NCBI GenBank assembly: GCA_032358255.1
Contig: JAULBX010026052.1
Span: 176,888-240,887 of the forward strand
Length of the DNA stretch: 64,000 nt
Direction: 5' to 3'
DNA from: Heterotrichella gracilis
Taxonomy: Eukaryota > Sar > Xanthophyceae > Tribonematales > Xanthonemataceae
The position numbers and the translations under genes were made by a program. Each line of letters begins with the position of its first letter. Position 1 is the stretch's first letter. Shown here piece by piece: positions 1 to 64,000 of this stretch. The notes under the pieces were generated by a model, which was not told the origin of the DNA, made no database searches, and saw only the letters and a program-made list of their open reading frames with translations.

Positions 1-1
1 G

Positions 2-3000
2 CTGGATGAGCTGATGGGGGAGCACCCGGGGGTGGATGCGCGGCTGACCATGTGCGTGGGGGGTGGCTGGTGGGGTGGGGTGTTGGAGTTGATGGCGGGG
101 TTGGATTTATGAGGTGGAATTAGTGTGGGTGGGCATTGGTGAAACGGCAGGGAGTAGCCGTAATTTTTATGTATGGCATGTACATGGTGCATGAAGTTCA
201 TTACAGGCGAAAATGTACGTACATTGCATTGGGTAGGCCACATGGCAATGCATGCATGGGCTGCCTGTCACCTTCTCAGGGTGCCCCGCAACCCTAAATC
301 CTTAACTCCAAACCCTGTGCATTCAGCACCATAAACCCTATCCCTGTGCATGCAGCATCGCCAACGCCATCGACGAGCAGGTCCCCCACGAGCCGCAGCA
401 GGACTGGGAGCACGACCTGTGGAGCCTGTACGTGTGTGCGCGCACGGCAGCGGCGGCGCAGCCCGACGGGACCCCACGCCCCATCCACACATGCCAGGTG
501 CGCACGGGGCAAACCACCCTGCATGCATCAATACCGCAGCTAGCGTACAATGTGCTTGTGAGGGCAAATTAGTCCACCCATGCACTTTCCTTGCACCATA
601 TGAATGGGGTTGCTTCTAGCACAAATACGGGGTCAATCGCTTAGTCCTGGAGAGAATTGGAACCTCTGCAGCACTACCACACCAAGCACCTCTACAGGAA
701 CAGGCAACTCCTGACTGCATTCCATGCATTCTGACTTTACACCATGCATGTTGACCTCCCCCCGGCCTCAACCCGCCCTCGCACCCCCCGCAGGAGGTCC
801 AGCAGCAAATCCGCGCCCTCATGGCGCACCTGGAGACCTCTGCGCAGACCTTTGTGGACGTGGACGTGCTCAACTTTGCGCACCGGCTCCTGCGCCTGGT
901 GGCGGAGAAGGTGGACGAGCTGCGCCTGGCATTCGGCAGCGGCACAGCCGGCCGGGGGTCGGAGGCAGGGTCCTCAGGCGGCTCAACACCCCTTGGCCCC
1001 GCTCCGCCACATGCCGCGCCAGCCGCGATTTGCATTGAGGACTTTGATATTCTCAAGCCGATCAGCCGCGGCGCGTTTGGGCGCGTGTATTTGGCCAAGA
1101 AGCGGGCCACCGGGGATTTGTTTGCCATCAAGGTCATGCGCAAGGCCGACCTGGTGCGCAAGAACATGGTGCAGAGCGTGCGCAACGAGCGCAACATTCT
1201 GGCCATGGCCAACAACCCCTTTGTGGTGAGTGCGGGGTATTGGGGTATTGGGGTTTTAAGGTTTAGTAACTAGGGTTTAGATGGTGGGTGCAATATTCTG
1301 GCCATGGCCAACAACCCCTTCGTGGTGAGTGCGGGGCGCACGGTTTTAGGGTTTAATCCCTAGGGTGTTTAGATGGTGGGGGCAACATACTGGCCATGGC
1401 CAACAACCCCTTTGTGGTGAGTGCGGGGTGCAGGGTTTTAAGGGTTCATAACTTGGGGTTAAGATGGGGAGTGCACACATGCTGGCGAGCTGTGGCAGGG
1501 CGGATGTGGTGCATGTGGTGGGCACATGTGCATGGTGCATGTGATGGTGAGCATGGTACGGTGCGCATGTTCATGATGCATGTGTATGGTGGGCTTGGGC
1601 GGGGGTGACACACCCTGCATTGGGCCCCTCATGCATGGATGAGGATTTGGGTGTGTATCACCATGCATGCATGCGCACCCTCACCATCTTGACACACCCT
1701 TTCATCATGCATGCATGCATCCATGCGCATCAACACATTGGTCCACCCTGCATGATGCATGCATGCGCTTACCCCCCCCCTTCCTTGCGCCACCTGGCCA
1801 CATGCACCCCAACACACACACCTGCACAACAAAGGATCCGAAAACCTGACCGCCTAACCTACCCCCCAGGTCCGCTTCTACTACAGCTTCACCAGCCGCG
1901 AGAACCTGTACATCGTGATGGAGTACCTGAGCGGGGGGGACTGCTACTCCCTGCTGCGCATGATGGGCGCGCTGGACGAGGAGGTGGCGCGGCTTTACAT
2001 CGCGGAGACCGTGCTGGCGCTGGAGTACTGCCACACGCAGGTTGGGAGATGGTGTGGGCAAGGGGGCGATGCATGTGTTTGCCCAATGCGCTGGTTGAAG
2101 ACCAGGCTGGGCAATAGAAAAGTCAAATTCATAATGTCCAATGCGCATGCTCAAGACCAGGCTGTGTAGTATTGCATGTAAATCACAATCATCATCAGTT
2201 TGCTTGCTTGCGGCAGTAAGACAACAGTGGATTGAAATTTATTGAATTGAGAATAGAACCCCTGTTTTGCCACCCGCAGGGCATCATCCACCGCGACCTC
2301 AAGCCCGACAACCTGCTGGTGGGTGGCAATGGCCACGTCAAGCTCACAGACTTTGGACTATCGTGCTTCGGGGTGGTGGAGACCGACTTTGGCCCCGCGC
2401 CCATGGTGCTGGACACAGACAGCGGCACCAGCACGCCGCAGAGCGGCTCCGCGCCGACGTCGCCGCGCCGCATGTCGGCCGCCGCCGAGCGCGCCGAGTC
2501 GGCGCTGCGCATGTCGCGGTTCTCGGAGGACGGGCGCAAGCGGCTGCCGTCGCTGGTGTCGGAATCCTCGGAGCCCCTGTCCCCGACCTTGGGATCCCCA
2601 AAGCTGCGGCTGAGCAAGGAGGATCCCAAGCGCGCGGTGGGCACCCCCGACTACCTGGCCCCCGAGCTGCTGCTGGGGACCGGGCACGGTCCCGAGGCGG
2701 ATTGGTGGTCCCTGGGAGCCATCCTGTATGAGTTCACGGTGGGGCGGCCGCCCTTCAGCGCCGATACCCCCGAGGAGATTTTTGACAACATCCTGGACCG
2801 GCGCATTGAGTGGCCCGGGGAGGAGGACATGTCTGCCGAGTGCAGGGACCTCATTGACAAGCTGCTCACCAACGACCCCATGCAGCGCCTGGGCCACAGG
2901 TGAGGAAACCCTACCAAAAGCCTTGCACAAACCCTGCGCATGTGCACCGCAAGCATGGCAGGTGCTTGCATGGCGGCCTGCGCAATACTGACCCCATGCA

Positions 3001-5299
3001 GCGCCTGGGCCACAGTCGAGGAACTCCTATCAAACCCACTAGCTTGATCACCATTCCCTTTTTAAGCAATTTAAATCCCTAGCCAGCATTGCGCATGATA
3101 ATCCCTCCAAAATCCATGCACAAATATGGGCCACCCTTGCCCTAAACCCTGAATTTCCCCTGCCCAGGGGCGCCGGCGACATCAAGATGCACCCCTGGTT
3201 CGCCGGCATCGACTGGGCCACCCTTGCACGCACCAAGGCCGCCTTCATCCCCTCGCTGGACCACGAGGCCGACACCTCCTACTTCTTCCCCAAGCCGGTG
3301 TCCCAGATGTCAATGGCAATGGACATTGAGCCATCAAGCAGGTGCGGAGAACGCACGAAGCCCACAACCCTGAAGAAACCTACGCCATGTGCTTGCTCTA
3401 GGCTTGAATGCTTAAATTGACATCATGCTGAGAGTAGTCGTTGGGAAACATTCATTCGAATTTAGGACTACATCAATGAACCGTGAAAAGAGAAGGCAGG
3501 AAGAAAAAGAGTAATAAGAAAAACAAAACGCTTGCATCCTTCAGATGGCGCCATGATCAGCCCCCGCTCTAAACCACCTAAACCCTGCCCTAAACCCTCC
3601 ATCCCCTTCCCCCAGGAGCGAGGACGGCGCCGTGCTGAGCCCGCGCCTCAGCTTCAGCCGCGGCGGCAGCAGCAACCTGAGCCTCAACCTGCACCGGGCC
3701 GCCTCCTCGCGCAGCTCCAAGTCCCTGTCCATGCTGGTGGGCAGGAGCACCAGCAGGGCGGCGCTGCAGTTTGAGGAGGCGGGGGGTGGGGGGGCCAGCG
3801 AGTGGGCCAGCGGGGCCTCCAGCCCCACGTGCAGCCATGCGTCCCTGCAGGTGGGTGGGGGTGGGGGGTGGGGATTGGGGGTAACAAGGTGGTGTGCATG
3901 GGCGTGGTCTTGGAGGTGGGGTGTGTGGGTGAATGGCCAGGGGGGGCAGTGGGGGGGGTGGCTTTTGGGTTGAGCAGGCATTAGGGCCAGGAGCTGGTGC
4001 AACACACCATCTCAGCTTGTGCAGCAGCAGCATTGGCAGCCTTTCTTGCATGTATCCTGGTCAGCACAATTCCAGACCAGGAGTGCATGGTGTGTCGATT
4101 GCACTTTGCACATGGCACACTCGGAAGGGTATGGCAGGGCCACAGTGCAACAAAAGTTACAACAAGCGTTAGGGGCTGACACCGCTTCCCTTTTTGCCGC
4201 AGGCCGAGGTCTCTGACCTGGGTACCCGCCCGGGCACAAGTGAAGCGCCCCGGGATGGCTTGCACGGCGACGCCGATCTTCAGGACATGCAGGATGGGGC
4301 CAGTGAGGCTGCTGCGGCTGGCTTTGGGTTTGCTGCCGGGGGCGGGTTTGGGTTCGCGGCCAGCGGTGGGTTTGGGTTTGAGAAGGGCGGCAGGGGGGGT
4401 GAGGAGGGCGACGGTGAAGGGGAGGAGTTTGACGGGGATGAGCTGGACCGCACCGACTTCTATGACTTCAGCTACAAGGTGAGCTGGAATGGAAGTGAGA
4501 AATAGATTGCGCAGCGCGTGTACAGTTTAGGGAGGGGCTAAGGGGCGGGTGTGCCTGGTACAAGCTTGAGCCACTGTGCCTGGATTATTACTATTACACT
4601 ATTATTACAAACGTGGATTACTATTATTATATTTATCACTGTGCCTGGATTGCACCTGTGTAGTTACATGCCAGTGATCTCTTGCAGCAACATCATCATC
4701 ATAGTGGCTGGAAAAGGGGGTTGTTACCAAAGACCGCAAGGCCAGATGGCGCATGGCTCTGACCTCCCCTTGCCCCCCTTGCGCAGAACGTCAACCTGCT
4801 TGCGGAGCACAACCTGGAGGCGCTGCGAAGAGCCTTTGCGCGCCAGGGCCAGTCCAACGCCGAGGAGGGCACCGAGGGCTTGGGGCAAGACTCGTTCAAC
4901 GCCATCCCCGTGATACCGCCCGGCATGCTCGGCAGCTCGTCCGCGGCTGTCGCTGCGCCCACCTCTAATGTGGGGGGGTATGACAGGGATCTCCAGGCGG
5001 TGCACGACGCATTCCACTCCCCCCCCTCTGACGCGGCGCACGCGGCAAGTGTGGGCGGGTATGGCATGGCAGCCGCTTCCGGTGCAATGCCCCAGGCGGT
5101 CCACCACTCCCCCACCTCCGGCCTAGTGCATGAGGCGTTTTGCTCCCCCCTCAGGCCCAGCTTGGACCTGGATTTGGGCACTGCGCCTGGGCGATACAGC
5201 GTGGATGAGGTCCTGCCCACGCGCCTGCACCACATCCTGTCCAACGACAGCGAGGTGTCGCAGGGGGATGAGATGGCGGACCTCATGCGCACCATCTAG
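2..5299 (+). CDS. IREH/MAST-like AGC serine/threonine kinase (5' partial)
   Basis: Nine exons are visible: 2-51, 356-431, 794-1225, 1870-2040, 2280-2899, 3168-3341, 3616-3850, 4203-4478 and 4787-5299. Their lengths sum to 849 codons with every phase closing. The kinase domain starts near 1027 ([21 protein letters not shown], with the glycine loop) and continues with AIKVMRK (ATP lysine), [10 protein letters not shown] (catalytic loop) and DFGLS. A long Ser-rich insert of about 80 residues follows, then [23 protein letters not shown], where the activation-loop to APE segment is typical of plant IRE/IREH and animal MAST kinases. An AGC C-terminal extension ([22 protein letters not shown]) ends the recognisable part. 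Upstream helical sequence matches the pre-kinase region of IREH proteins. The tail of about 350 residues is low complexity, including FGF-Gly repeats at 4315-4390. Plant members phosphorylate targets in polar growth and mitosis; the substrate here is unknown. The N-terminus lies outside the window. Confidence 0.9.
1195..1473 (+). repeat. Threefold tandem copy of an exon end plus 5' splice site
   Basis: The last about 30 nt of the kinase exon ending at 1225, plus the first about 60 nt of its intron, recur at about 1291-1382 and 1383-1473. Each copy carries the segment coding for [10 protein letters not shown] followed by gtgagtgcgggg. Only the first donor leads in frame to the next exon; read-through into the repeats meets stops by 1273. 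Confidence 0.9.
2872..3016 (+). repeat. Twofold copy of an exon 3' end in the kinase intron
   Basis: The exon end coding for DPMQRLGH (just before the donor at 2900) is repeated almost exactly at about 2990-3014 in the intron. In the second copy the donor GT has changed to cacagtcgagg, so it would be a poor splice site. Confidence 0.85.
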
Positions 5300-6367
5300 G
5301 CCGGACCTGGGGGAGAGAAAACCCTGTGCGGTGGCTGTGAAGACCCTAATCAGTGCGGCAAGATTGTGGGAGGTGGGTGGGGAGTGGGGTTGGATCAGGG
5401 GTGGTGTATATAAAGTATTGGTGTTGCAGGGTGTTGCGCTCTCTGGCGCAGGGTGGGCGGGATTTTAGGGGGTCCGACTTGATCGGTGATTAGGGTCAGT
5501 CGTCTGCAAGGGGCCCATTTTTTCGGTAGTGTTGAGCTGCAAGGCGCACTGTCATGCAATTGCGGGTAGCACACAACAGTTTTGATAGGAGCGACTGGTG
5601 TAGCACATGCTGCCCCATTGTATGGGGTTTGCAACGCATGCATGATTATAACTCAATGCAATTTTGGACGCCTCTTTTGGCGCAATGCTCTGCATTGAAC
5701 GCCTGCACAGGCTGAGGCTTGCATATAGCATGTGGTGCCATGTGGGTGGAATTTATTGGTCAGTTGTGAGAGATACGCTTCAGGCAAAGTTGGGCCCAGG
5801 TGCCTAGCTTGCATTCCAGTCCACAACTGTCAGCTTTTTTTCTGTGTTTTGATGCTCCTTTTACCCTTAGGGTACATTTCGCGGTGGTGTCGTTTGGCCA
5901 ACTGCCCAACAGCAGCTCAGATTATTTGAGTTACAGTATTCGAGTCAAAGCGGTCACAGAAATTCCTTTCCTGTTCACTAATTGACAGACAGACAGACAG
6001 ACATAGACTGACAGGAATCTGAGAGGACATACTGAAAGTGTTGCGATTGCCACAAACGTGTTTTGGAAAACTGCAGCATATTTGTGTGCACTCGAGCTTG
6101 TGAGGTACAGACAACTAGACTACTTGATTCTTGTCAAGGACTTTGTAACTACTCTGCTCCTAGCACTGTATATACTGGCTGGCTGTGTAACATCTAGGTA
6201 GCTGGTTTACTGAGCCTACAACTAGCGTTTCAATGGCAAGTTGTGCTGTTGTAATACACAGCTTCTTCACAACGTGTCACGTCATGTGTACAGCGGCTGC
6301 TCCACCAATGTGAATGCCCCTTCAGCAGTTGCGGAGGGTGTTTGCTGAGCGATGAGGTCAAGTGTGG
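5300..6367. other. Convergent 3' spacer, no gene seen
   Basis: This stretch lies between the 3' ends of the kinase and the cysteine-rich gene and should hold both 3' UTRs. A short CAGA microsatellite sits at about 5985-6003. Candidate TGTAA polyadenylation motifs occur at about 6145 and 6186 but cannot be assigned. No ORF with coding character was found. Confidence 0.6.
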
Positions 6368-7436
6368 CTACTTCACGCACACAGCATTGCAGCCACCACA
6401 ATAGTTGGCCGTGCATGTCGTCCCTGTGAGGCAGGTGGTGTAGATGCAGGGGTCCACGAGGCAGTTGTAGATTGCCACGCCTTTGGGGCACCCGCACGTT
6501 GGGGCACAGCTGTTGCAGCGGTCAGGAGAGCAGACCTGCCCAAAGGGGCACTGGTGGCTGGCACAGGTGGTTGCCTTGGTGCAGTTCTTGGGTGACAGCT
6601 TGGTTTTGGAGCAGACACAAGTGGGCTTGCAGTCGTTGCATGAGGATATGGCGCACGTCTGGCCCTTGGCACACTTCCAGGACTTGGGGCAGGACTTCTT
6701 GGTGCAGAGCTTGGGGGTGTTGCCGTTAGGGCACTTGCAGCTTGGGGCACACTGCTTGCGCGGGTCTTCCACGCACTTGACCCCTTCGCCGCCAATGCAC
6801 TTGACTGTCGCGCACCTTTGGTTTGTGCAGGTGCTTATATCTGCAGCAAGTGTGGCGTTAGCAAAGCAAAGTATTGGCTCTAGCAAAGCGGCTTGCCATC
6901 GTGGCAACAAGCACTTGGGTTTTCCGACAAGTGCCCACCAGGCATACTAGTACTGTCAGTTGCTTGGCTTGGGGCACAAATTTGTGGCGAGCAAAAATGG
7001 TAGCGGACTAGTAGCTCAGTACACAGGAGGAAAACACCGATGGCAATGTTCGTGTTCCGCCTGGTGGCATCATCAGCGACACGTAGTGGCACACCCCACA
7101 CTAGGATCTGGTCAGCAGTATCGTGGAACTAGGTGCAAGACCCACCTGGCGTCAGCTGACGCAGCAGCTCGCGGGCTGACCTGCGAGAGCCAAGTTGCAA
7201 ATGTCACCATGCCACAAGTGGGCAAGTACCTTAGGGAATTAATCTCAGGGGCCCTTTTCAACGCATCACGGGCCTGTTCAGCATATCACAAGGAAAACAA
7301 GTGAAACACACCTGTGGAGCTCGGTTGCTTCGATCGTCTCGTGTTCTGCCCCATCAACCATGGTTTGCTGGCAGCTGACTTGGGAGAGCGCCAGCACCAA
7401 CAGGGCAACAAACGCGAGAAGCTGCATCCTTGCCAT
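6368..7436 (-). CDS. Secreted cysteine-rich repeat protein
   Basis: Two exons on the minus strand, 7436-7312 and 6833-6368, give 196 residues. The first exon encodes a clear signal peptide (MARMQLLAFVALLVLALSQ, then VSCQ), so the product should enter the secretory pathway. The second exon is almost entirely a cysteine array of roughly four units of about 40 residues. Each unit follows a pattern such as C-x4-G-Q-T/V-C-x5-C-x2-C-x-P-T-C-x-C, seen in GQTCAISSCNDCKPTCVC and GQVCSPDRCNSCAPTCGC. Such disulfide-rich modules occur in extracellular matrix proteins and protease inhibitors, but I do not recognise a named family. Phase requires the acceptor TAAG at 6834 rather than the CAG four bases upstream, so the exon-2 boundary is tentative. 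It faces TFIIB across a divergent spacer. Confidence 0.7.
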
Positions 7437-8089
7437 GGCTGTACTTGGTGTTTTAGACAGCATATATTGAGACCTTTTAAAGCAAGCACCACGAGCGAGT
7501 GCGCACAACTCGGCGTCGATAAGACCGAGGAATGAACGAAGGCGATATTCCCCCTCTAGAGGAAAAGACTGGACCTGACGAAGTCTGTTCTACCTAAATA
7601 CTTGCAACGTGTCAATGCCCGTCCACTGGTATCTTGCAACGTGGAGATGGGTTTGACTGTTGTTGGGCAATGGATACTGTACTTGTTGCCAACTGGCACA
7701 AAGGCCAACTGGCACGAAGGCACCCAGTGCCCGTGCCCACTTATGCATGCAAATAGAATGCATGCACTTTCCGTTCGGCAGGCAACCAGCCAAAGGCTGC
7801 GCTCTCAACCATCACAAGCTTAAAGTCAGCAACGTTCCTTTTCCTCCGTGTCAAGTGGTAGTGCTTTCCAGTGCAGTATCTGACGAACTTCACAAGCATA
7901 ACAACCACTTTGCATTCCATTTCACACAAACACCCACTTGTTAAACAGAAATAGCACTCCTTGCTCTACCTGATAATCCTTAGAATACTGGATTTGTGCT
8001 ACAACCAGTGCTAACAAGCATCTGCCCCTGGTTGAACCGTCACCAACCTTGCAGGGTTGTTTGAGTGTTTGGAAACACTTGGTCTTGCA
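7437..8089. promoter_or_regulatory. Divergent promoter spacer (cysteine-rich gene / TFIIB)
   Basis: This spacer of about 650 bp separates two start codons pointing away from each other and must contain both promoters and 5' UTRs. An AT-rich atatat stretch lies at about 7461-7468, close to the cysteine-rich gene start. No TATA box can be assigned with confidence. Confidence 0.4.
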
Positions 8090-11000
8090 ATGGGTGACTT
8101 GGCCACCAACCTTCGCTCAAAGTATGAGCAGGTTTGCCCGGATTGCCAAGGCACAGAGTTTGTCGAGGACCACTCACAGGGTGACCTCATCTGCATGGTG
8201 AGCACATATGCATGCACGACACACGCATGCATATACAAAACCAGAGGACGGCACTGCTGGGTTCCAGTTGCTTGCCTGCGCCCCAGAAGTGTCTTTTGGG
8301 ACTCTGGTGGTTTTCCAACAAATTGAAACAGCGTCCACCAAGTTGTTTGGTGGTGCAGAGCTGTGGGCTTGTGGTGGAGGCACACGGCATTGATGAGCGC
8401 TCTGAGTGGAGAACGTTCAGCGACTCGGTAAGGGGCCATACCCGCTCCCACAATACCATACTGCCAATGAAAATTTAAATCATTATACAAAGGATGTTAC
8501 CTGGGACAGAAACCTACTGTATGCTTCCAATGAGTCAGTCACATGCTGCGGTTGGTAAGGGGTTGCATACCTGTTCCCAAGGGTACCATGCTTCCCCTCA
8601 CATATACAAGTCACACTATATGTCTGGAGTATATGCCGGGGTCAGTGCTGCCTGGAATGTGCTGCCTGGAATGGGCGGCAGAACAAGTAAGGCATCTCTG
8701 CGTGTCCGGGCTCAGCTGCCTGATACCAACCCACCCCCTACCCACCCCTCCCACCCTAGGACAAGCAGGGTGCGGACCCCAACCGCGTGGGAGGCCCCAC
8801 CAACCACCTCCTCAGCGACGGGGGCCTGTCCACCACCATCGCGGTGGGCAAGGGGAGCGACCAAGCGCTGGCCAAAAACCTGAGCCGGCTCCATGCGAGG
8901 GACAGCAATGCCGACAGAACGCTGCTCAACGCCTTCCGGCAGATAGCGCAGCTGTGTGACAAGCTTGGGCTGGTGGGCATGATCAAGGACCACGCCAACG
9001 AGCTGTACAAGCAGGTGAGGGGTGCATGGAGGCGGTGCCATAGGTATTGGTGCAACGGCGCTGGGTGCCCTTGTGGCAGCAGTGTTAACGAAGGCGATGG
9101 TCAGGCCCGAGCCTGTGCAGGAGGTGTGCCATTGACGTTATGAATACAAGATTAATAAAAAGAAAATTGCTTTTATTCATATTTTGGTTTAATTAGACGG
9201 CTGGTATAGGGTAAGGGTAGCATGGCATTGGGATTGTGCACGCATATGCGGGCGGTGCAAAGGGGCATGCAAATGACGTGCACAAGAGAGGCAGACAGTG
9301 CAGGCACCATGCCAGCTGAGGTGTAAGCAAGTTTATGGCTGTACAAAGGGCATGCTAATGGGGTGTACAAGCTAGTGGATAAGGCCAATGACACGTGCTC
9401 CTTCACTAAGCGCAAGGTTCTTGCCGCCTCTTTAAACGCCCTGCGCTCGCCCCCTCTCACATCCCGTGCTTCACTTACCTTGCCAGGTGTCGGACCAAAA
9501 GGCTGTCAAGCAACGGCAGAGCTCGGCTGTGTTTGCCGCAGTGGTCTACATCGCCTGCAGGCAGGTGGGTCATTGCCTGTTTAGGGTACGGCGTTGGCGG
9601 AGGTACTCTGTATTGTTTGCAGGTAGCGGGAAAATAACAGGAATGATTAGTAACGGGTATTCTAGTCGACATGCAAAGGCAAACATAATATTAGTGTTAT
9701 GCAGTTTGCAGTGGCAGGCAGGCTTCGGTGCCGTGTGCATAGGGTGCTGGCCCATCTATGACGTCTGGCCCTAAAACCCTAATCCTACACCCTACAGGAG
9801 GGTATGCCGCGCACCTTCAAGGAGATCACGGCAGTGCTCCCCGACGCCTCCAAGGTTGAGGTTGGACGGGTGTACAAGAGCATCGTGCAGGAGCTGGAGC
9901 TGGGGGCGATGGGCACGATACACGCGGCCAACTACATGGTGCGGGGATTATGTGTGTGGGGGGGGGTGGGGCATGGAGTGGGGAGGGGAGGAGGGGAAGG
10001 GGCATGTCCAAGGGGTGGTGAATATGGGCTTTGTGTTGTGCGAGGGAAATATTTATATCGGGGCAGACGTGTGTCAAAGGGTGCATCCATGGGGTGTAAC
10101 CTGTATGACTTGTATACGCAACGAGTTGCAGTCATGCTGCCACCAGCATGGCATTTCTCGTATGTTACAATGCACGACTCATTTTGAATTTCCCAGCCTG
10201 CCTCACCCCTCCCCGTTCCTCCCCCTAGGGCCGCACCATCTCCCATTTTACAGCCTACCTAAACCCTAAACCCTAATCCCTTCCCTCCCCTCCAGGGCCG
10301 CTTCTGCTCCCACCTTGGGCTAAACCAGCAGGACAGGCGAGCGGCAACCGAAATGGCAAACACCGCATGCCCAAAGGTGCGGGATTGCATTACCTGTGGG
10401 ATATCCTGTGGCATCACCTGTGGGATATCCTGTGGCATTACCTGTGGCAATACCTGTGGCATTACCTGTGGGATACTGGGGGAAATGGCGGGATTGGGGA
10501 ATATGTGGCAGGGCTTAGATCAGTAGCGCGGGACGAGGGTCTAGGGTGTAGGATTGTCCACTCCAATGCCGTCGTCCAGTTGCACAGGCTTCATGGAACC
10601 TTTCCCAAGGCACCTCTGGGCAATGGACAGTGGGCTCATTCCATCTAGGGTCTACCGTAGTAAAGCTCCTTTGTCCCTCTACCCCTAGACCCTCTAGTAG
10701 ACCTTTACCTTCTACCTAGGCAGTAGGGATTAAGGATCTAGGGTTGAGGGTTTCTCACCCCCTTGTGCAGGACGGGCAGCGCGTGGGGCCCATGGTGAAG
10801 CCCTGGGATGGGAAGAGTCCCCTGTCAATTGCCGCAGCCATCATCTACATGGTCTCGCTGCTGCCCTCGGTGAGCCACACATTGGGGAAGAAAAATATAT
10901 TGTGAATTATAAGAATGTTGATATATTAAGATATTGTCCAATTTATCATTGAAATGGGATTGAATCGAAATTCAAGCCACACCATGTTAGGTACACATGC

Positions 11001-11636
11001 CATCAGTGCTGCCAATTTCACGGCAACTGGTGATGTGTGTGCCTGATCACCACTGCTGTTTTGTTGCCATGAGTGTGCTCCATGCCTGCCACCTGCGGGG
11101 TTGCAATCATGCCAGTGTGGTTTTAAATTGTGAAGTAAATTGTGAAGTTCATCCTATAATGGCTGCTGTGCTTATGTGCCCCACTAGCATGGCGTGGTGC
11201 TGTGTGTAGGCCAGTGCGCATCCTGTCATCTCCGAGATTGCGGTTGTGGCGGGAGTAGCGGAGGGCACCATCAAGTCAACGTACCGAGACATCCACGGAG
11301 ACGCGGTATGTGGGGGGAATGGGGAGGGCAGTGCAAGGGGTCGCTATGTAACTCGTATGATGCCCATGTCACCCCACATTTAGGTGGCAGCGCCACGTGC
11401 TTACATGAAGGGTGAAGGTTCTGTCTTTGCCTCTACATTCTTCTAGGGTTTTTCTTGATTCCTGATTATGGTTCTGTGTACTGTTTGTGGGTTGATCAGG
11501 CTGTTGCATCGTGTTTGAGCACCCAGTTCACACAACAAGCCTTTCTGAAAGCCCTAAATCATGCCCCATGCAGGCGCAGCTTGTTCCCTCCTGGTTTGCC
11601 AAGGGGGGCGATGTTGCGGCGCTGCCAACATTATGA
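8090..11636 (+). CDS. Transcription initiation factor IIB (TFIIB)
   Basis: Nine exons, 8090-8197, 8359-8427, 8760-9014, 9487-9564, 9798-9938, 10296-10376, 10771-10869, 11210-11305 and 11574-11636, encode 329 residues, close to the usual TFIIB length. The N-terminus is the zinc ribbon (CPDC near residue 17, then CMSCGLVV near 35). The B-reader/linker follows ([17 protein letters not shown]), then two cyclin folds. Repeat 1 includes [15 protein letters not shown] and [18 protein letters not shown]; repeat 2 includes [20 protein letters not shown] and [22 protein letters not shown]. In the nucleus TFIIB bridges TBP at the promoter and RNA polymerase II and helps set the start site. The ATG at 8090 is the only in-frame ATG before the zinc ribbon; an upstream non-coding exon is possible. 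Splice sites are all GT-AG and phases close. Confidence 0.95.
10385..10478 (+). repeat. Minisatellite in a TFIIB intron
   Basis: About seven degenerate copies of an 11-13 nt unit, cctgtggcat or cctgtgggata plus a short spacer, lie just inside the intron that starts at 10377. It looks like a simple local expansion. Confidence 0.85.
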
Positions 11637-12923
11637 CAAGAGGCCAGCCAGGTACCCTAGCGACCCAGCCAGTATTGCCAAAACCACCAAGGGTCAATGT
11701 CAACTGACGACAGTGCAGCATGGCATGGCCAAGGGCCGAACCAATTGCTGCAGTTATGGAGGAGGCCAGGGCTGAGCCGGCAGGATGGCAGGGACACAGT
11801 GCACGCAAGGACCCACAGCTGTAGCATTATCATATTGATACGTGAGAGCAAGCAGCAAACATGACGTCGGCGTAGCCGGAGGGTACTACCACGTGCTCAC
11901 GCAGTGTGCCGAGACCGCCGTGGCAGCCCTTCTCGTAGCCATGGGTTCAACTTGAACTACCATCAAGGGTAAACTTGAACATACCTCCAAGTTGGCGCAC
12001 ACGCTAAATGCAACCCAGTCATCTTACACAGTTTATGTCATATTTCAATATTCAATATGTGCAATTTGCGAAAGGTGGATGCATGCACCAATATAGTAAT
12101 ATTATAAATGGGAAGATTCGATACCAGAAGCCCTGCCATATTTTCATGAACAGTATTTAGCAGCAGCAGTATTTTACTCCGGTGTTGATTTGAAACGGTT
12201 GAATCGTTGATGCAGCCTGGCCCAGGCCTCCGGAGGCCCCCAACTCCCCCCGTGTGCGGTCCCTTTCTGCCTTTTCTTTCTCTACTGTGGTGTTGCAGAA
12301 TGCATGCAGACTCAGTGTCAAATGGGTTACAAGTCATGCAAGTCGGACCTGCATGCTGCAGCCAATGGACATGTACTACCTAAAGCAAAATTACTCACAG
12401 CAGCAATTGCAATGTACCTACCAACAAAACCACAGTTGCCTGAAAAGCTATGAATTATCAGATGGCTTGCCAGCGGTGACCAGCACATCACATGTGTCCT
12501 GTAACATTTGCTGCAATAATTTGAAGCAGGGTAAGGGCAACTTGGCACCATCCCAGACGCATGTAGCCATCCCGGGCTGTCCCAAAGGCCCCATCAATTT
12601 GATCAAATAATGACCCTGGCCAGTGGGTCCACGCTGACTAGGCAGCGCCCAATGTTGGTAGTTCTCAGGCCACTGATGCACGCAATGCTCAATTGATAAC
12701 TTGGTTGCACTGCCCCACTAGTAGGGCATGGGTTGGCGCCACCCTAGCAGGCCAGGCGGTTGCTGCTAAGCGTGCCATTGCCTGCCGAGCGAAACTGTAC
12801 CCATACCCCAAAATAAAATCTGCACTCCCCTCCTCCCATTGCAACACATTCCCATCTCCAGTGACGCCAGAAAATAAGGAGCATCAGGCATCGTCACCTC
12901 CCCTGCCACCTACTCCCGCTCCC
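11637..12923. other. Convergent 3' spacer, no gene seen
   Basis: This region separates the TFIIB stop and the stop of the minus-strand kinase. Base composition is more AT-rich than the exons. Short ORFs exist on both strands but none has splice-compatible neighbours or recognisable motifs. It probably holds the two 3' UTRs. Confidence 0.5.
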
Positions 12924-15815
12924 CTACGCATGGTCCCCATTGGCCTCCCCGACCGCCTCCGCCCCACCCCCCACGTGCCGCTGGAGGAAGGAGGGCGCGC
13001 GGGCAGCCAGAGCGGGCCGGTTGCGCAGAAACTTGTTGAACATCGTTTCTTGCGGCTTGGACTCGGCTGCCAGCTGCGGCGCCAGGCGGACCAGCTGGGC
13101 CACGATGGCGGCAAAGGAGGGGCGGCTGAATGGCTCGGGGTCAAAGATAGTCTCTATGAGCGCGGCCAGGGATGGGTGGATGTCTGTGGGGATGGGCGGG
13201 CGCAGCTGGTCGTCCCCAACTGCGATGGCCACCTGCAGGATGGAAAGTGGGGGTGGGGCGGTGCCATGCATGCTTGGAAACCACAACTAATTGACGTCAT
13301 GAGACATGGTTCATGGATAGCATACGTTATGATTCAAAACCGATGCCATCAGCCAATTATAATTGAATGTCTGATCTGCTGCTCATCCAGCCAATGCACG
13401 CGGTGCGGCAGCATTGACCCCTCACCTGCACCGGGGTGAGGTAGCAGCCATCATAGGGGTGCCGCTGCGTCAGCACCTCCAGCAGCACCACCCCAAAGGA
13501 GTAGACGTCGGTGCGCGTGCTGTACAGGTCGTGGCGGATCATCTCCGGCGACATGTAGTAGTAGGTGCCCGTCTCCCCCGTAAGCGAGGCGTAGCAGTCG
13601 GGCGTCAAGCGGCGCGCCAGGCCCATGTCTGCCACCCGCGCGTGCCCGCATGCGTCGATGAACACGTTGCTGGGCTTGAGGTCGCGGTGCACGATGGGCG
13701 GGTCGCACTCCTCCAGCGCCTGGCAAGCGGGAATGGCGTCAGGGGGTGCTGGGGATTTGAGAAGGTGTGCATATGTGGGGGCATGGGGTACGATTGGGCC
13801 AAGATGGGGTGCTGAGATTGCACATGGCTGGGTGGAGGGGGGCTGCCACATGCATGCCAGTAGTGCATACATCGTGGAGGAAAGCTTAGCGATTGTGACC
13901 GCGCTGCAATATCACCAGGTACATGTGTTCAAAACAGATGGAAATTACCTTAATCAAAACGAAAAATGTGGGCAGATTGATGTAAGCCACTTGCCCTCCC
14001 ACCTGCCCATGCAACTGCCCACCCATGTCGTTACCTGCCAGGTGCAGAATCAATAGTGCCACCTTCCCTTGCAACTCCCCATGCACCTGCTCCTCATCCC
14101 TTCATTGAGCAATGTCATGCACGCACACCATCCATGCCCATGCACCCCCCCCTCCCGCACCTGCATGCCCTTTGCCACATCCAGCGCGATCTGCAGCTTT
14201 GCCTCCAGGCTGCGGTGCGTGGGCCAGCGGATGCCGTTGCGGCTGGCCCCGTACAGCCACTGGGTGAGCGTGCCCCCTGCCAGGTACTCACACAGCAGCC
14301 AGCAGTGCTGGGGAGGCGACAAGCACGCGCCTGGACATGCACAGTTGCACTTCAGTTGCCGCAGGTGGGGTGCAGCCAGCAGCAGTGCCCACACGTCATG
14401 CATTCTTATTTTGCCCAAGCTGCTGCGAAGTGCTACCCTCAGATAATTTGTGTCAGTCAGGCCCCTCTGATGCAAGTATGCCATTATGGGAGCACATGGG
14501 CACGTGGGCAGGGTTCCCTAGGCTACCACCAACCATAAAATTGACAGCGACACAAATGTCAAGCCAGCCTATCATCTGGCATGCACAGCAGGGACTGCGA
14601 TCAGGCAGGAAAGGGGGTGGAGGAGCTGTCCGCCTGATGGGCTGTGTGTGAGGGTGAGGTGGGAATGTGGTTGAGATGGTTCAGGTTGGGGAGGGGCTGA
14701 TATGCGTTGCACAGCCTGGGAGGTCATGACGCGGGATGGCACACCGTGTGCCATTTTCAGTGGGACTTTGCGGCGTACCGTAGAAGGTCATTATGTTTGG
14801 GTGGCGCACTGTGGCCAGCACCTCCACCTCCCTCAGGAAGCTCTGCGCCTCGTCAGCGCTGCCTATGCGCACCACCTTCACCGCCACGCCTGCCCCCCGC
14901 CACGTGGACAGGAAGGTGCTGCCAAAGGTGCCCTCGCCAAGCAGCTCACCCAGCACAACCTACGCAGGGTTGCGAGGACTTCATATACATTATCCTTATA
15001 TGCATGGTGGTCAACGAGCGGGCAGAAAGCACTAGCAAAGCGACCAGCCAGGCTTGGTGCATGGTGTGCAATTCATGGCTGTCTCGTGCAAGCGTTGCAG
15101 GCGGTGCAAGATGGCATCTTGCATGTGGCTCGCTGGGTGTACCTCTTGTGGGTTGACCAGCCACCCTGCTGCGTTGCCCAGCTGCTGCAGCCGCTTCCAC
15201 TGGGGGTTGCTGTCCCAGTCGGTTGTTTCAGCTGCAAAGCAAGTTGTGGTTGTAAGCCAGAGATCCCAACTCGCTAATAGTATGTGACAGCATGCGAACC
15301 GGGAGAAGGACCTGTACCTTGCCCATTTGCCGGAGGTGGCACCTGAAGTAGTTCATCCACTTCTAGTTGCTGGGTGTCATCTGAGGTTCCCGCGGCCTGC
15401 ACAGCCAATGCCCAGTTGTATGTGGACCCTTGCACTGATGAAGTAGGGTATTTGCTGACAGAAAAACCACAGACTGCACACACCTGCTGGGAGTTCTTGC
15501 GCCGCTCTAGGGTCAAGAGGTGCAGGAGCTGCTTGATGTGTTTCTCATAGTCCTGCTTCTCTTGCGTGAGCTGGTCAATATCGGTAGACAGCTTCTCAAC
15601 CTCCTCGTTCAGGTGCTTGTTCACTTGGTACGCAGCATCAAGCGAGATCTCCAGCTCCTCAACCCTGCAAGGCATGTACTCATTGGCACGTCCAGCAGGA
15701 GCAATGCCTTGGAAGAAGTGGGTGTTGCCACGAACGAGGTGGGCTCCTGTGCAACCTTTCACCTGTTCTTCAGGTCTACCACCGAGGGAGACCCCAGGTT
15801 TGGCCGCCTGATCAT
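12924..15815 (-). CDS. Coiled-coil Raf/TKL-like protein kinase with DMG motif
   Basis: Eight minus-strand exons, 15815-15763, 15664-15484, 15396-15318, 15231-15143, 14959-14779, 14330-14161, 13719-13426 and 13232-12924, give 451 residues with perfect phase closure. Residues 18-75 form a coiled coil (RVEELEISLDAAYQVNKHL onward) that may mediate dimerisation. The kinase domain starts near residue 135: LGELLGEGTFGSTFLSTWRG, then VAVKVVRI (ATP lysine), FLREVEVLATVRHPNIMTFYG, HRDLKPSNVFID, DMGLARRL, MSPEMIRHDLYSTRTDVYSF and FDPEPFSRPSF. The sequence around the glycine loop and the SRPSF motif fit TKL/MAPKKK-type kinases. The magnesium-binding DFG is DMG here, while the catalytic Asp and the Lys are present, so activity is likely. 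Substrate unknown. The tail after residue 420 is low complexity. Confidence 0.85.
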
Positions 15816-16598
15816 ACTGTGTCGCCGTACAGAATAATGGTTACTGGTCACTGGTGACTGGTCCTAGAATGGTGGCCCTTTGCAGCTCTGCTTTTTGCAC
15901 CGCACGATACGACATGAGACTTGACCCTCAAACGTGTAGCATATATGTTACGCAAAGCAGGGCTGCTGTGGTTAAACCAGCTGAGTTCCACGTTCTTCAA
16001 TACGCTTCTCGGAATGCAGCTAGCAAATTCAAACTTGATGGCATCCGCCAACGCTATAGACTCACACCAGACGAAGGTCTACGTCTGCTGCTATAACAGA
16101 GCATTACTGGACAATTACTCGTGTGGGTACCTTGTTTAAAGGCACAATACTTGGTTCTTGTAGCCTTTTGCCACTTTTGCAACGTTCCACCAAGTCTGCT
16201 CGCTATGAATTTTCCCGCGCTATCAAGCCTTCTGGCAAACGACAAGATACAACTGCAAGGCGCAGACACGGGCTTTCTCGCGTGCATGCATAACTACTCC
16301 CTCTTGTATACGTCCCTCTATTGGTTGCAGTAGGTTGGTAAGCGTAGTACAGCACCTTGGTATGCATGCAAACAACGCCCATCGCACCACCTCGCATCTT
16401 TAACTATAGGTTTGCGCCCTGTTCAGCCCTGTTGAGAAACAACTTAGTTATTTCAAACAGCCCAGGTTGACTGCTGTGCGATAACATCAGTAATCATCGG
16501 CTCAGTCCTTGGCTGTTTCTTTGGCGCAAGTACACTACCTTTTGCAACCACCGTTTTAAGACAGCCCACTTAGCTGTTGGCAACAAGGGCCCCCCAAA
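15816..16598. promoter_or_regulatory. Divergent promoter spacer (TKL-like kinase / UBLCP1)
   Basis: Two start codons face away from each other across about 780 bp, so both promoters and 5' UTRs must lie here. It is relatively AT-rich and carries scattered gcatgcat stretches (for example near 16283). No definite TATA or operator-like element was recognised. Confidence 0.4.
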
Positions 16599-18743
16599 AT
16601 GTCTACCAAGGTGGTGATCAAGTGGAGTGGGAAGGAGTTTGAGTTTGAGGTGTCGCCGGAGGAAGACACGCTGGAGTCACTCAAGCGCAAGATTGAGGGA
16701 GAAACACAGGTGCAACCAAAACGCCAAAAGCTGCTCGGTGTCAAGACAAAGGCAGGGAAAATGGCCACAGATGACGCTCTGATCAAGGACCTGGCGTTAA
16801 AGCCTGGACAGAAGCTGATGATGATGGGGTAAGGCCCCTATCATGGCCTACACTCCCCAGCACTATTTGCACATACTCTCAAAACTGGACCATTTGCGGT
16901 ATAAGTAGTACATATCTGAAGTAAAGCAACACACTGGATCCTCTGCAGGACCCCAGAGGCAGAGATTGAGGCTTCAGAGAAGCAGGCAGAGGTGGCACCG
17001 CACGTGCAGGACGACTTTGACATACAAGAAGGGGAGCTGCAGGAAGTAGATGTGAAGGACAGGGGAGAGAACCAGGTACTGCTGCTGTCAAACCTCTGAC
17101 TCCTCCAAGTAGCTCAGGTAAACCAAGCACGGGCTGTGTTGCCACCCTTGCAGAGGCCCTTGCAGAGTTAAGTAGTGAACGTGCACTCCAGCAGGCTCGG
17201 CATTGTAGTCAGGTTGGTATCCAAGTTGGTGTGCATGCTGGGTGTAGGAGAAGCTACGGCGTCGGATAGCCAGCGTCAACGTCAAGGTGCTCAACCCTCC
17301 CAGGGCAGGCAAGAAGTGCCTGGTCCTGGATATCGATTACACGCTCTTTGACCTGGGGTCCTCTGCGGAGCGGCCTGAGGAGCTGGCAAGGCCCCACCTG
17401 CATGAGTTCCTGACAGCTGTGTATGCGCACTACGACATCATCATCTGGAGCGCCACCAGCATGAAATGGGTGAGCCGCACCCTGGGGCAGGGTTTAGGGT
17501 TTAGGGCTTGAGGCAATTCCATACAGCATGGGCCATTGACGCCCACTGATCAGTGACCAAATGCCAGCATGCAGTGTTCAAAGCGCGTTGCCTGGAATGC
17601 GCCAACTGCATTAACGCGTGCATGAGCAGATGCAGATTCGACATGGCTGCCGCACAGCTGGAACCCTACTGATTCAGCCCCATGGTGGTGTGCCAGGTTG
17701 ACGTGAAGATGAAGGAGCTGGGGGTGACCACCCATCCCCAGTACAAAATCACGTTCATGCTGGACCACATGGCCATGATGACGGTGCAAACGCAGAAATA
17801 CGGTGAGCATGGTGGTCCAACATGTGCATGTTGACAAGCCATGTCACCCGTGGTCGCCTGTAGCTACACAGTGCATTACGAATCAGGGCGTGGTCATGTA
17901 AGGTAGGCTGCTCAGGCTGGTCTGCATGCTCACATGCCCCATGTCTAGCGCACTGCCAGCATTGCATGCACAGGTGCACAATCACTAGCCATCAGATTTT
18001 GAACAATATCGCGGGTTAGTGCCCTTTGGTTACAGCACCCCTGCTGTCATTTCATGCGGCGGGGGGCTAGGCTTGCCTCCCACTCCCAGCTTGTCTACCA
18101 CACCGCACTGAACCCTCATACCATGTCCCCCCCCAGGCGTGTTTGACTGCAAGCCCCTGGCCTTCATCTGGGGCAAGTTCCCCGACTTCTACAACGAGCA
18201 CAACACCATCATGTTTGATGACCTGCGCCGCAACTACGTGATGAACAAGCAGAACGGGCTGGTCATCCGCCCCTACCGCAAGGCGCACACCAACCACGCC
18301 ACAGACAGGGAGCTGCTGCTGCTCAAGGTACAGCACATTCCTTAAGAGGAAACGAATTATTAAAGTGTTGTACGAAAGAGAGTTATAAATATAGACTGAA
18401 CATGTATACCGGTATTAATTTAGCGGCAGGGAGGCAGCATCTATACAACTGTGTTGCTCCACTTGTATAGGGGCTCACCGCAACCTTGCTACGCGGTGCC
18501 AAACTTGGTCTGAAGCTTGGTGGCTGCAACAGTGTGTCTGCACTTCTCACTCCACTCGGCCTATCCCCTTCTAGCTAGCCAATGAAAATCGACTCTGGGT
18601 CCAACCCATCCCTCACCAACATCTTTGTTTTCCAGCACTACCTGCTGCGCATCGCTCCCCTGGAGTCGCTCTCGGGACTCAAGCACAGGAAGTGGGAGTC
18701 CTATGTGGCCGAGGAGATCCGGAGGATGCCCTCGTCATCATGA
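16599..18743 (+). CDS. UBLCP1: Ubiquitin-like domain CTD phosphatase (UBLCP1)
   Basis: Six exons, 16599-16828, 16949-17075, 17248-17469, 17697-17802, 18137-18327 and 18636-18743, encode 327 residues, against 318 in the human protein. Residues 1-77 are a ubiquitin-like fold ([20 protein letters not shown], ending in [10 protein letters not shown]). An acidic linker leads to the HAD/FCP phosphatase domain with the catalytic DxDxT-type motif in [12 protein letters not shown], then [23 protein letters not shown] and [15 protein letters not shown]. The C-terminus ([14 protein letters not shown]) also matches the family. Known members bind the 26S proteasome through the UBL and dephosphorylate it in the nucleus; they also remove phosphate from the polymerase II CTD. 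The first Asp of the motif is the expected phospho-acceptor. A TGTAA motif at about 18916 could be the polyadenylation signal. Confidence 0.93.
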
Positions 18744-20452
18744 TGGGGCGGATCCCATTGCAGGGAAATGGTGGATGCCATTGCAGTGGGGGGTGGGTGT
18801 GGGATGGCCCTGGATGTGTGGGGTGCTTTAGAGTGTGTGTGAGATGGGGCCTGGGTAGTGGGGCAACGGGCGATGTATGGGGCTCTAGGCTCGGCGGTGC
18901 GGCTCAAGACTGTTGATGTAAGTGTGGTGTGGTGGCCAGCTCGAGTTCTTTAGCATCTCTGGGTTGTGCAAAACGGTTTTAGCTAATTGTCAATTTATTA
19001 GACCTGTTTATTGAAAGGAAATTTAATCCCACTTCTAGACCATTTTCAGTTGCCACATTTAGAATGACCTTGCTTAGACTGCATTTTGTTAACTCCGGAA
19101 ACAGTGCACGATATGCCAGACTGTGCGACATTGCAACTTGCCCTGCACCTGCATGTATGAGCGCACCAACTTGACCAGTCACATGCAGGTGCGTTTACGG
19201 TACCGCCAACCATATAGACCAGATGCGTGCATGGGCTGCACCGCTGCTGTTGTGTCAAGATGGTGTGCACAAGTGCTTTCCAAAAATCATGGGTAACTCC
19301 ACTAATACCCCTTCAATGCCAGAAGAAAGAAAGAAAGAAACAAAACGCCCCCACACACGGCAGCACACCACAACCAGCAATGTTGAAAAACACAGACAAG
19401 CCGGGCAGCAACCAGTGGTGTGGGTAAGAAGGGCATAGCCCCTAAGCATAGCCCCGATTAATGTCTGTCAGTGTAAGAATCACGGGGAGCAAAGAACGAG
19501 CCAGAGTCCTGCTGCATCTTGATCTTTTGTTTTGCGAACCAACATTGGTGACTGATGCTTGCACTGCAGCAGCTTTAAATTTGGGACAGTCTTCAAGCTT
19601 TAAGGCTTGACCTTCAGTTTTAAGGGTTGACCTTCAGCTTTAAGGCTTACCCTAACTTTAAGGCGTAATAGCCAGTAAATTTAGGCCCCAACTTACTGTA
19701 CCCTCCATTTTGGATGATCAAAGGTTGACCAGGCTGATCACTGATCAATTAGTGCTTTGATCACCAGTCTGAATACGTATTTTTAGTGACAGTTTGAAGT
19801 TGAATAAATGGTCTCTGATATGCAACCATAGTTTCAACGTCACACCATGTTGCAACAGCATTTGCGCAAGTGGCCTGGCTGTAGGTGTGAGGGTGTCGTA
19901 ACCCCGCAAACCCATATGCATGCATAGAAACCACATGCATGCATTGTGACACAACACGACTTCCCAGCCCCTTGATTCACAACGTACTGGTATAACAGAG
20001 AGGACGTATGTACTAAAACACACAAAAGTGCGGTGTCTCAACGCGTTCACAAACACAGAGAGCTTTTCCGTCTTCTCTCGAGTTACTGGCCCAGGAGGTG
20101 AGCCTATCAACTCTATCAGGCCTTCTTGCCCTACCAGTTCAAGGCACATTCCGGCTGCCTTAAATGGAAACCCGGTACCCGCAAAGTAGTGGGCCGGCGT
20201 GTGGTCAGTGACCTTGACAGGCGCCCTGGTTGATCCTTTGAACTTCACAGAGGCATACCGGGCCACTGTGCCCACCCAGAGCCTGTGGGCCAGAGGCCAT
20301 ACCATGCACCTCTACCGGTGATGGGGCACGTGAAAGGCACCAGGCCCAGCTGATGCACGGCCAGCCACAACCCCCCTCCAGCAGCAGCAGCAGATCCCCA
20401 CCAGTGGGTCCCTGATAACCCCCACCCCCCACCACCACCACCCACCGCCAGC
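18744..20452. other. Spacer between UBLCP1 and the LFR-like gene, with AT-rich repeats
   Basis: This stretch is AT-richer than the flanking genes. It contains the TTTAAGG-type repeat at 19574-19668 and a 186-codon minus-strand ORF (20305-19745). That ORF has no recognised domain, no splice support and no homologue I know, so it is not called. The right end should hold the promoter of the gene starting at 20453. Confidence 0.4.
19574..19668 (+). repeat. Short tandem repeat, TTTAAGGCTTGACCTTCAG unit
   Basis: Four to five degenerate copies of a unit of about 20-22 nt built on ctttaaggcttgaccttcag. Later copies drift (ttttaagggttgacc, actttaaggcgtaa). Its AT-rich sequence differs from the GC-rich surroundings. 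Confidence 0.75.
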
Positions 20453-23400
20453 ATGGCAGAGCCACCGGCATCTACCCCGGTGGTACGCCCTCCACCAGCC
20501 ACCCACCCCACGCCCCTCCCCACGACCTCACTGTCCACCTCCTTCCCCACCTACCACCGCACCCCCTCCACTGCCAACGGCGCACCCCCCCACCCCCGCC
20601 CCCCTACCTCCGCAACCCCCACCAGCCACCACATGCCCCACTTCCAGCAGCACCGGCCACACCCTGTGTTCCAGGGCTTGCAGCACATGGCCACTGCCTC
20701 GTTCCAGTTGGCGCATAACCAAGCCATGGCGCGATTGGCGTTGTCTACAGGGGTGCCGACCGCATCGGGTGAGTTGCCATTATTGGCTGTGCAAGTTGCC
20801 ACATGCTCTCTTTGCAGGTACACCTGTGATGCGTGTGCGCTGGTGCATGCGGTCGCTGGCAACAAACCCTTCGCTCCCTGGAATGCGAACCCCAAAACCC
20901 TTCGGTTCCCTGGCGTGCGCCGTTGGGTTGAGACAAGTCCTCCTGCCGCATGCCTTTCTAGGGCAAAATGTTTGTTATCGACAAAATAGGCACAATATTC
21001 TCAGATATCTTGCCAAAAAATGCATATAACGAGGAGGAATATGGAATCGATTCAGGGCGGCCGGGCAGCCTCCACGCCCCCTCAGGCTCCACCACCACCA
21101 CCACCACCACCTCTGCTGCCCGCAAGGTGAAAAACACCCGGGGGCCTGCCCTGCATCGCGACGACCTGAGCACCAAGGCGCAGAATATGCGTGCGCTGGA
21201 TATGCTGAGCCGCATCAAGCAGACGGTGGCTCCGGTGATGCACCTGCAGCCAGAGGCCATCATGGGGCAGGTGGGGACTTGAATCTCGAAGGGTCGTAGG
21301 TAAACCCTGAGGTAAACCCTAGGGTGCTGCACCTGCAGCCAGAGGCCATCATGGCGCATGTGGGACTTGAACTCTAAAGGGTGGTAGATAACCCCTGGGG
21401 ATGTCGGATAAACCCTGCGGTGCTGCACCTGCAGCAAGAGGCCATCATGGCGCAGGTGAGTCGGAACCCTGAGGGTCTTGGATAACCTCTAGGGTGCTGA
21501 CTAAACCCTTATGGTCTTGACGGAAGTATGACTGGATTTAAGGGTCGCAGGAAAATGCTAGGGTGCTGACAAAAATGGTGCCCTTCCTGCTTCCCTTGCT
21601 CAAAATGAGTATTTTGGCCAAGGCGTTTATTCAATGGGTGGCCGATCGACCCTGTGATTGTTGCAGCCCGACCGCTTGGTGATGGCGCTGCTTGGCGGGG
21701 GAGAGGCGGACTGTGCGTGGGCGCTCAACGCGCTGGGCATGCTGTCTGCCAACCCCAAGTATGACCATATGCTGGCCGGTGTGAGTGGCCTGCTGCCTGC
21801 GCTCATTGAGGTGCGCTGATTAGGGTTCATGTGAAGGGTTTTCGGGGTCGTGGGGCAGACGTTATGGGCCATGATGGGGTGCTAAAGGCATGCAGTTTGT
21901 TCACCCAAGGATGCCAGCATTACTTACCGCAGCACATGAAAACGAGATCATGGGTACTATCCGAGAAATACGTATGCAACTGACTGACTGTCGCATGGCT
22001 GCACCCCCCACAGGTGGTGGTGCGGGGCCTGCAATCCCCACAGGCATTGGAGTACACCTTGGATGATGACATGGCACTTGGCCCCCCCTCCAAGCGCCAG
22101 CGCTCGGCGCCACCTGGCGCCCCCCAGGGCTGGTGGTGGGAGCGGGAGGAGGGGTTGTTTGCGGAGCCAAGGGGGGTGGGGGGGAGGGGCACTCAGGCTG
22201 TGTGCGCATCCAGTGTGATCAGGTGAGACCCTAGGATGGGGTTTGAGTTGGAGGGGGTCCCGTCTCATGTGCTGCCCCTGAGCATGCGCCAATGTAATGC
22301 ATTGCATTGCATGGTCAAATCCCTAAACCTAAACGAACCCAAGACCCTAATTCATTGCATTGGTAATTTCTCTCCCTGTCCCATGCCAGGCAACACGTAC
22401 CGCCACCGCATCCCCTGAGGCACCCAACCCATGCACTGATCTCCCCTCCCACACCCCACCCTCACCCTCCTCCTGCCCCTACAGAAACCTCTCCTTCCTC
22501 CCCGCACTGCAACCCACCCTGGCCAACCCCGAGTCCATCCGGCCCATCGCATCCGCCTTTGCCGCATGGCAGTCCGACCCCACCCAAGCAGCCACCGAGG
22601 CCCTGCTCAACCTCACCGAGGCCCTGGGAAATGTGGCGCATTTGGCGAGATTGCAAGGGGAGCACGAGGCGATGTGGGGGGGCTTGCTGACGGGGCTCAT
22701 GGCCGCTACCCGGGAGGACCTGGCGCCAGTCGTGCTGCGCAGTAGTGCCACAGGTGGGTACAGGGTGGTGGGGTGTTTGGAAGGGTTTTTGTAGGGTTTT
22801 GGATGGGGATTTTGAGGGTGGATAGGCACGATTGCATTTGTGTCCAGGTGGGACGCATCCACCAGAATTAGCTACAGTGCGCTAACATGAATAAAATTTA
22901 ATCGAGTGAAAAGCTTTTATTCAGGCGAATCCCGGCGTAACCCAGCTGACAGTACTTGTTCCTGACCTACAGCCACACTGGTTGCCCTGGCCCGGCGCCC
23001 CAACTGCGAAGCCTTCTGCCGCCACCTGGCATCCACTGGCCAGCCACATGGCCAATCGCCTGGTCAATCACATGGGAAGCCACATGGGCAATCGAATGGT
23101 TCCGCCTGGCTGTGGGACCTCACCCAGCTGCTGTGCATGAGCCTGGAGGGTGCAAAAGAGGAGGTGCTCCGGTGCCTGGCGGGGGAGGCGGGCACTGTGG
23201 AACATCTTCCCCCGGGTGGCGGCAGCGCTGAGGGGAGGGAGTGTGCCGCGGTGGTGCTACAGGCGGAGACGTGTGGGGGGGCGGTCAAGGTGGGGGTGGT
23301 TAGGTCGCGTGCCTGGTGTGCAATCATGTTCCATCAGCACATGTGGAGCGATGGGGAAGGTTGGGGAAATGATTTACACTGGTGTGGTTATGTTGCGTCA

Positions 23401-24187
23401 CCTCATGGGGAGCTGCGCCTGGGTGGGGGAGTTGGTACATTATGTGGTCTGTATCCAATCATTTTTACCCAGCTTTTGTACCTGCCGGGTACAAAATACA
23501 CAGGTAACATCCCTTCAAAACATGCACCCTCCCCCTTGCCCAGGCGCTTGCCGAGCTGTGTGAGTACCTGGACGAGCGCCACCTGTCAGCACTCGCGTGC
23601 CAGCCTGGCCTCATCCCAACAGTAGTGGCCATGGTGACGGGCGACCACCCGCGCCCCCCCGCCCTGCAGCGCCACTTCACATCCCTCCCCCCTGCCGCCG
23701 TGGCCCCAGTGGAGGCCTACGTGAGGGCGGTGCAGGCGCCATGCGGGCGCCACGCGGCGGCCACGCTGCAGTGGCTGATGCATGTGAGCGTCGACCCTAA
23801 ACCCTAACCATGCAGCTGATATGGATCCCATGAACATGCATGCCTTGTGCTGATGGTACCTGACACAAGGAGTACATGTCAAGGACTCCAAATCATTGCA
23901 AGGCTTCACAAATCAAAGGTGTCATTACACCTTGTAATTACAAACCATAGTGCCTTTTATGGCCTACGTACATAAACCTCTCCCTCTGTCTCCCCTTCTG
24001 CCCTGGTCCTGACACTCCCCTCCCTTCCTCCCCTGCCCGCCAGTCCCCCGCCGGCCGCACGCGCATCTTCCCCTACGAGTCACGCATGGCAGTGGCCGCC
24101 ATGTGCGACCTGCCTGCCACCGAGGGCCTGGCGCGCCTGCTGCACAGCCTAACACGCGCGCGCAGTGCAGCGCCGCAGGCGAGCTGA
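20453..24187 (+). CDS. Armadillo-type LFR/BAF250-C-like SWI/SNF subunit candidate
   Basis: Eight exons, 20453-20768, 21056-21270, 21667-21810, 22014-22222, 22485-22753, 22973-23289, 23544-23783 and 24044-24187, encode 617 residues with all phases closing. The first about 115 residues are a disordered Pro/Thr/His-rich tail. From about residue 130 the protein is helical-repeat-like. The segment VMALLGGGEADCAWALNALGMLS resembles the W-A-L-N-x-L-x-x-L-S signature I associate with plant LFR and the BAF250/ARID1 C-terminal domain. A KRQR basic patch (near 22090) could be a nuclear signal. The C-terminus (IFPYESRMAVAAMCDLP, LARLLHSL) also resembles the end of that domain. If right, the product is a non-catalytic subunit of a nuclear chromatin remodeller. 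A Gly/His/Gln-rich insert (23038-23100) interrupts one repeat. The gene is secure; the family call is moderate, and a generic ARM-repeat protein is the alternative. Confidence 0.55.
21237..21462 (+). repeat. Three copies of an exon end plus donor in the LFR-like gene
   Basis: The exon end coding for HLQPEAIMGQ, with its gtg donor (to 21272), recurs at about 21325-21362 and 21421-21460. The second copy has lost the donor context (cgcatgtggg); the third keeps caggtgagt, which is a better donor match than the one used. Confidence 0.9.
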
Positions 24188-25181
24188 TGTGGTGGTGTTC
24201 ACCATCACCTGCTGACGGCGATGCCCACAGGAGTGCCGCAGCAACAGCAAGAAGGCAGGCTGGCCAATTGTGGGGCGCGCGCCACCTCTTCAGAGGATCC
24301 ACCATCTGATTCAGGGGTGCACTACCTGACCTGACCATCAGCGGGCTGCACCATCAACCCGGGTCCCTGCCACACTTGCAGCAGTAGCGCCGCAACAGCA
24401 GGCTGCTCAAACACCATGAGCCATGCTGTAAGCCTTTATGATTGAAAGAGTTCGCATGCGTGCACAGCACTATTTTGTGCTAACAATGTACATCAAGAAA
24501 TTTTCAAGGCGGCCGTCAGCTGAGGACTCCGATGTGTTACTGACTTGACAAGTTACAATGACATTGTACGAGTTAAAATTGTATTGATAATCCGTACTGA
24601 CGTCAACATTACAGGGCGGAGTGCCGCTTGAATGGTCATTTGATGATCATAATGTGCCGCTTGGCAAGCATGTTGTCTTGCCAGCAACCTTCAAAATATG
24701 CTTGATCAATGACCTCAACATAGCACGTGCGCACAGCACGTCACTTCAGACTCTTGACATAAACAGCATCGCTTCAGACTATTTACCAAGTACTACAATG
24801 ATTGCTGAGGCGCAACGAGCATATGCATACAGCGACTGAAATCGCAAACACTTGCACGATGCAGGCCGTGCTACCTTGGCAGCAAACTCCCCCAATGTGC
24901 ATCCCTCCCCGACACAGATACAACCTCCACATCTTGCACCCCTTCAACAACTGCCATGCACAGGCTGCCAATAAATGTCTTGTCCTATGGGTGTGTGCGG
25001 AGCCCACCACCCACACACACACATTACCCCCTCAGTACAAAGAAAGAAAGGAAGGGGAAGCACATGAGCGGAGTACACAAGAGGCTTCAGCAACCCCCTG
25101 TCACCCCACCAATGCAACAGCACCACCAGGGAGGCATCTCCACACCACCGCAGGTCCCCCACCGCCCCACAGACCCCCCCC
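24188..25181. other. Convergent 3' spacer, no gene seen
   Basis: This lies between the LFR-like stop and the SDH1 stop. A TGTAA at about 24425-24429 is a possible polyadenylation motif for the plus-strand gene. The region is otherwise unremarkable and the small ORFs in it lack support. Confidence 0.5.
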
Positions 25182-28100
25182 TCAGTACACGCGGGGCTTT
25201 GGCGGCACAAACTCCATCTCGCTGTCCAGCGGCTGCATGTGCACGGGGCGGTAGTCAATCTTCACCTTGTTGCTCTCGCCCGCATCCAAGTCGATCCACC
25301 CAAGCGTGTGCTTCATCCACTCCCCGTCCTCGCGGTTGGGGAAGTCCTCGCGCGCGTGGGCCCCGCGGCTCTCCTTGCGCTGCTCGGCGCTGTGCATCGT
25401 CACCGCGGCGTTCACCAGCAGGTTCTCGAGCTCCAGGGTCTCCAGGAGGTCTGTGTTCCAAACCAGGCCGCGATCCGAGATGCCCACGTCCTTGATCATG
25501 CCCACCGCGTCGTCGATGAGGTTGCAGCCCTCGGCGAGGGTCTCCTGCGTGCGGAACACTGCCGCATTGTTCTGCATCACGCGCTGCATGGTCTTGCGGA
25601 TCTGCGCCGTGGACAGGTTGCCGGCGGCGGTGCGGTACTTCTCCAGCCGCGCGATCGCGTCCTCGCCGGCGTTGGGCGGCAGCGGCTTGTGCGGGGAATT
25701 TGGCTTGACCACCTCGGCGGCCCGCAGCGCGCACGCGCGCCCGAACACCACGATGTCCAGCAGCGAGTTTGCCCCCAGCCTGTTGGCTCCGTGCACCGAC
25801 GCGCAGGCGGCCTCGCCCGCGGCCATGAGGCCCGGAACCACCGCATCGGGGTTGCTGTCCATGGGGCGCACCACCTCCCCGTGGTAGTTGGTGGGAATGC
25901 CGCCCATGTTGTAGTGCACCGTGGGCAGCACGGGGATGGGCTCCTTGGTCACGTCCACGCCGGCGAAGATGGCGGCGGTCTCAGAAATGCCTGCGGGGAG
26001 GGGTTTGACAATCAGTAAGTTGATTGAAGTGATACTAATTTAATCGAATGTAAATGCTATTACAACCTGATCATTAAATTATATTGGTAGATTGCAGAGT
26101 CCATGCATGTGCTTAGGGGGTAATATTTCCCGCAGCGTCGTTTGAGGAATGCCAAGTAGCGCGATGGGTTTTATACTGGGCAGTGAATGTACTGAGCTGG
26201 AAACCTTAAACCCTAAATTCCCAACCCTACATGAGCACGAGCCATGAAACCATTAGACATTGCATACGCATGCATGCCATTCAGGAGCTGAAACTCAAGC
26301 AGCACCTGACACCCAGTCACCCACCCTAGAATCTGCGCACCCTGACACTCAATGTGGCATGCATGCATTAATCACAGCCAAACTGAGCAACCAACCAAGG
26401 CCCAGCTATCCCCCACTCACCCGGCAGCCTCTCCGCCAGCAGCTCCGGTGGCAGGTGGTTGAGGTGCAGGAAGAGGTGGTCCTTCTCGGGCCCCACACCG
26501 CGCCCCTCGCGAATCTCCATGGTCATGGATCGGGACACAACGTCGCGTGAGGCGAGGTCCATGGCGGTTGGGGCGTACCGCTCCATGAAGCGCTCACCCT
26601 GCGGGGGGGAGGGTGGGGTTTAAGGGGAGTGGGGAGGTGATGGGAGGGGAGCATATGGGTAGCATGCTGAAACCGTTGGTGTAGTTGGTGTTGTGCTGGC
26701 GGGTGCAATGGTATGCGCATGCGGGGCAGGGCACACAATGGTCAGCCACTGCCTCTGCACCACTTGGCTTCTTGCATTTCCAGTATGACCCACATGCACC
26801 AGTGGGATAAAAGGTGGGCATCTCCCTATTTAATTGCAGGGAATGCTCCCCTCAATGGTCCAACATGATGCAATATGATCCCATACGATGCGATCCAATC
26901 AAAGGGATACCAGGCAGGCCCCGCACCTCACTGTTCCTGAGGACACCCCCCTCCCCTCGCGACCCCTCGGTGATGAGGCACCCTGCACCGTAGATGCCCG
27001 TGGGGTGGAACTGCACAAACTCCAAGTCCTGCAGGGGAAGACCTGCACGCGCCGCCATGGCGTTGCCATCCCCGGTGCACGTGTGTGCTGACGTGGCGGA
27101 AAAGTATGCCCTGCCGTAGCCGCCGGTGGCCAGGATGGTTTGGTGCGACCTGCAGGAGAACCCGGGGGCAAGGAAATGTCAATTACCGCCCTTGCTGCAT
27201 GGCAGGGGTGCGATGACTGTGCCCAGGGTTCTATTTAATGGGACCTGCACCAGTGGATCAGGAGAGACCTTGCGATGGGGCTGGTGCTTGGCGCTGGGGT
27301 TAATGCACCCTGCCTGGGGCATGCGTACATTGTTATGGCACAATTGGTTGCTGCAAACTTTCATTATATTTTAATCCACCATAACGATATGACAGTAGCT
27401 TGGTACTCGCTGGGAGGCCATTTTTTGTCTTTGATGTGTATTGAATTCGTTGACTGACCTGAACCTGTGGATGGTCCCGTCCTCCATGCACATGGCCATC
27501 ACGCCGCGGCACGCGCCGTCGGCATCCATGATCAGGTCCAGCGCAAAGTACTCCACAAAGAACTGCACGTCATGCTTCATGGCCATGCCGTACAGCGTGT
27601 GCAGCATGGCGTGCCCCGTCCTGTCGGCGGCTGCACAGCACCGGTTGGCCTGCCCCCCCTTGCCAAAGTCCAGTGACTGGCCTCCAAACGCCCGCTGGTA
27701 GATCTTGCCGTCCTCTGTGCGCGAGAAGGGCAGGCCATAGTTCTCAAGCTCTATGACAGCCTTGGGAGCCTCCCTGCAGGTAGGGGGGAGGAAGGTATTT
27801 GTATTGTGCCATATGGTGGAACCAGACGAGAGTACCTGACGCATTGTTTGGAGTTGCTAGCAATCACTTCGAGGAAAAACGAGTTACAGGATCCTCTGGT
27901 GTGCAATGCAAATGAAAAATTGGCCCTCACCTGCACATGTACTGGATTGCGTCCTGGTCCCCCAGCCAGTCGCTCCCCTTGATGGTGTCATAGGCATGCC
28001 ACCTCCAGTCATCCACCGACATGTTGCCCAAGGCCGCGTTGATGCCTCCCTGGGCGGCCACGGTGTGTGACCGCGTGGGGAACAGCTTGGTTATGCACCT

Positions 28101-28812
28101 GTGGGTGGAAAAAACTCCAGTAGAACACACGTTCCAAAAGATGGGATAAGCACTGCCACAACAGAGCCCAGTGTTGCTTGCTTGTGCAAGTCTGGGTGGT
28201 GCTTAGTGGTGCACGCTTGTGCAGGATCGACGCTGTTCTGTCATGAACGCCTGTAGTTAACCAAAGTGCAGGCCGGGACTGCACCCCTGGTTGAAACAGT
28301 GTGGACCATACATATGGGGGAGGGCACATACCTGCCATGCTGCTGGTGTAAATGCACTATCAGCAAGTTAATATGCGTGAAAACCGACATTGCTAGCACT
28401 GTCCAACACAATCATCACCACAGTACACGGCTCGGCTGGTCAATCAATGCCAAAACTCTGATGGGCGATTCTGCAAAGCCCAGCCCCTCGGACTGACATT
28501 CCAACCAATCCAAACGGGCTGTGTGGCGCATATGCTCTGTTTGTGGCCCATATGTTGTCACTTGGCCATATAACGTGCCGATGCATACAGATTTCACTAG
28601 AGCTTTTGGACTCACGCTGTATTGAGGCCGGCCTCTGAGCACCCCACAGCAGCCCTCAGCCCCGCCCCTCCCGCCCCAACCACGATGGCATCGTACGTGT
28701 GGTCGATAATGGGGTACGACTGCCCAGTTGTTCCAAAGCACCTGTGTGCATCCTTGCTGCCCAGGGCCCTCAGCAGTTTGCTGACTGGGTCCCCTACCGC
28801 CCTTCGAAACAT
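25182..28812 (-). CDS. SDH1: Succinate dehydrogenase flavoprotein subunit, mitochondrial
   Basis: Six minus-strand exons, 28812-28616, 28098-27931, 27773-27459, 27149-26927, 26598-26421 and 25990-25182, give 629 residues, the normal SDHA size. The N-terminus is Arg-rich and acid-poor, as in a mitochondrial presequence. The FAD-binding motif is [31 protein letters not shown] carries the histidine that binds FAD covalently. [20 protein letters not shown] and the catalytic-arginine region near [20 protein letters not shown] are intact. The C-terminal part ([19 protein letters not shown], then [11 protein letters not shown]) matches to the end. As complex II it oxidises succinate to fumarate and passes electrons to the iron-sulfur subunit SDH2. 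It shares a promoter spacer with the F-box/LRR gene. Confidence 0.97.
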
Positions 28813-29963
28813 TGTGCGCCAATGATGCCAGACAAATCTAGATTACCACCGCCGATGCTCACGGCTGCTGGTTAAAAACTTGCAGCATCGGTTGTGCTGG
28901 ACGAAACGCTGTGTTGAGGGCGGAAATAAGCGGCATCGGACTGCCCATCGTGGCTTTGTGACTAACGTGAACCAGGGCTCGTCTCGTGAACGTGGCCCTT
29001 CTTGCTTCTGGGGGGGTAATATACCACGCAACGGGAATGGAATACATAAATCCCCGGGACGAAGCGAACAGCAAAACGTGAGAGTAGTCTCAAACCATTG
29101 TACAAGAGCCCTTGTTCCGCGTTGAAGCCTCTGCCACTTTTTAAACAGAACTAGTCCACGCACCCTTCCACCCACTTGACACCGCGGCGTGGCCACGATC
29201 GGTGAGATGCTTGCACTCATGCATGCATGCATGTGCGAAACAGCATCCAAGAAGACCGTCACAGGAACTAGCTCTCAACAACACATAAACCACGTGAAGT
29301 GCGTGCATTGACCATTTCTGCGGTTCCGAACGTTGAAAAGCGAGACCAAATCGTACAGTTAGACTCAACGGCCAACTCGGCGCTACGTAGCACGGTGAAA
29401 GCTTGTCTACCCACTAGTGAACTGTCACAAAAAGGTACGAGTCTCTGCGTTCGATACACGCAAAGACTTCCCGCTTTCATTGCTCACTCTCTGCACGGTT
29501 GGAAACTGTCAGCTAGGCTTGCGACCAGTACACGCATCTATCCAAGACAGGCTACTTATATTGAACGTCACCTCCACATGGCTATGTCACATAGTGTATG
29601 AAGCTTGAACGTGTGCCACACCCTCGAGTTTAATAACCCACCTTACATCCGCTGGTGTTCTAGGCGGATCTTGGATCTATCAAATCATGCATGCCTGCAA
29701 AACGAGCACTTCTGAAGTGCGGGGTGTCCCAACTTGATGGTTGTCCAGTATTGAATCTGCTGACGCCACGAAACTGTATCCTTTTGGGTGGTCAGAGTTC
29801 TGACACATACTTCAGCACGTTCAATCCATGTCGTGTTGCTGCCGGCATGCATATGGGGCCCGTGCTCTAAACCACGCGAACGCAGCTTCTAACCAACTTG
29901 CCCCAACCCCTGCAGGCGGTGCTCACCTGCCTGTCCCGGAACACCCACTGCCTGGTCCAATAA
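28813..29963. promoter_or_regulatory. Divergent promoter spacer (SDH1 / F-box LRR)
   Basis: About 1.15 kb between two start codons facing away from each other. It includes a catgcatgcatgcatgtg stretch near 29218. No ORF with coding character was found, and core promoter elements could not be placed. Confidence 0.4.
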
Positions 29964-31949
29964 ATGGCAATGGACCAGCCTTCAGCACCTGACTGGGCCC
30001 AGCTGCCTATACTGGGGCTGATAGTGGAGGAGGCAGGGGCGGGAGCAGGCCCCACCATGCGTGCAGTATGCACCGCCTGGCGCACTGTAGTTGACAGCTG
30101 CACCACCAGCCTGCACACCCGGGCAGGGGTGCTGGTGCCCATCCCAAGCACAGGAGGCATGCTGCACCTGGGCCAGCGCTTTCCCCACCTGCGGCACCTG
30201 ACCATTGCGCAGGAGTGGGCAGACAGCGCAGCCTACTCAAGCAGCCTGGAAGCGCTCCAGTCCTGCAGCGGGTTGCGCAGCTTGTGCTTCAAGCGGGTGG
30301 TGACTGCTCGTGGGTATGACCACCTGTGGCAGCTCACCAACCTGACAGCGCTACAGCTTTTGGGGACTCGGGGCCTGCCCAGAGAGCCAGGTTCTATCGG
30401 CGGCCTATCCACAATGGCCCAGCTGCAGGCGCTGAGCATCTCCCGAGTGCTCCCCAACCAGTTCCCCATCTTCCCCGTCCTCGCTCCCCTCACCTCCCTC
30501 ACCTCCCTTGCGCTCTTTGACATGACAGTGGAGGGTGGTCCAGGAGCGGATGGTGCAAAGCTACTGTCACGACTCACCAGGCTGCAACACCTGCAGCTTG
30601 TGGCGGGTATCACCATCAGCGTGGTGCCCGACTTTCTGAGCTGCCTCACAGCGCTGGAGGACCTCTATCTGACCATTCTGGAGGAAACCAACGATGGCAT
30701 GGACAGTGACGAGGAAGAGCCCAACAATCATGCTGACATGCGCATGGAGCGCGCCGTTGCCATCATCACAGCCCACCTCACGCGCCTCACCAATTTGGCG
30801 CTGTTTGAGGAAGTCAGGGACCTCCAGGACCCATCCGAGATTGCGCCGTGGGACTGTGCCGCCCTTCAGCGCCTGTCCACCCTGCCACGCCTGCGCCACC
30901 TCCAGGGGCCAATATGGGCGATGTTTGAGGGGGACACCATGGCTCGGGTGGGCACATTTCCTCACCTAACCAGACTAGGAACAGACAGGGAGGTGGTGCT
31001 GACTGCGGGTGCTTTGGAGCACCTGCCAAGGGTCATGCCTGGCCTCAAGGCAATGGAATGGTCCTCGTATGTACCAGATGCAGAGGCAGGGGGGCAGCTG
31101 ACGGAGCTGACGGGACTGGAGCTTCTGTGCGTGCGGCAAGCCAACAACGACCCCATTGACTACTTGGCAAGCCTCACGGCGCTCACCTTCCTTTCTTTTG
31201 CTTCACACAGCGAGTGCGATGGGCCAGTGCCACTGGTGCAGCTTGCCCAGCTCACCAACCTACGCCACCTGGCGGTTGAGTCCTTGTTCGACCCTCGGCG
31301 CGGCGGTGAAACCCTTGCAGCCATCACCAATACCCTAACGCAGCTGACGCACCTGGCACATGGCAGTGGCACTCTGTATGGGGTGAAAGATCGCGTGCAA
31401 GCCAACGCAGCCGTCATGCAGCTGACCCGCCTCCAGCACCTGGCTGAGTGCCAGCTCAGTGAATTGGTCACCCTCATGCCGGGGCTGGTGCCCACACTGG
31501 AGCAGCTCACTGGCCTCACATCCCTGGGGCTCCATGACATCCCAGACTGGTTTGAAACCCACGACGTGGTCAAGCCCCGCTGCATGTACACCTCCCTGGC
31601 GCGACTCACCCGCCTGCGCAGCCTACAAATCACAGGATCATGCATCGAGCCCCCACAGGGCTTTGATGCCATGACAGCGCTGACGGGCCTGGAGCGCCTG
31701 CAGTTGAGCAGGGACTTCGTACCGACAGCAGGCAGCTTGGAGAGGTTTCTGTCAGGGGCAGGGCGCATGCTGGCGCTGGAGTTGGGAGGCGCGGGGGGGT
31801 CTAGTGTCAGATCTACAGCGGGTCTTTTGGCGTTGGTCCCTGCCTTGCAGCCTGTGTTTCAGAACTTGGACGGTTTTGAGGCTGGTGGTTATAAAAAGTA
31901 CCTGTGGCGGAGCAATGCAGGGCTTCTTTGTACCGTACTGAGGGCGTAG
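29964..31949 (+). CDS. F-box-like leucine-rich repeat protein, intronless
   Basis: A single uninterrupted ORF of 661 codons, in sharp contrast to its intron-rich neighbours. Residues about 12-50 resemble an F-box (WAQLPILGLIVEEAG, then VCTAWRTVVDSC), the domain that docks to SKP1 in SCF ubiquitin ligases. The rest consists of degenerate leucine-rich repeats with the pattern LTxLTxLxLx, for example LWQLTNLTALQLLGTRG, LSRLTRLQHLQLV, LTGLTSLGLHDIPDW and MTALTGLERLQLSRDF. They probably form a solenoid for target recognition. The protein has no signal peptide or membrane segment, so it should be cytosolic or nuclear. The F-box assignment rests on a short match and is less certain than the LRR call. 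Confidence 0.8.
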   Translation: MAMDQPSAPDWAQLPILGLIVEEAGAGAGPTMRAVCTAWRTVVDSCTTSLHTRAGVLVPIPSTGGMLHLGQRFPHLRHLTIAQEWADSAAYSSSLEALQSCSGLRSLCFKRVVTARGYDHLWQLTNLTALQLLGTRGLPREPGSIGGLSTMAQLQALSISRVLPNQFPIFPVLAPLTSLTSLALFDMTVEGGPGADGAKLLSRLTRLQHLQLVAGITISVVPDFLSCLTALEDLYLTILEETNDGMDSDEEEPNNHADMRMERAVAIITAHLTRLTNLALFEEVRDLQDPSEIAPWDCAALQRLSTLPRLRHLQGPIWAMFEGDTMARVGTFPHLTRLGTDREVVLTAGALEHLPRVMPGLKAMEWSSYVPDAEAGGQLTELTGLELLCVRQANNDPIDYLASLTALTFLSFASHSECDGPVPLVQLAQLTNLRHLAVESLFDPRRGGETLAAITNTLTQLTHLAHGSGTLYGVKDRVQANAAVMQLTRLQHLAECQLSELVTLMPGLVPTLEQLTGLTSLGLHDIPDWFETHDVVKPRCMYTSLARLTRLRSLQITGSCIEPPQGFDAMTALTGLERLQLSRDFVPTAGSLERFLSGAGRMLALELGGAGGSSVRSTAGLLALVPALQPVFQNLDGFEAGGYKKYLWRSNAGLLCTVLRA

Positions 31950-32858
31950 CCTCAATTGACTGGACTCCGATGATTACTATTGATCAAGATTAGGCGTGCC
32001 ACACTATTTGTTACAGTAGTACGCAGTATTGGGTCACCCGTTGGAATCCTGTACCTTAAGGCATTCGTTTCTGTCACATTTTTCGACTAGTACTATCATA
32101 GATTGGCAATTGCATTTCCATCTTGGCCACCATCCACGTGTCGTTGTGCCATGTTATTTTCAATTCATTAGTAGTTAGGTGGCTTGAGTGTTTGGGCGCG
32201 CCGCGGCTATAGCCTGTTGTAGGCTATGATAACCTCAAAATTTGGCGGTTCTTTTCTAAGATTGTTTTTCACGACTTTTCTTCTATTAGGTGGCCCACAG
32301 TGAGCAGCTAGGTGCATTACTACATTGCCGAGAGTGTGTAATATAGAATTTATCACCATTGGGTGTTTAACTAGTAACAGGGTCAACTTTTATTTCCCGA
32401 GAGCTGGAGCCAGCCAAGCAGGTCCTGGAAACCATTCAATGATTACTCGGTAGATAATCTGAGATGGCAAATGGACGTTATGGTACCCCATGATGATCAC
32501 GAGTACATGCTCACTGATGCCATTCATGCCATGATGCCCAGTGAGCTTGGTGCTCTGATCCCTGGTGCATCAACTGGTCCAGCAAAGTGGACGGCAAGCT
32601 CATAATCAATTATGACAAATACAAAAGTCAACGTGACGTCACAATGCGTTTTCCACCAAAAGGTGACACAAATGCACATGTGCCGGGCAATCAATTTATT
32701 AGCAACACTGCATGCATACGTTGTCAAACATTATGATACTGAGGTCCCAGAAAACTTTGTAAAAAAACATAGAACTCCTCATGTCACTCCTCATGTGCTA
32801 AGTGCAGGACAATCTGCTTGCATCCTGGATGAGCACCTGCCCATGCCCCCTGCATGCG
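31950..32858. other. Convergent 3' spacer, no gene seen
   Basis: An AT-rich region between the stop codons of the F-box/LRR gene and the TTLL gene. It should contain both 3' UTRs. No coding signal or recognisable repeat was found. Confidence 0.5.
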
Positions 32859-35800
32859 TTATTGTAGCACCTCCACCAGCCGGCTGACCGCCTGACCAAC
32901 CACCACCTCATGCAGGCACTGTGGGATGCTCTTGTGCTCCCTGCTGCACTCCACAACACTGGCCTTCAGAGCACTGTGCTGCTGCGTCCACGCTGCCAAC
33001 ACCTTATCGTGCGAGTGCAGCGGTATCCTGACGTCCCTGGCCTTGTTCAAGGCAGCTGCTGCGAATGCTGGGTAGGCATAGCCCAGCCTGCTAGGAGCCA
33101 ATGAGAAGGGCCAGCTCTGCAGCACGCCTGCTGCTGCCTTGCGTAGCCGTTTGATGACTGGGTGTAGGTCCAACGATGAGCAGCAGACGCTGGTAGCTGT
33201 CAGCTGTTGTCCAGGGGCAGTCTGATTGGTGGAGGTCCGGCTCATCTGGGCAGCCAATGGCACAAAGGGAAGGGGCATGAGCCTTTCCTGGAAATGCATC
33301 TCCTCCTCATAGCCAATCAGCTGTGCAAGCTTGCTGGACAAGACTCTGCTGCATTTGTGGTTGGGCACCATCTTCATGTCTGCTCCAGATTGGCTGCTAT
33401 CACACAATCCTGCTTCACCGCCACCTGGGTTGGCTTCATCCTGGACACCACCCTCCCCGCAAGATTGCTGCAGCTGTGAGTCATTGCCCACTGTCTCAGC
33501 TGGTATTGTGCCCGGACATATGGCCTCCATGACTGACTGCGTGGCATCCTGAATGCCCTGGCACACACTCCCTGTGTCTTCCAGAAGGACCTTTCTTTGC
33601 TTTGTCGAGCAAGTCTTCCATGTCTGACACGGCTTGGCAGCTGGGACTGAGGCCAGGGAGGCAGCCAAGGTATCCACCCACAGCTGCAGCACCTTGGTCA
33701 CTTGGGCAGCCACATGTGAGCGCTTGGTGCTGGTGCTGCTGGAGTTGTAGTCCAGGGCTGGTGGCATGGCTCCCAGGCTCCCACAGCTGGCTTCCAGGGA
33801 GGTTGGGTCTGAAGGGAACTTGACACCCAGCAGGCGCATGAGGGAGTAGACAAACACCTCTTTCTCCTCGTCAAAGGGGCCGCGCTGCGTGCTTTCCGCG
33901 AGGCATTTTATGTCATTCCTGCTGCAGCTGATTACCTGCAAAGGTGTGAAGGATAATGATGGTAAGCAGTGCTGCAGTCATCCAGCTGGTTAGCTGGTAT
34001 CATCTCGAAAAGCACTACAGGAATCACCCATCACAGTAGGTTTGCTGGACAGAAAGCACTGCGGATGTACCGCAGAGCCCAAACGTACTAAGTCACCACC
34101 AACGTGCATCAATTTCCATTCATGAAGCATGCAATCCATTGAACCCCACGCGTCATACAGGTGGTACAGTACAATTGATTGTATTTATGCTCACCCGCAC
34201 CTTTTGATGACACGCAATTTGTGTATGTAGATTTGCTTACCTTGCGGGCCAGGGAGGGAAGTGCATTGACCTCCAGAATCCAGGGGTGGTAGTTTGAATC
34301 AACCACAAAATCTACTCCAAGGACCTCATACACCACACCCTGCATAGACGACAGCAAAGGGAAAGATTGATAAAGGTAGTGCAGCAGTTCCGGGTGATGT
34401 GCTTGATAGGCCAACATTGCAGCAAGCCCAACACACTGCTGGTCTGGGTATACGTCCCCAGGTGTAAGTGAAACCATTGGAATTTGTCAACCCATTAACA
34501 TTCACGTTTCAAAGCAGAGCAACACATCAACACAGTGTGCATTATCATGTATAAATGTTGCCCAATTCCAGGTCGATATTTTACCACACTTTGCTCTCAT
34601 GCAAGATCCAGAAAGGTGCAAAGTGCTTACCGCTGATGCGTTGCTTTTTGGCACCGAGGCCAGCATGTTGGGGAGTGAGGCGGCAATGGTCAGTCCCAGG
34701 GACTCCTGTATCTCACTCCAAAGTTTGGAGAAGGCGTCCGGGGATCCCGTGGTGTTGAGCAAATGCTGTTCTAGCTGCTGGACACTGCAGCGCCATGGGA
34801 CATGTCTCAAAATGGCGATACGCAATCACACAATGAAAATACAAGCACAGATGTGGGAAAACCTTGCCTATAGATGTCATGTCAGCATGCAGTCAGCTGT
34901 TTTGTACGTATGCCACCTTCAGTTGCCAATAGACGAGGCTACCCGTGTGTTCCAGGCATCCCAACATGCTGCCTTCAGGTGTGCCCAACGCCACACCAAT
35001 CATACACCGATTATCACAGTTAATGTAAAGTCATATGCATGCAGCTGATTGACGAAGACCCCAATATCCCTACCTCCAGGGTTGCGCCTGGGTTCTGTCC
35101 TGCGTCCACAGGTTGACAATGAGTGAGTCGGTGTCTGGTGCGGTGCCAGGGGCGGTGGCGTTAGCGGGTTTGTGAGGGGAGCCAAACACCACCACGCCAC
35201 CCTGGAAGAGGTACATGCGCAGGGGCCTCACGTTGCTCACCACCGCCCACACCCTGCACACAGATGCACGTGTCAGGTGCTGCATGGATACCACATGTAC
35301 CACAATGGCAACCTGCTCTGTATTTTGTGCCATAAGAGGGCCAGGGGAGGTGAGGTGGTATGTGCTGCATGCATCCAAATGCTGGGCGCACCGATGAAAG
35401 CGATAACAAGTCAATGTGCTGAAGAACAGAACTGCAGTGCACATGGAACCATCTTATGAAGTTTGAACAGCAGAGAGCAAGAAGAGGGGGTTGTGATTAG
35501 GCAAGCACACTGTATCATGTCCCAAAGTTCCCATGGGTATGGCTCAAACCACCAGGGCATGTACGAACGCACCTGATGTAGGAGGGCCTCCCCCCCACCA
35601 GCATCTGATCCTTCACAAAGTGCTGCACCAGCGGGTACTTGTGCACCATGCGGGTTGCCCCCCTGGCCACCTTCACCTCCTCCGAGGTCAGTGCAGCCCG
35701 TGGCGCATCCCTCCTGTTCACTATCGCTACCCCCTTCCCACGGTGCAAGTTCTCTTTCAAGATCCACAGCTGGCTGGGGCTGCTGTCCTGCACCAGGGGG

Positions 35801-37533
35801 TGGCGAGCCGGATGTTAGCGCCTTATGGAACACAATTATATTACCCTATACTACCCTCTTATTTATGCTCACGCCATATGGAACACAATTATGCTGGACT
35901 TGTCAATTGGCATACGGTACATTGCATAGAGAGAGGCATTGCATTGCATTGCATTGCATTGAATAGCACCCCGGTGAATGCACGAGGGTTTGGGCGGTGG
36001 GCAACTGGCCATGTGAACCAGACAGCGCATTGCACCCTCCCCCTCCCCACCACCACCACCACTGCATGTGAATCCGGGCAAGTCATTACCGATGCGTATT
36101 CAGCTAGGCGCATTTAAAAATGGTACAAACAATGCCAGGACAGGACTGAGTGGCACATGCTTGTGCATGGTTGATTGCTGATCTGGCCTTTGTGGCTGGT
36201 ATGCGTGTAATAATAATAATTCAGCTAGTGGATGCGATGTCAGACAAGTCATTGACTGGCCGGGCCCACAAAATTCTTTGCAAAAAACTTTACCCCCTTG
36301 CCCCCTGCGTCCCCTCAGCCCCCCCCCCGTCCCACACCCACCCCACCTTACTGTACATGTGGCGCAGCCACTGCCAGTACTGGCTGGGCAGCAGGTATGA
36401 CCGTGGGATGATTCGGAAAGCTCCATCCCCATATGCTGCCACCAGGCTCCCTACCAGCCTGTCCTTCTGTGATATTGCAAACATCCCGGGGACACAGTTC
36501 ACCTTCTGGCCCGGCTGAAGCTGTGGGTGGGCGGTCAGGCACACCTGCGGGGGTTCTTTGAATGACATGTAACAAAACAATAAAAGTTTCAGAATTATGG
36601 TACATCTATATTCTGTTTATCAGGACCTCATGTCGCGTGGGATCAATAGATGGTTCAAACGGAGCCAGGAAAGAGCTGCGTGGCGCCGCATGTGCAAGAC
36701 TGACTGCTACTCTGGCTATTTTGCTGGAATGCATGTAACTAACTAACTGTTTACCAGAAAGGGTGGTGTCGGTAGCAGGCTTTGAAAGCGATGCGCATGT
36801 TGGTGAGGTTGCAGGTGCAACTTTGACATGTGGGACCTTGGTGCCTACATGTACAGTGGGTGGTGCGGGGTGCACTCCGGCGGGGTGCACTGGTGCGTGT
36901 CAGCAAGGTGAACCCTTTGACTAGGGTGTGGAATCTCCATGTGATAGGGTCCCTGGGCCGCTCACCTTTCTACTGGTGATGTACACGTCCCATTGGGACA
37001 GCTTGTGGTAGCCCTTAGGGACCAGGTGGCGCCCGTGGGTGGACCCGGCAACTATCGCACCCCCCTGGGAGGCCTGGCGGGCAGAGGACACATCAGATTG
37101 AATATGAACATAGTTGCAGCAATATAGCCAGATGAGGAGTCTGCCTAGTCCAGCTTGCGGCCCCCGGCCAGGCCCGATATCTGAAGGTGTGACGTCTCAA
37201 GGTACATAACGGTGAGACCTTAAACCCTACCGCAAACCCTAATCACGCGCACATGACCCAAAGCTGGCACTCGCTGTCTGGTTCAAGTCAATTCCAAATC
37301 ATTCCAGTCACCCACAGGGTCTGTCGTGTGGGGTAATGCCGTGGTGGGGTAAAGGAGGATGTCCGCCCCTGGTGTATGCACCCGGTAAGGGCGCTTGTAC
37401 CACATGCCCCCCGCCCGCCGCCCCCCGCCAATACTACTGCACTCACGTTAATTGCCTCCCTGACTAGTGTTGTCTCCCCCTTGCCAAACGTGAACTCGTC
37501 AAAGTAGAACCTGACAGGGCCAGCCAGCGCAAC
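32859..37533 (-). CDS. Tubulin tyrosine ligase-like protein (5' end unresolved)
   Basis: Eight minus-strand exons with closing phases are 37533-37447, 37064-36966, 36544-36347, 35787-35573, 35253-35074, 34784-34631, 34339-34241 and 33935-32859, together 702 residues. TTL-domain blocks appear in order: KVNCVPGMFAISQKDRLV and GAFRIIPRSYLLP; WILKENLHRGKGVAIVNRR (ATP-grasp substrate segment); HKYPLVQHFVKDQMLVGGRP; VVSNVRPLRMYLFQGGVVVF; and VDSNYHPWILEVNALPSL, with the conserved E-V-N metal site. TTLL enzymes add tyrosine, glutamate or glycine to tubulin tails on ciliary or cytoplasmic microtubules; which one cannot be told here. A C-terminal extension of about 350 residues without clear domains follows. 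Exon 1 is not identified: a minus-strand ATG at 38248 opens a frame that could be the N-terminus, but the join was not resolved. Confidence 0.85.
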
Positions 37534-39503
37534 CTGGGGGCAATACAAGGCGATGGGTGAGGCAGTGGCTAGGGTAGGCGGGGTTATTGACTGAAAAGAT
37601 ACAGGCGTTGGTTTGGTTGAGTTCATGCAGCTCAATGCTTGCAAAAAAACCCAGTGGATATGCGCCTCTGTCGTGGAGTGGGCACTTTGCAGGGGTGTGC
37701 AGGGGTATCGCCAGGCGAGACCTGCTTCTGTCCTGTAGCTTAACAGCAGGTCGGCAGCTAGCAACAGCCTTCCCCACCTGGAGTGAAAGCGCCGTTATCG
37801 CCCATGCTAGGGCTGCTCTGCTTGAAGACCCTCGTGGTACCATCGCTGAGCTGCCTACATTTGCATGCCGCCACTTGACACAACCCCGCAAACAACCATC
37901 CCTTTCAACTTTGCTGTCGTGCGTCTGGTAGGAAGAGACAATGCCTTGAGCTGAAATTAGTTTAGCTGTGGCGTTGTAAAGTGCTGCAGAGTGAGGCTGT
38001 TGGTCCTGGTACTGTAGTTGGCAAACGCCCACATGCCGATGGCAAAAATGCCATGCCAAACACGACTGTCCTTGTGTTGAGATGCTCGAATTCAGCAGCG
38101 ACTGAACTTGACACATAGCGAGAACTGATTCCTTACTAGAACCTTGATGGCTTTCAATTCCGCACCAGCAATCCGTCGAGGCATCCACCCCGTGCCCCAC
38201 GTGATAGCCACCACTCGCGACCGCCACGCGCCAGACACACTGCCGCATTATGCATGCATACGCACTCTCCGCCCCCGCCCCTGCTGAGCGCGCGCCCCAC
38301 GGCGGCGTGGTCTATGCAGGCACCCACCACCCCTACCACTGGTGCGCCAGCAACAGGCCCAGCACGCATAAGCGCACAAGCCCGCGCCTGCACCTGCAGT
38401 TCATCACCCCAGTCGCAGCCCTTTCGCAAGCTTCACAACCTGCATCACTCGCATGCTTCAAGTGCTCCCGTCGCCCCCATATGCTTCAACGCACAGCTTA
38501 GTTGGACCAGTTGCTACTGGTGCTGTCAAGGAAAACGAACAGCAAGGCTGGGAAGCAGTTGAGCTGTATCATTGCGCGTGACAGCGGCCTCTTTACCGGG
38601 AGTGCAGTCCTCCACAGGGGTAGGTCCACCGCAGTTGCTCACTTGTGTCCCACTGCCAGTGCCACGCCAGCATCACGGGCATAATCTCTCATATCCACAG
38701 GTACACCAGCTATATATATGAGAGCGTGGCTCCCGGTGTACCTGTTGGACCTCCACCTGGCGGTGCTGCCACAGGCGGACATGCAGCTGAGACATTGAGG
38801 TGTCTATCCCTGGCGTTCAAACTAGCCATGCCCAGCTCACCGTTTGCACTTGCAACCTCTTTTCAGCGATTGCACTACCGTATGTGGCGATTACGCGTAC
38901 CAACTCACCAACGACAACCCAGAGCTAGCTAGCATGCCGCTCATGCTGCCCACACACCTGCAGGCACAGCCACCACCACCTGCAACACCAGCTTCCAACC
39001 TGGCTGCCACTTTCTGACGGCCTAGGCACTAACCACCTAGGGGCGAAGCAGTGTGGGCCCTTCAAGGAACTTCAGCCACAAGGGCGGTGCTTTGGGGTAC
39101 CAAATAGTCTCAGCCCTTGACACACAGCGGCGAGGTGAGGGTGCCTTCAACAGGCAGGGCATGAGGGTGGTTTACAACAAGGATTGCATGATGAGTTGGG
39201 ACGGCCAGGAGAGGGCATGGTGGCTGGCATATGGGCCAGAGAGGACCGCGTACCCTTGTTTGGGCACACGGCATTAGTGTCATGCCCCATGGCATGTGTG
39301 TATTGCATCATCGCCCCCCCCATGTGTTGCCCTCATACGCTGTGCATAGCGCCCACCGCTGGATGGCCCCACACCCTGTGTGCTACCTTAGCAAACACAT
39401 ACCCACCCTACCGTATGCCGTGTGTCTCGCACCAAAGGCAACCCACACCGCATCACACCTCGTGCAGGCCCGGTCCTCCCCCCCCCCCTCCGCTCCACCC
39501 GCC
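37534..39503. promoter_or_regulatory. Divergent spacer upstream of TTLL and the membrane-anchored protein gene
   Basis: About 2 kb. It probably contains the missing TTLL first exon or exons; the best candidate is the minus-strand ATG frame starting at 38248 (MRQCVWRVAVASGGYHVGHG). It also holds the promoters of both genes. Nothing else with coding character was recognised. Confidence 0.35.
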
Positions 39504-42500
39504 ATGGCTAGGCAATGCACACACCACTGGGGGGCACCACTGCTGGCCTTGGCGCTGGTTGCGGTGCACTTGGGGCTGATGCAGTGTCAGGAGTACATGA
39601 CCTCCGAGGTAAGGGTCTTGGAAGGGTTTTGAGGTCAAAGACTCTTAACACATGGTGGGACTGCAACCCTGGGATTGGAAAAGCACCATGTGTCCAGTGA
39701 AATATCGTACTGTGCGCCATCATCTGCCGGATTATCAGAAGACACCTACATGCTGTACGCACGCCAGTTACATTTGTGCGCATCATGATGATCCTCCTGG
39801 CGGGTGGTGATCCTGACTACGACTCCACCATATCTGCAACCGCCACTCATGAGCATGTGTGGTTCCAATTTGTATATATTAGGCAAAATACACATCATCC
39901 CAGCAATGCAGCCAGATGAGCGTTTTTTCGGCAGTAGCTCCAGAGGAATTGCTGATCGACCCAGGGGTCTGACATTTCCCAACCATTCTCCGACCCCTGC
40001 AGGTCACCAGCCTTGTCCACGGCACCCCCTGCGATGAGCAGTACGACGCCATCCTGGCCACCTACAACGAAACATGCAAGGACACCATCATGCACGGACT
40101 GGAGGAGACCAACACAGCGCTGTGCCCTGACCAGGACGACATTGCAGCGTGCATGCAGGTGAGTCAGGGATCCCAAACCCTGTATGTAAATCCCAACCGG
40201 GCTGTGGGGATTCCCCACAAACCCATGTGCACTGACCAGGACGACATTGCAGCGTGCATGCAGGTGCGGGGGATGGAAAATCGTAAACCCAAACATTTTG
40301 AACCCTAAACCCAAACGTATGGGAACCACCGCATCACAGGATGGTAGTGGTTGTAGGGCTACTGAGGCCCTTTGCAAATCATGCTTTCTTGCATATATGG
40401 CGCGATTCGCTCCCTGCATGCCTCCCTGGGACTGCAAATCCGGCCCGCGAGTGAGCATGGTTTGGGGCGGGCGCTCCATCTCTGCTTTTATATATCTTGC
40501 TATGATTTGTCTGCACCCCATTCTAGATTTGGCAGGCAGCATGAGCCTGGGTTGTGTGCTGTGCAGCTCCAGAAGTCTGCCTGGATGAGCTACGCAGAGA
40601 GCTGCGAGCTGTTCAAGTGGGCGGGCAACTACGACTCAGAGGTGAGGCGCCAGGTCAAAACCCTGAGAAGGGCTTTGTCATATTCGGATTGCAATCCAAT
40701 GGCGCCACATGCACGTGCTTGGCAGCGGGCATAGCACGTGGGATGTACAGGTGTAGGTTTGGGGATGTAGGGTTCATTGATCATCGTCTCGCCTGGTGTG
40801 CTGATTCCTGGCTTGAGCCATGACCCAGGCCTTTCTGTTATGCTGCTTGCCCTTCATCCCCGGCTTGCGGCCATCCCTAAAACCTTAAAAACCCTAATAT
40901 CTTGCTGCCAAGTCACAAACTCTGAAACCCTACGCCTATGCTGCCACCCTACAGGCCGCTAGTAGCGAGAGTGAAGCTTCCACCTCCTCGTCGGAATCCT
41001 CCCCTCCGGAGTCGGCTGCACAGTCACCCTCCGAATCTTCTCCCTCACCCAGCGAGTCTGCAGGTGTGCAGTGCATTACGTGGACAGGACACAACTCACT
41101 CGATTGCTGCATGTGGTGGTGGAATGCATCCACAATGCTGAGGGTTGAGGTTTGTGCTGGGGCGGCGGGATGCATCCACGCTAGGATCTAGGGTTTAGGG
41201 TTTCCGCTGGGGCGGTGGGGTGTGCAGACAACAAAGCCAGCAACATTGTCTGCATGCTCAAGGTGCCCGTGTGGTTCAAGGTGCACTGGCGGAGGGCCTG
41301 CATGGCTTTTCTAGGGCTTTGTCTGGCGTGATAGGTGCTAAACCCTAAACCCATTGCCTGCCACTCGTTCACTGCCCCTGTGGTGGTCTCTCGCAGGAAC
41401 AGAGTACTACCCACCACCTGGGGAGGCAGAGGCGGGATACTACCCACCACCCGCTGAGGCAGAGTCAGGATCCTACCCACCACCTTCAGAGGCAGAAACC
41501 TACCCACCCCCCGCAGAGGCAGAGGCTGTAGGAAGCCCACCACCCGCAGCTGCTGCAGCAGCTGAAGAGAACGCGGGGGTAGCAGCTGCATTGGCTGGGA
41601 CCGAGGAGCCAGGTGCATCACCTGCCACTGGGCGCCGCCTGATGGCCACTGCTCAGTCGCCTGCTGCAGCCGAGAAGCGGGGAGAGGCAGCATCCCCAGC
41701 TGAGGCCGAAGAAGAGGAGGCGGCAGAGAAAACCGCAGCAGCAGGATCGCCCGCAGAGGCCGAGAAAGAGGAGCAGGCACCCTCGCCTGCCGAGAGTGAG
41801 GCAGAGCAGTATGCAGAGGAAGAGGATGAGGGTGTGGCAGCTGCGCTTGCTGGCACTGAGGAGCCGGAGGTGGCCGAGACCCAGAAAGCTGCCTCTGCAC
41901 CATCTGAGAACAGCGAGTCTGAGTCTGAGTCTGCGTCTGAGTCACCCAGCGAGGCGGAAGGTGGGCGGGGATCCCTCACATTGCTCATCGGGCGTGGCTG
42001 GCTGTGCATGCGCTCTGTTTGAAATTACAAATGTAGGGGACGTCACAGAGTGGACAGTGGGGAGACATGCGCGCCTCGTTGCTAATCCTCAAGCTTTGTG
42101 CCAGTGCAAGACAGCATCTATACCTTTTTTTGCGTTTTGCCCTGATTGGTCGATTACAGGTGACATGTGGCTTTGTGGGCAAGCAGACCGTGCGCTCAAT
42201 CTGGTACCACTGCGTGGCCCTGCACGGCAGCGGGTTGTGTTCCCTGTCCGTTGTTATGGCACTTCCCATTTTTGACGTTGACCCGTGCACAGCAGTTGTC
42301 GTGAAACAACCTCTTGTGGATGTTCACATGCTTGTTTCCAATTTTGGCACCACAAGTAGTATATATATTTTTAATGGCTATGGGGGTGATAATGTTCAAT
42401 AGGTGTTTTTATATCTTCAGTCCCCCCCCCCATTTTTACTGGTTGATTGTACAGGATTTGACCTGCGCTCCATGCCCCTTCCCTTGCAGGCGAGGCCGAG

Positions 42501-42815
42501 AGCCCCAGTGAGTCCGGCAGCCCCTCAACCGCCGAAGCCGAATCAGGGTCACCCACCTCATCCACATCCGAATCCGCACCCAGCGGCGAGGCCTCCGGCA
42601 CGGGCAGCAGCGGGTGCTTCCCCATGCTCAGCGACTCCACCGACCTGGAGTGGTTCATCGATGGGAAGTATTACAGTGAGAGCAACACGGGGAGCGACAC
42701 CGCTGCAATTGCTGTGCTGAGCACCTTTGGGGCGGCGCTGGCGGCCACCTTTGGAGGGTTCCTGTACCTCACCCTTGGGCAGCGGGGCCAGCCGGCAGCA
42801 GCAGCAGCCAAGTAG
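39504..42815 (+). CDS. Secreted, membrane-anchored acidic Pro/Ser-rich protein
   Basis: Six exons, 39504-39608, 40003-40158, 40567-40641, 40955-41063, 41397-41960 and 42490-42815, encode 444 residues with closing phases. A signal peptide (PLLALALVAVHLGLMQC) is followed by a cysteine-containing N-terminal module of about 85 residues (TPCDEQYDAILATYNETCKD; CPDQDDIAAC; SYAESCELF). The middle is low complexity. It has Ser/Glu/Pro tracts, then four or five units of Y-P-P-P-x-E-A-E, then Ala/Glu-rich stretches including AALAGTEEP twice. A C-terminal hydrophobic segment (IAVLSTFGAALAATFGGFLYL) with a short tail suggests a type I membrane anchor. The PPP tracts resemble hydroxyproline-rich cell wall glycoproteins of green algae. 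I recognise no named family; a cell-surface or matrix role is inferred. Confidence 0.75.
40127..40265 (+). repeat. Exon end plus donor duplicated in an intron
   Basis: The exon 2 end coding for DQDDIAACMQ, with its gtg donor (about 40127-40161), is repeated almost identically at about 40232-40265. The copy keeps a gtgcgg donor. The distance between the donors is about 105 nt. Confidence 0.9.
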
Positions 42816-43329
42816 GGGCAAAGGTTGCGCGGGGGCAAGCATGGGCACGGGTATAGCGTAGACTGGCGGGTAGGTTTGGGTACAGTGGCAATTACAAGAA
42901 AAGCTCCAGCTGAAGCATAGGTCAAGCGGTAGGTGCGAAGCTGACAAATTATATTGCGTGGTAATTAGGGGCTGGGTTTTCCATGGGTGCTGTGGGCTGG
43001 ACTATATTTGCGCTGGTGGAATGGTTCTAGGTGCACAGCTATTCAGGATTTGTGAGGGGACTCTCAGACTGACCAATCGACGTTCTTCCCCACGTGAAGA
43101 GTGCGGGGCAATAATTATTGCCAGTGGGGTGACAGCAAGTGCAATGGGGCGGGCAGCACTGGTTGATATCAGATTCTGCAGTCATCATGATGATGTACAG
43201 AGTGACCCTAGTTGCTGCCCTGCACGTTCTTGCCAAAACCTGGCCAGAATCGTTGAGCTTCTTTGCACTATGGAATAGCACAACACTTCTTCAAGTATCA
43301 GCCCTTGGTGGGTGGACAAGGTGTAAGGA
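42816..43329. other. 3' spacer, no gene seen
   Basis: It follows the stop of the membrane-anchored protein gene and presumably contains its 3' UTR; a TGTAA occurs near 43321. Nothing else was recognised. Confidence 0.5.
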
Positions 43330-44047
43330 CTAGCACAAAATTTTTGTGCTAGTTTTTAAAACTGTCAACCTGTGCCATTCGAGACGCGCACGCAGCTGCA
43401 AGTTTATCCGGCTGGGAAAGCAGTAGGCAGAACAGATGCACTCCATGGCTTTGCACTGCTCCACGCTCAAAACTGACTCGTCAATCACCACATTCTCTCC
43501 CGTCGCAGTGTATTCCCGAGCATGCACTTTCTCGCTTTCTTGCTTGCCGATGTCAGCTACGAAGGCTCCCAGCTGAGTCAAGTCGTCTGGCGGAATTCCT
43601 GTGCACTTGGAGACGCAGCTTCGAAGCACTTTGTTGGTCGGCTGCCAGCAAGGCCTCCCACAGTTGGCTGCGTGTATACCCCTTGTACATGGGCTCTGTC
43701 AATCGAGCCTCCTCTTCCACCACCCCCAGCACTCCTCTGACATTGAGTAGGCCAGCTCTCTGCATGAAGTAGCTGACATGCGCTCTCAGCCTGTTCACCT
43801 GATCGTTAGCTGTCAAGGCAGCTTCGTTCGCTGTTGTGCTAGCAACTACTGAGTGTCGCAATGCCTCGGTGGCTGTTGCTGCTGCTCATGCTAGGGCTGT
43901 CAGCGCTTTACCCGTGGCTTTGCTAGCAGCTGCTGAGTGCCGCAATACTTCAATTTCAATTTGTGAGGTGAGCAGCTCTCGGGTGGGTAGCTCCACTTTC
44001 GACAGTGTTCTGAGCAGGCTTTTGGACAGGCGTATTGGTGATGCCAT
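43330..44047 (-). pseudogene. Broken minus-strand ORF with internal duplication
   Basis: From an ATG at 44047 a frame reads MASPIRLSKSLLRTLSKVEL onward. It meets an in-frame TGA at 43888-43886, then continues in the same frame to about 43630. There the coding pattern appears to move to another frame, which ends at 43330 (frame 2 includes SCVSKCTGIPPDDLTQLGAF and DESVLSVEQCKAMECICSAY). The halves around the TGA look like an internal duplication: EVLRHSAAASKATGKALTA before and EALRHSVVASTTANEAALTA after. Total span is about 240 codons. No family is recognised. One stop and one frameshift argue for a decayed gene. Unseen introns or recoding are less likely, because no good GT-AG pair removes the stop. 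Confidence 0.45.
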
Positions 44048-45996
44048 GCTGACCCTGCAAGTGAAAACGCCACCTTAGCTGTCTTGCTGCAAATGATAGG
44101 CAGATCTGCGCAGTAACTGAGATAAATAGCTCGAGGTTGGGACATAGGTTGACGCCTCTATTGAGGTATACCGAGGGGTTATAAAACTTGGGCTTTGGAA
44201 CTGTGGAGCCCTGTCAAGTGTACAGACTGCTACAGTAGTAACCAACATGTGGGTCGAGTGCCTGGATCTTGCCTTCAACCGGGACGCCTCAGCTGCTTAA
44301 AGCATGCTGCTTGCACAAGGAATGTGTCCTCGCTAAAACGCAAAACAGACGAGGGGCGCAACCGAAAACATCATGGGTTTTACCATTGCTACCTAGCAGC
44401 GGTAATGCCGGTTTCCAACCTGGTATAGCAACCCCATACGCGCAGGGGTTACCTAGTGGGCACAGCGATGGCCAAGAACGAGCGGCCTGAAACACCAGTG
44501 GCTCCCCTCCTTGCTATCACCTTACCAAAAGGCCTACTGGGCACTCGCGTATGCATGCATGCATGCATATTGCAACACGATTATTTGTGCCAAACACTCT
44601 TCCTATTCGGTGTGCATCCGCATGCCTGCTACATGCAGATTTATCCGGCTCGATCTGCGTCGGTGCGGAAAGCGACTTGGCGCTTCTCATGCTCCTGACC
44701 GAGACCAAGGCTAGGTACCAAGAGGGCATCGGAGTTTGCTGCCCTCAAAAACTGTTTAGGTTTTGGGGTTGCAGGGTTTAGGGTTAAGGGACAACCTCAG
44801 GTCTATAATGGCCCGATGTAACTGTCAGGAGACACCGTGAGGCTTACTGGTCAGGGGCAGTAAGGGTGGTACCGCGGCGCACGCCCAACTCCCGCCCATC
44901 CACCCCGACTGGCACTGTCACTCAAGCCACGCCGATGCCTACTAGGCATTGCCCATCATGGTGCCATGCCTAGCCAAAGGCTGCTGTTTAGTCCCTCTGG
45001 CTGTGTGGTTGTCCATTGGCAACACCTGGTGACGGGGACGCGCTTTGAAGCACCCCACTCCAGATGTGCCTCGTTATCACAGCGCTGGAATTTCCTGGTT
45101 CGAACCTCGTTGTCTGAACCTGGCTCATATAAATTTGGTATAGGACGACAGCCTCGTCAATTTGAGGCCTGTTGCCGACTATTGGCTCATAAAGAAGAAG
45201 GAAAGGATACGCACAGGTTTACAATATTGCCATAGTCACGTCTATCGTCCGGATTCAGTGCGCATTTGGGAAGGGCTGTCACAACACACTGTGCTGATCA
45301 TGCAACACAACTTGCAAAATAATTGACACATGTGAATGAGCTGTCCAAGAACTTCAAAACGTCATAATTGCTTTTGCATTGTTGACCAATATTGCCAATG
45401 TGATGTGGTGGTGACAGCCCATGCTGCAATGATGGTCTCGCAAAGTTTTCCTTATAAAATAAGAAGCATGTCAGGTATTTTCCTTACGTACACACCTCAC
45501 CCCTTCAAACTCCATATTACGTGGGAAGAACTCTCTCTACATCTATGCTATCCAGTCAATTGCAATCATTTGCAAGGTGCAACGACGGAGTAGTATTTAC
45601 TGTAACACCACGCAAGACCCTCGCCTGTCGCTGCACAAGATCAACCAACAGGCTGGTCCCAGAATTCAAGTGGCACCCCTAGAAAACTGCTGCATGCCCC
45701 CCTACAGGATTTCCAGAAATCCAGCCCCTACAACCCTCCCTTACCAATGCTGTGCCACTCCCTGCCATAGGCTGCTCCTTGTGCTGGCCACTCCGCAACC
45801 CGCCTTGCACAAATAGCAGGTGATTACCTGCCTCCCGAACTGCGCTACGCCGCCTCCCTACGCATCCCTACTGCGTGATCCACACCTCGCCCCGCGATAG
45901 CATGCAGCACCCGTTCGCCCCACGCTTGCGCGCCGCATCCCCCCGCGTCATCCCCACACGCTGACCCCGGCCACAGGTTAGGGTCTGGGTTAGGGT
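44048..45996. other. Spacer, no gene seen
   Basis: Nearly 2 kb without a supported gene. It holds a gcatgcatgcatgcat run at about 44554-44570 and TTTAGGG-like heptamers near 44770 and 45977. A ggttcgaacc stretch at about 45099 resembles a tRNA T-loop but no tRNA can be folded around it. Confidence 0.5.
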
Positions 45997-48900
45997 CTAG
46001 CCTCTATCCGGCGGGCCGTAGCCCCCCGATAGCGCCGCGAGGAGGTTCTCCGGCAGCATGATGCGCCCGTTGCCCTGCATCATGGACATGCCGCCCAGCT
46101 CGCCGAATGGCTCCATGTCGGCCGCGGGGCGCAGCGGCTTGGGCCCGCACAGCTCCCCTTCCTGCTCCTCCAGAAGGATCTCCAAGGCGCCGTCGGGGCG
46201 CAGCAGGTGGTGCCATGCGGGGTCGTTCTGCGGTGGGGGAGGGCGGGGTGGATATACAGCATGATGGGAAAAGCCTGCTGCTGGCTACAGGGACCAGGCG
46301 GTTCTCGAGCAGAGAGGTAAGGGTGGCTGGTGTTGACACAGGCGTTGGCTGCATCATGGGATTGTTGTACAAGGGTTTACCTGCCTACTGCCCCTGCCTG
46401 TAGCCATGGTGTGCCAACCTGCCTGTACCCGAATCACCAGACCATGCAGCTTGAGAAGAGGCAACGTACTGATAACGCTGCCTGCCACTGCGTGCCATAG
46501 CAAGCCCCCATCACCTAAGGAGGTTTATGAGTCAACTATTGCAGCTTCGACCCTCTGGGCACTTCACCCGCGTCAGGAGCAATAAGATTACATAGATTCG
46601 TCCGTATCATCGTACAGTAATACCTTTGCCCCCATTCCCCACACATTCAAGCCCAATACCTCTGCCCTCATTTCACCAGAATTTTACCCCACATCCCCTA
46701 CCTCCAGCTTTGCCTTGAGGCTTAGCGAGGTGCCGATCTCCGCATCATTGCTGCCGCAGATGTCCTTGAGCATGGTGGCAAGCTCAACCATAAACCCTAG
46801 GCTAGGGCACCGCTTGCCCATCTCCAGGTCCACGTTTGCCTCGCATCCATCGCTCAGCCGCTCAAGGAGTCCCCTCCGCCCGCCAGCTGCAGCCTCGGTT
46901 CCTGGGGCGCCCCGCACCTACACAAAACACAAACAAGCATTTTATTGAAAATTGTATTTTTAATTACATAAGTTAAGATTTTTTTTATCAAAGAAGGACA
47001 AATCTTGTTTCCCTTGTACCCAAAACACTGAGCAGGTTTGCTGCCTTCCCTTCGTCAAGGAGGAGGAATGAGCGATGAGACATCGCCCATTCTTCACTGA
47101 CCACCACCATACACTACCGTATGGTCACCCAGTACCCGCACCCGCCCCGCACCTCAAACAGCGGCAACCACAGGTCGTCCACCGAGCTCACAAACGCGCA
47201 CTTGCACACCCGCAGCACGCAGCACTGCAGCGTGTTGTTGGTGGGGTGGTCAAACGCCAGGTGCACCAGGGGGGCAATCAGCTGCGCCTGGGTGACCGAG
47301 GTGTCGATGAGCGGGTGGCCCCCCCGCAGGATGTTGCTCACCACCTCGGCTGCCGCCAGGCGGTGGGTGCCTACCGAGGGCTTTGGGGTGTGCTTGGAGA
47401 AGGTGGTGCGGTGGGCGGCGGGCACAACCTGGGTCGGGGGATAGAGGGTGTTGTGGCTGTGGCCGCAAGCATGAGCATGCAGGTGTGCGTGGCGGGCGGT
47501 GCTGTGTGCTCCAAGGCGGGTGTGCCACAAGCGGTTGGGTGCTACAGCACCACCATGCCGTTGAAGTGATCAATGGCTATGGCAGCCCTTGACCAGACCC
47601 CAAAATGCAACGCAAGCTACCAGAGGCATATCATGCGTGGAAATATTAAAAAAGCAATCCCGCTCAACAACAGCCCCATCAACCATGCCCAACATGCAAT
47701 GCTCCCCTCCTTGCACAACGTAATACTCCCACGCCATGCACATGCTGCTAACTAACCAATACACCAATGCACACCCCACCACCTTCATCCACACCCCATC
47801 CCCACATGCATTATTTTTTTAGATGCGCTGCCCTAGACCTCCATTTACACTCATCCTCACCTGCAGGATCTTTGAGATGAGCCGCACATTGTCCAGCGAG
47901 TGGCGCGTGGCGGGGCGCAGGTCTTCCAGACCCGTTGAGGCCATGAAGGGTGTGGCGCATGAGGACATCTCGTCATCCAGCTGCACCGCAAGGTACCGCA
48001 GGGGTTCGGCCAGGCCAGGCACGTCCACGGGGTCGGCGCGCAGCTGCTGGTCAACCTAGGGAGGGGCAGGGTACAGGGTTTAGGGTCCAGAGTTTGGGAT
48101 TCGGCCAGGCCAGGCTCTCGGCGCTGGTGAACCTGGGGAGGGGCAGGGTACAGGTATTTAGATGATTTACTGATGGACTATTTTGCCAATTAGGTCAGCA
48201 GCTTACGCGGCTGCCCTCTTGCATATGATGCAGGCTATAATGCTGGTGAGCATGGCAGGGGCCATGGCATGCACAGCAGCATGCGCAAAAACAACATGCA
48301 AATCCAATCGAGCTTGCATGCGAAGACGGCAGTCACCCTGGCATATGGCACCGCCTCCTACCCAACACCAACGCCGCCCCGCACCCCCCCAAAACCCGCC
48401 AACCCCTCGCACCTCCTCCCAGCACCGCGACGCCTCCACCTCGGGATCCGGGCCCCCACCGCCCGCGCCCGCGCCCGCCTGCGCCGGCCCATCCGGCGCA
48501 TCATCCTGCCCTATCTGGAAGTACTGCCGCAGCAGCGGGCTGTGGGCAAGCAGGTCCGCGGTGGGCTCTGTCTTGCTGGCAGATGGCGAGGCGCCCGCGC
48601 CGGCGGCGAGGCGCCGCCGGCCCTTCCCCCTGCGCCGCTCCCCCGCACTGCCCGCCTCATCGCTGCTGCTGGCTTCCTCCTCTGGGGGCGCCACCAGCTC
48701 CACAGTGAGCAGCTTCCGGGCCTGATGGAGCGCCTCAAGGGCCGCCGCACCCAGCTCCCCGTCGATGGGGTTGCCTGCCATGTTGAGGGAGATGAGCTCG
48801 GGGGCGCCCCCCTGGCCCAGCACGCTGCACAGCACCGCCAGGCCCGCCTCGGTGATGTGATTGTTGCGCAGGTCAAGGCTGGTCATCTGGTCATTGCCCT

Positions 48901-49264
48901 TGAGGGCGTCGTGTACCCGCTGCATCTCGCTGTCGTGCACCGAGCAGTCGTCCATGTGCACCCACATGCTGTCCGGGCTGTTGGAGGACAGCAGGTGGAG
49001 CCCATCTATGAACTTCTTGGTGGGCTTGCTGGTGGTAGTGGTGGTGGTGGTGGTGGGTGCGCCATTAGGGGAGATGGTGGCGCCCTCCCCCTTCTTCTTG
49101 CTCTTGCGCTTCTTTTTCTTCTTCTTGGTGGTGGCTGCAGGGGTGGCGGTGGCGGAGGATTCGGGCTCCTCTGGGCCAGACGAGGCCTCCTCGTCGTCAT
49201 CTTCATCCCCCTCCACCTCCTCCTCCATGCCTAGCTCCTCCATGCTGCTGGAGGGAATTGCCAT
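45997..49264 (-). CDS. LRR plus SAPS-like helical-repeat protein
   Basis: Five minus-strand exons, 49264-48413, 48055-47861, 47428-47153, 46917-46702 and 46227-45997, give 589 residues; all introns are phase 0. The N-terminus is acidic, then has a Lys-rich tract (KKKKKKRKSKKK) and a Thr run. Residues about 85-190 are RNI-type leucine-rich repeats (MTSLDLRNNHITEAGLAVL; ELISLNMAGNPIDGELGAAA). From about residue 285 the sequence is helical and resembles part of the SAPS domain of protein phosphatase 6 regulatory subunits: HRLAAAEVVSNILRGGHPLI, NTLQCCVLRVCKCAF, RRGLLERLSDGCEANV, GFMVELATMLKDICGS, and EGELCGPKP near the end. SAPS proteins tether PP6. The usual SAPS N-terminal part is absent, so the phosphatase link is tentative. 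Gene structure is firm. Confidence 0.6.
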
Positions 49265-51429
49265 GGCAGACCCTATCGCTGCCCTCTGGGCCTGCAAACC
49301 AGACGCTACAGGGTCACAATGGCATCATGTCTGTCTCCCATGACATGGTTGGGCCTGGGCCTGGGTATGTTGCAATAATGCTGTGCAGATATTTGGTGCA
49401 GGCAACATCTGCACTGGCCGGTGCAATTCAATTTCACGTGCAACCAGGGAGTGCAAGCCCCACTTACACGCAACCAGTTGGGAATAGTGGAGTATGGTGT
49501 TCCACTGCAACACACAACCAGTGGCGCCACTGAATGGAACCTATTGCAGTGGAACCAGAAACGAACTGTCCACTTGTACAGACTGGGTTGCGTAGCACCA
49601 AACCAAGATACACCTTTCACCACATAAACGACAATTTGAAGAGTGTACTTGCCAGGCTGATATCCCCTCCGGACAAAAGGTGCAGCATCTTGGGTGGAAG
49701 AGACATGTTGAGTGACTGATGCATGCATTTGACTTCAAGATTTGCCTGCACCATGCTTCGTGTAGAGAGAACGGAACCGGCCGTTTCAGAAGTAGCCGAT
49801 TTTTTAGCTTTACCACATTCTGAATGGTGATCACGGTAGGTAAAGCTAGGAAATAGACTAGCTTCCCTTCAACCCTAACCCCTCAGAGTGCAGGTTCCTG
49901 CCACTGCCATTGAACAGAGGGGGCTCCGCTGTAGACACCGTGACTGCACTGCACACACCTGCTCTCGAAGGTTTTCGGAACACCACGCTCTCCCCACCCT
50001 TCTAGCTGCCAGGAGCAACGCACTGCGGTCCGCCTGCAGTTTGTATGTGCCGGATTGTATGTCGCCAACCAATAATCAGCAGGAGCCAAGATCACCGAAA
50101 AAGCTCATCTCCTGGCAACCGCGAGAGGAAAGGAGGGTTTAAACCGCTAATGAGGGACCGTGTCCTGCCGTGATCCCAATTTGGCTGCTGTGACAAGATT
50201 GGTTGCTCAAGACAACAGACAGCACCAGAGTGAGCGCTCGCCGGGTTTGCACAAGCCCTCGTGACGGGCTCTACAGTACCTGATGACGTCCTGCATATCA
50301 ATCAGCAGCAAACTGTCACTCTTGGTTGCAATGCTTTGCTGCATGGTTATTTATTCCCGCGAGCGGAGAAGGCCAAGCTGTTTCAGTCCGGCGATCGCGG
50401 GCGGGGAGGTGTTTTGACTAATCATTTGACACTACCCCTGCTTAGGGTTTTAGGGTTTAGGATAATAAGGCTTCATGCATGTTGCCTGCAGCTCAGAGCA
50501 CAGGGCACTCCATATATTAAAGACGAACAAGCTCAAGAAGCAAGGACTTTGACAGCTGCTTGGCGCCAAAACCCTGACTACTGACTGCAACTGACGGCGC
50601 TAACCTGGTAACGTGGCTCTATGCAGATTAGATTCAAGCAACAGGCTTTGTGCAAGCATTGTGGAGCACAATTTAGTGCAGCAAACTATATAGAGTCTGT
50701 AAAAGTAACGGATCTTGCAAGCAAAGCTATGGACCACTGTTATGGGCTAGCCAGACTCTGCTTAATGAATCTGTATAGCTGACAAACACCTCTATCAAGT
50801 TTGCTGGACAAATCGTGCAGCAAAGTGCTTTCAAGAAGACGATGCCCATTGTATGGGCGTACTCTGACCCAAGTCTAGTGAGGTGCGTGCGCCAGCTACT
50901 ATCTGCTATCTACCATACTGCAGTGGTAGTAGAAAAGAACGCTGAAAAAAAAGCAGGAAAGAAACAAAATCCCTATGCGATAATGTCCTGCTCCACTTGA
51001 GAGCAGTCCGCAGCCTGGTCTGTGCTTGATCCGATGAGTAAAACAATCGTTTAAGCTGGCTCCCGGCACACGCCAGTTGCTGTGCATGTGCGGCCCTCGA
51101 TCACATGTTTAGCCACTAAAGCCAAAACCAAGCAAACCAACAAGGACCCTAGCAAGGTGACTGATAAGACTTGAAGACTCAGTAAGGATACACACAGGCC
51201 GTAATTGGAGTAAAAATGAGAGACGACTTGGCACACATGTTTGAAAACCTGGATGGGAGGGTATGGCGACGACAGGTGGCCATTTGCAGAAATCGGCGAC
51301 ACCCTGGAAGAGGCGAAAGTAATCCTCGGCCCTATACTTCGGCGAGGATAACTTGGATTGTTTTAACCTCTTTCAGGGTGTCACCGATTTTTGGCAATGG
51401 CCACCTGTTCACCACCACCACCCTTCCAT
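49265..51429. other. Upstream spacer of the LRR/SAPS-like gene and 3' spacer of the next gene
   Basis: This stretch of about 2.1 kb contains the promoter of the minus-strand gene at 49264 and the 3' UTR of the gene ending at 51430. A minus-strand frame at 51230-51060 encodes a hydrophobic stretch (VTLLGSLLVCLVLALVA) but has no supported start or splice partner. The inverted repeat at 51247-51440 lies at its right end. Confidence 0.45.
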
Positions 51430-51440
51430 TCATGAGCTCA
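51247..51440. repeat. Imperfect inverted repeat, both arms protein-like
   Basis: The left arm (about 51247-51315, plus strand) and the right arm (about 51365-51440, minus strand) match over about 65 nt at roughly three-quarters identity, separated by about 50 nt. Both read the motif RWP-x3-IGDTL-x-E-x-K in one frame: RWPFAEIGDTLEEAKVIL on plus and RWPLPKIGDTLKEVKTIQ on minus. The right arm overlaps the 3' end of the gene at 51430. Confidence 0.75.
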
Positions 51441-52412
51441 AAATCCACTGAAATTTGAGTTCCACCTGGCGCTTGTCCATCACCTCCGGAGGCACGCACC
51501 CCAGCACATAGTCTGGCAGTGCCGTCATGATGTCCCCAGCACCCTCCTTCAGCTGCCCAACCATTTTGGCCACGCACTTGATTTTGTTCTTGCCAAGGTA
51601 GATGTCCACCCGCAACCAGCAGCACTGCCCTCACATGGTGTTGCCAGGCTTGGAGCACACCAGCACCACCACACAGTGTGCGCAAGAGTTACCCAACATA
51701 ACCCAACTATGCCGTGGCGACTTGCTAGTCAGCAAGGTGGTGTTGTGAACAGGCAACAAGGCAACACCCACAGGGCTTACAGGAATGACCTCTTCAGCAG
51801 CCTTGGTTGCTGCTGCAGCCTTGCGTGCCACCTCCTCCTGTGCCTCTTGTAAGTTTCGTGCAGCAACAACCAGCAACGCCAAGGCAGCCGCTGCTCCACT
51901 GTGGACAGCAAGCTAAACAAGCAGAAAAAGGCGTTCAACAGGGGGGACCTATCCTGCAAATGTCATTTTTTTAACAGAAAATGAGTTGCCACTGCACAAC
52001 CCATTTTTTGTTATGTGGGTTGGGGCAGGAGCAGGCAGTGCCATTGGGCCGCACCTGCTCCCATTGAGGCCAGTTTCCCAGGTCCGGGATCAGCGCCAGG
52101 GGCAAGTAGCTGCCAGCGACGCCAGCAATATACGGCTGCCTCACAGTGTGTGGATATTGCAGCCGCAGGGGTGTCGTCGAAACTTGGTTCGCGCCTGGCC
52201 GCCTGCGCAAAGAGCACAGTAAACAACCAAACAAAGCAACAGCGATGTCAGCTTAGGAGGACCGGTGAAAGGCACGGAACACCACTTGCCCGAGTGCCTG
52301 TGGTGGCTGGTCGCCCAAACGCCTGCTTGTTTCTGGCCCTGGGCGTGTTGTTAGGGGCCAGGCTTGGTCCCAGGCGGGGGCGGAAAACCGAGGAGGATGT
52401 GGTGCACAGCAT
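51430..52412 (-). CDS. Small unrecognised membrane protein, possibly organelle-targeted
   Basis: Four minus-strand exons, 52412-52283, 52194-52055, 51912-51781 and 51624-51430, join in phase to 198 residues. The first exon is Ser/Arg/Pro-rich with no acidic residues before position 40, as in a plastid or mitochondrial transit peptide. Next comes a moderately hydrophobic part (YIAGVAGSYLPLALIPDLGN), then a probable transmembrane helix (AAAALALLVVAARN). An Ala/Glu/Lys helix (EEVARKAAAATKAAEEV) follows. The last block is RVDIYLGKNKIKCVAKMVGQ and a tail to KFQWILSS. No family recognised. The second-exon acceptor could be the CAG ten bases upstream, but only the one chosen keeps frame. A different frame just past the stop is also protein-like, so the C-terminus may be misjudged. 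It is divergent from SPT6. Confidence 0.5.
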
Positions 52413-53069
52413 TCCGGCCCGATCAAACGTTGGCAACTGAGATGGAAGACCCTCAAGCTGTGGCGACTGGTGGTGGCTGGCAGCTGGGCGCTGACAGGGT
52501 GGTAGCTATCTCAGGTGGTGAGCTCCTGAAACCACTGAGTACAGCTAGGGGATACACGCGAACAGGTACATGCGGCTATTCTTTTACCCAAAAATACTGC
52601 ACAGCAATTCGGTTAAAACGTAAACAGGGGTGCCACCAAGTTTGCAACAGAACTTTGAGCGAGGGATACAGCTGTTTCCTGTGGAAGGTTACACTACAGC
52701 TTCAACTGGTTTGCAGAAAGTTCCACCCAGATATTTAAAGCCTCTATGCAACGTTTCCCCGTTTTGGGCTCCAACCCACCAGTGCACCTCCAACGAAACG
52801 CACTCCGAAACATGCATGCATGCATTGTGTCTGGACTGGAACGTTTTGGAGCTCACACTATTACACCCCCCTGAGGCATTTGTTGCAGCACACTTCTACT
52901 TGATAGCAGCAACGCCAAACGGCCCTACTGCAACCCTGATATGCAAAGGTGAAGTGCAGACTATGAAGCCCTCCGCAATGTGGTGAGGTGTCAAGATCAA
53001 ATTTGCCAATGAGGTGAAACCCACCCAAATCAGGAGTGGTTCCTCACTCAGGAGGGTGCCAGGGAAGCA
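52413..53069. promoter_or_regulatory. Divergent promoter spacer (membrane protein / SPT6)
   Basis: About 650 bp between two start codons facing away from each other. It should contain both promoters. No core element could be placed with confidence. Confidence 0.4.
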
Positions 53070-56000
53070 ATGGCCGACGAGCAGTACTTTGATGAGGTTG
53101 CCGAGGAGGAGCCTGAGGAGGCAGAGCCTGAGGAAGGGAAGCCCGCTGCTCCTGCTGAGGATGGGGAGGGCGATGCAGACAGCTCAGACGAGGATGATGG
53201 CGAGAACGAGTACGACTACAACGACAAGTTCCTTGTGCGAGACGACGAGGATGAGGAGCAGGGAGACGACACCGATGCTAGTGAGGAGGAGAAGGCCAGG
53301 CGCAGGCGGAAGAAGAGGAGGAGGGAGCTGGAGCTCGAAGAGGATGACTATCTGCTGCTCGAGGATGCCAATGTGGTGAGTGTGGTTGCCTCTGTGTGTT
53401 TCAAGGCCCTGCAGAGGAGGATACCCGTGCACCTGATTCAAGCTTTTTTCCACAGGATGTAAGGCGGCCTCAGGCTGGGAGGCGACGCATTCAGAAACGC
53501 TTCGAGGCGGAGGTTGCCCCTGCTGGCAAAGACGCTGCTGAACAGCTGCGGGACAGTCTGTTTGGCCCGGATGACGGAGGTAACTATAAAAGTCACTGGT
53601 CGTTGTTATGATAGCATACAAATGTGTTGCATGCAATGGGAGCACTTCGTATTCGCTTGATGGGTCATGGTACCATATGCATGCATGTGCACTAGTTAGT
53701 TACATGCCTTCTGAAAGGGCAGCTAGATAAGCAGGCAATAGAGTACAAGCGTGGGCCACTGCTGCTCTGGTACTGCATGTACCATGTCCTAATGTCCCCA
53801 TGCGCATGGCAATCAACGCCCCAGCACAACACATGCCAAATGCACGCGGTTACCAACCCTTTCATCCACTGCTGATGCACACTAAAATCACCCTCACCGC
53901 GCTGTCCACCCCTCCGCCCCACAGCCCTGGAGGATGAACTCGAGCCTGAGCGTGTTGAGCGGGAGGTTGAGGAGGAGGATGACTTTGAGGAGGCGGATGA
54001 GTTTGACGACTTCATCGACGATGACGAGGGGGGGGAGCGCAAGAAGCGCAAGAAGCGGCTCAGCATGTTTGGGGGGCAGGTGTCGGGGCCCGCGCTGCAG
54101 GTGGGGAGCCAGCACACACGCACTGGGGGCACAGGGGTCGCTAAGCTCACTGTTTTGCCTGGCGGTGGCGCGCACTGCACACGTGCATACACATACGCCT
54201 CAACGCGTGCATCCATGCACCGAAATTGTCATCAGGCATGGCGGTCATAGCCAGGCATCTCCATTGTACGCCCCACATCAGCTTGAATCAACTCCCCTCG
54301 CCCTTGCACACTTAACCCCCTGACCCACCCACCCACCGCATCGCAGGAGGCATTTGACATCTTCGGCGACCCCTCTGACCTGCTTGAGAAGTACGCTGCG
54401 CGCAAGCAGCAGGGCGGGGATGACCTGGACTACATGGACGAGCTGGAGCTCAGCGACGAGGAGGCGGCGGAGGAGCTGAGGCAGCAGAAGGTGGGGGGGC
54501 AGCGGCGGTGGGGGTGGGGGAGGGGTGGTGTGGTGGTTGGCGGCATGGTGGCAGTGGTTAGAGGTGTGGGTCTGTGGCATGGTAGTGGAATACATGGATG
54601 AGCTGGGGTGCAGAAATTGGGGGCCCGGGTGGGGAGTGGATTGCTGGTGGTCTGGCATGTTTGTGGCGGTGGTGGTGGGTGCCGTGGTAATGGTGCGTAC
54701 TGTGGTAGCCAACGTGGTCCGCTTGGCGAAAGTGGCACAAACCTCATCCACAATGTTGGGGCATGATGGCGAGTGCTGGGTTGTGCATTCGGTGAGGTGG
54801 CAGGTGCTCATGTGTGGTGGTGCACCACAGCAGAACAGGCAGTCCGGTAAAATTTGTAGGGAGTTTGCTACAGTCACGAGCTGCCACACACATCATCGTC
54901 TGCATCACACCGTTGCGTGCCTCCATGGCTTCAAGGGAGCATTTCTTCTGTTAAGCACCACGGGGCACCGTATGCACGCCCTTTGTGACCGCACCATGGC
55001 TGCAATTGTGCTCTAAACCCTAAACCCTAATGGTGTCACTCCCACCCGCCGGCAGGAGGACCGGCAGCGCGCCAAGGCCGCGCAGAAGGTGCTGGAGGCC
55101 ATCGACCCCGAGACCATGGCGCGCCACTTCATGCGCCCCGAGGACGACGACATCCGCGCCACAGACCTGCCGGAGCGCGAGCAGCTGTCGCGCGGCGCCG
55201 ATCCCCTCGACTTTGACCTGGGCGAGTGCGCGGCGTGGGTCCACCGCCAGCTGTTTGCGGAGAAGGCGCCTGAGCGCAAGGCCAAGGTGGTGGTGGAGGA
55301 TGGGCGGCTGGAGGTGGAGGGCAAGCCGCCTGGGAGGGAGGTGTGGGGGCGCGACGAGCTGGAGGGCACGCGCGTGGAGCGGGGCGAGGAGGGGGTGCAC
55401 CTGGGCAGCAGGAGGTGGGTGGCGGTGGGCGGTGGGGGTGGGGGGCATGGCAAATCTGACTCAGATTGCGCCAAATTATGCATGGAAAGTTGTGCACGCT
55501 GCATCTTGGGGGGCTGGTTGCAAGGCTGCAGCTCCTGCACTAGTTGGAGCATTCTCTATGGGTTCTGTGAGTTCCCATGCTGCATCCTGATCTTTGCTTC
55601 TTGCGCCCATCTGCCAGCCACCAGGAGTCAAGTCACGAGCATCAGAGCCCCCACCCTCTGCTTGAACTGAATTATCCCCCAACGCCCGCGCTACACCTCG
55701 CATCACCCACACACACCAGGTGTATGCAGCCACTGCACAAACCCTCTCACTCCCCTCTCTCCCACGCAAACAAATAATAAAGCCCACATTGGCACACGCA
55801 TGCAGGGGGCTGCGCCGCGGCCGCAATGAGGACCAAATTGCTGCCTGGCATGCTGATCTTGTTGTCCAGGAGGAGCTGCGCAAGAGCATCCGCCAGGTTC
55901 TAGCACAGATCTACGAGCGGCACGAGGAGGTGCCGCTCATAGCCATGTACAGGTGCGGCGGCGGGCCCAAGGGTGTGATTTAGGGTGTAGGGTTCAGGGT

Positions 56001-59000
56001 TAGGGTATAGGGTTCAGGGACAGAGCGCGAGGAGGTGCCGCTCATAGCCATGTATCACATGTGATACAGGTGCGTCAGCGGCCCCAAGGGTGATTTAGGG
56101 TGTAGGGTTCAGGCCTATAAGGACCATGTAAGTAGGCTGCTCATCGCCATGTACAGGTGCTGCGGCGGCCCCAAGGGTGTGATTTAGGGTGTAGGGTTTG
56201 CAGTCTGGACTCCAGGCCCATGAGCTTATGAAGAGGTGCCGCTCATAGCCATGTACAGGTGCGGCGGCGGCCGTGAGGAAGGTGGTGTAGGGTGTAGGGT
56301 TCAGATCCACGAGCGCCATGTAGAGGTGCCGCTCATCGCCATTACATGGCAAGGGTGTGATTAAGGGTTTAGGGTTCAGATTCTGAACTTCAAGTCCATC
56401 AGCCTACCAGGAGGTGCTGCTCATTGCCATGTACATGAGTGGCGGCGGCCCCAAGGGTGCGATTAAGGGTTTAGGGTTCAAAGTCTGAACTTCAAATCCA
56501 TCAGCCTACCAGGAGGTGCCGCTCATAGCCATGCACAGGTGGGACGGCGGTCCCGAGAGGTTTGATACTAGGGTGTAGGGTTTGGACCCATGAGGGCCAT
56601 GGTGAGGTGCTGCTCATCGCTCTGTGCCCCGCTTGCCACAGGAAGGAGATGTGTGGCGAGCTGCTGTGCATGCGCAAGACCGACCGGCCGCTCATCACAG
56701 ATGACAACGACAGCACGCAGGACTACCCGCCGGGGACGATACAGGTAAGGGACGGGCAGGGGGAAAGAGGAGGGGGTGTACATTTGGCATAGCATGAAGG
56801 GGCACATAGGCTGTGCACTCAGCATGGGAGGGGGCAGTTTCTGTGCACAAAGGGGTGGTAAGCGGCACAACTGTTTGGCCACCATCTGCCACACTGGCAA
56901 CATAAATTCTGGCTTGTGGACACCCCAATCCAATGGCTGGGGTGCACAGTTATTACATATTTACAATGTATTTATTATATATCCACCATGCCGCTTTGAC
57001 CCACCTTGAGTCCGGCCCCTACCCCCCCCACCCAGGCCAAGCACCGGCGCATCCGGCGCTGGGAGGCGCTGTGGGCTGTGCAGCAGTGGTCGGTGCTGTG
57101 GCGCCAGCTGCAGCGCACCAAGGAGGTAAGGGCGCGTGCGTACACTGAGCGGATGGAACGCGCAGGCAGCGAGGAGGAGCGGCTGGCCATTGAGAAGTGC
57201 CTGGAGATGCTGGAGGAGCCGCTGGAGTCCATGGAGGTGGGTGGGAGGGGAGGTGATGGTGGGAGGGGGGGCATGGTAGTAGTGGTGGTGGTGGAGTCAG
57301 TGAGGTGGGTGGGGAGGGGTGGTGGTGGTGGGAGTGGGGTGGATGGGTGGTGGTTTTGGGTCCAGGAATTTTGCTGGCTATACCTCCTGCCCTGAAATGT
57401 TCCCTCTTGCTGAAAACCCACCATTCCCTCACAATCCCCCACCTGGCGCAGCCGCTGGATGACATTGAAGCTGAATTACACCTCGCATGGCCGTGAATCG
57501 CCACCAGAACCATACTCTGCAGTGTGCATCCAATGGTACATGAATCCCCCTTGCGCCATACAAGACAGCCCACCATTCATCTCCCACCCTGCCTTGCTCC
57601 CTGTTGTCCTGGAAAACCACCACAGCCCCACCACCACCACCCCACCACCAGCCCCTCACCAGGCCCCCCTATGCGCAGTTGCTGGATGACATCGATGCCA
57701 AGTTCCGGCTGGCCACTCAGCTGCCTCCAGACGATCAGCTGAGCCAGCTGTCATTGGACGACCCAGCCGCACCCCGCAAACCGCAGCGCAGCACCACATA
57801 CACGGAAGGTCAGCAACAGGGGTCGGGAGGGGGGTAGTTTGTAGGGTTGAGCAGGGCAGTCATGTTGGCACTCTGTTTTGTGTTGTCTTCACAAACGTAT
57901 ACAACGTGTTTTTATTGCCAATAAGTGCAAGTGGTGGAGGCCGCGGTCATGGCACCCTAGCCCTTAACCCCTAAACCCCAGCCTACGCGTGCACACTGTC
58001 CTGGCTGTGCGCCCCACACCTCAAGCCCTAAACCCTTGCCTGTGGGGCCCACACCTCAAACCCTGAACCCTCGCCTGTGCGCCCCACACCCTAAGCCCCA
58101 AACCCTCGCCTGTGCGCCTCTCGCTTCAGGGCGCAAAGCTGGTCTGGGCGAGTGTGTTCTCTCAATGGGCATGACCGCGTTCCAGTTTGGGGAGAACCTT
58201 GACCTGCAGTTCCGCAAGAACGACGTGGTGGACATGAAGATGTCGCCGCAGGAGTATGCAGAGGGATACGCGATTCATGTGGGTGGCATGAGCAAGGGCT
58301 GGGGCAAGGGCAACGAGGAAAATAAAATATCAAACATGAATTATGTTTGAGCTGAAGGGAATACAAAGGGTTTAATGAAAACAAATCCGATCTCGGTGGG
58401 TGGCAGGAGTTGGCGAGGTGTGGGCGGGGGCAAGCACAAACAAGGAAAATAATATATGGTACAGTTAGAAAAAACTATCCTTTTATTTGTACAAAAGTGT
58501 ACCTGTTGAGGCAGTATTTCAAAGCTTTGGTTGCCAGGGGGTGTTTATGATCATTATGAGATTTAAAGCAGGTGCACTTTATCTTTGTTGGTGCTCTGCT
58601 TCTCCACCCCCTGCCACCACCAAAATTCCGGAGTGACTCCCATTGCCTGACCCCACCTCTCATCCCGTCCTGCAGCGCGAGTTTGGGACTGCCGATAACG
58701 TGCTCAAGGCGGTGGTGGCCATGTGTGCGGCTGAGATCGCTGCCGAGCCCAACGTGCGGCGGGCGCTGCGGGACAGGTTCAGGGACAAGGCGGTCATCAC
58801 CACAGGTAGGGAGGCTGGGATTGGCGTACGTCGGTGGCTAGGTTGCAATTCTTTCTCGTAGTTGTAATGTTGTATACTGGTGTGGACGATACACCACACG
58901 TACTTATGCCCCTTCCACCAGGTGTGACCTCGCCACCTCCCCAACATGCATGGCAACCACTCTAAACCCTAAATGTGTATGGCAATGCCACAAGGCACCC

Positions 59001-62000
59001 CCCCCCACACACACATGCTGGCCACCTACCACACACACAAGCACATTGTGACCCCACATCCCCTCTGGCCCCCCAGAGCCCACTCCTGCTGGCGAGTCTG
59101 CCCTCGACCCCTTCCACGTGTACGGCAGCGTGAAGCGGCTGGTGGGCAAGCCCTGCCGCCAGTTCCACAACAGCGACCAGTACCTGCAGGTGCACCTGGC
59201 CGAGAAGGAGAGGCTCATCACCTCGCGCATCGAGGTGAGGGGATAGGGGTGGGGGATAAAATGTTTGTGAGTATGTGGGTGTGTGGGTACCTGCAGCGGA
59301 GGAGGAGGGGCGGGAGGTGCTGCGCATGGGCATGGGCGGGGTGTATGTGGGGTGAGGTGGGTGGAATGATGTGGGGTGGGTGCAGGGTGACAATGATGCC
59401 GCTGGGTAGGTGCACCCGTTTGGATTTCTAGTATCACATCTCTGCATAATTGTATCTCCGTTGTCTTACTGTACCACACAGTGCAGCATGCGCAAGGCCA
59501 ATACAAAGCCACTGCCATCTGTCACGCCCCTCCTTTCACTCTCGCACCCATTGTGGCCCCCACCTACCCAACACTGAAATTAATTAACAATACTAGAAAG
59601 AGTGTAAAAGATATTGGAGTTTTATTTAAATCTTTTAACCCACCCACCTACCTACCCCGCAGCTTGAGAAGCACGAGGAGGTGATGAGGGAGCTGGTCGA
59701 CCTGTACGTCAGCGACGGCCAGTCGCCCTCAGCCGCCGCATGGAACCAGGTGCGCACGCAGGTGCTGCGGCAGGCAGTGGAGGGCGCGCTGCTGCCTGTG
59801 CTGGCACGCGAGCTGAGGCTGCAGCTGCTCCGCGAGGCGCAGCACAAGGTGGCGGTGGCTGCCAGCGAGGCGCTGTGGGACCACGCGCAGATGCGGCCGC
59901 TGGAGGTGGGTGGTGATGGCGGCGGTGGTGGTGGTGGTGGGTGGCGGTGGGGTGGGTGGGACGGCGCCGTGATGCGGCTGCTGGAAGATAGGGGTTGGTG
60001 ATAGCAATACAAACAATTATTACCAGTTCCATCACAATCACCTGTGTTTTTCTGGGTTTGCAGGGTTTAGGGTTTAGGGTTTTACAGCACTTGGGTCTGA
60101 CCACAGATGTGCCACACAGCTACACCCATCTGTTGCAACGCACCACCACTGGTGGCGCCGTGTGGATGTATTGATATAGATAGTAGAATATGAGTGCCCA
60201 TGCCGTCATCCATGCGAGTGTCAACTCCATTAGCAACAGAAACCCCTTGCCGTCATAAATGCGAGTGACAACGCCAATAACACAAATCCTCGCGCCGCCC
60301 AGTTCCGGGTGGTTGACAGCGACGACAAGATCGAGTCCCTGCGCATCATGGCCTGCTGCTGGGGGCCAGGCACACCCGCAACGACCTTCGTCATGCTGGA
60401 CCCTGCGGGGGGGCTCATCGACCTGCTGCACTGCGGTCAGCTGTCGGGCCAGATGAGGTCAAAGCGGTCTGGCGGGATGGATGCCATGGCCTATGATCTG
60501 TTCACGGACCCCAAGAAGGTGGGTGTGGAGTTGGCGGTGGTGGTGGTGGTGGTGGTGTGGGTTTTAGGGAGGCTGTCTTGTGCCAGTTGGTGGATCCTAA
60601 CGTGATTTATGGGGCGCGGCGGGGTTGTTTTCCCCAGTGAAGGTGGTTGATGTGATGGTTTAGGGATTTAAGGTGTTTTACACTGAAAGAGGTTCGATTT
60701 GAGGGCGGCTCAGGTGACGGGGGTGCTACGGGGGTGCTCACCACACACGTCAACCTTGTATTCACAGGGCCTTAAACGCCGAACAGCCCTACTATGCATG
60801 CTGCACCTCGCCAAACCCTAAACCCTAGTCAGCTCTACCATGCTGCACTGCGCCAAGCCCTAAACCCTAAGCAGGCCTATCATGCTGCACCCCGCAAGTA
60901 CCCACCCACCCCCACCCCCACCCACCCCGCAGTCCCGGGATGCTGAGCGCCTGAAGCAGTTCATCATGGAGCACCGCCCGCACTGCATAGTGGTGGGTGC
61001 AAGCGGGGTGGAGTGCAGGGGGCTCAAGGCGGATGTGGACGCGGTGCGGGACCACCTGCTGGACAGGCATGCGCGATTTCTCACGCGGCTGGAGACAGGT
61101 GGGATATGGGGGGCTTGGCAGGGGAGGAGGGTGGGGAGCGGACGCATTTGATACATGGTGGTGGTGTGTGTAGGATGCGTACTGAAGGGTTTTTGTATTG
61201 CCCCCTTGCCAACCTCGTCCCATTCTGCCCCCACGCATCAATGCCCCCCGCTGTCTTTACCCCACCACACACTCTTTCCCTCCTCAGGCAACCTGGACAC
61301 GCGCTACGCCGATGAGGGTGTGGCCCAGGTGTGGGAGAACAGCGTGGCTGCCCAGGAGGAGCTGGGGGAGCAGCCGGGCATCGTGCGGCGGGCGGTGGCG
61401 CTGGGGCGCATCATGCTGGACCCACTGGGGGTGCTGGCGTCACTGTGTGGTGAGCAAGGCGGGTTGTGGTGGCAATCAGTGGTGTGGTGTGTGGGGGGCA
61501 GGGGTGTTTACAATCATACTGGACCCTTTGAGGGTGCTGGCGTCGCTGTGTGGTGAGCAGGGGGGAGTGGCAGTTGTTTGTTTGCTAGTTGTATGCATTC
61601 CTGCAGTACAGCATTGCCCTTGCACAGCTTGCACCGTATGGAGGACTAGCATGGAAGATACCTTGTTATAGTAGTATTGTATTACAGTGATATTGTAATG
61701 ATTACAACACGCCTTCAAACATTTAAACCCAAGAGTAAGGTTTATTTTGCGCTTACCCTGCCCCCTTCTCCTCCTTCTCCCCCAGGCCCCAGCCGCGACG
61801 TGCTGTCCCTCAACCTGCACCCGCTGCAAAAGGCGGTGATGGAGGAGGAGCGCATGGCTTCGGCGCAGGAGACAATCATGACGGCGGTGGCACAGGTGGG
61901 GTGGTGGGTGGCGTGTGTGTGTGGGATGGGAGTGGTCATGAGCGCGGTCATGACAATAGTGGCGGCGGTGGTTTGCAGGGGTGGGTCGCAGTGTGCTTAA

Positions 62001-64000
62001 TAATTTGATCTGGTGCACCTCCCCTTGCCCTACAAAATACCTAGCCATGCTTGCCATATGTGTGCAGTAATGACAGCAACATCATCAAAACCCTATGTAA
62101 ACACAATAGCCCCGCGTCGCACCCAACCCCCATTTCTCACCACCCCCAGAGGCTGACATGGAACCCCCCACCCGCCCTCCACCTACCCGCAGGTCGGCGT
62201 GGACTTGCACCACGTCATCTCCCACCCCTGGGCGGCCCACACCCTCCAATTCGTCCCTGGGCTGGGCCCGCGCAAGGCCGCTGCTTTGGTGAAGGCGGTG
62301 CTGCACCACAGCGAGGGGGGGTACGTGGAGTCGAGGTCCGCGGTGTGGCGCGAGCTGGGCGTGATGGAGCGCGTGGTGTTCAAGAACTGCGCGCCATTCC
62401 TGCGCATCAGGGCGGCCAGCGGGAGAGGTGGGTGGTTGGGGGGTTGGGGGGGGGTTGTAAGCTGTTTGTGACCTGCGTTCTGGAGGCGTATCTGTGGACT
62501 GCAAGCGATGTCTTAGTCAATCTGAGTGGATGACCAAATGAGATTTGTTGACCACCAGGGAGGCGAGGGTTTAGGGTTTAGAGTGCTCTGTTGGCCACCA
62601 GGGGTGAACCCATATAATTATTGGTCTGCTACCCGTGCGAATCCTGCATCTCATTCGGTACCTGGAATGAATACCCCCGATTAAACCACCCCAATTAAAC
62701 GCAAATTCCCAAATGAATCCCCAATTGACTTTCCTCGCCCCACCCCCCCCCCACCCCTACAGCCATGAGCAACGCCAGCCTTGACTACCTAGACGACAGC
62801 CGCATCCACCCCGAGAGCTACAAGGACGCGCTGCTCATCGCGCACTCGGCGCTGGAGCTGGGGCCGGAGGACGAGGACCAGCTGGCGGTGGAGAAGGCAA
62901 TGGAGTCAAAGAAGGTGGGGGGCCGGTGGGGGTGGTGGCTGAAAGCAAGGGGTATATAAGGGTCACCCCTTGCTGACTGGGAGGCCATTGGTGGTCAGGA
63001 AGGTGGTGGCTGTGCAGGGGGCGAGGGGTGGGGGAGTGGTGGAGGAAGCAGGTGCAGTGGTGCTTGAATAGGTGGCGGTGGTGTTGGGAGTTCAGACTTT
63101 TGACCATGGCGGAGCCTGCTGCATGGCCGTTTAGCAAGGCGCAGGTGCAGAATCCCCATGCAAATCCCCATTTAGCAAGGTGCAGGTGCAGAATCCCCAT
63201 GCAAATCCAGCACCCCTCGCATCCAACTGACGGCACGTTGTGGTTGAGCTTGAAACGACGCTCCCCCTCTGCTGTACGCTCCCCACGACGCACCGCTAAT
63301 ACCCCACCCCACCCCCATCCCCGCAGGAGGTGATTGAGCTTGACCTTGAGGCCTTCAACGTGCACCTTGTGGCCCAGGGCCGCGCGCACCGCCTTGCTTC
63401 GCTTGTGGACATGCAGATGGAGTTTGTGGAGCCGTTCGGGGAGCTGCGCAGCGAGACGCACGTGCTCAAGGTGGGTAGTATGTGCTGGTTTTGCGCTGTG
63501 GCTATGTGGCTGGGGCACCTGCTACATGGCTATGGGCATGTGGCTGGGCACCTGCCCCCACCGGGCAGATAAGCACTATGCCTAGGGTAGGGTCAAGGAA
63601 GGGCATTCAATTGGTGCATCTGTTTGCACCCGTCAAGCTGTGTGTGCCTGTGCCATGCCTGTCTTCAACACGCATTCCACTGTGCATGCCGTACAGAACT
63701 CTTGCAACCCCGTGCACTAACCACCACCCAACCCCCACCCCGCCCCCCCAGGACGAGGAGGTGTTTTGGCTGATGACGGGTGAGAGCGAGTCCACCCTGC
63801 GCCCCGGTCGCAAGGTTGAGGCGCGCGTGCAGTGGGTCATCTCCTCATCCATCCACGTCACGCTGCCAGACTGCCATGACGCGGAGGCGGTGGTTGAGGC
63901 GCGCCACGTCAGCTCCAAGGGACAGGAGGACCTGGACTGCAAGGAGCGGGCCAGGCCAGGGGACTCGCTGGTGGCCAGGTGTGTGTGTGGGGGGGGGGGT
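53070..64000 (+). CDS. SPT6: Transcription elongation factor SPT6 (3' partial)
   Basis: Twenty-one exons are visible: 53070-53375, 53456-53579, 53925-54100, 54347-54490, 55056-55414, 55806-55952, 56642-56744, 57036-57236, 57679-57808, 58130-58278, 58676-58805, 59077-59234, 59663-59905, 60303-60518, 60933-61098, 61288-61449, 61786-61895, 62193-62427, 62763-62914, 63327-63470 and 63752-63978. They give 1,260 residues with phases closing. The N-terminus is the acidic tail typical of SPT6. Then come EEVPLIAMYR and RRWEALWAVQQW (helix-turn-helix region), the YqgF-like domain (FRVVDSDDKIESLRIMACCW to CIVVGASGVECRGL), the helix-hairpin-helix part (LHHVISHPWAAHTLQFVPGL, GLGPRKAAAL) and DDSRIHPESYKDALLIAHSA. 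The last exon (EVFWLMTGESESTLRPG) leads into the S1 domain, which with the SH2 domains lies beyond the edge. SPT6 is a histone chaperone travelling with RNA polymerase II. Confidence 0.95.
54585..54612 (+). repeat. Intronic copy of an upstream SPT6 exon segment
   Basis: The exon part coding for DYMDELELS (about 54427-54456) has a degenerate copy (tacatggatgagctggggtg) in the following intron. The copy is about 160 nt downstream of the original. Confidence 0.65.
55917..56641 (+). repeat. About eight tandem copies of an exon end plus donor in SPT6
   Basis: The exon end coding for EEVPLIAMYR plus its donor and about 60 nt of intron recur with a period of about 85-105 nt. Copies lie near 55925, 56029, 56132, 56230, 56316, 56406, 56509 and 56602. 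They fill the whole intron up to the acceptor at 56641. Each copy has a gccatgta/gtgcgg-like core and ends with a gggtgtagggtt or gggtttagggtt tract. Confidence 0.92.
57448..57482 (+). repeat. Decayed copy of a downstream SPT6 acceptor and exon start
   Basis: The sequence gcgcagccgctggatgacat and what follows match the acceptor and first codons of the exon at 57679 (gcgcagttgctggatgacat). Spliced here it would read PLDDIEAELHLAWP and stop, so the copy is not a working exon. Confidence 0.75.
58004..58130 (+). repeat. Tandem array at an SPT6 3' splice site
   Basis: Three to four copies of a unit of about 38-41 nt (ctgtgcgccccacacc followed by tcaagccctaaaccc) run directly into the used acceptor at 58127-58129. 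The array is C-rich and includes CCCTAAA-like heptamers. Confidence 0.8.
60796..60895 (+). repeat. Three copies of a unit of about 42 nt with CCCTAAA heptamers
   Basis: The unit catgctgcacctcgccaaac plus ccctaaaccctaa-type sequence repeats three times shortly before the SPT6 acceptor at 60932. Confidence 0.8.
61405..61560 (+). repeat. Exon end plus donor duplicated in SPT6
   Basis: The exon end coding for MLDPLGVLASLC with its gtgagca donor (about 61410-61456) recurs at about 61515-61560, including ctgtgtggtgagcag. Both donors are intact and about 103 nt apart. Confidence 0.9.
63129..63210 (+). repeat. Two tandem copies of a 40-nt unit in an SPT6 intron
   Basis: The unit beginning tttagcaaggcgcaggtgca and ending in catgcaaatcc occurs twice head to tail with one or two mismatches. 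It does not derive from an adjacent exon. Confidence 0.85.

Follow-up and report, generated by a model that had tools for sequence, protein, structure and literature searches.

How does the border between an exon and an intron come to be written twice, with the additional copy lying inside the intron? The question is raised by a 64,000-nucleotide stretch of the Heterotrichella gracilis genome (assembly GCA_032358255.1, contig JAULBX010026052.1, positions 176,888 to 240,887 of the forward strand; hereafter the window), for which a first-pass annotation had listed six introns in four genes with extra copies of the preceding exon's end and its 5' splice site. Every listed site was recovered by self-BLAST of the window and in rows set in register, and the tandem period of about 90-115 nt and the 25-40 nt of exon end reported there agree with the measured spacings (89-116) and exon parts (26-40 nt).

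Duplicated junctions in the window

Sites A and B lie in a gene for an AGC-family kinase (1..5299, plus strand), the best solved relative of which is Greatwall. At site A (1191..1486, plus strand) the exon end at 1191-1225 and its donor recur at 1290 and 1382 within the intron at 1226-1869 of this AGC/Greatwall-like gene, and the repeats at 1191/1290/1382 share 81% identity over 207 nt in the self-BLAST. At site B (2874..3034, plus strand) the exon end at 2874-2899 is copied at 2990-3015 in the intron at 2900-3167 (2874/2990, 89% over 45 nt); this copy has TC where the donor GT would be expected, and its spacer has no recognisable kinship to the sequence 3' of the copy (z 0.4). Site C (21230..21509, plus strand) has the exon end at 21234-21270 and copies at 21323 and 21415 in the intron at 21271-21666, and at site D (40121..40266, plus strand) the exon end at 40121-40158 and its copy at 40226-40263, in the intron at 40159-40566, are identical at 37/38 positions (40121/40226, 97.6% over 41 nt in the self-BLAST), with a spacer that could not be aligned with the sequence 3' of the copy (z 0.9).

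The SPT6 gene, which occupies 53070..64000 on the plus strand and extends beyond the window, carries the other two listed sites. Site E (55920..56620, plus strand) consists of an exon end with its donor, coding for EEVPLIAMYR, and a telomere-like spacer, followed by six or seven degenerate copies with a period of about 105 in the intron at 55953-56641. The gene finder listed some of these copies as small exons. At site F (61410..61565, plus strand) the exon end at 61410-61449 is copied at 61513-61552 in the intron at 61450-61785 (61410/61513, 87% over 53 nt in the self-BLAST). For sites A and B in the kinase and site F in SPT6, splicing out the copies gives a reading that stays in alignment with known proteins through the position of the intron; the introns of sites C, D and E are those of the ab initio gene model, the piece of SPT6 around site E having no match in the PDB. 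The window also holds an acceptor-side case that was absent from the first-pass list (48046..48154, minus strand; 48046/48123, 32 nt, 93.75%), in which the start of an exon (10 nt, from 48055 downwards) and the end of the preceding intron recur 77 nt upstream in the intron.

Frequency of junction copies in the genome

Junction copies were counted in a sample of 280 kb of the same genome, from one assembly, with a self-trained ab initio gene model that imposed GT or GC and AG as intron ends. L021 and L022 (GC 35%) were left out before the counts, as were genes with <300 nt of CDS, inner exons <45 nt, introns <60 nt and introns with a flanking exon <40 nt, and 309 of the 362 predicted introns were kept. 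The end of the preceding exon is copied in 25/309 introns (score ≥34), compared with 1/3079 permuted pairs of exon end and intron, and the start of the following exon in 18/309; about 13% of the introns (40/309) have a copy at either junction. One of the 25 donor matches and one of the 18 acceptor matches (window 56456 and 56411) come from the array of site E, because the gene models call array copies exons. Reciprocal, mid-exon, inverted and permuted controls each returned 0 or 1, and none of the 309 introns had an inverted exon end or start scoring ≥34, such that the sampled junction copies are in direct orientation only.

The independence of locus claimed in the first-pass annotation is thus borne out, with copies in many introns of the wider sample, far above the controls; its restriction of the process to donors does not hold, since acceptors are duplicated almost as often (18/309 vs 25/309) and the duplication is therefore not donor-specific. 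As it had also proposed, the copies are at varied stages of decay, with exon-part identities from 0.78 to 1.00, and introns with copies are the longer ones (median 432 vs 306 nt). Affected introns cluster somewhat by gene (P 0.037) and show no trend with position along the gene (mean relative position 0.49 vs 0.51). An effect of gene position, such as R-loops near gene starts might produce, was rejected on this flat profile.

Preference for exon-intron borders

Of the duplication loci, 42 lie at junctions, 6 are intron-internal, 1 is exon-internal and 2 are at gene edges, with none in 87 kb of intergenic sequence. Random tandem duplications simulated with constraint and decay (2500 events, 535 of them, exon-internal or at gene edges, set aside, and spacings only up to 180) remained visible at junctions, within introns and between genes in proportions of 407:463:648, compared with the 42:6:0 observed (P 2e-18 overall, P 4e-9 within genes); the junction share expected is 0.27 (0.47 within genes) and that observed 42/48. 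Under a cruder null, in which doubled footprints were placed at random, the bias to junctions is weaker than under the simulation, with a two-fold excess (42 vs 21.4 expected) and a highest junction count of 33 among 2000 placements; the intron-internal deficit nearly disappears (6 vs 8.1 expected), and the intergenic count is 0 vs 13.6 expected.

Structure and decay of the duplicated unit

The duplicated unit measures about 70-200 bp, with a median near 105, and its exon part spans 30-67 nt at donors and 25-66 nt at acceptors (10-90% range). An exon share of the unit >0.65 was found in 0/23 donor and 0/17 acceptor cases, with 37% expected for donors; this count left out three rows with alignments running through an array, two among the 25 donors and one among the 18 acceptors, and these rows (L027:421 and window 56456 and 56411) have exon shares ≥0.8, contrary to the reading if taken at face value. 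The whole unit, including its intron part, is tandem (z ≥3.5) in 23/43 cases. Among the other 20 are 11 with exon parts ≥0.92 alike and an intron part without recognisable kinship. Plain slippage, which had been suggested as one origin of the copies, would fit the 23 tandem cases and seems not to fit these 11. Runs of microhomology at the breakpoints have a mean of 2.4 vs 1.8 in the control (n = 43), the longest deriving from arrays; this is barely above the control and therefore gives the repair pathway no signature by which to name it.

Exon and copy differ at codon position 3 about twice as often as at positions 1 and 2, both at donors (18/300, 13/306 and 35/304 for positions 1, 2 and 3) and at acceptors (17/201, 12/198 and 31/194). 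This excess matches an exon restricted to silent change and a copy free to change, the pattern of neutral decay. The donor GT is intact in 20/25 copies and the AG in 11/18 acceptor copies.

Telomere-like words at the joints

Telomere-like words (CCCTAAA) lie no more than 30 nt from the copy joint, on the intron side, in 21/39 cases, compared with 722/10224 (7%) of matched places in introns without duplication and with 38/394 and 23/208 places elsewhere in the same affected introns; the word is absent from 18/39 joints. No 7-mer is more frequent than AAACCCT in the tested introns, both orientations of the word occur at donors, and two consecutive perfect repeats are present in 5/45 affected introns (score ≥30) and 11/264 others. 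In introns without copies, words occur in the first 60 nt of 45/269, in the last 60 nt of 36/269 and in the middle of 19/231. As the words crowd the splice sites of copy-free introns, they may be splicing elements or pre-existing fragile sites. Clusters of words coincide with a duplication in at least 24/134 cases (18%) near splice sites, a lower bound because the cluster count missed some arrays, and in 1/43 cases mid-intron. Telomere-like words were rejected as the sole cause, with a duplication at 0/63 intergenic clusters.

Origin of the duplications

We consider it probable, at roughly 60%, that the duplications are scars of error-prone break repair at exon-intron borders that are tolerated by way of splicing. 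A break or stalled copying near the border would be followed by a repair that writes a border-spanning stretch of about 70-200 bp twice, either through fill-in of a staggered break or through re-copying and end joining, often with telomere-like repeats (CCCTAAA/TTTAGGG) flanking the new joint on its intron side. The outer splice site would keep working, and as splicing removes the extra copy, the duplication would do no harm; this copy would then decay neutrally, some units expanding into arrays, and the net outcome would be introns that lengthen at their ends and an unchanged protein. The border preference would reflect targeting, or selection beyond that modelled. That borders are duplication hot spots, where a border-referenced process recopies 25-65 nt of exon with a longer piece of intron, alike at donors and acceptors, and acts as a main driver of intron growth, is put forward tentatively, as a proposal with somewhat less than even chances; recombination intermediates that stall at the passage from conserved exon to diverged intron, or border breaks mended with the help of telomerase, could create such hot spots.

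Several other origins were weighed against repair at borders. If small tandem duplications arose at random, those spanning a junction would be tolerated and, with one copy held by the protein, stay recognisable for long, and exon-internal ones would be purged; the neutral pattern of change, the plain tandem units in 23/43 cases and the near-expected intron-internal count under footprint placement (6 vs 8.1) all suit such an untargeted process. It is nevertheless improbable, given that the simulated junction share (0.27, or 0.47 within genes) is far from 42/48, that 87 kb of intergenic sequence holds 0 loci and that the exon share of the unit is too narrow. Telomerase-assisted repair, in which telomere repeats are added at junction breaks, sometimes with a duplication, in the manner known for mammalian interstitial telomeric sequences, would make the words marks of the cause and not bystanders. 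It gains from the words at 21/39 joints, from the rank of AAACCCT among intron 7-mers, from the duplications at no fewer than 24/134 clusters near splice sites and from the 4/25 primate insertions with a duplication given in PMC2246262, and is possible though on balance doubtful: 18/39 joints have no word, both orientations occur at donors, words also crowd the splice sites of copy-free introns, and the duplications are rarer in the figures given for rodents (6/130; PMC2246262) and horse (3/66; PMC7215372).

Selection for the copies as decoy or alternative splice sites is very unlikely. The GT retained in 20/25 donor copies could speak for it, but with some 5-6% change per site about this much retention is expected under neutrality, only 11/18 acceptor copies have an intact AG, and no codon position is spared from substitution, as in free sequence. 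The subset of cases in which the spacer is unrelated to the sequence after the copy resembles a target duplication with an insert, yet a mobile element or introner that duplicates its target on insertion has only a very small chance of being the source, as the exon part varies more than a target-site duplication of fixed length would allow and there is no evident spacer family: 12/40 spacers match elsewhere in the sample, and among the matches shown (at most three for each), the pair of paralogues aside, all are <50 nt and seemingly telomere-like or simple. In a whole-genome search that skipped common words, the regions around sites D and F and that of L025 had no match other than themselves. 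Intron birth through duplication of an exonic AGGT segment involves the same kind of mutation and is described for several eukaryotes (PMC3443670); that model places the copy of the exon end next to the acceptor and that of the exon start next to the donor, whereas about 100 nt separate each copy here from its own junction and the intron as a rule continues for hundreds of bases, which makes this origin highly improbable as well. One recognisable type of event marks about 13% of sampled introns and is dated by its own decay.

Relation to known systems

Intron lengthening is usually attributed to transposons and random small insertions. The event type seen in the alga occurs at both kinds of splice junction and is coupled to telomere-like repeats, and which repair pathway writes intron sequence could be tested by comparing strains within this one species. 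The Puchta group has reportedly found tandem duplications in plants after paired nicks, with units from tens of bp up to about 100 bp and sometimes filler, as here, but from experimental breaks and with no tie to exon borders; introns arising through tandem genomic duplication are reportedly also the subject of Gao and Lynch in 2009 and Hellsten in 2011. As outlined in PMC3443670, this source of introns likewise involves small tandem duplications that interact with splice sites and are invisible in the protein; here an existing junction is copied and an intron lengthened, none being newly made.

The earlier view that no described system matched was overstated, as Daphnia intron repeats (PMC4202315) and the insertion of telomeric repeats (PMC2246262, PMC7215372) are close relatives. 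New introns of Daphnia pulex contain internal direct repeats ascribed to repeated staggered double-strand breaks, which are recent in natural populations and for which passive intron lengthening was proposed (PMC4202315). Both systems have direct repeats inside introns, above chance in the alga, and break repair as the proposed source; in the account of Daphnia, however, the repeats lie within young, newly gained introns, whereas units of about 70-200 bp here cross junctions, taking in the splice site together with the end or start of the exon, and their joints often carry telomere-like words. Interstitial telomeric sequences are inserted during double-strand break repair, sometimes duplicating the target, and those in humans are reported as randomly placed, with none in exons and 31% in introns (PMC2246262, PMC7215372). 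They resemble the copies in the telomere-like repeats seen at a part of the joints here and in the direct duplication of the target, which is a minority outcome in those reports and the main feature here, where the repeats are short and degenerate. A literature search of openly accessible papers found no description of junction-biased duplication, and the junction bias and the telomere link appear to be new.

Copies in paralogous genes

In a pair of paralogues (C354:85050 and 90421) the exon, spacer and copy together are 98.5% alike, compared with 79-88% in the other exons. Gene conversion with its anchor in the exon may carry copies from one paralogue to another. C354 encodes a CP26-like protein, the best solved relatives of which are chloroplast chlorophyll-binding proteins, some of them named CP26 and several from green algae, which would suit a green alga as the source. 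A search for the RuBisCO large subunit found none, and matches to the chlorophyll a/b-binding family were present at 43 places.

Junction duplications in the window

Duplication of exon-intron junctions is real in this genome, occurring at several places and with copies of many ages. Self-BLAST of the window (G000:C354:176888-240887, in an assembly of 68.5 Mb and 903 contigs) recovered junction copies at every site listed in the first-pass annotation, and its count of six affected introns in four genes was borne out. Rows aligned in register read exon end, then donor, then intron, with the exon end and its copies at 1191, 1290 and 1382 (site A) and at 2874 and 2990 (site B) in an AGC/Greatwall-like kinase gene, at 21234, 21323 and 21415 (site C), at 40121 and 40226 (site D), and, in the SPT6 gene, across 55920-56620 (site E) and at 61410 and 61513 (site F), at spacings of 89-116 nt. 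Because the Greatwall alignment of the spliced kinase runs across the intron at site A and at site B, and the SPT6 alignment of the spliced product across that at site F, the copies at these three sites are intronic. The introns at sites C, D and E are predicted by our own gene model, and the SPT6 piece around site E had no match in the PDB. Self-BLAST also returned an imperfect self-complementary stretch (51250-51428; 185 nt, 72%) and, in a minus-strand gene, a 91-nt direct repeat (36120-36210 and 36650-36738; 74% alike, 530 nt apart).

Donor and acceptor copies in a wider sample

Adding 236 kb to the window and excluding two 10-kb low-GC stretches gave 280 kb, the window included, on which a small gene finder was trained (69 genes and 362 introns, with GT or GC and AG ends imposed by the model). 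The comparison of exon ends with their own introns and with controls, proposed in the first-pass annotation, returned copies far above the controls. When the 40 nt before or after each of 309 introns were searched within the intron (score ≥34), the preceding exon end was copied in 25/309 and the following exon start in 18/309, compared with 1/267 for exon ends in the upstream intron, 0/255 for exon starts in the downstream intron, 0/255 and 0/224 for exon middles, and 1/3079 for permuted pairs; inverted copies of exon ends or of exon starts at this score were found in none of the 309. At least one copy was present in 40 introns and both kinds in three; one donor hit (window 56456) and one acceptor hit (window 56411) result from a site E copy that the gene finder took for an exon. 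The proposal of duplication across splice donors stands in outline, without its donor specificity, as acceptors are duplicated too; the donor-only description arose because a single window was viewed. Cases were found on five contigs (C354, C2, C5, C20 and C500), with none in the 10 kb sampled from C200. The excluded stretches (C1:20001-30000 and C100:20001-30000), left out of the intron and locus counts, have a GC content of about 35%, compared with 51-59% in the remainder, and are possibly foreign or organellar contigs.

In the 280 kb, a scan for direct repeats spaced by 40-260 nt gave 42 loci at junctions (22 donor, 16 acceptor and four both), six intron-internal, one exon-internal, two at gene edges and no intergenic loci. 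In a neutral simulation of random duplications of similar sizes, with exons fixed except at silent sites and the remainder decaying, visible junction, intron and intergenic loci stood at 407:463:648, out of 457, 642 and 866 events (535 further events, within exons or at gene edges, were left aside); the observed 42:6:0 differs from this null with P 2e-18, or P 4e-9 for genes only. A cruder null, in which doubled footprints were moved at random (2000 placements), expects 21.4 junction, 8.1 intron-internal and 13.6 intergenic loci; the intron-internal deficit then almost disappears, while a two-fold junction excess (maximum of 33 in the 2000 placements) and the empty intergenic class stay. The size of the junction bias depends on the null model chosen, and the simulation is preferred because the duplicated unit, not the doubled footprint, had to strike a place.

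Structure and decay of the copies

The exon part of the unit has a median of 40 nt at donors (10-90% range, 30-67) and a 10-90% range of 25-66 nt at acceptors, with median spacings of 103 (89-162) and 109 nt (67-199), respectively. The exon share of the unit exceeded 0.65 in 0/23 donor and 0/17 acceptor cases, whereas random placement predicts such shares in 37% of visible donor cases (KS P 4e-7); this test omits three rows, two donor and one acceptor, in which alignments run through arrays, with face-value shares of at least 0.8. Of 43 cases, 23 are plain tandems that repeat the intron part as well (z ≥ 3.5), and in 11 of the remaining 20 the exon part is at least 0.92 alike and the intron part has no recognisable relation (for example, sites B and D, C354:134552 and position 4068 of the fetched stretch L025).

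One case of the latter kind would be explained by gene conversion. Exon, spacer and copy at C354:90421-90582 are 98.5% alike to the neighbouring paralogue, although the other exons of the tandem pair (G000:C354:84004-87535 and 89333-92920) are just 79-88% alike and their other introns, when compared, gave no match. The stretch of high likeness stops 9 nt beyond the copied donor, which looks like exon-limited conversion, the paralogue being the source and the copy having annealed to the exon end already present in the recipient. An intronic element of ~60 nt on the same contig (L012:5607-5666; G000:C354:85607-85666), with at least 38 further genome matches at 78-97% identity among the best candidates, is a short dispersed repeat.

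Mismatches between exon and copy number 18/300, 13/306 and 35/304 at codon positions 1, 2 and 3 for donors and 17/201, 12/198 and 31/194 for acceptors; the two-fold excess at position 3 is predicted where an unconstrained copy is compared with an exon limited to silent changes. GT is kept in 20/25 donor copies and AG in 11/18 acceptor copies; the acceptor figure is lower than neutral decay would give, which may mean that an acceptor placed upstream is disfavoured. Identities span 0.78 to 1.00; the process is therefore long-running and probably active today.

Telomere-like words

The most frequent 7-mer in the tested introns is AAACCCT, and telomere-like words occur at 9.9 per kb in introns compared with 2.1 in intergenic sequence (1052 in introns, 98 in shuffled introns). 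On the intron side, a word is found no more than 30 nt from the copy joint in 21/39 cases, compared with 722/10224 at matched distances in other introns and about 10% elsewhere within duplicated introns. A word is present in the first 60 nt of 19/25 donor-duplicated introns, compared with 51/284 of the others. Duplications accompany 24/134 word clusters near splice sites, 1/43 mid-intron, 0/63 intergenic and 0/7 exonic, in a count that missed some arrays; as they occur almost solely near splice sites, the words are linked to duplication yet not sufficient for it. In introns without copies, too, words are concentrated in the 60 nt next to either splice site. Near acceptors these are mostly C-rich in sense, where the G-rich strand would supply false AGs, and the words are possibly splicing elements. 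Tandem units of 35, 42 and 41 nt, intronic by our own gene model, lie at window 58005-58118, 60797-60895 and 63130-63208, the first two with telomere-like words in their consensus units.

Origin of the junction copies

If staggered breaks are repaired, or a stretch is re-copied and its ends joined, direct, non-inverted duplications would result, tens to hundreds of bp long and with or without filler; those spanning a junction would be hidden by splicing, the copies would decay neutrally, and arrays could grow. Excerpted accounts describe break-derived direct repeats in Daphnia introns, for which passive growth is proposed (PMC4202315), and mammalian telomeric insertions at breaks in which the target is sometimes duplicated (primate 4/25, rodent 6/130 and horse 3/66 loci; PMC2246262, PMC7215372). 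The earlier claim that the system lacks precedent was too strong given these comparable cases. The concentration at splice junctions in this alga has no counterpart in those same excerpts (PMC4202315, PMC2246262, PMC7215372). Mutational targeting of junctions is a tentative reading of that concentration, with a probability of roughly 0.35; alternatively, selection and visibility, beyond what the neutral simulation captures, may produce it. Breakpoint microhomology (2.4 vs 1.8 nt) and relative position in the gene (0.49 for duplicated, 0.51 for other introns) are uninformative on mechanism. Duplicated introns are somewhat clustered by gene (34 pairs vs 20.6, P 0.037).
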